Made by a program: the position numbers and the translations under genes. A stretch of DNA of 64,000 nucleotides from Tribonema minus (taxonomy: Eukaryota; Sar; Xanthophyceae; Tribonematales; Tribonemataceae), in NCBI GenBank assembly GCA_017506865.1, contig JAFCMP010000513.1:248001-312000 (forward strand), in the 5' to 3' direction. Below, in pieces: positions 1-64,000 of this stretch (its first letter is position 1; every line of letters starts with the position of its first letter). Under the pieces are notes generated by a model. That model searched no databases, was not told the DNA's origin, and was given only the letters and a program-made list of their open reading frames with translations.

Positions 1-596
1 GCCCCTGCTGCAGCAGGTGGGTCACCTGAAGTGCGTTGACCATCCTCAGCAGCATTATGTGTGCGATCACCGGTGTTTTCACTATCACTGCCATTGCGAT
101 CGTTGCAAGTGCGGCGCTGATGCTCACTGCTTTGATGGCTGTAATGGTGGCGTTGGTGGTGATGGCGGTGATGGTGGTCCCCATGCTTTGACTTGTCTTG
201 CTCAGCGGATGTAGCGGCAGCAAGCGGTGCGCTGCTGCTTGCTGCAGCGGCGTCATGCTGCGTGTTGAAGATCAACAGAAACGACCTTTTGAAATAAATA
301 AGGTTGTTTGACGCGTGAAGTGCAAGAGGGGCAAGCATATCGTCACAAGCCCCTGATGACAGGTGCCGATGCAGCAGTAGCTCCCAATAGTAACGCAAAT
401 CACCACAAACCACTGCAAAATATGAACTCTGCTCCACACACTGACGCATGATTATGACGCATGATTACGCAGTGCTTGTCCGTCGCGTTCACAAGGCATA
501 TGTCGCAGCGATTATTACTGACGGAGGTAACAAGAAACGCATGGAAAGTGCTGCAGACTGATCATGCATCATTGAAGTCGTTCTGCCCAAGCTTAC
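1..596. other. Left edge; 3' end of the minus-strand gene not resolved
   Basis: No complete gene is visible. The last supported minus-strand exon ends with donor GTAAGC at 596-591. On the minus strand around 200-130 a frame reads PPSPPSPPTPPLQP shortly before a stop, which could be the C-terminal tail, but I could not fix an acceptor in phase. The same stretch is a GGT/GAT-rich short repeat on the plus strand. Confidence 0.3.
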
Positions 597-3500
597 CGCT
601 GCTAGCACAGGCTGTGGGGACCCTCCCAGGCACTCTAGAGACTGCACAGGCGTGCCGCTGCCATGAACCTGGAACCCCGCCCAGAACAGCGGACTTGAAA
701 AAGGTGGAGCGCTGGAACGGCCACTCACTTGCTGCAAAAGTGCCTCTCTGCAGAGCATTGCGAGCAGCACAAGACAAGCATCCATGAATGATCACAGAAC
801 AACAGCAGATCAGGTGCCCAAGAGATGCTGTCTTCAGATCATAGCCTTGGCTGCCATCAGAGTCTATGCTTACTTTGCACTTCTACTGTACCTAGCAGTG
901 ATGCTGCAATAATGGGACCGTTCATGCATGACATCTTCTAGGCAATCAGCTGGGTAAAGGATGCTGGGACTGTCAAATGTCGGTTGTATGCGCGCATGGC
1001 CTTGTTGACATATGTCTGGGTTTGAGCATGTTGACAACACAATTGACGGATCTAACAGGTTGCCAAAGTGCTGTAAAGTCTGGGCGCAACTATGTGGCAT
1101 TGCTCCACATACAATTCGCATTGCGAAGTTGGCATGACGTTATGCAAGCTTACCTGACGGCCTTCTTATGGTGCTCGCCCACCCCTGTGGCACTCTGAGA
1201 CACAAAACGTCCGCACAGACACAGCAAGCGGTTAACCCCTTCAGTTGAATTTACGGCAGTTTGCCCCTGTGGTACGCGCAGAAAAACTGCACTCATCAGC
1301 ACCATTGGCTTCCACTCACCACACGTGTGGCGTCATGCATTGCAGGCGGTGCTGCTTTGTGCACATCAACACACATCTTGCATACACTCCATCAATGTGT
1401 TGTGCTGGTGCAAATGCAAAATGGACACAGGGTTGCAGCATCTGTGATGCACGACATGGGGATTATACAAGTCCCAAGCTGTTGACATAGAGGCACTGCA
1501 GTGTCCCTTGGTGTCGGAGACGCATGCGCGGCATGGCAAAACCCTGAAAAGGCAGCCCTCATGCAGAAGATGCTTGGTTACCTCTAATAACGCCATCAGG
1601 TCCTTCAGACTATATCCTTTGATGCACAACATCGCCTCCCTGCGCATTTTCACAGCGAACAAAGGATCAAAAATGCAAGTGAATGCCTGTCTAGCAAGAT
1701 GGTATACAGAAGCAGAAAGAATAGCGCACTGTGATTCTCTCACTCGCGACACTTGCTGCTACAGTCTGACGCATGCAAACATTACGAATGCTACAGCAGT
1801 TGAACAGTTTTGGGGCTGCATTCTGCAAGTGCGTACATTGCCACTTCAAGTGAGATCCCCAATTGCTCAAGACCGGAGGTATCTGAGGGCAGCATCTGAT
1901 ATTTGCTATTGCGGCAATTCAATTCTATGAATTGGTACTTGAGGCATCGAAACGACAGCAAACTTGAGCTAGTATATGATGTATCGTCTGCTGGCAACAA
2001 ATATCGCCAGTTGCCATTGATGACATTGCCAGAGGTTCGCATGCTTTAGTACCCACACGGTGCACAGACAAACTGCATGGCAACATGACTTGCCGAAGAG
2101 CTCTTGAAACGGGTCTGAGCTCTCCCTGTCTTGTCAGGTCCTTGAGCGCGCGATGGAACACTAACAGTAAGAGCACATTCACAGCGGCCAGCTCCTCCCC
2201 ACCCCAGAGGCAGCATAAAACGGTCTGCAATAACAGAGGGCAGACACACAATCAGCTCTGGACATGCAATGCAGTACACTGGATATCACACTGTTGTGTT
2301 GATTATGTTTGTTGCTTTAATTATGCAATATCGGCCCAAACATGATGCGGTCACTGACATTACTAACTGCAACAACACAACACGTAGTAGAAGTTTGTGT
2401 GATGCATGACTATCATGGCCAACACCCAAGTATCATAATGGTATGCCGACCATTAGCAGCACAGTAAGAGAGAGTTATGTCGCTATCAGATGTATTGTGC
2501 GCAGTTGATCGTTTCCACCACGCACTCAAGGCATCAGCTCCTTTGTCAAAAGTTGCCACTTCTATCACAGAGTAGTAGTCTTATTTTCAAGTAGACCTGT
2601 GCTTGCTTCATCAACAATTATGTTTTTTTCTGCCCAAACAATACAGGCATGCTGCAGCAATCAGAAAGGACACCTTCACCTGAACTCCTGTCGCCAACAA
2701 TGAGTCCACCGGGGACACTGCCCCTTCCAAAGGTGAAGAAGCTCCAGCCGTTTTGGCTATACATTCGTCTAACAGGCCTCCGTGAGATAGCACCAGAAGG
2801 CCGCAATGCTTCAACGACAGCTGTGCCAGTAGTTGACGAGCGGTTGAAAGCGCAGGGGACACGCCGGTGCTGAGACACACACACGACAAGAGCACAACGT
2901 CAAAGGGTGAACACGGTGATAATGCTTGTCAGTTCACTGACCATCACCAGTGGTACCGCAGTATACAGCAGTACACCAGTACACAGAATGTTCAAGTACC
3001 CACAGAGTAAAGTACCTGTCAATGGCGACATCAGCTGATGCAGCTGAGATTGTGCCCCCGAATAGACACTCCAGTCGTTGCAACTCGGACAGGGGGCAGC
3101 ACAGGTGCAGGCAGCGGACATGCTCCAGCTCAAGACTGGGGCCACCAAAGGATTCCTTCCCGTCGATCCTGGAGCCATCTGCAGGAATGACAACAGAATG
3201 TGCAGAATGGTTCAGTGCAGCAATTACAGCCCATGCAATGGGTGTGAGGTGGCTCCCGCTTGATCGAATATGAGGTCATGAGTTGGACTGCAGATACCTT
3301 GGTATTGCTGTACCGCATCTTGGTTGATTGTATTTACTTGACTGCCTATCATGTAGTAAGCATTGCAGCCTCACATGCGTTGCCATAAGCATGAATGGTT
3401 TTCGATTCAAGACGTCCTTCGTGCAACGCACCCTACTCACTCCCACAAGTATAGGTAGACATCACATCAGGCATAGCAGCTCTTTGTTGGCTTGTGCTTG

Positions 3501-4644
3501 CTGGATAAAGCAACCCCAAATTGTCAAGCTAGGCTTTGGCGCATGCACAAAAACAGCAGCCAACGTCTCAATGGCAATTTTGCAGTGAAAACTGACAGTC
3601 CCTGTGTGCTCTCGACTCCCATAAGCATCGCCAACTCATCGTCTAGCTGGAAGTTTTCAACCGCAAGCTCGGCAGCCCGCAAACCATTGCTTCGGCAAAC
3701 GAACCAAACATGGTCCCATTATGCCGAACCAAACATGATCCCATCATGCCAATCTGGGTTGCCGAAGCCAACATGCGCATAACTGGCTTGTGAGCACAGG
3801 TGTATCATCAAGCTCTGCAGGATTCTCACCTGTGTAGGCAATGGTCCCTCCAAGGCCACCAATTCTGCGACCAGCTGTGCCATATGCTGCGGACCGCTGC
3901 AGTTTGATATGATCCACAGCGGCACCAAAACATGTCAGCGCGCAAGATGTAGGACAGTAGAGCGCGAACCTGTGCTGCTATTAATGCAGAAGTTTCGATT
4001 GGCCTCAAAGGGTGTGCAGGTTCTGTGCTTGATGCAGGCAGTGCTTGTGATGCCAGTGCTGACTTACGGCTTAGAAGCACACTTTCTTCAATTTGTTTTG
4101 ACTACAGCACAGCTTCAAAAATTGTGGTTAGCTCAACTAAAAATCAGCTTTCATGAAGCATGTGCAAGTCATGCACGTTGCTAGTCTGCAGGTGTAAGGA
4201 AGGCGCCTGACAGTTTCACAATGCGCCCCATTGATCAATGCTGAAAACATAAGGTGAACAATTCAGAACAGTGTGCAAGATCATTTTTTGCACAGCAGTC
4301 TAGTTTTGACCGTTGTGTCTGCATTCTTTGCACTCGCTGTATTCCATGTCTGCCTTAATGCTGTGGGCACACCGAAGGCACCCGCTGGCTGCTGGGCCGC
4401 GCCACATGAGTGGCATGCTCATACATACCTGACATAAGTACTGTACTATAAGGAAGTTCAAAGGTCAGCATACCTGTGCAGTGACCAGCTTGAAGTCCTC
4501 ATTGCCCCCTTCCCACACGCTGCTCACCACATCCACCTCAGCCCCCCAAATCGTCATGCTGGCGCTGCCGTCACCTGTGCCAGCGCTGCCACCTCCTGGC
4601 GAAAGTGGTGGCAAAACCTTCTTGCCACCCGCACTGGATGGCTT
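597..4644 (-). other. TPR-CHAT gene: CHAT domain exons with substituted catalytic dyad
   Basis: Four exons match the ordered landmarks of CHAT domains. Exon 3178-3016 gives VRCLHLCCPLSEL, at the place of the His-bearing motif (typically hlACHG). Exon 2869-2680 gives CGLLVLSHGGLLDE, at the place of the Cys-bearing LVLSACxTG motif, and ends SLLATGVQ. Exon 2224-2090 continues TVLCCLWGGEELAAV and FHRALKDLTRQ, the 'AGvxxVvxSLWxVdD' and 'fyraL' region. Exon 731-597 gives SSPLFWAGFQVHG, the terminal 'yWAgFxlxG' strand. Phases between the first three exons agree (2 then 0). The dyad positions read Pro and Gly instead of His and Cys. Exons 4644-4474 (ending EGGNEDFKLVTAQ) and 3886-3830 precede the domain. 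A possible extra exon lies near 3.6-3.7 kb. The 3' end after 597 was not resolved. Confidence 0.75.
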
Positions 4645-7600
4645 CTGGGTCGTACTCCCACTGCTTCCAATACTGCTGGGCGAAGCGCTTGTCTTGTCTT
4701 GTCGTGCTTTGTCGTCTGGCTTGGCCACTATGCAGCAGCACCCGTTGTAAAAACTGGGTGTTTCCTGGTCGGCAGCAGTGCATACGCATTGTTGTGAGCG
4801 TTGTTCACTCAGAAGTTGCAGTGCAGCGAGGTGGGACGTTGTCAATGCTGCATCGCGCATGCACAGCAGGTGCCTACTGTCAACGGAATCGCATTAGTTA
4901 ACGTAATCGAACAGCTTGCGGGTAACCATAACCAGACTGTGGAATTGCATAGGGCTTGGGTCCTTATTCAATGAATGACTTGCCAGCGTACGCGTAGCAT
5001 CAGCACTATGCCAGACTGGAAGATTCTGAGTCAGGACATCTGTGTTTCCCATTGTCATAGACCTGGTACGCCGTCAATGATGAAGCCAGCACTCTCCAAG
5101 GAATCTACCTCAAAATGTGAAGCATGGTGGGAAGAGCCAACTGGTGATATGAGATCGCGCATGCACAACATCAGAACAACAATGGAAGGAAGTGTGCTTA
5201 AGATTGTGCCAGTGATGAAGTCCCCAAGGGGGCCCCCTTGAACCACACATTCAGATCGACATGCTCACAGGACCGGTTACACAAGTCATTTCACTGTCAT
5301 GCCTCCAAGAAGCTACACTTACTGGAAACTTTTTTTCATCAAGCTATAACCTGAAGCTGTTTGCGTACTGGGTTCGCGTATAAGGTCACACCATGGCCGT
5401 CACTTGTGTCTATTATCCTAATTCACTGTTGGAAAAGGCTCACCTGCAAGGCAGCCACAGCTTGTCTTTCGCAAAGCTCCAGCAGGTGAACAGAGGTGGA
5501 GTAGCGCACGGCGTAACTGTCCGCAACGCACTATGCGGCATCAACCAAAACAGCAGCAGCAGCAGTCAATGGCTCAGGCATGAAGCATGCTTCAACATGT
5601 GCCATGTGTCGACCTCATCCCAAAGTGAACACGACAATTCACTACTGCCCATTACCAGCATCGAATAAAGCACCGCCTATAGTAAAGCAACTGAGTTGGT
5701 TTCTGATACTTGACTGCGAAATTGCACGCATGTACTGCCGATGATGGCAGCGCAGACCCCCACATGGTTGGCTGACAACGAGGGGGAGGAGGCCCGAAGG
5801 CCCTCTTTTCGGCACGAAGCAGATTGAACTCTTCTGAGACACGGGGAGGGGGTAGGGCAGGTACATCGAAACACCCCGATGGTGTAAGCGAGACTCTCTC
5901 TCACCGTCGTTGCATCGGCCCAAAAGCCGCAACAGAAGTGGGAGGAATCATCATGACCAATGCCATCTACCAAAATGAGAAGGGAATGGTTTGTGTATAT
6001 GCTTGCGCTCGTTGAAGCTGTGTGAGCATTCGGCCACTTGATTGACGCTGCATTAATACATGTGCCTGCTCGAATATAAATTATGCACAGCCACAAAAAT
6101 GATGCCAACAGCAAATGTTTCACCCACATAGCTTGTTTGAGGGATGCCAACAATAACGACGATCACCTTTCTTCACAGTCTTCATTCCACAATGCAGAAT
6201 GTTGCAACGCGCTTGGGGGAGTAAAGACCCCTATTATTGTACCTGCAGGCCATCCTCAGCCAGTGGCAAAGCGTGAACTGGAATGGCGACAGTAGCGCCA
6301 TGCTGCACCACCACCAGCTCCCTAACCATTGGTGGCAATGCACTCAAGACCTGCATGTGAACAAGACAGAGAGAAAACGAAAAATTCAAAGGTGCAGCCA
6401 CAAAATCATTTGACTTCCCCTGGACTATACACTTCAAACTGAGGCATAGCACCTTCATGTGGCTAACGGCATGAATCACATCAAGAACAGCACAGGACAC
6501 ACACTGCATGAGTCTTGGGTGTCGAGGCATCACTATTGCGTGGCTTAGTATGCAAACCACGTGCCCTGACTACACTCAGGCCCTGACGCACCGTTCTGGT
6601 GCTGTTGGCAGATGGCATGACATGCTGCCATGCGGTGCAAGACAAAGCGCAACACTGCGTGGTCACAGAAAGAGCAAAAGTGTATCAGTGCAGCTGCAGC
6701 GATGCATCGTACTGCAATTTGCTTTGCCGTGCAGGAATAGATTAACGCCATCAGGTCGGGGTGTGGTCTGCCGATGCGACGATGGTGGACCATAATGAAA
6801 ACATGTATTGCAGGTGCCTTCTGGTTAAAGAAGCAGACACCTTATGGCAGCTCTGCTCTGCACCAGTTAACCCTCCCCCCCCCCCCCCCCGCGTACCGTT
6901 CCGCAGTTGATGTTCACTCATTGCACAAGTGGCAGGTGGACGCATTCAGTGTTTGCATCATTCTGTAGGATTGCAAATGAATTCTTTTGGCATGGCATGC
7001 CTTCACAAAAGTTGATGTTCACCTGTTCTGTGTTGAGGGATACAGAGAGTGCTTGAAGGGCGCCCTTGGCCAATGCCACTCTGTCCTTCAGTGTTGGCGC
7101 GCGCAGAGCTGCCAACCACCCTTCTACCGCATCCCTGAGAGATCCACAGGCATTGCATCATGACAGCAGACCAGAGTTCATGTCACAGCACGAATGACCT
7201 CACAAGGAACAGGTAGAGCACATGGCACTTTCTTTGTGCGTTAAAAGCTAGCAGATAGCATTCGTGATGACACCAAATTGAACTCTATCAAGATAGGGAT
7301 GTGTGTAAACCATGGTAGACACGACGTGTGTAGACCTCGCAAAGCGTTGTGGGAGCATGCTGTCCTCCAATATTGTGCTTGGCATTTGAGCAGAGCAGAA
7401 CGGGGCGTCCTGCGCACACAGCGCGACTGACATAACAGAGCTGACAGGGAGCAGTTGGCAAGCCCTTGCATAAAATATAGGTGTGAAACGATCACTACAG
7501 GCATGAGGCTACAACTTCAGCTGTTTTCCTGACGGTTGCAGATAATAGATTAAGGAATCTGCAGCACTCATCACGACTACTATCGCATGCAACACTCACT

Positions 7601-10600
7601 TGGAATTCCGCCCCTTTCCGTGCATACTTGCCATGTACACTGATTCTTCATTGCAATCAACACAAAGTCAGGGCTTGAACCATGCAAGGACATCACCTAT
7701 TCCACTTCCTCAAGACTGCGCCTCTACGTTTTATGGCTGCAGCATCACCTCGAGGCTTGTGGAATGCTAGTGAGCGGCAAGTGAATCGAATTGTCTAGAA
7801 CAGAGAAGCACATTTGCCTTCTGTGTCGTGCCCACCTGTATGCAGATGCCCCTTCGGCACCACTGGAGAGCACACGCACACGCACTGGTCCTGCCCATAA
7901 CAATGGATGACACAGGCAGGCAGGTTATGCAGACTGATTTTGATTTGCCAATCAACACATGAAAATTTGAACTGAGATATAGAGCAATGAGGGAATGACT
8001 GTAGCATACAACAGTGAGTTGCTACTCAACTATGATCAGCGATCAATTGAAACGTTTCAGCAGTGCAACGTAAGTAGAGTCAAGTGCCTCATGGTGGTAC
8101 TCAACGCCCGCCCACTCTCCGATCACCTGCGTATTTGATGTGCAGAAGTGAAGTCAGGAGCGCAACCAGAGAGCTGCACGAGGAACGAGGAAAAGTCAAT
8201 CCGCCAGTGGTGATTCAAGTCATTTGTGCATCTGCAACGTGTGCTGTCACCAACTTCACCACTTGCTGATGTGCGACAATTCAAGCCTCAAAGTGTTTTG
8301 CTACCATGTGTTTTGCTGACACAATGACCAATACTACTTCAACATATGAGGTGTTCTTTTGCATTCCACAAGGTGACATTGTCATCAGCAGCCAAGACAC
8401 TCAGTCCCAGTGCAATGAGCTAAGGATGATCAACCAGCCCTATTGCAATGGCGATCTGATGTGACTGTCATGTCCGCTGTGCACTTCGTAATAGCCATGT
8501 TGTGCGCATGTGGCATATCAGTCCTTTCATGCGCATGGCCATGACGAGCACAGTAGCGTTTTTCTATTGCAGTCAGCAAAGTACCTGTATTGAGCGGTGC
8601 TGCACGTTGCTTTGAGGACTCTGTTGTGGCTTTTGGCGTGTCTTGGCTTGTGCCCTGAACGTCCGATGGTATCGTGCTGCTGAACAGGGCACGGAGGACA
8701 CGACAGAGCAGACCGCGCAGGTGATGGTGATATACATGCACCAGTCACAACACGCAAGTCACACTTTTGCTGCATATGCTATGGAGCCCTACAATCATGA
8801 CTGGGGTTGCCGGAACCGTAAATCATAAACTTACGGTACGGAAATATACGGCGTATGATACGGCGTATGTTTGAAATGGCATCGTATATTCCGTAATTTA
8901 CGGTAGAATTTTACGGTCGAACTTTTCGTGCCCATTTTTTTCGGTACGATTTTATTACGGTGACGTGGATGATGCAAAACAAACAGGAGTGTGAGATGGC
9001 GCAGTGGCGTGATGGCGATGGCGCCAATGCTCTTAGATCTCCTCAGCCTGGCACAGTCAGCAAGCCGCAAGCGACCTAATACGCCAAAAAAGCCGAGTGG
9101 ACAAAATTCTTCTCTGCACCACAGTGTAGCGACAAGCATGTATGCCAGCAGCCATTGCGCGCACTAACGCTGAGCACATCCACAGCAGTGAAGGCCAGCT
9201 GCCGGGGCGCAGACGAGGCAGCAGCAACACAATTCACAATTGCAAAGCCGCTTGACTCGGCGCTTCCAAAAGCAAAGCCAGCGTGAGTGAGCCGTATGCC
9301 TTGGCTAGATTTATGTTACGTGGCTCTGATACGTGGCTCTGCACCTGATCGAACACCCACACTTCAAGCGAAATGTTCAAAAGCGCTGGCATGGCATGGC
9401 ATGGTGTAGGCATAACTAATTTAATGATGGCATCTTCACCATCGTACTTTCTGCTTCTAGAAGTATTATTTATGATTTTAAGTAAGCTGTACCCATCCTC
9501 ATTGCCGACATTAAGTGCAGTGATCTTTGGTAAATGCTTGATGCTATGCTTGCTTGTCATTAATTCAATAAGTTGGCTCACGCGGTGAGGATTGTGCATC
9601 AAGTTGAAGTTAACAATTGTCTTACTATGTAGTAGTACGCTCTCGTGTAGTCATCTGTGCCTGTGTTACCATATGCAAGGCGAACCATGTAACGTACATG
9701 CATATTAATAACTGCATAATTACGATAAGTACGGCACGTACGGTTTACGGTTGGGAGTACGGTTTTACGATTACGGTCATTACGGTAACTACGGTTGTAC
9801 GATCACAGATACGGCATACGATTACGGTTACGGTACGGTACGTTTACGGCCTACGGAGTATATTTTCAAAAACCTACGGTTTTGGCAACCCTAATCATGA
9901 CCGGGCATGCATTGCGTTCAGCGTTGCAACCAGATGTCAATGGTATGCTTCTGCTGGAGCGGTTCATGAAAAGCACTGTACCCAATCACCCTTGCTCATC
10001 ATTTTTGTGGCCAGCACTGATTGTAACCCTCATCAATACATGTCAAGTGTGAAGGAGTTGTTTACAGACAGTTGTATCAGCCAGTCATTTCTTCAGCTTC
10101 CGGTCTGCACTGACCTGCTGGCGGGAATTGCAGCTGTAGCGTTGCCGTCCACCTGCAGCAGGAGTAGAATGCCCACAGTGAATGCAATCAGCAAAATGGC
10201 TTCTAATGAAATGCCTAGTGCCTCGTGTAAGAATTCTCACATGCCAGCATTTCGATTGCAGTCATCAACAAGCAAGCAAATCGCACGCAAACCTCTTGAG
10301 ACACATGACCTGCTGTCAGCAAGGGCAGTCGCATACCAGGTACAAACAACTATGTCAGTGCACGAAGTGCTACATTGCAAACCAAGCCTAGAAGTACAGT
10401 CTAGTGGTCAGTCATCGATGGAGAAACCAGCACAGTACATGCTGCACTCTCCTACCGCAAGTGCGCTAAAACATTTTGCATCTGCAAGCAGCTGATGCCG
10501 ACAACTGCATGTGGCAACCGCAGAGAGTGCCTTGCCTGGGCAGGGCTTATGGACTGATCACTGCTGCTCCGCCTTGACTTTGCAATGATGCCCTTTCTCG

Positions 10601-13600
10601 CTCGCGCCAGAAGGCCCGCAAATCTCCATGCTCCCAGCAGGTTGGACAACCTTGCTTGTCCAGGCCGGTGCTGCGGAACAGAAGTGCGCACAGATCAAGA
10701 AATATTGCCATCAGAGTGCATGTTAAAGTTTGAGAAGGTCTTGTCTTATGGTCTCAAGCATGAGGTGGCAAGAAGCATGGACTCCGTCAGCATGCCATTG
10801 AGTACTGAGTCTCTTGTCCAACAGAGTGAAAAGCTAAAAAGAAAATCAAATCTCGCCGTACAGCTCCGCAGAGCAAACTTCAGCAAGAAGCAGCAGCATC
10901 CTAAAATGTAATTGGGATCGCCATCAATACGCAAATTAATGTGCAGACAAAGGGCAGTAGTTTTGTAGCCATGCAACCAGGTAACGGCAGCCGCAACAGG
11001 TGTGCTGCTGTGGAGGACTAGCTATTGCAAGATCAAACAGCTGGCGCAAATCAACAACACCACACATCATTCACACTGACGCCTCAATATCGACAGTACA
11101 TCATGGATGCTGCGCTTCATACTCGTATTGAGGGCCACAGCCAGTTCATGTTCAGGTTCACTGACACGCCTTGTGGATGTCGTAAATGCGATCATGAACA
11201 GGGCACGGATGCATGCTTGTGCCACAACTACTTCAAAAGTTACACAATGGTTCAGAGAGCGTTCTAATGAACAACAGCGACCACAAATATACCGCCTGGA
11301 CCATTCAAGGCACGACTTGTGAACATGCACACCTGCTGCGCAGCCTTGCTGGCGTCTCCTCGGTCATCATCATTGGCGTCAGTGCCGCCAACGCTTTCTC
11401 TATACACCACCACACAGCACAGCGCAGCGCCGCCAACTGGCAGATCTTCGCACGTGCTGTCGATGGACGTCTTGCAGTTGATCGGGATCCACATTATGAT
11501 GGCCGTATAGGGGTCTACTAGGTATCCGAGGGACACGTCAGGGGGCTGTACCAGCGTCGCTGGTGGGGGTGGACCTTGCTGCAAAACAGTAAGCACAAGT
11601 GGGCGGGGACACGGTCACGTTGGGAATGGGCAGATGCCTGAGCTGCAGTGCAGCGACTCAGGGACTTGACGTAAGGTGACTATGGACAGCAATACGCATG
11701 GCGCGAATCGCTGCGAAAAGTTGGAGAAAACCCGTGCGCACACAGACTCTCGTCAAGGCGTACACAGACTCTCAGCAAAGCGCCTCTGAATGTCTGTTGT
11801 GCAAGCAAGAGATTAGTACACTCGCACACAATACTCAAAGTTTTATGTAAATGGATTTGCGCTTGCAAGGGCATCCATGAGCGTGATGCTGCAGAAAGCA
11901 AGGCCACTGGATCGAATTCAAGGGCATAGCCGCACAGGTGAGCACTGTATGAGCAAGAACAATGGCAGCGCATTTGTCGTCGCGATTGAAATGAGAATTA
12001 TTTGTGGCAGGGACTAACTACACTTGCAATTGTGAATGGTTGCACTTGAAGCTTTGCATGTGTCGTTACAGTGGTACACCACTGCCACTCACATGCAACA
12101 AGGGGGGCTTCAAGAGGGCAGCCGGGGGGGTACACAGAAGGGGCAGGAGGGGGTCCAGCGGCTGTACTTGTGCCAGTGACAGGGCCTCCAGATCTCTCAC
12201 AGCAGCTGCTACCGCCGCCGTGCTGCAATACACAAGAAAAGCAGGACAGGTTGCATGACGCTGAGAGCTTCACATTAAAAGGACTGCTTGTCAAGTACTG
12301 CAAAATAATCAGGGTACCTTTACGGCATCTGGTCCTGTTGAAGGTGATTGTGGAATCACACTGCTGGGGTGCATGTGAAGCTATGAAACTCTGCAGTGAC
12401 TCTGACAAACAGGACAGGAATAACCAACTACAGCTACAGCACTGCATACAATAATGACAATGTCAATGCCGGCGCCCACGAACCAACCAATTCGCAGACA
12501 CTTTGTTGTCCACTAGAGATATTATCAGATATTGCATTCAGTATTGCCTCCAGATCAGTCGAGCTCTTTCAGTGCAGCATATCGGCACAGCACAGCCAGC
12601 AGATGCATCAACAGTATACCAGACCTGCAAGCACTCAGCAAACTTCAGCACTTGTGGCACTTCAAAGATCAGCTGACAATAGCGGTGCAATGTAGACGAC
12701 AGCGGCCTCAAAATTAAGAACCTTTAATTCTGAAGTACTTCAAGTACATGATACTTGAAGTAGTATTCATTGCGTAAGTTCAACATTTAGGCGTTTGGCA
12801 TGCTGAAACAGAAGCATGTGTGCAAACACATTTCTATTCCGTCAGTGACCTCAGCAGCAGTGCCCCATACAACAGCAAACTGTGTTGGCTGCCAAAGGCG
12901 TATCAATGTGCGGCTGCTTGGGGTTGAACGAACCTGAGGGGTAGAGTCGTGCTCCAGGAGTTGTCCCCCACTGACATGTCCAGCCTGGCCAATGCATGCA
13001 GCAATACAGAACAGGAAGCACACGAGATGAATCATGCCTGCAGTGGTGTCAACTGCGCATGACAGATGCCATTACACCATCTAGAAGTATTTGATACGTT
13101 TTAAACAAGTACTTGTTACGTTTTGAACAAGTACTTCTAGTTTTCCACTGACATTCAAGTGTGCACTCGGTCATGCCAGCAATTGTTACAGTGTTGTAAG
13201 GCAACACTCATGTGACTATCTGATATGCATTAGCCTGGTCAACGTGCCACCCATAGAGTGCCGAGGCTTGCGCAATTGCACCTATGGCGCTAGCGCACCC
13301 CTCAGCTTGAGAGTGCCGGTTCATCACTCCAATCAACAAATTGAGACTGTTGTACAGCCGTGCATATCTCGAAGTAGTGTCAATTCGTGAACTTTTGTGC
13401 AGAAACTGATTAACTGCCTGCCCTCACAGAATGCCAGCCACTGCTGAATGTCTGCGTGCACTGACAGCACCAGCACTTGCAAAACCACAGGCCCAAAGCA
13501 CCAGCACCTGCCAAGCCACAGGCCCGAAGCACCTCTGCTGTGAAACTGCAAGGTGACAAGTACTTTATGTATGAATGTATGCTCACCGAGGCAGCAGTAC

Positions 13601-16600
13601 AGGGTCCCGCTTCGGTGTTGCATCCCAAAGCCGTTCCAATGCCGCCTGCAACATTATCCAGCACAGAGCTGCCATGCATGAGCATCTCAATTAATACAAG
13701 ACTGGAGGCCTGCAAGAACAGTGTCATTCAAGTGACTCACGTATAGCACAGTGCCGTGAGAGTGTCTTGTGTGTCTTCGAGCATTGCTACGGCGCACCTG
13801 ACATGCGCTTGTGGTGACAAGCATTGCTGTACGGCAAAAAACAACGTGGTATGAACACCACTCCCTCGAGACACCAGCATAGAACAGAATGCACAAGCAG
13901 TGACAGTGTGGCATACTTCTATATTGTGTTTGTTTTCAAGAGCCACCCTGGCATCACTGCCACCGCATTGATGACCCCTACTGCCTACTCACACTGGGGT
14001 GCACATCCCAAACATGACGTGTCACATCACCTGGACTGCGCTGACTTTATTCTGCAGCTCTTGTTGCAAGGCCTCCGGCAGGCTGCCCCGTGCCTCGCTC
14101 ACTCTCCTTCCAGAGCCTACACCTGCCAAAGCCAGCTGCGTCAACAATGGTACAGAGGGGGCAGGGGATGAAGTTTGACCCTCAAAACGCAATTGGTGTC
14201 GCTGTCTGGCATTGACAGGACTTCCGCACCTAGGTGCAGAGATTGGCAATGACACTTATTGGGTGCTGATTTGCCACGAAACAAAGAGGCCAGACACTTC
14301 GGCACAATGCAGCCTTGAATACACCTAACCTTTAAATCAAACAGCAAATGGTGGTTTGCTGATTGCCAGCACAATCATCCTGGTCAGCAGGGCACTGGTG
14401 GCATCATCAATCATACTTCACAGTATGCCTTATCAGCTCCACAAGGCAGCGGTGACGTGCTGACGTTGGAGTCTATCATCACAACCAGCTGAGCAGTTGC
14501 ATAAGCTCATCCAGAAGTGCACCTTGCTACCTGTGCACATTCACCCACAGACAAGAGCCACTGATGCCTGTGTAAAATTGCCACACTGTCATCAAGTCGC
14601 TCCTGTCAATTAGACAGACAGACGCCACAGTAGCAGCTACTGACCTGCTCTACCAGCTTGAGCTGTGCTGCTCTGCATGCAGCACGCAGGATCTGCAGGG
14701 AGAAGCGTCCACCCAACACACCGCCGCTGCCGGCAAGCACATCAGGGTCTTGTAGGGGGAGCTGCAACATTGGCACACAAGCACAGGAGGCACCAATGAG
14801 GTGAGGAAATGTTGAGAGTGGCGTAGTATATGGACCTGGCTTCATGCAGCGGAGGGGGGGGTGGGTGCATTTGGCAGCTCTAAGCAGCAGAAGCTTGACA
14901 TTGCAACAAGACATCTGACACATGGCAATGGTTGCAGCAGGCCCCAAACACCACCACTGCTATCATGTGGCACCTGGTATGGGTCAGCTGTCGTGCTGCA
15001 GTGAGACCGCGGCAGTATGGAGAAAGCAAACTCTTGCCGTCAGAGAGCAGGCAGGTGGGTGTGCATATTGGTGCCGTCGTTCTCTCCCAAGTGCACATAG
15101 TCACACATGCTTCCTGAGCACTGCTTCACCTCCACATCAAGCGTCACTTGAACTTAGAGTTGATCACTGACCTTTCTGCCTCTAATGACTCTCCAGCGCT
15201 CCTCCTCATCAGCCTGTAACTTCACCACCCACTTAGGAGGTGGTGCTACAGGGGCAACAATGCCCATGGGAGCGAGGGGCACCCTTGACAGGTCTGTGAT
15301 GCCCAGGCCACCCCTGCAAAGAGGCAGTGGCAGCCGCCATTAGTATCTACAAAATGTGTGTGAAAAGTGTTGCAATCAAAAAACGCTGTGCCATCCCCTT
15401 GATAAAACTGACGTGACCCCGTATACTTCGTACATGAAAGGGGCACACACAATTGCTCGTCAAATGCTGTTGACAGAGCAAGGCGTGGCAGAAAGAATGA
15501 TGGTGGAGTGCTATTACATATTCTTCTTGCATGTTGATTTGTTGCAGACACAAAGGAATTGGCAAGGTTTTAGTGGCGCATCAATGTGAACAAAGCACAA
15601 TGACAAATGAGACGCAGGCCATTGATGTCAACTCATTCACGAAACGGTCCAGCCTCAAACATCACCTAGATACTACAGATGTCAAAATCATTAAGCGTAG
15701 CCAACGCCAATCTTGGGATTGCCCAAGTCCCACCACTTCAAAGTACTTCAAAGTACTTCAAAGTATACTTCGGAGGACGATACTCGTATAATCTAAAAGT
15801 ATTGACTAACCCCCCCCCAAAAACGCAGTATCACCGGCGCACAACCTTGAATTTGACCAGAGACCCCGACGCGTAGAACTTACCTACTGGGAGATGCTGC
15901 TGTACGCCCCCTCCCTCTTAGCACCCCCCCAGCCCCTGCGCCAACTGCCTCAAGGGGCTTTGACGACATGTATTCATCCAGTGTCATGCCTTCCAGAGAT
16001 GGTGACGGATGGGTACCAGGTGTGTCTCCCTGTGCTATTGGTGGTGCGGGGGTAGACAAAGCATCGGCTGCTGTAGATTCGATGGCTCCTGTGGTCCCTG
16101 CCAAATTCTTCACATGGCTGTCCGAAGATTGCGTGATGGTAAGCGCAGCCGTGTCCGCCTGCCATGCAGCACATTGCATCAGCACATGTCGTCAAGCAGT
16201 TCATATGCCTGATCGTGGCTCATTGAGCAGGAATTTGCATACAAGTAGGGTCTGCTTGTGACCACAGCAGTGCTGAGGAGTCCAGGATAGTGCGGTATCT
16301 CTGAATGCATGTTCAGCTTTGCATAAGCAATGGCCAATCTGCCTTCATTTGAGATCAGACATGCTGTGACGCTGATGTGGCATAGCACCACACCAGGACA
16401 GCATGTCGGGCACTGCTGGTGCCTGTAGTCAAGGAGCTCATCCACACAGGCATGTGCTGTGGTATGAGGTATATAGCGCACAGGATATGTTGCGTGTTGT
16501 ACTTTGTGCCGACTTGTGGCGTGGCCTCAGAATGATGCTTTGAATTATCAGGTGTGGGTATTGTATGAATCGCCTCGTCTGACCCAGGTATATTCTGCTG

Positions 16601-19600
16601 CGAAGCCAGGACAAGTTGGGAGATATTCCAAATGAGGTTTACTGTCATACGTTTGGAAGCCCTGCTCAAGGACTTAGTGGCTTGTCTGCTGGCTATGTAA
16701 AATGCTGCTGTCTCTCAGTGTTGACGTTGGCACTGATTCGTATTACTCAAGAGACCTGAGCAGTGATGCAAGCAAGATGTGAGTGACCTTGTGAGTCAAA
16801 TTGAGATTTTGCCCACTGTGATCTTTTGAATGATGCAGCACCTGCTGTGGCACGCCTGTTGCAGCCGCATCTGATGAAGGCTGGGTAGCAGATGAGCGCG
16901 GCTGCTGGTGTGTGTGATCATGAGCATCCGCTTGAAGCTCCCCAGAGAAATGATCCGCAGGGGTAGATGGCTGTGGTGCTTTGGCTGCATCAGAGAAACA
17001 CACAGGAACATGTAAGCAGCAGCCAGCGGCGGGTGTGTGATAATCGTTCGTGCATGGAAAAAACTCCCAAGTAAGTAGGTAGTATCAGGAATTCATGTCA
17101 AGCATGTCCTTGAGCATGGCATGGTGTGAATGAACCTGTTGAAAGCAATCACAACATTTCCTGCCCAATCCAGGTATACACCGCCACACTCAACATGGCA
17201 CCCAGACCAGCTTGCTTCGACTGATGGAAACCTCATGGAAGGGATGAGCAACCCTGCAGGAATGTGCAGCAATTATCTGGCACCAACTTCTGATGCACTG
17301 CAGTGTAAAAATTGGTTTCAAACCAATCACAGATGGAATGATGATGGCGCTGCTTTGCCGACCACACCAACCATATGACATGCACTGCTCTCCAGGAGAA
17401 GAACTAGACTTGGAAAATGTAACTGCATGTACTTTCTCAAGTGGAGAGCACAGTGTAGCGCATTTTTTATGCCACTGCAGTGTTGCACATGTGCCTTTTA
17501 GAAGCGGCGGTATCAGCTGCCACCCTTGCAATAAACAGCTCACCGTCAAGAGCAGTGCCCTCATCTGGTGACTCCCCTGGTGGTTCACCATACTCCTCCA
17601 GCCACTGCCAAACACATGGTCCACTGTCATCGCCAGCCTTGTGTTCTGTGGGGGCATCTGACTGCTGATGATCCAGATGAGCGTGGTGATGATCATTGCT
17701 GTTGATGCGGGTAACTAAGTGCATAGAAGCCGAATTGACATCGCTGGGCGATTTTGGCTGTTGCTTGTGGTGCAGTTCCGCGGTCTGCGTTCTCGCAGAG
17801 ACCAGGTGCATCCACATCTCCTCTTGCGAGACCTGCACACACAGACAGTAACAAACACTGTCATCAGCTATTATTTCGCGTGCCCTTACGGATGCTCGGT
17901 GTTGGCGAGACGAGACCTGAACACAGTGCCAAACACGTCATCAACCTTATTATTCATGTGCCCCCATGTATGCTCAGTGTTGTGGAAACTGGTAGCCCAG
18001 CACCATATGTACAGGTTCATGTGGAAGGGACACACATTGCGATGTTATCAGCCTCAGAAAAACTCTGTGAATGTGGCCTATCACTCGATGAGAACCGCCA
18101 TGAGCACGGGCGGGGGGTCTTGCCCTTAATCATAGAATTGCTTGCAGCATGCTGGTGGCAGAATAGTCACTAATTGCATATTGTATGCAATTGCACACGC
18201 CCAATGCTGATAATGAGGTTCATTGATAGAACATGTGTGCGCATTTTACACGCTGGGGCAGCAAAAAAAGAAAAGCAAGACTTACAAATCGACAAATTGG
18301 GGGGGCATGTAGCAGCCAGTTCCATGCCGCTGTCAGTGCACAAGCCCTTGCTGACTGCAACCTGTATGCGTCTACAGGTAAAAAAACAACAGATGTCAAT
18401 TGGGCGAAGCGAATTGAGCGAAGCACTGTGCATGCTTGAAGCTGTTAATGTGCGTACCGTCCACATTGTGCGCCAAATTGATGGCAGCCTGACAGAAGAA
18501 ACTGTTCCAAAGATGCCTATGCTGGCAGTTGTCACAGCCTTCGCAGGGTCGACATTCTTGCGGTGCTGGTGATTGATGTCAAACCAAACCTGCAACATCA
18601 GAATAAACGGCGTTTGAGCGTCAGATACCAAAGTTCAAGTCAAGGACGAAGAGTCCTACTGAGTGACAATTGCTCCAGGTGAAGTTTACAGACCAGGAAT
18701 TATTGCAACAGCCAGAAAACAATACTCATACATGCATACACGTAGTGATGACATGACTGCACATGTGCGCACGTATCAGCAACCACAAACGTTGTCAGAC
18801 AAGCCCTCGCATGCAGCACTTATGGGAAACTGCCAGAAAACCTCAGCAAAAGTTTGTGCACTCAGGCAAATATAGTTTATTCTGCATCGCAACAATGTGA
18901 AGCAGTGTGCAACCTATGTCAATGTACATGCCAAACAAACTCACCATGCCTTCGGCTTCTGGGGCTGCCACAGCAACAGGGCTGCTGTTGGCAGTGCTCT
19001 GCTCTTCCAAGCCACTTTGAATGCGCAGCTTGTGCCTCACGATGTGTGGGTTGAGCTCGTCTGAAGCAAACGCCAGCTGCGCAATGAGCAGTGCTGCCGC
19101 TGAACTGGCCTGTGGATAATGCGTCGGTGACCACGCAGTGGCAGAATATGGCAGCACGTTAGGGGCGTGCTAAATAGTGTGACATTGGGTGTCCTCTTGA
19201 AGCCTTGCAAGGCGTATACTGTTATTGCAATAGCTGATGCTTGATTAGCATAATCTGTTCCATTAATATGTAGCTTGCCTTCCACTGTAACTGTGGACGA
19301 TGAAATACCATGACAGAGAGGCATGTGCAGCTTCATCGCACTCCGGACGGTCCTGAAATTGATCAATCGTGTAGTTCCTCATACTTGCCGCATGTTCCCT
19401 GTGTCTTATGCACATAATTGCTTGTATGACTTGCAAGATGATTGCAAAAAGGGTCTCACTTGTTGTTCTTCATGTACACAAGTGCAGGCTGTGTACCACA
19501 TCTTGTTGAGGACACATCATACCTACACATGCAGTCTCGCAGTGTTGGGAAACATGTTTGCCACTACTTCACTACCACTAGAAGGAAACTGCTTACACCT

Positions 19601-22600
19601 ACGGTGTGCTCTGCGCACCACGTAGCAAACCTGTACCTCGATACTTCCAGTACCTGCTCGACATCTCAAGCGGACACACACAAACCATTTCATGCACCAT
19701 TATAACTACTCATTTCAAGTACTTGATAGCAACATCGTCAACATCACCGCAGGCCGCAAGCTACCTGGGTGTACAGGTTTGTGGCCTCCGCGGTGTCGCC
19801 ACATGCCGCTGCGCACCATGCCAGCGCTGCCGTCATGCCAGCCCACTCAGCGGTGGAGTCTTCGAGGGTGAGAACGCTGCAGGCCTTCTGCAGAAAGTCT
19901 TCGGCCTCCAGGACGTCCTGTGGTGCGCAAGATATTGAGGTCCGGGCGCAACGGATCAGTCCCAAGCAGGTTGCTGGTGTGTTCAACCTCATGCAGGAGT
20001 GTACAGGAGATGTGCCTGGGCGTATGTAGTGGAAGCAGATTTTTGGCTCTTCAGGAATTGTGAGCCCTTGGCTGTGACAGCAGCAGTTAGGCGCAATTGC
20101 TTTGCAGTTACACATGACGTCGTCACCTGGGCACTCCACCGTCATTACATTTGTGATGCACTTGGCCACTGCCCTAGGGAAACACATGTGTGCTTTCAAT
20201 GCTGCGATGTACCTTCTACAACTGTACCAGGCGGACGTCTCTTACGATGCTTGTCAGAGCCGATTTTACTACAATACAGCTATGAACTGCAAGTATGCAG
20301 GTCAGTCGGAGTGCTTTGATGCCCGGAACTTCATGTGCCACTGAACCCCTGCCCTTCTCCTACATGATGTGTAATGTGAGTTTGCATGGTCCATGTTGTT
20401 CAGCATCCATGCACGAAGGAACAGGGCGCTAGCCGCAGATGCCCCGCTGTCTTATGCAGCTCATCTACTGCACGCTGTCTGAAGTGAAACCACACCAATC
20501 GTTTCATGTACGCAAGGAAGGCACAAAGTCAACAACCTTACTTGATGGCAGCGCCCCCCTCTTCACTCACATTGCAACACGCAAAAGCGGCAGAAGGCTA
20601 AACGCCAAGTCTCAAGTAAATGTCCAAACACCGTCAACTGCAAGCAAATGTTCAAGCGGCGACGCGCACCTCGTCCCTCGCGCGCGGCGTGACAGCATCC
20701 GGCAGCGGTGGCAGCCTCGTCTTGCCATGATGCGCGGGGGAGTGTGCGGGGGAGTGTCCCCCTGTCACCCGACCATGGACAGGAGAACCAGCAGGCGAGC
20801 TGGTGCCAGCTGCCTTGCCATGCATCGGCGAATGAGGCGGCGAAACCCCTCCTGTAGGGCTTTTGCCGTGCGGCGAATTGGTGGGCGACTGGCCGGGGGA
20901 GGTTTTGCCATGAGGGGAGTTGGCGGGCGTTCTGGCGCTGTCGAGTCTGTGAGCGATTGCCAGCTGCAGGTGAATGCCTGCGCGCTCGCGGTCGATCCAT
21001 GCCAACCACTGTAGAGCAATGGAAGGGGGAGAAGGGGGGGAGGAAGGGAGGGGAGGGGCTGTTGTGTATTCTCATAACTTCATGATAAGCCTCAAGTATT
21101 CGAGATGCATACCTGTGTCTACGCGAGTGATGAGTGCTAGTGCCCATGTCACCTCCCTACATTGGATAGCATGCAGGTGATATCAATGCCAGGAGACGTT
21201 GCGTTTTGTGTGTGTTGACATGCACAGTAAACTTGTGTGCACATGACGCCAGGGGCAAGCGGGCCTGCTCTGACATGCAGCACAGCAAGCTCACAAATGT
21301 ATCGACACCGACACGGCCTGTTCCTACAAACAGAAGTTTAGTTACAGCATACTGACTCACGTCCGACATGAGTGTGGATGTATAGGTAAGCTTTTGGCAG
21401 ATGTCACTCAAAAGGCCACTGTTTACTTTTTACAGCATCAGTGCCGCACAAACTCAGACAATCGTTCATAACTGATCAGGCTTCACTCAACTGCTGAAAG
21501 CGATGTCTGGCGATGCTGATAACCCTAATGAAGTCGGAGCCGTCAGTTGTGCTTGCTGTAGTTGCCTGTGCCACTCACGCAGCCCACGCCATAAGGGAAC
21601 ACCCAACAGAAGTGCCTGAAGCATGTGTTTGCTCCCACTCACAAGGACTTCGACAACTTGCGGAAGTGTTCTTTGAAGTATGATGCTTGGGAGTTTACCT
21701 TGTGGTTGAGTCTCTGCACTTGTGCCCCTTTCGCTGCATGGCCGAGAAGCTCCAGCGCCCTCCGTCCCATGGACTTGAGGCCCGACAGAGACATGGCCAC
21801 TTCGGCAGCATCGCCGCCCTGCCTATGGAAGGACAACTGCAGATCGAGAAGCCGAGAACCTCCCATGTGAGCAGCGCTAACATAAGCACGACTGGTGATT
21901 GCTCCTAGGTTCAAGTGCCCGGTACCAAGCCAGAAATCGCAGTGATGTCCTCATAATTTTGGTAGCAGAAGCGGTCCGTCATCGCTTGCACTGCCATGGA
22001 GGGGCAGCGCAGCGTGCGTACATGCTGATGGAAATCACATGCATATAGCTCTTGATGACATTCACATTCCGACAGCCCTACTTGCATGGAATTTGAGGTC
22101 TGCCATGGCAGGCCTGCACGCACTTGTGGTGCATTCACAAGACACCCGACGCGTTTTATGGGGGTGGTTGAGGCCTCGAGCAGGGCATCACTTCTGAACA
22201 ACATTCGCAAATGGTGTCAACCTTCAACTTGAGCTCTTTTCTGCTGGTGACTCACTTGAGATGGTGACAGTCCAGCACCTTTTAAGAACACGACAAACTA
22301 TTGTAGGACCAGGCTTTGTACTCACGTGAGCGATGATGTGCGCTTGGAGCAACCACTTCACTGCAATGAATGAACAAGCTTCTGTGCGTGAAGCCATCAC
22401 CAAGATGAATATGAACCGTGCTGTTCTACATTACACTATTAGCTCGAAGATGTATCATAAACTGCCATTGATTGCAATGGTACAGCTTGAAACCAGTATT
22501 TAATGATGCTGGTTGCCTGCCGTGTGAGCAGGCCACACAAACGTCGGCGTATGTTGCTCGTGCAACGATGTGACATGCTTGGAAAAACACAAGTACCACA

Positions 22601-25600
22601 TCACCCCTGAAGTTCAGCACTCTGAGAGCCACATTCACGTTCATGCACCTGCCATCGCATTGACCTGCCATGTGCTCACCTCCTGCCTCAGGCGCTGGTG
22701 CATGAGTCGGCCTGCTGCCCAGTGCAGCTGCTGCAGTGCCTTGCCCCTGTGTGGTGCGCAGCTGGTCACTGCCTCCATAAGATGGCCCAGGGCCGTGTCA
22801 CCGCCATCCGCCAGGGCTATCTGCAACGAGAGCACCAGCAGTTGATGTTTATGGTCTTCGGACATGATGCCGAGCAGAGCACACTTGAAAGGCTCGTCTG
22901 TGTGAGGAACTCGCAGTGATGCTGACGACAGCCACATCGATGTCGCGAATGGACAGTCTTCACTGCCCTTAAGTTCCAGTGGTGCAGTTCACATGTACCC
23001 ATAGCGAGATGCGTTGCGTGCGCCATGGCATCAGTACAAAGCGGTTCTGAGCTAAGCATAGGCATCAAGGTTACAGCGTGTGTGATGCAATGCTGACTGT
23101 GCACTTGTTGCATTCTACAACTGCAACAGTCAGTGCCGGAACCCCATTACTGCTTTTTCAAAGTACTTGGGAAAAATCTGCTTTGAATCTGTACTGCACA
23201 ACACTGAAAATCTCCAGTCAGTCCTGTTTTTGAGCCATGGCCCCAAAACTTGCACGCCGCCACTTGATTCTGAGCAATGCATCAGCTATGCACTTGAAGT
23301 AACTTCAGTGTACCTACCTCTTGTGTAGCGCGTGCCAGAAGCCTCTTGCCCGCAAGCCAGCCCGCCTCTCCCCGCACTACGTCTTTCACCGCCTCCTGGA
23401 GGTACTGGTCCGCCTGTGCCACGGATGCGGCATCACCGCCCATGGTGTTCGCATGCTGCAGCGTGCAGATGGCAGATACGACAGAGAGGGTGAAAACAGT
23501 CCTACATGATCTAACTGGAGGGTTAAAAATCCCTTGGTGGTACATGGCTGGAGAGAACGCGTGGGGGTACCACTGACAATGCCGCTGATATGGCACAGGT
23601 GAGGTGCTTGCGGCAGCAAATTCCTGTTGTCAGGGTGTTGAGAGTCTTGAACATGAGTGGGTGTCAGAGTGCATTCACCTGCACAAGCCTACATGGCACC
23701 TCAGCAACGCTCGTACTATCACAGACCAAGTCTCGAGCATTTTTTGGTAACACTTATAAGTAACAGCTCGGATCGTGCCTGCTTCAGTGCAACACATAAT
23801 CTGGCTTACCGCCCCAGGTGGTGCAACAAGTGCTCCGAAGTAGTTTGCAGTATATGTATGAGCGACACCAATTCACTTGCTCCATGCATGCGTACAATGA
23901 AGCACTTTCAAAGTAGGTATGTCAGGATCACATCATTCTTTAAAGACCAACCACGACGTCATGTTGACTCTCTTATCATCGTGGCAATTAAAAAGAACTT
24001 ATCCGCCCTGCGGAGCACAGCACCTTGAACAGCAGTACATCTGTCAACGCATCCATTTCATCTCATGATCGCACGCATGGGCGCAACTAACCCCTGCAGC
24101 ACACACCAAAGCATCATCAGCGCCTACTTCTAACGCACTGTGACACAGTCATGTCCCAAAGTGGGCTTGCCCGCATGTTGTGTTACCTGCTCCAGGCAGA
24201 GCGTTGCTGCCAGGCGCAGTGCCTCTGCGCGCGCAGCCTGTATGCGCTCTCGCCTGCCGCCAGCGCCGGCTTGTTCCGCAGGTCTCAGGTGTCGCAGCAG
24301 AATGCCTGCGGGCGACAATCCAGCAGTACTGCACCTGATGAGGCAACATGCACTATTTTTGGCAACGTGTGCTCCATGAATTGCAGCACCTGTTTTGCCG
24401 ACTGGACGCGCTTAGGTTCATAGGTGAGAGCCTTCAAGATGCCAGTACATGAGGTATGTACATGCGGTATAGCTACTTCTATAGATACTGCACGTTCCTC
24501 AGGGATAGTGCAGCATTGACATTAGCCTGCATTACAACTCTGCACCTTGTCAAAGTGCAGCACGGTTGGTATTGCATTGAAGGCTTGATTTTCGCATTGA
24601 GAGAGGCGACAACAGCTGCGTTGCAGAGACATTTGCAAGCCAGTAGGCCAGAGGGTAACCGCCAGGAAGGCATACGGGTAATGACCAGCGAGGCTCGGCT
24701 TGACACCAGGAAGAACAACGGGCAGTCTCACATTTGGACGCCTTCTGGGGTGTTGACTACTGGCAGCAACGTGCAGCACAATTGGTCAATGCAGTAAATC
24801 TGTGTGCATGTATAGGTATGGGCCGTGCATGGTAGCTATGCATGTCATATTGGTTATGATGGACATTTGTGCTGCCATGTGAGCCAAGGTCTTTCTGCGC
24901 CATTGATGAGTAAGGTGTTGCTTACCATCAATCATGCACCATGTGGTCAGCCAGTATCAGCAATCTCAGGGTATGAAGGCAGCCGGTCCATTTCTTTTAC
25001 AGGCAGGTGTTACAATATGGCGCTGTTGCACAATTAGGGTTGGATGTCCTAGTTGAGGTTTGCACTCCAGGTTGTAGTTGAAGTGCAGTTTTTGTTCGCG
25101 AGCTGTTCGAGATCAGCTCCAGATCATTGATGTAGGTGACTCAGCAAGCCTGAGCTGGCACGCGCAGGTTTGCTGTTGATAGTAATATCATTTCCTTCGC
25201 CGGCTTCCTTTCCGGCAACACCACCGTGTGTGTGTGTCACCTTGTGGCTGCCTCCGTCTGCCTCTGCGCTATGCATTGGTGCGGTGTGGCGTGCTAGCCT
25301 GCACGCGTGATTTTCCTTCGGTTATGAGCCTGCGCTCACGGAGGTAGCTAGCATATGGAAGGAAGTCCCCAGCTTTGACGCCACTGGGTCATCAATAAGC
25401 GGAAGGCGAGGCCGGCATGCGCCTGCGCCGACATGCACGGAGTGCATGAGCAGCTGGATCATGCGACTTGGAGCTCTGTTGTTCAGCCTGGGCGACTCGA
25501 GCGTGTCCCGGCGGGTACCGTTCATGCTCAACAGCAGCAAAGGTCCGCATGGCGAATCCAGGGAGATGACAAACTCGTCTGGAGATGCGAGGCAACAGGC

Positions 25601-28600
25601 GCTTCTTCACGGGAGGTTGCGGTGAGGCAGCATCAACGCATGTCATCCTTGACATGAGCAGGAGCTGGACAGCAGCTTGAAAACTGGAGTGGCGGGAGCT
25701 ACCGCAGGAGGTCCAGGTGGAGCGGATTCCCCTGGCTGGAGGGCCTGTTTGAGGCCGTGGCGATTTTCAAGGGCAAGTGTGCGCAGAGGATAGCGTACCA
25801 GGCTCGTGCGATTTCAGTGTGCCATTGCAGGGTGCAAAAGGCAGCCGGCAGTAGCAATGCCGATGAGTTATTTGAAGGTTTGCAAAAGAAGAGGGGGTCC
25901 TCAGTTGTGCAGTATCGCTTTTGCTTCGCACAGAAGAGGGGACCTCAGAAGTGCAGCAGTAGCAGTGGGCGAGCTTCGCACAAGAAGGGCGGCATACCCA
26001 GCAGTGCGTACAGTTTCGATGCCGTAGCTGAGCACAAGAAGCAAGGTTGCAGAAGTGCAGGTCAGCTGGCATGTGGTAATCGATTTCGAGGGCAGCGGGC
26101 ATTGTTTCCCTCAGAATACTGTTGTTTCCCCACAGCGGTCACACTGGGGAAAGGGTGTTGAAAACGGGGGTGCAGCATTTCTGGCTGCATGTAGTGAGAG
26201 CATCCAAACATCAGCATCAGGCTCAGATGGAAGTAGGCATTCAGCGCGTTTTGTCAGTCAAGCTCATGGGATGGAGCTTTGACTGGGGGAGGGTGTTACA
26301 ATATGGCGCTGTTGCACAATAAGGGTTGGATGCCCTAGTTGAGGTTTGCACTCCAGGTTGTAGTTGAAGTGCAGTTTTGTTCGCGAGCTGTTCGAGATCA
26401 GCTCCAGATCATTGATGTAGGTGACTCAGCAAGCCTGAGCTGGCACGCGCAGGTTTGCTGTTGATAGTAATATCATTTCCTTCGCCGGCTTCCTTTCCGG
26501 CAACACCACCGTGTGTGTGTGTCACCTTGTGGCTGCCTCCGTCTGCCTCTGCGCTATGCATTGGTGCGGTGTGGCGTGCTAGCCTGCACGCGTGATGTTC
26601 CTTCGCAGGTAGACACACTATTTATTGCATAGTCACAATGACACTTCCATACGCACCAGACTGGTCGTCCGGCAGGTTGTCATCGCTCAGCACCTGCATC
26701 ATACATACATACCCAACAAATATGACAGCGCACAAGGCCTCAGAGGGTGTACAGAAGCATGGCATCTGTACAAAAGCGGCATGTGATTTAAGGGGCGCAC
26801 TTGTGGGCTAAAAACGCCTTGAACGCAAGTTCAATTCCTACGGGAAGCACAATCTGAACAGTAAAAAACAACTAGCTTCAGCAACCTATAAAAAGATTTG
26901 TCTTTATATGGCTAGCAGCGTATGGACTCGCGAGGCCGTGCATTGACCTGGCTGCTGATACTGGTGTTGGCACTGCATCTGGTGTCCATTCTGCATCTGC
27001 AGGCAGGTGAGACGCAAAAGCCGCGCCAATCGGCCTTGTGAATGTGATGCGGCAGCTCACCTACCTAATCCTCACCATGATGTGAAGCCTTATCCTAACT
27101 GTAACCTCACAGGTATACTTTCTTGAGTGCCGTGTATGAAACATGCAGCCCTCCACTCAAGAAGCAACACGGCAGAAGAGGCGCACAGTTGAGCTTCAAC
27201 AATGAACCACTGCACGGCAGCAGCAGCGTGCAACATTCCAAAGCCTACTCCACAAGTACGAGGACACTGGATATCATCTGCCACGCATTGTGCTCTTGCT
27301 CAAATGACTTGTATAACAACATGTGCAGGTCATCTACTATACATACCTGCTCATAGGCACTGAGCGCTTCTTCGAGATGATGCACTGCCACCTCTTGACC
27401 TTCACCTGCAACGGACACACGTGAAGGGCATTCGTTGCTCAGTGCACACGTACATCTCCTAGTAAACCAGAGGATAAGCTGCGCACCAAGACTTGTCGAA
27501 GTGCTGGCGCGTGTAAGGGCAGTTCTCCTGTATGTATTTGCTGCATGATCCTCCCTTTGATGCTCGTTCATCTTGCACCATGCAGTCTCATGCCATGCCC
27601 ATTGTTTTCATTGAATTCAAGTGGCCAAGCATGGATGCCAGTGAGCGAATGTATCGTAGCGGGAATCTGCAAAGCAACACGTGCTGAGCCATTTGCGATA
27701 TGGCTTAAAGCTCATCAGCAAAGGTGTCATCTTGCCCCCGTCGCCATGGGCCATAGTGCTTGTAATGTCACAGCAGGGGCGTGGAGCTCGACAAGTTTGC
27801 ATGCTCTGGCAGGGAGATTAAAAGGCAAGAGCTAGGGCACTAAAGAGAGTGCTACTTCTATCATCCGCGCTAAGCATCTAAACCTAGACACTGTGCAGTG
27901 GTCCCATGCAGTGGCGCCAGCCTTGCGTGGGTGATCGGCTCCAGCGCAGCGCTACAAGAGGCAGCTAAGAAGCAGCATACGCAGTATCAAGTGCATCTAA
28001 GTACACATTATACTTTGAATGAGCACTCTGTAGCAGTGCTTACCAGCATCGATGTCTTGTCTGAGCAAATGTGCCTTGGCAAGCTCCAGCTGTGGCAAAG
28101 CATGGCATCAGTAAGAAGGTTGGAACATCAGGTTTCATCACTAGGGTTCACATTCATCGAAGCTTACTCTGTAGGCTCTATTACTTCTATTACAACACAA
28201 TGTTGACTGCGCTGCAAGATGTAACAAGAGATAGCTAGACGTTTTGCATGGGCTGCAGCACCACCCATGCATCACTCGTGACATCACTGGTGCAGGGCCA
28301 GTTTCACAACAGGCAGGCGGCACAGAGCGAGTGGAAGCATTAGACCTGGTGACAACCAGCAAGGTACAGCCTTGGCATCAAACGCTGTACACACATACTG
28401 GTGCAGGTGCCATTGAACGATTACACGTCAGGGAAGGGGGGAGGGGGGGGGGGGGGCTATGTTATGCGGCGTGGGATGCGGGATTCGTTATTGTCTACGT
28501 TTTGGCATTTCAGCCTTCGACAACCGCATTTCCTGACAAGATGATGCCACAAAATTGCAGGGCAGCTTCAATGAAGCGCAGCACTGCTACAGAGCAGTTG

Positions 28601-31600
28601 CCGAGATGCCGAAATCAGCAACAGCACACTAAGGATTACCTGCACGTCTGCATGCTCTGCCGGATAGGCCTGCTTGCTGAGTGCTCCAACGGCACACTCC
28701 AGATTGTCCATGGCTCGCGTCAGAAAACCTGCACGCCTGCGCACTGCCACTGCCAGTGCCCTCTTGTTGGTGGCGGCCTCTCGTTCTTCGCTGTCAAGCA
28801 TCAGCACTCGCAGGCGAGCATCCTGCGGCCACCACACATGCACGACATACCAGTTGAGGTTGTCAAGACTTGCCATTGTTGCGGGTGCATCACGTGGTGA
28901 GGACACTACGCATATTTAATTGCCCCGTAAGAAGGTGGGCTTATGATGGTTATCTGCAGCTGTACCTGAGCGCATGCTTGTCCATAGTAGAAGTATTATC
29001 AATGAAATGATATGAAGTGTCGCACGGCGCAGTCAGCTGGCTGCACAGCGCACTATAAGCTGAGGGCACCTGAAAGCGCATGCAGCGACAAATGTGAGTG
29101 CTGACTTCATTTTAGTTGCGCGGTCACTGCAACATTGGCTTCGGATGAAGACTGAGAGTATGACGCTGCATGAGATGCTGAGCAATGCGATACGTGACCA
29201 CGTTCTGACTGCAGTATTCATACCCTACATCAACGGTGTTTAATACCCTCACTACACTCTATCTGCAGACTCAACCTGCCAACAATTACCAGCAAACCGG
29301 CACTCACGGATGCCTTGTGGCATATGTTGCGTATCTGCCTACCTCTTTAGCGACAACTCTTGCCAGTGCAGCAAATGCCAAGCCCATGCCCAGTGCTGCA
29401 GTGCCCCACTTGAAAGGGTCGTCCTTGCTGCTGCAGACCTGCATCAGCAATGAGGGGGGGGGCGGCACCATGCTTTACACAGAGTAACAAGTAAAAGTTT
29501 CACGTAGTACGGTAGAAGAGTGATAAAGGTCAAAGCTAAGCATGAACAACACACAGCTTCTCTTGTTGCATGAGGAGTACGCAATACGTGTATGGTTGTA
29601 TGCACACATTTATTTGAGCTGTTGAACTGTTGACAGGAACAAGGGTGCTCACAAACCTCCACCGCCACACAACGCAGGCACACTTGGCCACAAAGAGTTG
29701 CAAACAGGTGTGCGAGGGATGGCACGTGTGTCCTTGGTGTGTACATGTACATCTACACGTGTCATGACACACATGGCAGAATCCAGGGGGGGGGGGCACA
29801 TGGAGGAGGACGTAGGGGAGGACCCCGAGATGCCATTTGGCGGCGGCGGCGTTTGAGTGGTTGTCGTTGCGACACTTTCAGACTGTCATACGACATGTAG
29901 ATTCCTTACAGCTACATGCCAATCATCTGGGCTTTTTCGCGCCCTGAGCGAGAATTAATACAAAGTACATCTACACTTAACGGCTACTATTGCCTGACAA
30001 CCCGTGCTTTGCACATGTTTACTAAACGACCTTGCATGCGGACACTACATACTAGTGTGTTGGACGCATGGCTCTTCCAGGGCTAGCGTCTATGTACAGT
30101 AAACCCCTTACGCCAAAGAGGCTGCGCCAGTCGCGCCAGCTGACTCGTGGAGTCTGATCAGCTGCCAAACTCGCTGCGCATATATACCGGTGTGTCGGCA
30201 CAATACACTAGTTCTGCTTGATGCACGTATGGAGCGATCATTCCTGCTCATGGGCGCATGTGCGTTGTATGGGTGCGCATCAAAACCGCTCTGAACTTGT
30301 GGTGGTGGACATGCAGTTGAACGCACCTGTAGTGTTGCGTCAAAGTGCTTCAGGCTGGCTTCCAGGCTCATGGACGCGCTCTGTGACACTCCAACGTAGC
30401 AAATGGCATCGGGTCAGCAACTCATACACTGGTGATGTAAATGATGTGGTTTACCAGACTCTGATGGATGTGCTCGCCGACAATTGTAGTCTTCCTCCCT
30501 TTCTACCAGCACAACAGTGTTGGCGAACGCACAATGAACACATCCTATCTCGTTCTGCACCATGCTGCTCATTGACAAGAATCTTCATGCTCAAAACAGC
30601 GTTTGGAAGGCAGATGCAGTGCTGAAGGGTTTAATATTCATAGTGACCCCGCTGAGCTGAGGACTTCATACTGAACAAACTTTGCACTTTGAGACATAGC
30701 ACGATTCCCCTGTCATGTTTCCAGGGTTGTTGCAGCTTGTGCAGCGCTCCAACAGCACGCTATGTGGGCACCATATTTGCTGTACATCAGGTAAAAGCCG
30801 AACAAATGATGCTGTGGGACTGAATGTCGATCAACTCCCCAAAAGACTGTCAAGTATGGGCATGTACATGCAATACGGGGCTGAGCGCACGAATCGGTGC
30901 TTGTATCTACTTGGGCACCAAACAGTCACTGCCAGCGCAAGGGTACATGGCCCAAACCAAGTGCATCATGCAGCGCGGCGTATGGGCATGGCTGATGGGC
31001 AAACTTCAAAGTTGTTGGAGTGTACATCGAAGTACTTCTTAAGCACGTGGACGGAGCACGTGGATGGAGACGCCAGTGGAGGTATGTATAGGGGGGTGCC
31101 AGGGGACAAGATGGCAGTACCATATATATCAGATGTGACATGGTGCTAGCATTCGTGATACATGGCAATGCTCAGCACATTGACGGGCCAGCAGTCCTAT
31201 GTTAGTGGTTTCATGATGACACGTGCGGTCACCATGAATGCTTACCTTCCCTTCCAGGGACTCCATACTTTGTCCATAGTACGCGATGCCCAGCTGCCGT
31301 CAGCCAACGAGCACACATCAAACAGCACAAATCAGTGCCCAGCAGAATGCTGTGCTTCAAAGTATGCCATGAAAGCATGGCAATGCAGCGGATATGTGAG
31401 AAAGCTCGAGCAATTCACCAGTACCATTGCCATGTGTTGCGCACCGTTCAGGAGCGTGCTGTCCCATAAATGGCTGAATGCTGGATTTCATGATTGCGCC
31501 GAAAATGTCAAAGTGCCAAACTCAGCAGCCCAAAGCACACGCTGCGTGACAAGATGCGGCGCAACGCAACCTATTGCTTTCAACAAGTCCGTACCTAACT

Positions 31601-33280
31601 GAACTCTCACACACACCAATGGCACAGCTCGATGACTTCTTTATTGCCTGCAGGATCACTGAGTATTAAAACCAGCTCATGCATAACACATCCTCCAAAG
31701 TATCCTCCTTCAGTTGCAACTCACAATGCTCACATATACTTCAAATTATGATCGAAGTGTACCTGCCAGTGGCCCAGGGCGTAGATGAGGGGTTTCCGGT
31801 CCTTTGGACACCCCTTGAGAGCGTCATCCCAGTATGCCAGCGCCTGCTCCAGGTCCGATGGCCCACGAGCTAGCAGCTTTCTGGCAATGTCAGCCGGAGT
31901 GCATCAACACTAATGTGTTTGGCGACAGGTGCGGTGTAAATGCTTCACATGCGTACACACTGGTAGCGATGCGCAGGGGAGCAGTCGTGACTACATGGCT
32001 GTCTGCAAAGCAGTACCTACACTGGTGCACATGATGAACCAGTAAGAGCTTTTTAAGACTGGTACGCTTGACGCTTGCTTGGCTACAGTGAGCTCCTGGT
32101 ACCATTGCACCAGCGGTTCAATATAGCATGCACAGCAGCACTGGCCTGACCACACACGGCATGCTCCTGCAGAACCCAACAACGTGCATCATGAAACACG
32201 GACTAAATTGGAAGCAGATGGTGTATCAGTGCCATGCTTTGCGAAATCAGTGCCCAGATGCCAGATGCCGCAAATACACATGTCCAGTTGCTCACACCGC
32301 TGCACTGCTGCTGAACGCTGCCATGGACGCCGCAGCTGAACCCAAGTGCGTTACCTGCGCCTGCCGCGCTGACGGACTGCATGTGTCAAGCGCTGATCAT
32401 CTTTGCCATCCACACCTCGCCTCTGCACAATTCTCAATCCAGGATAAGCTCCTATGACTCCAGGACCTGGTGCTGGTGGTTTGTCCTGAGTATTTGCATC
32501 TTGCTGCGTCCCACAGTACTGAGCACAATTTTGCCCGAGGAACCAAAGTTGTTTAATCAAGCATTCAGCCGGTACGCGGTCGGCGTACGCGCTTGCACAG
32601 CTTTCCCTGCTCGTGGCATTCAAACACTGCTGTTCTGCGCAAATTCTGCACTCAAGCATCTGCCAACAGGCCCAGTCTCATCATGGCCTATCACCCAGAC
32701 GAGCACCGACTCTGCTCAACAGAAGCAGAAAAACTCGCAGTGGGTAGGAAACATACGACTTTGACTTCAACTCACTTGCAGCGCTCCTCCTCCTCCTCCC
32801 GCTTCTGTTCCTGCAGCTGCTGCTGATGCCGACCATGCCCGCCCCTCGCAGCGTCTCGGACTGCGCACAGAGTATTGCACATGACAACAGATGCCATCAA
32901 AGGGCAGCATGTGGCAAGGATATGGTATATAAGTTATAATATAACTATCAGCAAAAGCGCTGTATTCTGAAAGTGCCGGCATGAGCTGCAAGGTTCAATG
33001 CAAGTGTTGCCCTTGCACAACGCTATGGGAATGCTGTTGTCGTCAATACCACCAGCTGCAGTTTACCATGACACATTTCTGGTTTGGACTGCCACTTTGC
33101 ATTACGTGCTGCTTTCATGCTCCTGTTGTTCCCACCATAGGCTTATGACTGGCTAATCGTAACCATCATAGCAGCCGTAACAATGATTGCTTACTGTCAG
33201 GCAAGAACTCCGCTGCTGCGCCAGTCCGGCCATAGGGATCCCGCGGACTCCAGCACGGTGTTCCATCGCCGGCGCTGTCT
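597..33280 (-). CDS. Giant multi-exon TPR-repeat protein with C-terminal CHAT domain (5' and 3' ends unresolved)
   Basis: Exons in transcript order whose GT-AG (one GC-AG) sites and codon phases fit: 33280-33195, 32860-32776, 32606-32576, 32422-32355, 31880-31763, 30380-30327, 29438-29343, 28822-28640, 28089-28044, 27405-27347, 26693-26657, 24305-24187, 23455-23318, 22820-22680, 21836-21699, 21008-20670, 19917-19765, 19109-18945, 17832-17544, 16984-16788, 16158-15884, 15313-15172, 14761-14645, 14201-14031, 13645-13587, 13545-13508, 12984-12934, 12222-12093, 11578-11333, 10670-10536, 8679-8585, 7134-7023, 6350-6243, 4644-4474, 3886-3830, 3178-3016, 2869-2680, 2224-2090, 731-597. That is roughly 1,690 residues. 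The phase chain is unbroken from 33280 to about 13.5 kb; a few exons are missing after that. TPR arrays joined to CHAT are known in bacteria and eukaryotes, where CHAT is a caspase/separase-like fold; the role here is unknown. It could be two adjacent genes, but the continuous phase argues for one. Confidence 0.72.
6875..6890. repeat. Homopolymer C16
   Basis: Sixteen consecutive C residues in an intron of the minus-strand gene; a comparable G14 run lies at 28443-28456. Confidence 0.9.
8794..8801. repeat. Target-site duplication, left copy (hAT element)
   Basis: ATCATGAC directly precedes the left terminal repeat and is identical to 9894-9901 after the right terminal repeat. Confidence 0.85.
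8802..9893. mobile_element. Non-autonomous hAT-type DNA transposon (1.09 kb)
   Basis: The left end reads TGGGGTTGCCGGAACCGTA and the reverse complement of the right end reads TAGGGTTGCCAAAACCGTA: imperfect terminal inverted repeats with T(A/G)GGGTTGCC shared. Both ends are flanked by the same 8 bp, ATCATGAC (8794-8801 and 9894-9901), the duplication length expected of hAT transposases. The first and last ~150-200 bp are packed with TACGG/CCGTA motifs in both orientations, like hAT subterminal transposase-binding repeats. Internally there is only a 122-codon minus-strand frame (9602-9234) that I do not recognise and no transposase signature, so the copy is presumably mobilised in trans. It sits between exons 10670-10536 and 8679-8585 of the TPR-CHAT gene. 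Confidence 0.85.
9894..9901. repeat. Target-site duplication, right copy (hAT element)
   Basis: ATCATGAC immediately follows the right terminal repeat and matches 8794-8801. Confidence 0.85.
13081..13140. repeat. 60-bp palindromic repeat with CTAGAAGTA ends
   Basis: The segment starts CTAGAAGTATTTG and ends CAAGTACTTCTAG, imperfect inverted copies of each other. Inside there are two direct copies of ACGTTTT(A/G)AACAAGTACTT. It could be a tiny MITE-like repeat or a hairpin. It lies in an intron of the TPR-CHAT gene. Confidence 0.6.
15736..15775. repeat. Tandem TTCAAAGTAC microsatellite
   Basis: Three consecutive units of the form (A/T)CAAAGTACT, followed by a degenerate AAGTATACTT. Intronic, between exons 16158-15884 and 15313-15172. 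The core AAGTACTT recurs elsewhere in the window. Confidence 0.7.
18945..23455 (-). other. TPR-CHAT gene: GGD-repeat helices and Ser-Pro/His-Gly-Lys repeat segment
   Basis: Three successive exons share the pattern G-G-D-x-A followed by an amphipathic helix: GGDAASVAQADQYLQEAV (23455-23318), GGDTALGHLMEAV (22820-22680) and GGDAAEVAMSLSGLKSM (21836-21699), all phase 0 at both ends and 46-47 codons long, so they look like duplicated repeat exons. The next exon (21008-20670, 113 codons) starts as a helix (WLAWIDRERAGIHLQLAIAH) and then becomes low complexity with recurring Ser-Pro ... His-Gly-Lys motifs (NSPHGK, NSPHGK, HSPMHGK, GSPVHGR, HSPAHHGK). It is followed by another TPR-like pair, DVLEAEDFLQKACSVL and WCAAACGDTAEATNLYTQ (19917-19765), and AAALLIAQLAFASDELN (19109-18945). 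The SP motifs resemble proline-directed kinase sites, which is inference only. Confidence 0.72.
25008..25320 (+). repeat. 5' LTR of the miniature LTR element
   Basis: 313 bp, matching 26294-26605 except for three visible substitutions and one T in a T-run. Begins TGTTAC and ends TTCG. Confidence 0.85.
26294..26605 (+). repeat. 3' LTR of the miniature LTR element
   Basis: 312 bp, about 1% different from 25008-25320, preceded by a purine tract and followed by CAGG of the target duplication. The low divergence implies a recent insertion. Confidence 0.85.
29759..29964 (+). mobile_element. 5'-truncated copy of the zinc-finger/RLE LINE
   Basis: These 206 bp match the 3' end of the LINE at 60.3-60.9 kb almost base for base: the CATGACACACATGGCAGA start, the long G-run, the GGCGGCGGCGTTTGA stop region and the 3' tail GCGAGAATTAATA. 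The insertion is flanked by a perfect 12-bp duplication, GTACATCTACAC (29747-29758 and 29965-29976). Truncation at the 5' end with an intact 3' end is the signature of target-primed reverse transcription. It lies in an intron of the TPR-CHAT gene, inserted on the opposite strand. Confidence 0.9.
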
Positions 33281-33792
33281 CTGCAAGTGACAGCAAAAAT
33301 GTGAACGTCAATGGAAGCATACTGACGCGCTGGAACAGAGAACACAAGTGGTGCAACATCGCTTCAGCTATCAATTGCAAGAAAGCTACCGCGGCATCTG
33401 GCTACTCAACCATTTGCGGGCAGCTGTGGAGCTCAAGTTCGATCAAAGCATTGCTCGGCCAAGGCTTGACCGAATATTGATCGAAGTCGAACCTGTGATG
33501 AAAGTTTGGCCGTGGTGGAAGCTGGGTGCTGGCTTGTCCTGGACGGGCCGCTTCGACGTGTATCTTGCTGTACATCGTAGTCCAACTACTTGCAGCAGAT
33601 GTTGCTGAGTACCAGGCCCTCCTGAGCTGAGGCCGCACTCAGAAATGGGATGCGATGTTTACGCATCAGAATCAGCTCACAGGCAGCGGTGGTGCTGCCT
33701 TCCAGGCTCAGCGTCACTTCCTTCGCTCACAACTCATGCAACTTCAACCGTTACGAACTTCACTTCAAATTTGAAGTTCATGGCGAGGTTTC

Positions 33793-33795
<3 letters not shown>

Positions 33796-33826
<31 letters not shown>
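33796..33826. repeat. (TG)n microsatellite
   Basis: About 15 TG units, then TTGTGTG. It lies upstream of the first resolved exon of the minus-strand gene. Confidence 0.9.
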
Positions 33827-33829
<3 letters not shown>

Positions 33830-34280
33830 TGTGCCCCATCGAATGCCCAGCGGGGGTGTCTACTGCCGTAGTCCAAGCCTGCCGCTGGCACTGTACCTGG
33901 TGGCTCTTTCTTGCGCAGTGCAGGTCTCACTTTCTCTGAGTGATCATGATCATACGAAAGACACACGAGGCCAACTGTCGATCAGGTGCGCGTGGACTGC
34001 TGAGTCCGCAGATGTGGAAAAGGGTTGTTTGATCTGTTACGCGACTCGCAACTACTCATACCACGCGCAAGTCGGTGCGGCGAGGCTTTCGCATGCTGAA
34101 GCATTCAACTGACCTTCATTGACTCGCCACTTTAAGCGACTGCGCGTTCTGCACATAACGGACAGACTGCATCAATGCAACCAACCAACCCAGACTCTGG
34201 CGCTTGCGCGTGCTGCAGCGGCGAAGCACATGCGCGACAGCAGGTGCCAATGTTGGGGGACCCAGCGGCAGCGGCGTTCA

Positions 34281-34840
34281 GCTCAGATTTGTTCCTGCAG
34301 TTCCCTGGGCTGCGAGATGGTGGGAGCAAAGTGCGTTGCTGGCAGGATACGGGCAGCATGGATGGTGTAGCCGCTGCTGGTGCTGGACAGACGCGGTGCT
34401 TGCCCAATGTGGTACGTGAGGCTCTGCTGCGGATCCGACAGTGCCTTCGCGGCTGCTGCTGCCATAATTCATGTGTCGTCGCTAGCATGGAAGTGCAAGC
34501 CGCGCAGTTGTGCGTGGTCACTCCTTCTATTTTCCTACCATGATTAGCTTCCTCCAGCTCTGCCCTCATCGTTGATACAACCTGAGTTGTCCCCACACTG
34601 TGACTCAATCTAACTTGCTGCCGCTGACACAATGCATGCACGTGGTTGAGACTGCTAACTGCGCCTCATCAACGTTACTGTATTTTTTCTTCATGAGTTT
34701 CGCGAACCCACTGGCCAGCAAGCAAAGCACAATGACAGCCACTGTGGGTACAGCATAAAAGTTGCGGCAGCGCACAATGATCAGTCTGGTAGCACCAATG
34801 ACCGACCTAGTATATGCTGAAGTACGTTGTGCTGATGTAT
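34281..34840 (-). other. Possible 5' exons of the minus-strand gene or an upstream gene
   Basis: Several minus-strand pieces look coding but could not be joined. 34815-34690 contains a hydrophobic segment, VAVIVLCLLASGFAKLMKKK, resembling a membrane anchor with a basic cytosolic side. 34581-34539 has an acceptor, STMRAELEEANH and donor GTAGGA. 34465-34285 has an open frame containing AAAAAKALSDPQQSLTYHIG. If they belong to the TPR-CHAT gene, the protein would be membrane-anchored at its N terminus. That is speculative because no donor and acceptor phases were reconciled. Confidence 0.3.
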
Positions 34841-35204
34841 CTTCACATGCAAGTAGGCGCAAGCACGGCCGATTGCACAATTGCTGGCAGGCTTCAATTA
34901 CGCAGGGCCTTGTGGGCACAGTACCCGAGTCCATTCAAGCTGTATGACCTGACTGCACGTGTCACCTTACACAAACCAAGGCAATACAGCCATGTTCACT
35001 TCATCGGAGGTGTACTTTGTGGCAGGGGTTGCGCATTGCAACAACGCATCCAGGCACATGACGCAGGCTCAGGCTTGCTTCATGAGTGTTCACCAACGCT
35101 GTAGGGCCAATCGTTCTCTGGCTCAGGAAGTGCGAGTCTTGATACCTTCAGCAAGTGCTCCTTACATGCAGTTACTCACTGAGTGTATGTCTGCTCAACT
35201 GTAG

Positions 35205-38200
35205 GTCTTCTTTGGTGTCAGCAAAGCCGGCACTACGAGCCTGGCGCACTGGCTCTCGCAGCACCCCCAAGTCAAATTCATGGGCGGCAGGTGAGGCCAC
35301 AAAGTCTTGTCTGCATCTCGGCAGTAGCAGTGCGTCACTCATACTTGTAGCATGGCACTGCACCAGCCCTTGCACAGCAGTGGTCTGTGCACCTCTGTGG
35401 CAGCAAAACAAGCTGCACTAATTAAATGACGCTGACTGAAGCACTTCAGAGCACCACTCGTTGCAAAACGGCGTTGTCCTTGCATGGCCTAAAGTGTGCA
35501 GTGGCGGTGCCTAATCACAGGTTTGTACCCATGATGAGCACGTCTCTCGGTGTTGTGCAAGCGGAACATGTGCAGCGCAGTCGATGATGCCTTGCCTCGC
35601 AAACCAGGGATGCCTTGCTTCGCAACACTGGCGATGCCTTGGCTCGGAACACCAATGACCGCTTGCCTCGGCAACCATCATATGCATGCGTATCACAAAT
35701 TGTTGCACCAGAGCCCTCTGCGCACGGCCACATCCTCATCGTCTTCTTCTCTCTACACCAGCTGAAGTTGCTCGTTTGCCTGCATTTTGTTGCTCTCTGC
35801 TGCCTTAGACCCAGCGAGTCACGCGCCTATCTCAAGGGCCGTACACTGGCGGATATACGCGAGCGCAGCAAGAGGCTGGCACCGTCAGCAGACCCCGTGA
35901 GCGACGTGGTGGTTGACTACACGCCGCACTACGCCATGGTGCCTGAGGTACGAGCACTGCCACTCTTGAAGCTACATCACGCGTGTTGATCGTGTACATG
36001 ACAAGTGTACATATGTTTGCCACTTGCCGCGTCTATGCACCTCAGGGCTCCTGCTTCAAAGCCACCTCAAGAATGTGTGATCAGTCTCTTGTACGCTCAC
36101 TACAATTATACCAAGTGGTTACTCTGCCTTGCTTCATCTCTTTCTGCAGGTGCCGTACCGCATCTGCCACCTGCTAGATTGCAGCAGCACCAAGTTCATC
36201 GTGCTCCTGCGCGAACCCGCGGAGCGTGCCATCAGCTCCTGGCGCTTCAAAGAGCGCTACAAGCTCAAGCGCGACCCCGAGGCCTACATCTCAGCGCTCA
36301 ACGCCATGCGGGCTGGCCAGCCAACAGCATCACACCACCATGCCCCGGAGCTGCTGACGAAGTCTATGGAGCGCGGTATGGCAAAAGCGGCGGAGTGGCT
36401 GGCGTGCGTTGAAGTTGAAGTTGCAGCAGCGGCGGCAGCAGGGCGCAATGTGACAGCGGACGCGATCGATCTGCAGCTGTGCAACGCGGTGCGCCTGTTT
36501 GAGGGGCAAGCGGCATATGAAGTCCCCTCAGATGGTGAGATGCAGCGGTTGAATGTTCTTGCCACTCGAGGTTTGGCATGATCTACATGTGCACTGTGGT
36601 CAGACGGAACTGTTGTTACACAGCGGCACCCTTGTTGCTTACACGCGGGGCTTGTATGCAGGAGGTGAGCAGGACAGGTAGTCAAACCTTGGCATCGTAT
36701 CCATGCCAGCTAAGTTGTCGGCAACAATATAGTGCGGAGTGGCTAAATCAACATAGCACAGAGCAAACAGTGGGTGTGCTTGCGCTGAACTTGGCTCTGT
36801 GTGCTGCAAGCATGCAATGAGTAGGGTATGCTATTCGTACATTGTGTGCTGCGCTTCTCAGGCCCATCAATTGAGCAAGGCCGCGAGCAGCTGCATGTTG
36901 TCAGCTTGAAGCGCCCATCAGCACTCGCACAGACAGCAGCAGATGAGTCCACACTGTGGGTATACGTCAACCAAACTGTATTGACCTTGTTCAATGTGCT
37001 GTATACTTTGTTCCTTGTCGGTGCAGGCTCATTGTCACTGCGCGACCACGTGGGCAAGTCAGTGTACTTCCTGCAGCTGTGGCGGTGGCTTTCACTTGTG
37101 CCTAGGCAGCAACTCAAGGCGAGTCAATGTGCTGACAGGCAGCCATTCAGGACATTCAATGTATTGTCGCAACAACTGCAGCGATAACACAGTGCCAGCC
37201 AGGTGGCAACGTGAGCCTGCTGTGTGATTTCTGTGCGGCGTCCAGGTTGCATGCGTTTAGGTACATCTGTCAACGGTTAACTGGACACTTTCCTCCTCAG
37301 CACTGCGTGTTACCTGGAGTGCACTTGTTGAAGCTGAAGTAGACGCGTCTCCGCTGTGAGACAACTTTTCCAATGATTGCTTTCCGCATGTTTTTGAGAA
37401 ACTGTTCGAATGATCGCTGTTCACATGTTGCTTGTCAGGTCTGATTGGCAGCACAAACTGCATACACCAAAGGTGATCCCATCCTCTGTACCTGTCCTCT
37501 ACCGAAGGGCACCTCACGTTGCGCATGGTGACTCATGAGCAACCCCGACTGTTGTCCGTCAAATGCGGCTTGACTTGTGCAGGTGCTGTACTTTGAGGAC
37601 ATGGTCAAGGACACACGGGCCACCGTATTTGATGCGCTGGCATTCATGGGGTTAGACCCCCTTGCAAGCAGGCATCACGAGGTCGCACCTGCCAACACAA
37701 CCTTGTATGGCGAAAGCGACAGGCAAGTGAGGTGGAATTACAGTGATGATCATGGCTACAAAGTGGTTTATGAATTGGTGTAGAACCTCACACTGTTTGA
37801 GATGAATGATGCGCTTGGCGTCAGGTAATCATGTCATCTTGGTCTGTTTGGGGCGATAGTGAGGCACATGTTAAGTCAAACAATGTACTCACCGGCAACA
37901 CGTAAAACTCAAGCACTCATTCACTTTAAAGCACGTCGGGTCAGTACCATATGTGCGCGAGCATAGAGGCAATCATGCTGCCTCCCTCGCAAGCATGAGT
38001 GGTCATTCAGTTGGCCCACAACGCTGCCTGCAGATGTTATGGCACGCCTTAAAACACTTCAATTTACTGTTCCTTCGCCAATGGGCTACCGAGCGTACGC
38101 AACCATCGACAGAAAAAACATCTGCACACTTCTGGAGCGTACTTGAGCAACGACGCCACTGGTACGTCCGCATCAATTGCTTGCTTTCGGGCCCTTCAGG

Positions 38201-39255
38201 GTAGACCAACTTACAATAGGTTTAACCTTCTAGAGTTTTTGCTGCGGCGGACACACGTGCAGTGGCGTCTATGTATAGCCTTGGCTGGATGTGGTCACCG
38301 CTGCTCTAGTCACATTGGTCGTCTCTGCACATGCACGCAGGCCTGAACGCAGCGGTCCAGACAGTGCCAAGTGGCAGGCAAACTACCACCTGTCCCTTGA
38401 GTACTGGGACAGCGTGCTATCAAAAAGATACAACCCCACCAGGCGCATACCAGAGCTGGAAGACCAGGTGAAGCCCTCACAGAATCACCCCCAAGCTGCA
38501 GTAGTCACTCTCAAGAAAGCAGCACCCTGAGGCACGCACAGTGCTGTAGGTACTACCGTAGACTCCTTCAATCATGAATGTTCCCAGTCTAGACCCCATA
38601 TTTGTCAATCGTCATCGCTGATCAGCCAGGCTTGAGAGCGGTGAGAACAAGAGACCTTGTCAGTGTGACCTACTTTTGTGTACTGAATGGCCCCATGCAC
38701 CAGGTCAATTTCCTGTCGATCTTGGAATGCCACTAAAAATTGCTTGACGATTGACGATGACATGATGACGATTGACGATGACATACAAGGCAAAATGGAT
38801 GACGCCATCACAATTCCCTCGGTTTCTGCGTGCCGATGTGCTGTCCTCGAACCTCATCAAGAGCATCATGCAACGTCACGGTAGCAGACGTGGTGAGCAA
38901 TGCCACTTTGCCACTCTGGCACATTGACGCCCGTAGGTCTTCATGATGCATGCACAGTGCAAGCGGTGGAAACCTTCACTTGCTCACCAGATTCAATGCT
39001 GTTTGAAGTACATGTAGCACACAGCAGCAAAGGCATCTGACACGTGTTGAAAACGAACGGAATCCTACTCCCATCAGCCACACCGCCAGATAGATTCACG
39101 TTAGTGATTTGTCACAAATCGTGCTGCCCCATGACTCCGCTCAGGTGACCTCCTACGACCGGGGTGCTCTCAGGCGCTTCTATGCTCCGCTAAATGCTGC
39201 ACTGGATGACCTGCTCATGATGGACACGGGGTACTTCACCGCCACCGGATCATGA
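35205..39255 (+). CDS. Carbohydrate-type sulfotransferase (5' exon(s) unresolved)
   Basis: Exons: 35205-35290, 35809-35947, 36150-36534, 37027-37118, 37583 to about 37736, 38341-38467, 39145-39255 (stop TGA). The first has the 5' PAPS-binding loop VFFGVSKAGTTSLAHWL; the third has the 3'-phosphate-binding motif KFIVLLREPAERAISSW. GKSVYFLQLWRWLSLVP then LYFEDMVKDTRATVFDALAF match the later sulfotransferase core ('L..Wl.yFPr.qilvl..EdL..dp'). The C terminus is LRRFYAPLNAALDDLL. The family transfers sulfate from PAPS to glycans or other acceptors, usually in the Golgi. An N-terminal membrane anchor should be encoded upstream but was not found. Phases agree through 37118; the donor of exon 37583 is uncertain (about 37736, phase 2). 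The intron after 37118 starts GC, not GT. The insert with AAAAAAG around 36.42 kb and a His-rich loop are variable. Confidence 0.85.
35586..35675. repeat. Intronic minisatellite, GATGCCTTG(C/G)CTCG units
   Basis: Three to four imperfect ~27-bp units built on GATGCCTTGCCTCGCAAAC within the first resolved intron of the sulfotransferase gene. Confidence 0.65.
38741..38790. repeat. Short tandem GACGATTGACGATGACAT units
   Basis: Two copies of GACGATTGACGATGACAT with spacer GATGA, inside the last intron of the sulfotransferase gene. No function is apparent. Confidence 0.6.
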
Positions 39256-41950
39256 AAGACCGTCAGCCTTGCTACACTCAACATGCAGGTGATCTCAACT
39301 TGTCTTTCTGCAACGTCAAATCTACACATGTACATGTTTCAGATTGCAGCTCGTTGCACCTTTTTGTTGTAATACGAAGTACTTAAAACTACCTTAGTGC
39401 TGCATGACTGGTTTTAGCCAAAGGGCTGCATTCAAGCATCAGGGTCTCACAATGGGCGTGTAAGGCGCCAAAATTGAGGACTTCCTGATGATTCAGTGAT
39501 TGCGCTACGGCTCAGAGCAATGCCGTTCTGCAATTTATGATGCGAGTGGACGACTGACCTGAGAATCTGCCGGCTGTACATGCTGGCAGGCAACACTGCA
39601 AGTACCGCGGTGCACACGCAGGAAGGCACATGAGAGTAGATGACGGCATTACAAAGGCTTGGTGATGGGGTAGAAGGCAACACAACGCCTGCGTCCAACG
39701 TCCTTGCATGTGTGGGATGCTGTGGGCAGCATTGCACCAAGTTTCACCAGTCCTAGAGGCGCCTCACGCTGGCAGGGTATGCTTCACGTGCATGAACTAG
39801 CGATGACACAAGGTCACGCGCCCTGCATCTCCTTGCAGTTGCGCATGTGTTTTGTGCATGTGCATTTCATACGATACACTGGCTGCTATTCGTGTAGCGC
39901 TTCACCAGATGTACCTTAAAGTATGGTCATGCACCTGCAAAACTTATGCGAGGTCCATCTTGCTTTTAGTACCATTCCTCATGGGCAAACATTTTGCTAC
40001 TTCTATGTAATTCTCACACGAACCGCATTTTGCTGTGTGCGTTTCCTGCAGAAAGTGCTTTGCACGGCGTTGAAGCACGCAAGATGCTCATGGACGCTTA
40101 GGATCACAAGGCAGTTCGAGTCGACTGCTGTGCCTAGGTCAGGCTCCACCGCCGCTGTCTGCCGCGATGAGCCCTTATCAGCTTCGGTAATGCTGGTGGA
40201 CTTCTGCATTGCAGCACCCCAGGTCAGCCGCAGTTGCCCCTGCTGCAGTGCACAGCACCGTGACGGCGCCCTTGTAATAGTCTGCTTGTCACGGCACCAG
40301 CCACGGCACCTGCCTTGGTTCGTACTGGGCGCATCTGGAGCAGCAGCACTTGTTGAGTAACGAAAGTCGCTTCACAAGTTGCACCAGGGCAAATCAAATG
40401 GGTACTGTACGGCATTTTCCCGGAGCAAGCGTACATGACAATTTCAGTCGATACTGCTGCGAGCGGCTGGTGTCATTAACTTGTTAACGGTCTGCGGTCT
40501 GTGGTGATGACTTGGGACATGATGAGACACGATGCACAGCAAAGCATGACCGCTTCGTGCTTGCGCATGTGTGGTTCTACATGGTCATGCTACAAAACCC
40601 CTGCAACGCGTCTTACTTGTGAGATTGCTCTGCACCACCTTGGCATGCTTGATGTTTGTTTGAGGGTAACACACTGTTCCTGTGCTCTGCTCTGCCTAAA
40701 ACGCCTCCTAGCCTGCCGAACATACGACGGTTCTTCGAGAGTCAGTGCGGACGACATACTTCAGAAGTCAATACGGTATTTATGCGCACACAGATGAACT
40801 TATCACGAAATGAATGGGTCATTATGTGCGATTCGTGCTGCTGTCATCGAGTATGCCTTTTTCCATGTCCCGCTTGCATGCACTGGGGGGGCACTGTCAA
40901 ACGCGTACTTCTCCTATGTGGCTAGCTGCGAAACATGCAGTGGCTCATGTGCGACGTTGGACTCGAGGTGTGCTCAGTGACAAGGTGCTGTTTGCTATGA
41001 TGCACCACCTGAATTCGGAGAGCCAGCTCACGCGACGCCGCGGTCGGACGGAGTGTATCCGAATGCACTGCTTCGACAAAGTGGGGGGGGGGGACGCTAG
41101 TGATAGGTGCATGGCATCGCGTCATCAGGTTGTTAGCTGGCGTGATCGGTCGTGCCGCTCTCGCAGAGGTGAGCAATAGCAGGCATCGCTAAACACATCG
41201 CTAAACACACACATGACAGTTTCACCCCATGCGCTGAAAGGACACGCAGATTGCACTTCAAGTGGAGAGAGCTCGTGAAGGAGCGTGTGTGTGTGCAAGT
41301 CTGCAGCAGCGGCGGCGCTGGCCGCTGCTGCTACTGTTCTTTACAGAGAGCTGCTGGTAGCATCAAGAACATTACGCTCGGAGCGCGGCGGCAGCAGCTT
41401 TACACATCACTTAACACAGGTGAGAGTTCGCGACCGCCAGGCATTATGACGAGCCAAAGCCCATGCCCATGACGGGTTTGCGAGTGTCCCCGACAGTCAT
41501 TTCTATTCGGGAACTCGACGTCGTGGATGCGGCGATGAGAACATGCGCTTTGCGAGCTGCATGCAATTGATCCGCAAGCTGACAGACGAGAGCTCGCACA
41601 GTTGGCCTGCTCAGCGCGCTATGCGGCGTCGCTGTGTCGTTTTGGTTGTAAGCAATATCAGACACTTGTGATTTCACATAAAGTCACCATTGTTGTCGCT
41701 ACTGTACCGCCTCCTGCCCCACTGGGCCAATCTGATGCCTCCATTCATGCTGTTTTGTGCTGCTGCCTGCCTGCAGCGCGTCGCATCGTGCAGCGCGTCG
41801 CATCGTGCGGCGTGCTTCCCTTCTGTCAGTATTGGCAATATATTCTGCCCGCCTGGCTGTGAGACGGAGGTAGGACCAGCAGGTAGGAACACAGGGTACT
41901 TCAGTACATTCGACAACAGCAGCACCGCCGGCAGTGGCGCGCCTGGCGAC
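39256..41950. other. Intergenic region; no supported gene
   Basis: Between the sulfotransferase stop and the TPR-Aha1 start codon I see no exon with convincing splice sites and protein-like composition. The part from about 41690 is open in the frame of the downstream gene and is probably its 5' leader. A GGGGGGGGG run lies at about 41085-41093. Confidence 0.5.
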
Positions 41951-44911
41951 ATGGCGTTGTTCGCGGACAACCCGCTACCATTGCACACAGATGTGTTCAG
42001 GGGCAACCCCACGGATCCCACAGACAAGTCCGCCTTGATAGAGGACATCCGGTCACGCGCTCGCGGTGCGCTTGCGGCGAAGAACTGCCCTCTGGCAGAA
42101 GCGCTCTACTCCAAGGGCCTCGAGCTCTCATCGGATGCCGCACTGTTTGCAAACCGCTCCGCGGCGCGCGTGGGCATGGGGAGGTTCCGCGAAGCCCTGG
42201 AAGACGCCGAGGCCGCCACCAAGCTCGACCCTCACTACGCCAAGGGCTGGTACCGGAAGGGGCAGGCGTGCGCAGGCATGGGCATGACAGCGGCGGCAGC
42301 AGACGCCTTTGAGCGCGCAGCGGCGCTGGAGCCAGCCAACGATGCCTGGCGCGCGCGCGCCGCAAAAGCGCGCGCTGCCACCACCGCCGCATCTGCCGCC
42401 AAACAGCCCGCTGCGGCCGCGACGGCGCCAGTGCTGCCGCCGCTGCAGCTGCGGAAGGCAGCATCACCAAAACCGTTGGCGGCAGCAGCACCGGTGGCGG
42501 CTGCAGACACCGGGCCTTCGGTGCAGCCGGCGAAGCCTTTGCGATCGCCGCGCACTCTCCGCCCGCTGTCACCCGGCACGCACCCGCTGCAGGGCAACAA
42601 CAGCGCCAGCAGCAGTGCGCGCAGCAGCAGCAGCGGACCGGGAGGCAGCGGCGGTGGCTGCAGCGCCGCTGACGGAGGCAGCAGCGGCGGCGGAGGCGGC
42701 AGCGGCGGCGGCGGCGGCCGCGGCGACGATGTCGCCGCGGCAGCGGCTGACATGCTGCGCGGGTATAAGAAGACGGCGGATGGGAGGGTGACGCCGTACT
42801 TCAGCAGGGAAGTGTCGGAGCAGGAAAAGGCCCTCATTGGGGACACCACGCCTCAGAGGATTGAAGCAGGGCAGGTGGAGGAGAAGGGGGGGGCAGCGGC
42901 GGCGAGCTCATGGAACCACACTGGCACCACGTGGGAGGTGAGATGCCTGCAGCATGTTGCCGCTGTACCGCCTCAGCTTTGTGTAAGTGGGGCTGTAGTG
43001 CTGCTACCGCCTGTGTGTGTCAGCACGGGACATTGGCGTGCTTCACAGCCGCCCTTTGCGCTCGCTTGCATGTCTTATGGTCGAGGGCAATGTCAGCGCT
43101 GCGCGCATTGCTTGCGTGGTGATCGCGCAGCTCGAGTCGGAGTACGCCTGGCATGCAGATCTCGAGAGCGGCACTGGCCATCTTATACATCCGCTGTTGT
43201 CCTTGCCCACGCACCATTACCTGTATCTGCATGCAAGATGGCGCCGTGGGGCGCTCGCCGCTCACCTGTGGAGAAGCAACACGCTGTTTAGATCTGCACG
43301 CACGTGTGTGAGGTTGCTGCGAGCACTGGCTTCCAACCGAGTACCAGTTCACCGCCCATTACTTAGAGTTCTCATAGTAGATACTATGTGTTCATTTGAT
43401 CTACTTGTAGGTTTCATGCACACAAGTAGTCAAGCGCCGTGGCCTCAATTCGTTGTGCAGCGTGGCTGACGCCTCATGTTGCGCTTAACACTGCCTTCAT
43501 GCTCAGGAGCGGAATGCAGGAAGCTGGTGTAAGCAGCGCCTGACGGACCTGCTGAGCAATGTTGAAGTTGAGACTCCCCCTGGCCGCATACACGTGACGC
43601 GTGTGGTTGGCATTGATGGGGACGCCTCAGTGATGATATCGCGGGGGAAACGCCGGTGCCTGTTTGAGTACAATGTCACGGTGAGTCACTTTAAGATCAA
43701 CTTGCGGCACGTTTTAAAGCGCAAAAGGGAGCGTCAATTGGCCTAGGTTGGGTTGAACAGGCGCTGAAGGGTACACGTAGCAGGTGCAAGGTCCATGTAT
43801 ATCACAACGTGGTCAGGCCGCTTGCCATCCGCTTGCGCTTTGGAGCTTTAACATGAAAAATGCAGCTGCTCAGTGGCACAATTGGGGCCACACTGAGGTC
43901 GCGTGATTTGTGTGCGGCAGTGTTGCACCAGTGTGACTACTGCCAAGCGAACATGCAAGGTACTGCTGGGTAGCTGATGCTTGTGTACAGCAATGCTACC
44001 ACATCAAACTTGTCCCAGCAAAGTTGTTATGCTCATCACACGTCAGATGGGAACAGCTTGACTATGTACATTGCATACAAAGCGGAGCAAGGACATGGTT
44101 AGGGTGGGGATGTACAATAGGCATTTTCACTTTCAGCAGTCAAGTTCTTCAATTGCCTTCGAAGTGTTCATAGTCTACATGTCGTTGTGGAATGACTACG
44201 TGAATAGCACGATCCTGAGGTCGCCAGTCTGAGTTATCATAGAGCTCATCACCAGCATGCCCACTCTATAGTTGAAGTTCTGAGGTATAGGTTGTCCCCC
44301 GTCATGTCCTGGGCAGGGCCATGCGCTGCTAGTGCTACGCCCTCTGTGAGCTACTGGTACGCTGAAAGGCCTGCGTACAACAAGTGTACTACGCCTGCGC
44401 ACAACAAAGTTTGGTATGCATTGTGCTGCTGACATTACATGTTTTGATTGTCACTTGCACCTGGCGCGGCTGAAGGTGCTGGGACAGCACTCTCACCAGC
44501 AGAGTCGCACGACCTTGTCATGCGAGGTGCTTCCCCCTCATTCAGCACCTTTGAGCCAATGGTGATTTCCCTTGCGTCACATGCCAGCTAGGCATATGCA
44601 TCCCACTAACGCAGCATCGCTGTACTCAGGCCTGACGACACATGACACACGCATGTGCTGTCCCTGCGGTTCAGGTGGAGTGGGAAGCGGAGTGGAACTG
44701 CGGCACGTGCAAGGGCGTCATGCAGTACCCCGACGTGAGCGACGACTGCGAGGGCAAGTACGAGTTTGCAGTTGAAGTTGACGCCGCCAGCCCCCCCAAC
44801 GCGCGCCCCTACGTCGACATCTTCATCAAGGGCGAGAGGGCGGGGCTGCGCGCTGCCATCAACGAGGCTTTTGCGGCCTTTGTGGACGAATTCAACACCA
44901 GAGATCAGTAG
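41951..44911 (+). CDS. TPR - Aha1 N-terminal domain fusion, predicted Hsp90 co-chaperone
   Basis: Three exons, all phase 0: 41951-42937, 43507-43680, 44675-44911, giving 465 residues. The start chosen is the ATG at 41951 (MALFADNPLP) because the TPR begins soon after; the frame stays open upstream to 41690. Residues ~28-140 form three TPR units with landmark motifs ALFANRSAARVGMGRFREAL and HYAKGWYRKGQACAGMG. The Asn, Lys and Arg used by two-carboxylate clamps (binding EEVD tails of Hsp70/Hsp90) are present, while the helix-A Lys/Asn pair is not obvious. An Ala/Ser/Gly linker follows to ~290. The C terminus matches the Aha1 activator domain: SWCKQRLTDLL, HVTRVVGIDGDASV, ISRGKRRCLFEYNVT, VEWEAEWNCGTCKGVM, and the final helix LRAAINEAFAAFVDEF. 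The canonical NxNNWHW start is not recognisable and RKxxK reads SRGKRR. The second Aha1 domain (AHSA1/SRPBCC) is absent. Confidence 0.88.
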
Positions 44912-47016
44912 ATTCACAGAAGATAGTACATAGCAGCCCATTCTCTCATGCAACCTCGCGATGTACCCCAACCTCACACACACACAGCCCCCTGCCCCCT
45001 CCCACCCCCCTAGTGACTGGCCCTCCCGCCATGTGCAGGAAATGACGCCTGCTGCTCCGCTACTGATTGCGCGTGAGCACGGCAGCTGTGTGCCAGTGAG
45101 CAATACTTTGCTAGGTCCTGTCTTGTCCTGCCAATTGCAAGACACCACCCGGGGAAGGGGGTGTGGCGCTTTTTCACTTGTATACTTTTCATATGCCTTC
45201 TGGCACTTTACGGTATGCACGGCCGCTGGCATATGCGACGAGAAGGCACACAGTCGGCGGCCCACTCTCTCTACTATGAAGTAGATTTTGAAATGTTTAG
45301 CAGTCGCGCATGCAGCGACGTGATGCGGTTTATGCTGCGGCGCGCACGGCGGTGCTGCGGTCCATGCACAGAATGTAATCACAGAGCCACTGTCTTTATG
45401 TAGCGCTGCGTGCTTGCGCTACGTCCTTTCATGCCATTATTCATCAAGTATATTGTCAGCTTGTCGTGTATGTGGTGGCCACTGAGTTGCCATGGTGATA
45501 GTTACACAGCTGGCTTGCCATATATCATTGGCTGCTGTCGTGTGCACTCAGCGGCAACACTTGGAGCGTCTGTTTAGAATCACCAGCATGCCAAGACTTT
45601 GAAGTGCCTGGCGATCACTGCTGTCAGCAGGTGACTGAAAGCTCCGACTATTTGGCTCACTGTGCTCCCTTCTGGCTCACACACCGCTGTCATACCGCAT
45701 TTGACAATCTGATGTCAGCATTGCAATTGGCCTTAGCTGTGTCACCTACATGTACACAAACCAAACTAGCACACAATATGATCAACAAATTTTGCTTTTC
45801 TCCGTCAGAACCGTTCCACGCACCGACTTGAAGTTGAAGTTGTACATAATTATTGGAATTTTGACCTCTTTACACACAGTTCGACTTAAGGCAGCCGGCA
45901 AGAAGCGGGAGTTAACGACGTAGTGCCTGACCATCCTCGCGCGCCCTTATCGCCAGGAGACGAGGTCGTTCTCTCCGCTTGGAAAAAAACGCACTGAGCG
46001 TGCCTGGACGCCACTTGTCAGGAAGCGCTGTTGGGAGTGGACATGCAGGCAGCTACAGCAGCAGCAGCTTTTCAGCAGGCAAGTCACTTTGCAGCTGCGT
46101 TGCTTCTGAGATGGATCAGCTGTATTTGGTACTCAAGTCAAGTCTTTCTCCGGTCCTTGTGTATGAGCTGTCGAAGGCTGTCTTACAACACGAGTTCGTG
46201 GTCCTACTGTAGTGTTCCTCCGTTGCGGGCAATGGTGAGCATGCACGCACAGCTTACACAGAAACTCCATCGTTGCACACACACTTCTCATGTGTGTGTG
46301 TACAACGATAAATCGTGTTTCCGATGTTCTCAACGCACTTCATGGCTGCGCCAACGCGATGCTCCTTTTGAAGCGGTTCCTGCTTGTGTGAGGGGAAGGA
46401 CATATGCAGTCTGATGCTGATCTTTTCAGCTACGGTAGGTACAGCAGTCTCAGGTTTCATGAGCATATATGTTTGTGCGCGAGCACATCACAGACCAGTG
46501 GGACTTGGAAATCAGTGAGCTGCTTTCTGCTGTCTTGCAAGAGTACTCATCCGTGATGCGGAAGGCTGGCACTTTCGAAACGTGGCAATTAAAGCAGTTG
46601 TGGGATGGCGCGTGCCGTTTCCCACCTCCACACAGCCCTGAGGAATTGTGTTGTATGTAGGCACATATACATAGATCGTGTGTATTCACATGAGAGCGTG
46701 GCCGCATACTACGTTTGTGGCCCCGCCTGCGTTGATTTTGGATGTCTCTCAGCGCCAACAGCGCTTCGTAGTGCGCGCCAAAAGCTGTTCGGCGCTCTCT
46801 TCAGCACCGCTTGCGCATTTTGACCGCGTTGATGCCGCTCAGTTCATGCAAACGCAGCCCGTGGGGACACCGGAGTTGTGGAAACACAAGAGCTGTTGCA
46901 CAGGTGTAGCACGGCATCCATTGTTCTGCTTTCGCTACATGACACGGGTGCTCACCCTCACACCTGATGCTGGTGCTTACATCTTCAACTGTGTCTGCAC
47001 CTTTCCCTTCGTGCAG
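44912..47016. other. Intergenic / 5' region of the LRAT-like gene
   Basis: Contains the 3' UTR of the TPR-Aha1 gene and presumably the first exon(s) of the LRAT-like gene. A plus-strand frame (46678 onwards, DRVDAAQFMQTQPVG) is open just before the first resolved LRAT exon but cannot be joined in phase, so I do not call it. Nothing else is recognised. Confidence 0.4.
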
Positions 47017-50000
47017 GTGCAAAAGGTCGCTAAGGAGCTTGACGCAGAGTCTCTAGGCCAGGCAGTGTCAGTTGCAGACATTCGGCCGGGCGATCACATC
47101 TATGTCTGGAAGTGGCACTGGAACCGCCTGCCGTACCAGCACCACGGGATTGTGATGGAAGTGCTCAGCGCCGACAATGTGCCTACGGCGGTAAGTTTTT
47201 TGCGCCACATAGGACTGGTTGTGTAGTTTCTTATCTACACTCCAATAGTAGCGCGGTGGCCACCGCGCTACATGCGGGAGAGAATGAAATTGTACAATCA
47301 CAACATTTGCCCGTAGCAGCATGCGATTTTTGTCACTTCAGTGTACCAGGATAGTTTACAGATTTTGCCTAAGCTCTACCAGCCTCAGTGTTGTGAGTTC
47401 ATTTGGGCTTCATCTAGTGGGCATGTGCATACCGGAGAAGGCTTCTTTCTGCTGGTCCCATGTAATGCTGTCCCCATGCGGCAAATACTGACGAGACGGC
47501 CTCCATATCGCCATGCCATTGACACCAACCTGTTGGCTTCTTTTCGCAATGCAGGTGGCACAGGCGGGCGGCACGGTGAATGTGGCATCAGATGCTGAGC
47601 ACAGTACAGATGTGCCAGCTGCTGCCGTTGAAATCGACGCGACACCAGAGGTTAGTGGCTGCTTTTGAAGTGACATGCTGGCGTTCAATGCCGCATCATA
47701 CTTTCTTGAACAGATCATGCATTGCAATGGCCTTGTTAGGAGTGGTCGTTGCAATGGCCTTGTCAGGAGTGGTCACAGTACTTTCCAACATAACTCTGTG
47801 CAATCAAGTCGCGTTGATGGTTGCGGTGTCCACTTCATATCACACCCACTTGTGTCTTCGCAAATCTGCAATAATTACGGCTATGTACATCGAGTAGGCG
47901 CTGTCGACTCTATTGCCAATGCTGGGGTATACGGCAATGGTGCACATCGCCATCGCTCCAAGTCCAGGCTGCTGTAGCTGCATCAGTTTTCAGACTCAGC
48001 AGCAACCTGCATTTGTCAGCGAGCTGTGGCTGCATCATCTTTCGACTCAGGTACCACCTGCATTGTGTCATTACCATTGCGTCTTGCGCGCAGGAGGCCT
48101 CCAAGGCCGTCGCGAGCGGCGTGTATGTGGCCCACTTCTCAGGCGTCGACGGCAAGGGCGCAGAGCTGCTGACACTGGAGCGCTTCCTCGAGTGCCACGG
48201 CGCGCAGGGGCAGCTGCGGCGCGCTGACTACAGCGTGGATCGCCTGAAGTGCACTGTAAATGTGAGTTGCGGCGATGTGAAAGTTGCTTGAAGTGCTTTG
48301 TTAATGTGGCGTTGAAGTTGAGGTTGAGTGCCACGGCGCACAGGGGCAGCTGCGGCGCGCTGATTACAGCGTGGACCGCTTGAAGTGCTCCGTCAATTTG
48401 AGTAGCGGTAGCATTGGCGTTGTTTGAAGTGCACTTCCAATGTGAGTTGCAGTGGCGTTGAAGTTGAGGGTGCTTGTGGGGGTCTGGTCAGGATCAGTCA
48501 GATGATATGATGCTTGTCCATTCCTCGACATAAGTGGCTGCGGCCTCTTGCCACAGAGTCATGCATTGAGCGGTGCGGCTGTCGATGCTGCGTCTGAGGC
48601 TTCAACGGCTTTGACCGTGAGTTTTGACTTGAGCGTAACCTTGGCTCATGCTGACCACGGTTGCTGCTTTGTTGCTCCAGAAGAACACTGTTGTGGCACC
48701 TTGGCTCTATTTGCTGCATAAAGTGGAAGCATGAGTGATGATGGCGTATGCGCGTGTGACAACAACGCATGCAGAGCAGTGCCACATCTGCAACTGTGCC
48801 ACGTCTGCAACTGTAGCCTTTGCTCCTTGCTCTACTACTAGTAGCTATGTACACCTCGCTGCGTGCATGAAACTCAACCATGAAGAACTGCTTAGCATGT
48901 CTGACAATATTTTTTGCTCATTGCTACAACTTTGCACTCCTCTCGCATGTTGATGTGGCGCTGCAGGTGGGGGCTCAGTACTGGGAGACAGCACTGCCGC
49001 CAGACGAGACGCTTCATTTGGCCCTCAATGCGCTCGCAGGTGTGTGCCACTGCTACTCGTAGGTCAGAAGTAGAAGTGTGTTTCTTGGCAGTGCTGATTT
49101 TGTGTGTGCGTTCTCGTTGCGGCGTAACGTCGTGACGAAGCCCGTAGTTGCCTAACCAGTGGAGTGGTCTCACACAGCGGCTGACGTTGCATCATGGCCC
49201 AGGCGTTGCTTCAAAGTCATGTCTGCGTCACAATCACAACCTGTATCAGGCCCTCGTGCTGCGCCTGACTTAGAATAGAGTCTAGGTGCTACACTCGCCT
49301 TGCACTGCAAATGACTGTTATCTGGCCTTCACTAGCAGACATCTATGCGTAGTGCTGCCTTGTATGGCCAGATCAAGCCTACAATATGCATTAGTAGTGG
49401 CGTCAATTCACTTCATAGCATCCATCAGCTTCTGACATGGCAGTACTTTGTCTAGCTCAGACCCTCAGATATCAGCGAAAGTGCTTCAGCATTGCCATTG
49501 TTAAAGTACATGCCCACATTGACAGCTGTATTCATCCCCCTCAGGCCCACATGCATGTGCTTGAGCGCTGACATCAAGTGCGCACTGCCTTGTCGTTTGC
49601 ACTCAGAGACGGCAGCAACACACTGTTTCAGTGCGTGCACTCAATGCTGGCTTGGCCCAGCCAAATGTTCTGTGGCAACCTGTGACTTGAAGTGATTGCA
49701 CTCTGTAGCAAAGGTGGTTGAAGCTTGTGCAAGTTGGTCTTCTGTGACACTCCTGCTTCTCGTCCACCGCTCTCGCAGCAGTTGCCAGTGCCATGTTCTG
49801 ACTGTTCTATCTGCGCGCCGCTTGTCACAGATGAGGGTCATGAGTGGGACGACGGCCGCTACCACCTTATGGCCAACAACTGCGAGGCGTTCGCGTGCTA
49901 CTGCAAGACGGGCATCAGGCCCATGGTCAGCAGGCAGGTCGCCAGGGGCGTGGCTCTCGGTGAGTCACACACCAAAAATTCAAGATGAAGTTGTTGTGCG

Positions 50001-51365
50001 CACATGGTGTGCATTTGTATACACTGATGTTCATCCGCCCTCCCGCATTGTTTCCTAGTACTGTAGGGAATCTGAATGTCTTACGAGTGCTGATTCAGAA
50101 GTTATTGGTCAGGATCTAAAGCTCGAGTAAGCACTTCTAACGCACCTGCAACGTGAGCAAAATGTCAGTGTGTGTTTAATGTCAGACATGTCCACAGTGC
50201 AACTGGGAAGTGTGGCTTAATGTTGTTGATGCATACCTTTTTTTCACACCTACATTCAGTGTGGTGTAGCATTCCTGCGCCTCTTTTTTCAAGGTCTGCA
50301 AGCGACTTGCCTCTTTACCATGTTGGCAAACACCATTCGCCTCCGCCAGACGAGAACCTTGTGACGATGGGATACACTGTGCGTGCATGGCAACACTGCT
50401 TGCTGCATAAGATTCCATTTCTACAACCGCAGAAAGCAGTTGACGTGGACACACTGCAGGGCATATGCAGACTCTCATCACGCCATTGGTTGACCTATCT
50501 CGGGTCGCCGTTTTCTCAACACACTAGTGCTCGACCTCTCTCTGGTCGCTGTTGCAGGCCTGGCGGCAATTGGTGGCGCTGCTGCCTGCTGCATGGTATC
50601 TACCACCGGCACGCTGACTGCAGTGGGAAGCACCTTGGCGCCAATGGCGCAGAAGCGCACGTCACGTGTGCTGGTGAGTGGGTGAATCATGAAAACTGCA
50701 AGTCCTGACGCTTGTGCTGCCGACAGGGACATGGTGTTGAGGGAGAGAAGCTTGCTTGGTTGCACCTTCCAATCATAAAGTTGCATGACTTCCAGGAATT
50801 TGTCCCTGTGTGTCATGCAGGCTGCGCAATCGTGCATGTATGCAAGTTTCTGAGCCCAACACGGCGCGACAGTGCTCTGTCACAAAGTCTAAGCATCGCA
50901 GTTTCTTTCAAGATGGTGTGCGCTGTGACGTGTGAGATCGCGTGTAGGTCATAAGCATTGATGTTTATTTACGCCCTCGTAATCATCAATGAACAGCCTT
51001 GCGAAGCAATTCCGTTTAATTGTGGAAGATCGGAAATATGTGCTAATAAGCCGGCTGCCACTTGTGGCACACACTAGTGCACATTGCTCTCGTGGGGTTT
51101 GGGTGAAGGGCTCACCATTGTTCAGCATTACGTCAAAGACGCGCATGCCCAGCTTGCGTTGTGGACTTGCAGCATACACGAGTATTTGCTGAACAAAATT
51201 AACAACTTCCACGGCACGTGCTTACGTTTTTAGCACGTGATTGTTGCATTTCAGGCGGCTGCGCCCATGGTGGTCACCTGCGTCACCAGCCTGGCCATTG
51301 CGCACATGGAGCAGCAGGTGCTGGATTGGGGAGTGAAGAAGGTCAAGACAACCGTTTTGGGGTGA
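47017..51365 (+). CDS. LRAT-like / NC-domain protein (plant type), first exon unresolved
   Basis: Seven exons join in phase: 47017-47190, 47555-47650, 48094-48261, 48967-49039, 49831-49959, 50558-50673, 51255-51365 (stop TGA). The domain starts with IRPGDHIYVWKWHWNRLPYQ followed by HHGIVMEV, the His-bearing strand of LRAT/HRASLS folds. It continues with GVYVAHFSG and reaches YHLMANNCEAFACYCKTG, carrying the nucleophile Cys in the NCE-x-F motif. The CYCKTG tail is as in plant NC-domain proteins. After it come two hydrophobic Gly/Ala-rich segments (VALGLAAIGGAAACCMVS and AAAPMVVTCVTSLAIAHM), probably membrane helices. LRAT-fold enzymes move acyl chains through a Cys thioester; the substrate is unknown. 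The second exon (AQAGGTVNVASDAEH...) is an acidic, Ala-rich insert not typical of the family. Confidence 0.88.
47726..47780. repeat. 27-bp intronic tandem duplication
   Basis: GCAATGGCCTTGTTAGGAGT is repeated immediately as GCAATGGCCTTGTCAGGAGT in an intron of the LRAT-like gene. Confidence 0.65.
48192..48398 (+). repeat. Tandem duplication of the 3' half of an LRAT-gene exon
   Basis: 48192-48261, the end of an exon, is repeated at 48329-48398 with a few substitutions (GAGTGCCACGGCGC(G/A)CAGGGG...). In the second copy the donor reads TTGAGT instead of GTGAGT, so it should not be spliced. The unit is about 137 bp and includes the following GTTGAAGTTGAG tract. Confidence 0.8.
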
Positions 51366-52257
51366 ACACCTGGCCAGCCAGCTCTGCATCGATTTCATGC
51401 ATCACAGCATCCAAGGGTGCCCGCTCTATGATGCCAGCGGCTCATCGAATTGGCAGGACGCGCGCGTGCCTCTCGCCAGCGCCAGTGCTCTAAGGACTTT
51501 TAGCAACCGCTTGGTGTTCAGGAGTGGTCATGGCTGCCCCTACCGAACTTTGGGTTTTTGGTTTGCTTTGCGCAACCCAGCACAGCATTCAAGTAAATGA
51601 GGAGTGGCCTATCGCATCGTCGCTTCTCCTTGCGTCAGATCTGAGGGGGTCACAGGGGCTTTGTGCTGGTGCATACGTGGGGCACGCTCTCCCTGCTGCT
51701 ACTCAGCAGGTAGCTGCGCCTAATGCTGAGCATATGACAGGGCGGTTTGTGTCCATGTGGTTTACTCTCGTGCGCAAGTGGTTTGTATCAGTATGAAATC
51801 ACCATCGGTGGTGCCACAAACCGGCCGCCTCAGAGGTGTCACCAGTGATCCAGATGGCTCTTGGGCACGCATCTGGTTTGCTCTGTCATGGTTTGCCCTG
51901 TCAATGTACAACCACATGTCGCCATCTATATCTTTGTTGTCTTGTTATAAGATGCTTGCTTGTGAGCTGCTGACAGTCACTGTCGCCACTCATGCCTCCT
52001 TGTCATGGTGCTTGCAATGCTAAGATCTTGCTTTGAGTACATCTTTAGGGCACTGAAGCAATACATAGGCGTTTATGCGCATTCAACATGCACAGTGTAA
52101 TATGGATCATTTGCTCAACACCAGGTTTCTCTGCGTTTGACTTGTACAGAGCACGCCATGTAAGGGCCAGTGCGCTGCTGCATCAACAAAGGTCTACACA
52201 AAGCTATATGCTCAAATGCCAAATTACTTGATAGCTGTAGGATTACTTGTGGTACAG

Positions 52258-52408
52258 GGGGGGATCTCGAGATGTCATTTGGCGGCGTCGTTTGGGTGGT
52301 TGTCATTGAGACACTTTCAGTCTGTCACACAGCAAGTAGATTACCATACAGCAAGCTTAAATGCCATTCATCTGGGCTTTGACGTGCTTTGAGCGAGAAT
52401 TGATGAAA
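52258..52408 (+). mobile_element. Degenerate 3' remnant of the same LINE family
   Basis: Shares with the LINE 3' end, in order, GAGATG(T/C)CATTTGGCGGC, GTGGTTGTC, GACACTTTCAG and CATCTGGGCTTT, then GAGCGAGAATT, with many substitutions and a gap before GAGATG. It ends GATGAAAAGTATAAG. No target duplication survives, so it is an older insertion. Confidence 0.75.
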
Positions 52409-53128
52409 AGTATAAGTGCGTGTTGTGTTTTGTCATGTCTGCTTCGTGCATTTTCGAGAAAAAAAAAAGGCTCATTTTGTGTGTCAGTGGCCGCAGGGCA
52501 CCACTGAGCAACAAAACATTGTGGAATGCAGTGCTTACAGCGGCACAAGCACTGTGATGGCTGTTAAGCACATGTAGAGTATAAGCATGCAGATGGGCAA
52601 GTTCCTGTGGTGTGCGCAGGTGCAGCAGCAGCCAGCACCCACAACAGATGATTGTATTTGTGCTGCTTCAAGCTCCACTATACATCCTGTGGGGGCTGCT
52701 CTCTGGGTGAGAGTATTACCAACAAGTGGTTTTCTTACGGTCATATTGTATACATTACAATACCGTCACAATACCTTCAACTTGTGTGGTGACACAGCTC
52801 CGTCTCACATTTCACACATTGCCAGCACTGACTCAGTCATGCATACCCAAACATCATGCCCCATGTGCAAAAGCTGCATCAGGCATTGTATGTCAGACAT
52901 CATGCTTTACATAGGAGACTGCTGCTCAAGTCATTTTTTTAAATAGGACACATGTGCAGATCGATCTTGAATTGCATACCTTGTGCATACTCGCAACAAA
53001 TGTGCAAGGGCAGCATGTGGAATTGATCAATACACTAATCATTCATGTCTTTAACTTGGGCAACAAGGTATTCATTCAACGAGGTATTCATTGTATTGTA
53101 AACAGCATCTCAAGTGCCAAGACATGTG

Positions 53129-53309
53129 TAAAATGAAATGTCTTGGTACATGCACAAAAGGATTCTGTTTGACTACCATGTGGAGTTCAAAAATCTGCAT
53201 TCAGTAAACATATGCTGACTAAAATGAAATGTCTTGTACATGCACAAAAGGATTCTGTTCAACTACCATGTGCAGTTCAAAAATCTGCATTCAGTAAACA
53301 TATGCTGAC
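53129..53309. repeat. Two-copy ~91-bp tandem repeat
   Basis: 53129-53219 and 53220-53309 are about 95% identical, each starting TAAAATGAAATGTCTTG and ending AAACATATGCTGAC. Confidence 0.9.
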
Positions 53310-53337
53310 AATCAAGGCCACAACGCCATGTAGCACT

Positions 53338-53394
53338 TGAGCACGCCCCAAAAAGGAAAAGGCAACTGAGCACGCCCCAAAAAGGAAAAGGAAC
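53338..53394. repeat. Two-copy 29-bp tandem repeat
   Basis: TGAGCACGCCCCAAAAAGGA (first 20 bases of the unit) occurs twice back to back, followed by a shorter CCCAAAAAAAG relative. Confidence 0.85.
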
Positions 53395-53541
53395 ACCCAA
53401 AAAAAGAAACAGTCAACACCCAATCCGTGTGTGGTTCAATCAGTCTATTGTTCTGCCGAGCTCAGGCTGACCTACTCCGCCAACATGTAAATGCTATGTA
53501 CAAAAAGCATCTCCCCACGGTGATACTTAAAGCAGCTTCTC

Positions 53542-54764
53542 TTAGGCGGTGTCAGACTTAGCCGTCCCCTTGGCCTTGTTCATCTCCCCCTCCCCCTGCA
53601 TGCGCTCGTTGCCCAGCACCTGGCCAGTGGCCTTCTGTGCGTGTCCAAAGAGGCTGTCGCCTGCGCCGTCCACCTTCTGTTTGGCAGCCGCGGCGCTCTT
53701 CTCTGCGGTTCCCGCCTTGTTCTGGGTGTGGCCTGCAGCAGACCGGTGAGCCAGGTCACAGTGGTTAACTCATGCGTCTATCTTTGGCATAAGATCTGCA
53801 ATGGCCGCAACTGATGTTGTGGAAAGTCACAGCCATTTGACCAGCTCGCAACTTTCAGACCCACCAAGTCAGACATTTGACTGTTCCACACCTGCAAGTG
53901 CCAATAGAGTCAAGTACTTGCATACTTTAACAAAACTACTGCTAATACCCCACTAAACTGGAGGCCTGATAATTGTGGGCAGTGCAGGGCAGCAGGCACA
54001 TTGCTGCCATTCCGGTCAGTGAAAACATCTTGACGCCTATAAATAGAGAGAAGCCAGTGAACTGGCTTACACGTAAGCAACACAACAAAGACACGGCTTT
54101 TTTTAAGGAATTAAGACATCAACCAGTTGCCTTGTGGCAGCAGCACTATACATACTCTGATGAATCCTATTGCAACAGCACCACTAGTGCAGAGCACTAA
54201 ACACATTCCATGTGCACGCTGCTGACTTCAATGTACTGAAGAAATGCACCTTAAAGCACTCGTATCACACACAATAGGCGAGCGCATACTAGCATGCCTC
54301 AAACGCTAGCAACAGGCTATACTCCTGCACACATCAACACCACGTGTCACAAAAGCCAGCTGAGCTCACCTTCAGCCTCCATCTGGTGGTTGCCGATGGT
54401 GCTCCCGATTGTTGCCTTCGCGGAGCCGAGGATCTCGTCCTTGGTGCCGGTCACCTGTGCGAGCGGCCAAGAAGCGGAGACTCGAGTGAGTGGGCGCTGG
54501 CGAGATGCAGACCCAGAGTAGCGATGCAATGACTAACGAATCAGCTGAATACAGCAGCAATTGTAGAACGCGATGTTGCTTCTCAGCTGCTGTGCCTCAG
54601 ATGCGCTTGCAAAGTACTGCAGCGGCACATGGCTGCACGACGACAGCGAAGCAAAGCGCCGTGTGGTATCTTGACAGGGTCCCCAACACGCGAGCAAAAG
54701 CGCCAACAACACCGACGATGGCAGGAAGAGCGCCGCGTACCTTGCTGGGGCCAGAGGAAGACAT
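53542..54764 (-). CDS. CsbD-like / Hmp1-like small stress protein
   Basis: Three exons: 54764-54741 (MSSSGPSK, donor GTACGC), 54454-54370 (donor GTGAGC), 53732-53542 (stop TAA). Phases agree (0, then 1) and give 99 residues. The protein is hydrophilic, Lys/Ala/Gly-rich and built of CsbD-type repeats: VTGTKDEILGSAKATIGSTI, NHQMEAEGHTQNKAGTAEKS, then DSLFGHAQKATGQVLGN and QGEGEMNKAKGTAKS. The same pattern (VTGKKDxxxGxxTGD...QxxGN...KG) is found in bacterial CsbD and in the fungal cruciform-binding protein Hmp1. CsbD members are induced by general stress and their biochemical role is not settled. No targeting peptide is seen, so it is probably cytosolic or nuclear. Its start codon is only about 270 bp from the first ORF of the divergent LINE, so the promoter may abut the retrotransposon. 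Confidence 0.88.
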
Positions 54765-55033
54765 GATATGTGTGTTGTGTTGTAGCGTTGAAAAAGCTTG
54801 GTGCTTGTTGTTGTTGCGAGTGAGCGCTGCAGGCAGCGAAGCACATGTTCCGTGTTCTGAGATTTGAAAGCTCAGGTTGCAGTTGCAGTTTTTGCATTTT
54901 TTTATTTGCCCGCGGGGCCTGCCGTGGCTTGAAGCACAAACCAAGTAGTAAAAGTACATGCTGAAGTACAGCCTGCACGAGATGCGGATAGGTATGTAGC
55001 TGTAGCTTGTAGCACCATGGCGTAGCAGAGATC

Positions 55034-56524
55034 ATGAAAAGAATATCATGGCGGCGGCGGGAGGCCCGTGTTGCCAACTCTGAATCAGCGCAGAAATGCA
55101 AGGAATCCGATCTAGCGTGCGCACAAGCGCAGGATATTAGCACCAGTGCTGCAGATGGCAATGGCGCTTGTCAACAGGACGATGGCACGAGTGGCAGCAG
55201 CAGAGCAACTGGAGACAGACGCGCAGCGCACAAACGCAAGAGGGTACAGAATGACGGTTGGTCAATTTCCGATCAAACAGGCGAAGGGGAGCACACGGGC
55301 GGGCAAAGTGCAGTCAAGCGCTCTGGAACAGGTCATAACAGTCTGGAACAGCAACGTCTGTTGCAAGACGACGAAGCTGGAGGTGGAGGCAGTGCGGACC
55401 CGGAGTACAAGTGCAACTTATGCGACCTCGTGGTGAAGAAGGGCATGTCGCTGCTCTCGTTACAGCAGAGGTTAAACGCCCACATCGCGGCGAAGCACCA
55501 GCGCAAACACCACAGTGGGACAGCAACAACGTTCCTGGAGCGATCCGACCTCAGCACCTCGCACTTGCAAACCATCTACACCGAGTGTGCCTTGTGCAAA
55601 AACCTGTTTCATGCCAACAAGACATTCAGAGTGGACAGCAGCGATGCCAGCGCGGGCAAGCACTGCCGCAACTGCAGGCCTATCACTTCACCCGCTGCAG
55701 TGGCGGCAACATTGTCAACAACAGCATCAGCAGCACCGCTAGCACCTGATGCATCGACGGCAACAGCTACCACGTCGCTGCCACAGCAGCAACCGACGTG
55801 CACACCCATCGGCAACCCCTACGCAAAGGGACCAGCGCACGCGCAGCAGGCACCTGCTGCTCAGGCTGGTGGCAGCAGCTCCTCCGGCAGCTCAAAGACG
55901 CCGGAACGCGGGGGCAGCAGTGCTACACGAGGGGGTCGGGGTCGCAGTGGAGGGCGCGGACGTGGCAATGTCCGGGAGGACGCGTTCGCAGCGGCAGCAA
56001 TGATGCAGACATCAGCAGTAGCAGAGCGACTAGCGGCAGCAGAACCGGAGGCGGCAGCAGCAGCGGTGCCGGCGGCGACAGTGCAGCCGGTACTAAGGAC
56101 AGCGGCGCTGGCAACGGCCGCAGCAGTGATGCCAGCAGCCGCAGCGGCGGTGCTAGCAACAGCGGCAGTGGCGCGCGAACTCAAAACGGCCGCGGTGGCC
56201 GTGGCAGCGGTCGCAGCAGCGACAGCGGCGGACGAGGCTGTGGTCGTGGCGGCCGCGGCGGCGGCGGAGGGGGCCCCAGAGCGGCAGGTGCGGCGACAGC
56301 AGCGGCAGCGCCAGGCCCTGCAGGCGCAGCAGGTGGGGCAGGTGGGCGTTTCACGTGGACCATCTCCACCCCCGCAGTCGCAGCAGTGCTTGACAGCATC
56401 AGCCTCGATGAGCTGTGCAAGCTGCAGTTCGCGACAACTAGAAGCCTTGCTAGACCACGCAATTGTCGCTATGTGGGAGCTGCACTGGAGAACGCAGCAA
56501 CACATCTGTTGGCACACACAATGA
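55034..56524 (+). CDS. LINE N-terminal region with C2H2 and CxxC zinc-binding motifs
   Basis: Open from ATG 55034. Residues ~127-155 read CNLCDLVVKKG ... LNAHIAAKH, a C-X2-C-X19-H-X4-H finger. Residues ~184-215 give ECALCKNLFHANK ... KHCRNC, a CxxC...CxxC pair. Basic stretches (KRKR) and an Ala/Gly/Ser-rich linker follow. In R2-group elements such N-terminal fingers bind the DNA target. The frame continues to 56524, but past about 56.0-56.35 kb the protein-like signal moves to another frame (see next entry), so the end is a frameshift product. Confidence 0.75.
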   Translation: MKRISWRRREARVANSESAQKCKESDLACAQAQDISTSAADGNGACQQDDGTSGSSRATGDRRAAHKRKRVQNDGWSISDQTGEGEHTGGQSAVKRSGTGHNSLEQQRLLQDDEAGGGGSADPEYKCNLCDLVVKKGMSLLSLQQRLNAHIAAKHQRKHHSGTATTFLERSDLSTSHLQTIYTECALCKNLFHANKTFRVDSSDASAGKHCRNCRPITSPAAVAATLSTTASAAPLAPDASTATATTSLPQQQPTCTPIGNPYAKGPAHAQQAPAAQAGGSSSSGSSKTPERGGSSATRGGRGRSGGRGRGNVREDAFAAAAMMQTSAVAERLAAAEPEAAAAAVPAATVQPVLRTAALATAAAVMPAAAAAVLATAAVARELKTAAVAVAAVAAATAADEAVVVAAAAAAEGAPERQVRRQQRQRQALQAQQVGQVGVSRGPSPPPQSQQCLTASASMSCASCSSRQLEALLDHAIVAMWELHWRTQQHICWHTQ

Positions 56525-57231
56525 CGATGTTCGTCAATGCGGCGCGGGAGCCAGATTCCGCAGGGCGGGTGCAGCGACTGCAAAGATCCACGATTCTACA
56601 CCACCTCATGCCATCACTCATCACCTCCACCGATGGCGCACCTGGCATCACTCGCTCCGACAGAATCAGAATGTTGGCACGCGGTGAGCTTGACCGGTTG
56701 GTGCCAGCGCTCCTCGACACGCGCGTGCGCACCGGCGCTGGCGCGCGCGCCAGCAAACGGAGGCAGCGATCAACGCCTACGTCCTACAGTGCATGGGCAC
56801 ACGGGGGGGACTACAGCAGGCAGGCTGAGCACGTTTCCTTCAGCCCAAAACGGTGGCGATACCTGATGATGACTGCTTTGCCGCCATGCAGTCCAAACAC
56901 CCCCCCGCTGCGCCAGGGGAACAACTCCATGAGCTATCCGGCATGGTTGATCAGCTTGTGGCGAAAGCAGCCGACATGCCAGCAGAACTCAGCCTGTTAC
57001 AGGGGGGGGGAATTGAGCCAGAGACGGTTGCCAAGCTCATCCAGCGAGCAAGCCCTTACAGTGGAGCAGGCCCATCGGGGCTGCGCTACAGCCACCTGCA
57101 GGATGCGCTACGCACAAGCTGGGGACGGTATGAGTTTGCTGCTGTCCTCACACGGTGGCTTCAGACCGTTATGCGGGAGGCTGCGCGGCTGCCGGATGCC
57201 TTCTGGCAGTTGCATGGCGCGGGGCGCCTGA
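55798..57231 (+). pseudogene. LINE middle region in a second frame (pre-RT domain)
   Basis: In this frame, after a Gly/Ser/Arg-rich linker, comes protein-like sequence conserved just before LINE reverse transcriptases: SLDELCKLQFATTRSLARP, TILHHLMPSLIT and DRIRMLARGELDRLVPALLD. The signal ends at about 56.86 kb, where the RT continues in the next frame. A single-base indel at each junction would explain the pattern. Confidence 0.65.
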
Positions 57232-58187
57232 CGCCACTTGCAGAACAACAGGAAGATGGTACAGCTAAGCAGCGGCCTATCGTTTGCGGCGAGGTGCTGC
57301 AGCGACTATGCACTTCGGTGTACGTGGCAGACCGCAAAGACTTCCTGGCGGAGCTCCTTGAGCCAGACGGGCAGACTGAGTATGGGGTAGCCGTCTCAGC
57401 AGGAGCGGAGAAAGCGGCCATGGCCGGCAAACTCGCGTATGAGCTCGGTCACTGGCAGTTCATGCTGGACCTCAAGAATGCCTTCAACATGGTGTTCGTC
57501 CTGGCGGCAGCGGAATGGGTAGCAGCACAGCTGCCGGACTTCCTCGACTACTTCATCGGCACATACGTTCGCACTCGGCCACGCCTGCTGTTCCAGCACG
57601 TCGACGGCTCCACGCGCATCATCATGTCTCAGCGCGGGTTTAAGCAGGGGGACCCCGCGGCACCGGTGCTCTTCTGCGGCGCCATTGCTCAGTGCTTGAA
57701 ACGGTTCAATGAGGTGGCGGCCGCGCAGCGCGCGCGGAGGCGGATGGGCGCCTACATGGACGATGCCAACGTCCGAACAGGCGCTTGCACGCTGACTCAG
57801 GATGACATACAGGCGGTGGCGCAGCTCAAACAACACTTTGCGGAGGTGGGGCTGGAGCTAAACCTCACCAAGTCACGCGCGCTGCCTGGCAGGGGGCATG
57901 TGGTGACAGACCACGAGCGGCAACTGCTGCAGCAGCTGGGCGTTCAGCTAGTGGGGGATACGGATGAAAATCAGAACCATGGAGCTGTGTTGCTGGGGGT
58001 GCCGGTGGGTCACAGCAGCTTTGTGGACGCATGGCTGCGCAGGGAAGCGGGTGCAGGCAGGGCAGGGGCTCGATTTGCAGAGCGATGCGCGCGCCTGACA
58101 TCTCCGAGGGCTATGTTCAGGTTACTGCGCTACTGCGTGGTGCCTCGCATGACGAACTGCCTGCGCACCATTCCCACTACGCCGTAG
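56853..58187 (+). CDS. LINE reverse transcriptase domain
   Basis: Contiguous RT core of ~440 residues. The fingers have KLIQRASPYSGAGPSGLRYS and PIVCGEVLQRLCTSVY. Palm motif A is HWQFMLDLKNAFNMVF (first catalytic Asp). Motif B is SQRGFKQGDPAAPVLFC. Motif C is GAYMDDANV at about 57747-57773 (catalytic Asp pair, 57759-57764). Later motifs include LNLTKSRALPG. It copies element RNA onto nicked target DNA. The frame stops at 58187 and the thumb (GLGITSACDIADAAYVAGTL, about 58.36-58.42 kb) lies in another frame. Confidence 0.9.
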   Translation: MAIPDDDCFAAMQSKHPPAAPGEQLHELSGMVDQLVAKAADMPAELSLLQGGGIEPETVAKLIQRASPYSGAGPSGLRYSHLQDALRTSWGRYEFAAVLTRWLQTVMREAARLPDAFWQLHGAGRLTPLAEQQEDGTAKQRPIVCGEVLQRLCTSVYVADRKDFLAELLEPDGQTEYGVAVSAGAEKAAMAGKLAYELGHWQFMLDLKNAFNMVFVLAAAEWVAAQLPDFLDYFIGTYVRTRPRLLFQHVDGSTRIIMSQRGFKQGDPAAPVLFCGAIAQCLKRFNEVAAAQRARRRMGAYMDDANVRTGACTLTQDDIQAVAQLKQHFAEVGLELNLTKSRALPGRGHVVTDHERQLLQQLGVQLVGDTDENQNHGAVLLGVPVGHSSFVDAWLRREAGAGRAGARFAERCARLTSPRAMFRLLRYCVVPRMTNCLRTIPTTP

Positions 58188-58194
58188 TACGCAG

Positions 58195-58490
58195 ACAGCG
58201 CCAGCCGCCAAGGAGTGGGATCGGGTCACGCAGTGGGTGCTTGAGCACTCAATGGGCCTGCAGCCACCAGGCCAGACCTGGCGCCAGTTTGAGCAAAGTG
58301 GGGCCCACTTCCATCTGGCAGCGCACGGCCCAGCCTTACAGCAAGCGCGACTCCCAACACGGCATGGCGGCCTTGGCATTACCAGCGCCTGCGACATCGC
58401 TGATGCTGCGTATGTGGCGGGCACGTTGCAAGCGCTGCACCAGCACTCTCTGGATCGGCGGGGGTGCTGCAGCAGGCGGCTCCTCAAGCG
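58195..58490 (+). pseudogene. LINE RT thumb/connection segment, frameshifted
   Basis: In the frame of 58237 the sequence reads AAHGPALQQARLPTRHGGLG then ITSACDIADAAYVAGTLQAL, the conserved 'RLPxRxGGLGLxSA...AAAYxAS' block that follows RT in many LINEs. It is out of frame with the RT core, so an indel lies near 58180. Confidence 0.75.
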
Positions 58491-58499
58491 GCTGCAGAC

Positions 58500-59165
58500 A
58501 ACGCTGCTGAGGATGCGGCAACACAAGCGGCACCGGCAGCAGCGGCAGCAGCACCAGCACCAGCAGCATCAGCAGCGGCAACTGTTACAGCGGCAGCGGC
58601 GGTTGCCAGTGGAGGCGCGACCGCTCCGGCAGCGGCAACTGCATCAGCGGCTGGCCGCGCTTATGGCGCAGCCATTCCGGCAACACACGACGCAGCTGCC
58701 GCTGGATCAGGGGCCGCGGCGGCAGCACAGGCGGCACCAGCGGCAGCAGCAGCAGCGGCGGCGCACGGCGCAACTACTCCGGCGGCAGCAGCAGCGGTGG
58801 CAGCAGCAGCTGCTCCAGCATCAGAGGCTGCTGCAGCAGCGGCAGCACATGTTGCACCTCAAGTTGCCTCGGCGGCATCACTAACTGCAGCATCAACAGC
58901 AGCGGCTGCGGGCATAGGCAACACAGCTGCTACAGGCCCTACTAGCCTAAGGGCTGCTGCAGCACCTGCAACAGGAGCAGCGTCGGCAGGCGGCGCCGCA
59001 ACCGTGCCGGCTGCCACAGCGGCAGTGGCGGTGGCAGCGGCCAATGCGGCAGGTGCTGCACCAACACCTGCGGCAGCAGCAACACCACTGGCAGCAGCAG
59101 CAACGGCAGGCGGCACAGCTGCAGCACCAGCGCACGCAGCAGCGGCAGCCGTCAATGCAGGCGCT
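58500..59165. repeat. GCN/CAG-rich low-complexity tract inside the LINE
   Basis: About 650 bp of CAG/GCA/GCG triplets: poly-Ala in one frame, Gln/His/Arg-rich in another. Codon-scale slippage is likely here, so the true reading frame cannot be decided by eye. Confidence 0.85.
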
Positions 59166-59639
59166 GCGCGTTCCACACCAGCAATGCTACAAGGCGCAGC
59201 AGCAGCAGAGGTGGCGCGCCTGCCCCTCATGCGGACGATCGCCACTGTGACAGCTGCCACATCTCTACGTGCAGCAACAGGTGACAAGCTGGAACATATA
59301 CTGCCACCAGCGCTAACGCCACTGCAGCAGCAACCACCTACGCAGCAGCCGCCGCTGCGGCCGACAGCAGGTGGTGGCACTGGTGCGGATGCTGCTTGCG
59401 TACTTGACGCCAGTGCAGCACTGCAGTTGCAGTGTAGCCTGAAGCGCCCCAATCAGAGTGCGCTTGCAGACGCCGTCGCTACCGAGCTTCAGATAAGGTG
59501 GAGGCGGACCTGCAACAGCTGCCGCAGGGCACGCAACGCACGCAAGCACTTGCTCGATTCCGGTCGCAGCGCCACATGCACTCGATCGGCATGGCATTCC
59601 TCAACGAGCCCATGTACTCACAACGGCTTCGTTCGATGG

Positions 59640-60480
59640 CCTATCCTGGCACTGCCAGCTGGCCGTCAAACGCGCCATCGGAGTAACGGAGCAGACGGCA
59701 GGCTGCAAGCTGTGCGGGAAGTCGCCGGGCGGCACCCTGCATGCACGGCTGTGTCAAGCGCCACGCGTCAAGGCGCACGACACCATTGTCCACAATAGCG
59801 TCAAGAGGGCCACGCAGCGCCTCCTGCGGCAATACCTCAAAACGGGACTGGTGGACGAGGACTACACGCCGTTCCTGGGGTCCGCCGGGCCGCCGGGGAG
59901 TCGCAGGATGGACATCGTGCTGCCTGCCGACGCCTTCCCGGTGACCGGCTACGACGTCCCGACACGCCACCTACCGCTCATGGTGGACGTTACCTGCTTC
60001 GAGGCACAGGTGGCGTCGCGGGCGGCGAAGACTGCAGCAGACCCCGAGCGATGCTGCCGCGACCAAGAGGCCGCCAAGACTACCCACTATTCTGGTCATT
60101 ATGATCAGAATTGCTACAAACTTGCCACTTTGGCAATAGGGTCATTTGGCAGCATCGGGGAGCAGGGGCGGAAGCTGCTGGAGGCTGTGGCGACGGAGTA
60201 TGCCAGCAGGATGTCAGTGCCCGGAGGAGCGCGCCCGAAAGCTCTCAAGGGCATCGCCCTGGCGCGCTTACGCTCGGCACTGTCGGCAGCGCTCCACATG
60301 GCGTACTCTGGCGCTCCACATGGCGTACTCTGGCCGTGTCATGACACACATGGCAGAATCCAGGGGGGGGGGGCACATGGAGGAGGACGTAGGGGAGGAC
60401 CCCGAGATGCCATTTGGCGGCGGCGGCGTTTGAGTGGTTGTCGTTGCGACACTTTCAGGCTGTCATACGACATGTAGATT
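59640..60480 (+). CDS. LINE C-terminal CCHC knuckle and restriction-like endonuclease, frameshifted at its end
   Basis: From about 59650 the frame gives GCKLCGKSPGGTLHARLC, a C-X2-C-X8-H-X3-C knuckle close to the R2-type CCHC. Then follow SRRMDIVLPADAF and TRHLPLMVDVTCFEAQVAS, fitting the PD-(D/E) strand pattern of restriction-like endonucleases, and AAKTTHYSGHY with LATLAIGSFGSIGEQGRKLL, the conserved 'K..KY...F.PF.i...G.lG.ea..LL' tail. This nuclease nicks the target for target-primed reverse transcription. Upstream coding (RFRSQRHMHSIGMAFLNEPM, 59.56-59.62 kb) is in another frame. A 22-bp tandem duplication at 60289-60332 shifts the last residues relative to the downstream copy. Confidence 0.82.
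60289..60332. repeat. 22-bp tandem duplication disrupting the LINE C terminus
   Basis: GCGCTCCACATGGCGTACTC (first 20 bases of the unit) occurs twice in tandem here but only once at the same place in the second copy (60552-60870). 22 is not a multiple of three, so the terminal ~30 codons are shifted. Confidence 0.85.
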
Positions 60481-60541
60481 CCTTACAGCTAGATGCCAAT
60501 CATCTGGGCTTTTTCGCGCCCTGAGCGAGAATTAATAAAAA

Positions 60542-60551
60542 GTACAAATCG
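60542..60551. repeat. Target duplication GTACAAATCG between tandem LINE 3' ends
   Basis: Follows the first LINE 3' tail and is identical to 60871-60880 after the second tail. Confidence 0.85.
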
Positions 60552-60870
60552 TGCCAGCAGGATGTCAGTGCCCGGAGGAGCGCGCCCTAAAGCTCTCAAG
60601 GGCATCGCCCTGGCGCGCTTACGCTCGGCACTGTCGGCAGCGCTCCACATGGCGTACTCTGGCCGTGTCATGACACACATGGCAGAATCCAGGGGGGGGG
60701 GGCACATGGAGGAGGACGTAGGGGAAGACCCCAAAATGCCATTTGGCGGCGGCGGCGTTTGAGTGGTTGTCGTTGCGACACTTTCAGACTGTCATACGAC
60801 ATGTAGATTCCTTACAGCTAGATGCCAATCATCTGCGCTTTTTCGCGCCCTGAGCGAGAATTAATAAAAA
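60552..60870 (+). mobile_element. Second, 5'-truncated LINE copy inserted at the 3' edge of the first
   Basis: 319 bp matching the LINE 3' end from TGCCAGCAGGATGTC (60201 in the first copy) to GAATTAATAAAAA, without the 22-bp duplication. The ORF ends cleanly at TGA 60760-60762, giving the undisturbed C terminus (...VGEDPKMPFGGGGV) and a 108-bp 3' UTR. It is flanked by GTACAAATCG on both sides. Confidence 0.88.
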
Positions 60871-60880
60871 GTACAAATCG

Positions 60881-61434
60881 AGTAGGGCCATGCACTTGGG
60901 AATATGAAGGGCCACTGCTGCTTTGTGATTGCTGCAGGTGCGCCTCGATGATCCGCATCATTGGCAACCTGACAATTGTCTCAAGTTGCCTGCTTGCCCA
61001 GTCACAATGCAAATCTCGAGCCCCTCCTGCGCATTTAGCTACATAGTCACACCCGCCTGCCTGCTATGTTGTTATACCTACTCAGTGTACAAAGTTGCTC
61101 GTGAAGACTGCACCGCATGCACATTTCGCATAGTGCTAACGACTACCGGCAACTCAATGCCGCCACTGCTGATACATTACTATCTGCACATACACTGCTC
61201 ATGGCATCAACGGAATGCTCGCACTCTGCGGAAAGTACAGCAAAGTCGCGTTTGCTGATGTTTTGTGAACAACAAATGCGTCGTGGTGGGGATTAGGGGG
61301 GCGGGGGGGGGGCGGGCAGGCGAACCTCAACTGCAACCTGACAGCTCAGGGCCACAATTTTTTGCATGAGCGGAAAGTTGAACCAGCTTGCCTCTAGCTC
61401 GCACACCTGCATCACCACCATCCAGTCCAGCAAC
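60881..61434. other. Upstream region of the LPOR gene
   Basis: No gene recognised. Includes a G/C-rich run at about 61296-61316 (GGGGGGGCGGGGGGGGGGCGG type) about 120 bp upstream of the LPOR start; promoter or 5' UTR by position. Confidence 0.4.
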
Positions 61435-63863
61435 ATGGCGAGGTATCTGGCCGCTGCATCCGTGGCGTGGCTGGCGGGCACGGCTTCTGCTTTCACACTG
61501 CTGAGCGCCCCTCAGGCGACCTTCACGTCTCGAGCAACGAAAATCAGCACCAACAGCAACAGCAACTTGCTTGCGCACCGCCTGGCTCCCGTGCATGCTG
61601 CTCGGATAGAGACCTCCATGGCTGTCGCCGCTGGAGTTCGTTTCCCGTTCACAACTGGGTTCGTGCCGAGCGAGATTTTGTGTGTTGTTGATGCAGCTCT
61701 GCGCCAGTTGGGTAGTTGTTCATACTCGTGTGAGATATACGCTGCCATCAAGTAAAGAGGTTGGTGCACAGCGAATTCCGCCAAGCTCTGGGCTTGTCTT
61801 TCCCGTGCATTCGGCGCTGCTCTCTTGCATGGCGAAGTTACTTCGTCCCTAATCACCGACAGCATGTGCATGAAATGACCGAATGTGTGTGCTTCCGCTG
61901 CAATGTGTGTGTTTCCGCTGCTCTCTAACGCTGCAGATCCAGGGTTGCCACCAAGAAGCTCGTTGTGGTCACTGGTGCTTCCTCGGGACTGGGCAAGGCG
62001 TGCGTAAAGGCCCTCGCCAACAAGGTGCGACTTGATCTTAAGCCGATTCTCTGGTCACAACCTTAAAAGTATATTGCTGCTGCAGCATCAAGGACGAGCA
62101 CACATTTTGGCTCTACGACGAACTCGATGAACTTCCTCACGTGGTGTTTTGAGCACCTGGAAGCTGATGCACGTCACAATCATCCGCACTTCCACCCACT
62201 CACATAAGGGGAAAAGCTGTACATGGGATTGCCGCAGAAAATGATCGTATGCCTTGGTTGTTGATGCTTGCTGGCAGTGCATCTGTATTATGTCAACACA
62301 TGCAACGTTTCTACTGTTTCTGGCACTGTTGCCAGTTGTAAACTCTATTCACCACGCCATTGGCATTGGGCTGTTGTGTCCTGCACAGGGGGACTACCTT
62401 GTGGTGTGCGCTGTGCGGGATCCGGAAAAGATGAAGACGGTCGCTGAGTGAGTACAATCCCTACTGTTTGCATGAGTGCAACAGCATCTGAACTTTCACA
62501 ACCACCCAAACTGGGGGCACTTCAGCAGCAACTCGTACAGCGCCCATGTAGGTGATTTGAATTGAATGCAGGAATGCAGTCATTTTTCAACGTGTACGGC
62601 TCTCGAGGTGTTGTTAGCCACTGTATCACTTCTCGGTTATGAGGTGTATGGTGATGGTGGCATTGTTATTGCTAGCATTGTCAGTACGTGACGGTATGAT
62701 TCGCACACGCAAACATTGATCTCAGATGCAGCTTTATTCCTGTGTGTGTGACAACATGCAGGTGACGGTGGCTTGACTGCTGCTTTCTGGAGGCATCTAC
62801 GCCGGTGATGGCATAACCCTTCGCCAGCCTACTGCCGCTGATGCTAAGCATGCGAATGTCATGTGCCTGGTTCCAACAAGACACAAAACTCATGCTTCTG
62901 CTCTGACATGTTACGCCTGTTGCAGTGAGCTGGGCTTGCCTCCGTCCTCCTACAAGATCATGGAGCTGGAGCTGGCGTCGCTGTCCTCTGTGCGCCAGTT
63001 TGCCAAGCAGCTCAAGGCTTTTGCCGCCAACAGGAGCATTGACTCCCTGGTACGTACTTGCAGTTGTTTGATGCATGTACAGCTAGATGGACAGGCGCAA
63101 CAGCCTTTATGATGTTGTGCACAGCTTTCACGTCGCATGGCTCAAGTGCTCTGTTGTACGTTGTGTTGGTGCTTAGCCTGGAAATGTATGTTTATTCGTT
63201 CAACGTGCCATCAGCACTCGTGGACTGTGAGACTGGGCACGGCCCTGACCCAAAGAGAACGCATGTTCCAGCGTACTTGTCCAACGGTATGTACACCATC
63301 AACAATGATTGTTTACAACTTTCAAGCCAGGGCGTGGCACTAATATCAAGAACTGGCGAGATCATTGCTGCGTCTGCCTGCGTGGCACAGGTGTAAAACC
63401 GCTAGAGGGATAGCAAAACCGCAACAGTAATGCGTATGTATGCATCGCGCGCCACGGCTTGACATGTGAAGTTGTGACTGTTAAAAGAGGCGGCATGGTG
63501 CGCTTGCATGACTTACACCGTAGCATTGGTCTACGATTCATTCATACGACATGCCTTCAACGCATTTGTCAGACTGACAGCAATGCATCGTCACAACTAC
63601 ATCATACCTCGTTTGCATGATACTTCAAAGTACTACAATCCTCATTACGATTCGTTTCATATTTATCTCGTGGTGGCGCAGATCTGCAACGCGGCAGTGT
63701 ACCAGCCCGCCAAGCTCGTCCCCAACTGGACCGAGGATGGGTTTGAGATGCAGCTGGGCGTTAACCACATGGGGCACTTCCTGCTTGTGAGCCTGCTCAT
63801 GGACACCATCAAGAAGGCCAAGGACCCCCGCGTGGTCATTGTGGGCTCCATCACCGGCAACAC
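61435..63863 (+). CDS. POR: Light-dependent protochlorophyllide oxidoreductase, 5' part (continues past right edge)
   Basis: Exons: 61435 to ~61679 or 61727, 61937-62024, 62389-62447, 62926-63049, 63682-63863; phases of exons 2-5 agree and the gene runs off the window. The enzyme reduces protochlorophyllide with NADPH in light in the plastid. Visible SDR features: the nucleotide-binding loop [36 protein letters not shown], the strand [33 protein letters not shown] and [12 protein letters not shown]. These are diagnostic of LPOR rather than generic SDRs. The YxxxK active site lies downstream, outside the window. The leader [20 protein letters not shown] looks like a signal peptide cut before Phe, followed by a Ser/Thr/Arg-rich transit-like stretch, as in complex plastids. 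The ATG at 61435 was chosen for this leader; an in-frame ATG exists at 61366. Confidence 0.92.
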
Positions 63864-64000
63864 GTGCGTGACTTTGCCGTGTGTGCATGTCACTGTTGAA
63901 GTTAAAGGAGGGTCGTTGTACGCTGTGGTGTTTGTGAAGAGCCTGTGAGTCCATGCAGGCGGCACCACTCATTCATTCAGCGCATCCGTTTCAAATGACG

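Follow-up and report, generated by a model that had tools for sequence, protein, structure and literature searches.

An intron-rich algal gene predicted to encode a helical-repeat protein with a degenerate CHAT domain

The minus strand of a 64,000-nucleotide stretch of the Tribonema minus genome (hereafter the window, C510:248001-312000) carries a real TPR-CHAT-like gene, seen as a chain of coding GT-AG exons with agreeing phases. We slightly favour the reading that this is a single intron-rich gene encoding a helical-repeat solenoid, a C-terminal, catalytically inactive CHAT domain and a His-rich tail, in a protein that would act as a scaffold similar to animal TTC28. The novelty is likely to lie in an algal TPR-CHAT copy with a degenerate catalytic dyad and not in the architecture, which is already known. 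CHAT proteins occur in the defence of bacteria, in cell death in fungi and in the division of animal cells, but the role of CHAT in eukaryotic proteins of one or two copies is poorly understood, as PMC12314368 states for the exact functions of TPR and CHAT in the human protein. If the algal active site is truly dead, the fold can persist for a job other than proteolysis, and a single gene offers itself for testing this.

Results

We trained a gene finder on 264 kb of the genome, the region of the CHAT gene included, and it scored the minus strand of positions 1-34200 of the window at 134.6 with 30 exons; the plus strand reached 16.2, and none of 40 dinucleotide shuffles exceeded 1.2. This bears out the preliminary description, in which a minus-strand exon chain with agreeing phases had been read. 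The splice sites learned in training were AG/GTGAG-like donors and TGCAG/ acceptors (the slash marks the exon boundary), a consensus which we take to resemble that of green algae. What had been presented as a gene hidden in non-coding DNA is merely an intron-rich one, the median gap between listed exons being about 700 bp. The size first given, about 40 exons and more than 1,600 residues, was not confirmed: the supported model has 27 exons (3,657 nt, about 1,219 residues; Table 1) and is tentative at the 5' end and at 18.9-14.8, 11.3-7.1, 4.5-3.2 (exon d) and 2.1-0.75 kb. When five CHAT exons were forced, the gene finder yielded one chain comprising solenoid and CHAT, with 33 exons (3,234 nt) at a penalty of 5.5 and 48 exons (4,001 nt) at a penalty of 3.5; 2224-2090 was left unselected in both runs, and 657-597 was taken in place of 731-597. 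Unforced, it found the CHAT exons only in part, without 2869-2680, 2224-2090 and 731-597, and continued the gene beyond the proposed stop. An exon of the d type is required, because a phase change from 0 to 1 must be carried into exon e. The end of the gene, formerly placed at 597, lies further out, as another exon leads from 257 to a TGA; the coding region thus extends 43 bases beyond the window edge, and a TGTAA is found about 80 bases 3' of the proposed TGA.

Table 1. Features of the proposed gene (positions of the window)
Feature	Position	Strand	Basis and remarks
N-terminal helical-repeat block	21699-31843	-	12 joined exons, 374 aa/1,122 nt, stop-free; phases, splice sites, score against plus strand and shuffles
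N-terminal block, exons 1-6	31843-31763, 31293-31246, 30380-30327, 29438-29343, 28822-28640, 28089-28044	-	
N-terminal block, exons 7-12	27405-27347, 26693-26657, 24305-24187, 23455-23318, 22820-22680, 21818-21699	-	
Ser-Pro/His-Gly-Lys low-complexity exon	20670-20963	-	phase 0 to 0; hand-read; no more than the 3' part (20761-20670) in gene-finder output
Helical-repeat exons 19917-19765 and 19076-18945	18945-19917	-	sole TPR-like match in 19917-19765
Exons 14761-14645 and 14135-14031	14031-14761	-	exons between 18945 and 14761 tentative
Exon set directly before CHAT core	11333-11545	-	putative placement; joint to 7134 requires one more exon
Helix exon preceding CHAT core, DAVEGWLAALRAP...	7023-7134	-	exon end is start of profile match
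CHAT exon a, ELVVVQHGATVAIPVHALPL	6243-6350	-	PF12770 join, bacterial profile; frame found blind
CHAT exon b, SYAVRYSTSVHLLELC	5444-5530	-	acceptor CATAG off consensus; weak in blind scan
CHAT exon c, Ser/Gly-rich insertion	4474-4764	-	acceptor GACCAG off consensus
CHAT exon d, small, tentative	3830-3897	-	acceptor candidates 3886, 3896, 3897; frame tentative
CHAT exon e, VRCLHLCCPL...LECLFGG	3016-3178	-	stretch for catalytic His strand; no His at site
CHAT exon f, LLVLSHGGLLDEC against LVVLSACETG	2680-2869	-	stretch for catalytic Cys strand
CHAT exon g, TVLCCLWGGEELAAVNVLLLLVFHRAL...ALRQ	2090-2224	-	donor uncertain; not selected by gene finder
CHAT exon h, domain end SPLFWAGFQVHG	597-731	-	possible start 747; frame found blind; exons between 2090 and 747 tentative
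Proposed last exon, start	1-257	-	His-rich tail; read by hand; TGA at L005:9958-9960, its last base the 43rd outside the window

By eye, the solenoid exons form pairs of alpha-helices. Their identity as TPRs is weakly supported: TPR_7 matched a single stretch with an E-value of 0.0047 (17.4 bits, cut-off 27.9), and DUF3017, an unrelated family, matched the solenoid with an E-value of 0.00075 (20.2 bits, cut-off 25) and, in a second search, of 0.023. The earlier designation as a TPR-CHAT protein thus holds for its CHAT half and is weak for its TPR half. The Ser-Pro/His-Gly-Lys stretch that had been called a linker is a good exon (20963-20670), but it sits among the helical-repeat exons and not at the junction of solenoid and CHAT.

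The assignment of the C-terminus to CHAT stood up to the Pfam search that had been proposed for it. Joined by hand, the hand-picked exons 6350-6243, 5530-5444, 4764-4474, a tentative small exon, 3178-3016, 2869-2680, 2224-2090 and 731-597 matched PF12770 over positions 22-288 of 289 (E 9.4e-11, 42.1 bits), above the curated cut-off of 24 bits; at E-values up to 1, Pfam listed no family but CHAT for these C-terminal exons. The last four exons of this join had already been assigned to CHAT; the join agrees with that, but three of the four were absent from the unforced gene-finder model. A profile built from 16 bacterial CHATs, with the algal protein left out, gave the CHAT part 48-50 bits, while 2,000 shuffles reached at most 7.8, and the LW and WAGF motifs are retained at the domain end. 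As a guard against selection bias, 8,704 open frames from the genome loci L001-L024 and the window were scanned blind. Three frames, 6569-6237, 5530-5426 and 791-492, were collinear with profile positions 106-137, 142-162 and 357-383, albeit weakly (E 0.064, 5.9 and 0.073, respectively); the scan of the 8,704 frames did not recover exon e, f or g, and four additional window frames were among the weak matches, without order. Searching 72,556 plasmid records with tblastn returned five matches, all weak (E 0.1-3), four of them to proteins with a CHAT or TPR-repeat annotation and the fifth to an unannotated record. A phmmer search of the CHAT part against the PDB gave one match, to a non-CHAT protein (E 0.32). 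The CHAT core contains a Ser/Gly-rich low-complexity insertion (4474-4764, minus strand), which is absent from the five bacterial relatives aligned.

The catalytic His column is occupied by His in all 16 bacterial CHATs and in the separase of this genome; the algal residue is Gly in each of three MAFFT modes and Pro (within HLCCPL) in a smaller alignment with five bacterial sequences. The catalytic His (HxxxH[GA]) is thus absent from the algal CHAT in all four alignments, in a region that is poorly aligned. The loss is read from such a region because the HMM skips profile positions 179-273, the middle of the domain with the His strand, which lie outside both of its aligned segments, and because the residues at the site differ between the reading by hand (HLCCPL) and MAFFT (LECLFGG). 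On these alignments, the active-site His has likely been lost.

For the Cys, which is likewise present in the 16 bacterial CHATs and in the separase, the profile aligned a strand of exon f with the catalytic strand, pairing LVVLSACETG with LLVLSHGGLL (LLVLSHGGLLDEC), so that the motif LSAC(E/x)TG appears as LSHGGLLDEC. The Cys column holds Ile in two of three MAFFT modes and Cys in the third, after a six-residue insertion, and falls inside a deletion of the HMM alignment; the catalytic Cys has perhaps been lost as well. The HG of exon f, formerly read as a mark of CHAT, falls on the very strand due to carry this Cys. As a control, the profile recovered VLMGCSSG from the separase and VFVSACHS from a CHAT-like exon of locus L001 with the Cys intact. 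Exons e and f each read as one continuous frame, so that their active-site motifs are independent of internal splice choices. Two His pairs can, however, be read between exons c and e, EHATHVA near 4417 and NHSAHS near 3209, the latter in a pyrimidine-rich stretch ahead of the acceptor; with the His region beyond the HMM segments, they make an unmodelled His-bearing exon conceivable.

The genome (158 Mb, 554 contigs) was also searched for further genes of the caspase fold. Separase (PF03568) was rejected as an identity of the CHAT gene, as the separase of this genome lies at C257:305904-307796 (best match 1.3e-58), with CGHG and GCSSG present. Elsewhere in the genome the CHAT family matched four loci, two of them above the cut-off: the separase (L002), the Cys-intact exon (L001), a weaker similar exon (L004) and L003. 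The CHAT-like exon of L001 (1480-1683, minus strand) has an intact VFVSACHS motif, and L004:1402-1635 resembles the downstream part of an L001-like CHAT gene. With a 926-aa query against the whole genome, 21 of 22 matches were the gene itself and the remaining one had an E-value of 0.586; no paralogue appeared among the matches listed, the search having scored the best candidates.

Discussion

TPR-CHAT proteins are known from animals, fungi and bacteria, which makes the algal gene a variant of a known architecture, less unusual than first stated. According to PMC12314368, most metazoans have one or two TPR-CHAT copies and corals hundreds, two genomes of Acropora having 276 and 304; CHAT proteases are also described from fungi, where one that bears TPRs activates a gasdermin in Podospora (PMC12881547). 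A search of the open-access literature found no paper on an algal CHAT gene; neither PMC8406250 nor PMC9145168 concerns one.

Since no His is found at the site, a partner-binding scaffold like TTC28 would fit the algal protein better than a protease, and it is such a role that we infer. The large solenoid would hold partner proteins, and the single CHAT domain between it and the His-rich tail would keep its fold, leave proteins uncut and serve as a module for binding or regulation. TTC28, an animal TPR-CHAT protein with an action on microtubules and a partner that holds it, would be the nearest functional model: in zebrafish, Ttc28 restrains the dynamics of microtubules, and Dachsous1b binds to it (PMC12132318). 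Like the metazoan proteins, which PMC12314368 reports at one or two copies in most species, the algal one would have a long N-terminal repeat solenoid and one C-terminal CHAT; unlike them, it has TPRs below Pfam significance, extra low-complexity stretches and a His-rich tail. A narrower form of this proposal, in which protease activity was lost and the fold kept as a caspase-fold pseudoprotease scaffold, in a genome that also holds a Cys-intact CHAT-like exon and an intact separase, appears to us evenly balanced.

Other known systems share parts of this design. Csx29 of the type III-E CRISPR system (Craspase) likewise combines a solenoid with a caspase-fold CHAT, but for the TPR-CHAT of Craspase PMC9729208 describes the dyad H585/C627 and an activation by gRAMP-bound non-self RNA, whereas the algal CHAT is without a His at the site. 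Cyanobacterial TPR-CHATs, on plasmids of Nostoc and Aulosira, are linked to the algal protein by the weak tblastn matches to CHAT- or TPR-annotated proteins, with HetF as a further candidate for comparison; bacterial CHATs differ from it in having both catalytic residues in the aligned copies and in being encoded by single open frames. Separase (Peptidase_C50) resembles it in its helical repeats and caspase-fold C-terminus (see also PMC9729208), but is a different gene in this genome and keeps both of its motifs.

An active TPR-CHAT protease with a displaced dyad seems unlikely. An insertion immediately ahead of the nucleophile would be unusual, and here the Cys would be that of LLDECIAKTAG after a short insertion, as in the one MAFFT mode with Cys in its column, while the His would come from a further exon, for which the HATH- and HSAH-like reads in neighbouring introns are candidates. 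The gene finder selected none of these reads as exons, and no modelled exon supplies a His at the site in any of the four alignments. The solenoid of such an enzyme would sense a signal and free the protease, on the pattern of Craspase or of the CHAT that activates gasdermin in fungi; the dyad present in all 16 aligned bacterial CHATs and the active TPR-CHATs on record (PMC9729208, PMC12881547) are consistent with this reading.

Two adjacent genes, a helical-repeat gene at about 33-14 kb and a CHAT gene at about 11.5-0 kb, would be rather improbable. Between 18.9 and 7.1 kb, where the model is tentative, the listed exons lie apart by gaps of 4.2, 2.5 and 4.2 kb, and plus-strand open frames occupy about 10.0-10.9 kb, both of which would suit a boundary there. 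Against it, a CHAT placed after a solenoid is an arrangement that recurs, and the gene finder sets no gene end between the halves, a point of little weight because it also overruns the proposed stop. We consider it least probable of all that the locus was once a TPR-CHAT gene and is now decaying as a pseudogene, as the degenerate active site, the lack of a second copy among the matches listed, the weak TPR signatures, the off-consensus splice sites of some CHAT exons and the introns with their 212-bp retroelement piece and recent 315-bp duplication might suggest, given that the coding score is strong, that the LW and WAGF motifs persist and that all 27 listed exons are stop-free, though selected as open.

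Genomic neighbourhood

Within introns of the gene, positions 25006-25320 and 26292-26605 form a direct 315-bp duplication with 98.7% identity, which contains two identical predicted exons, LARHTAPMHSAEADGGSHK. Another intron holds a 212-bp piece (29758-29969) that also occurs at 60335-60546 and 60664-60875 with 97-98.6% identity, which suggests a recent insertion; it is part of a repeat with which the retroelement at 60 kb ends. This LINE-like element (55000-60500, plus strand) encodes a reverse transcriptase (PF00078, 1.8e-10), and by eye its 3' part recurs at 2361-3053 of L001.

Two plus-strand open frames in an intron (10047-10911) look protein-like by eye; in Pfam, the first had no match and the second just SIDD_N, below the cut-off (E 0.018). 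The predicted exon 10152-10115 was rejected as probably an artefact, since by eye it lies antisense to an open frame of the plus strand. Next to the 5' end of this gene, a weak sulfotransferase match lies on the plus strand at 36081-36578 (PF00685, E 0.0044, below the cut-off). The plus strand also has, at 41923-42937, an exon with TPRs (TPR_1, 1.7e-9) that belongs to a neighbouring gene. That the DNA comes from a phototroph is indicated by a gene for protochlorophyllide reductase at 62.9-63.9 kb (1.1e-24 for the best match in the PDB).
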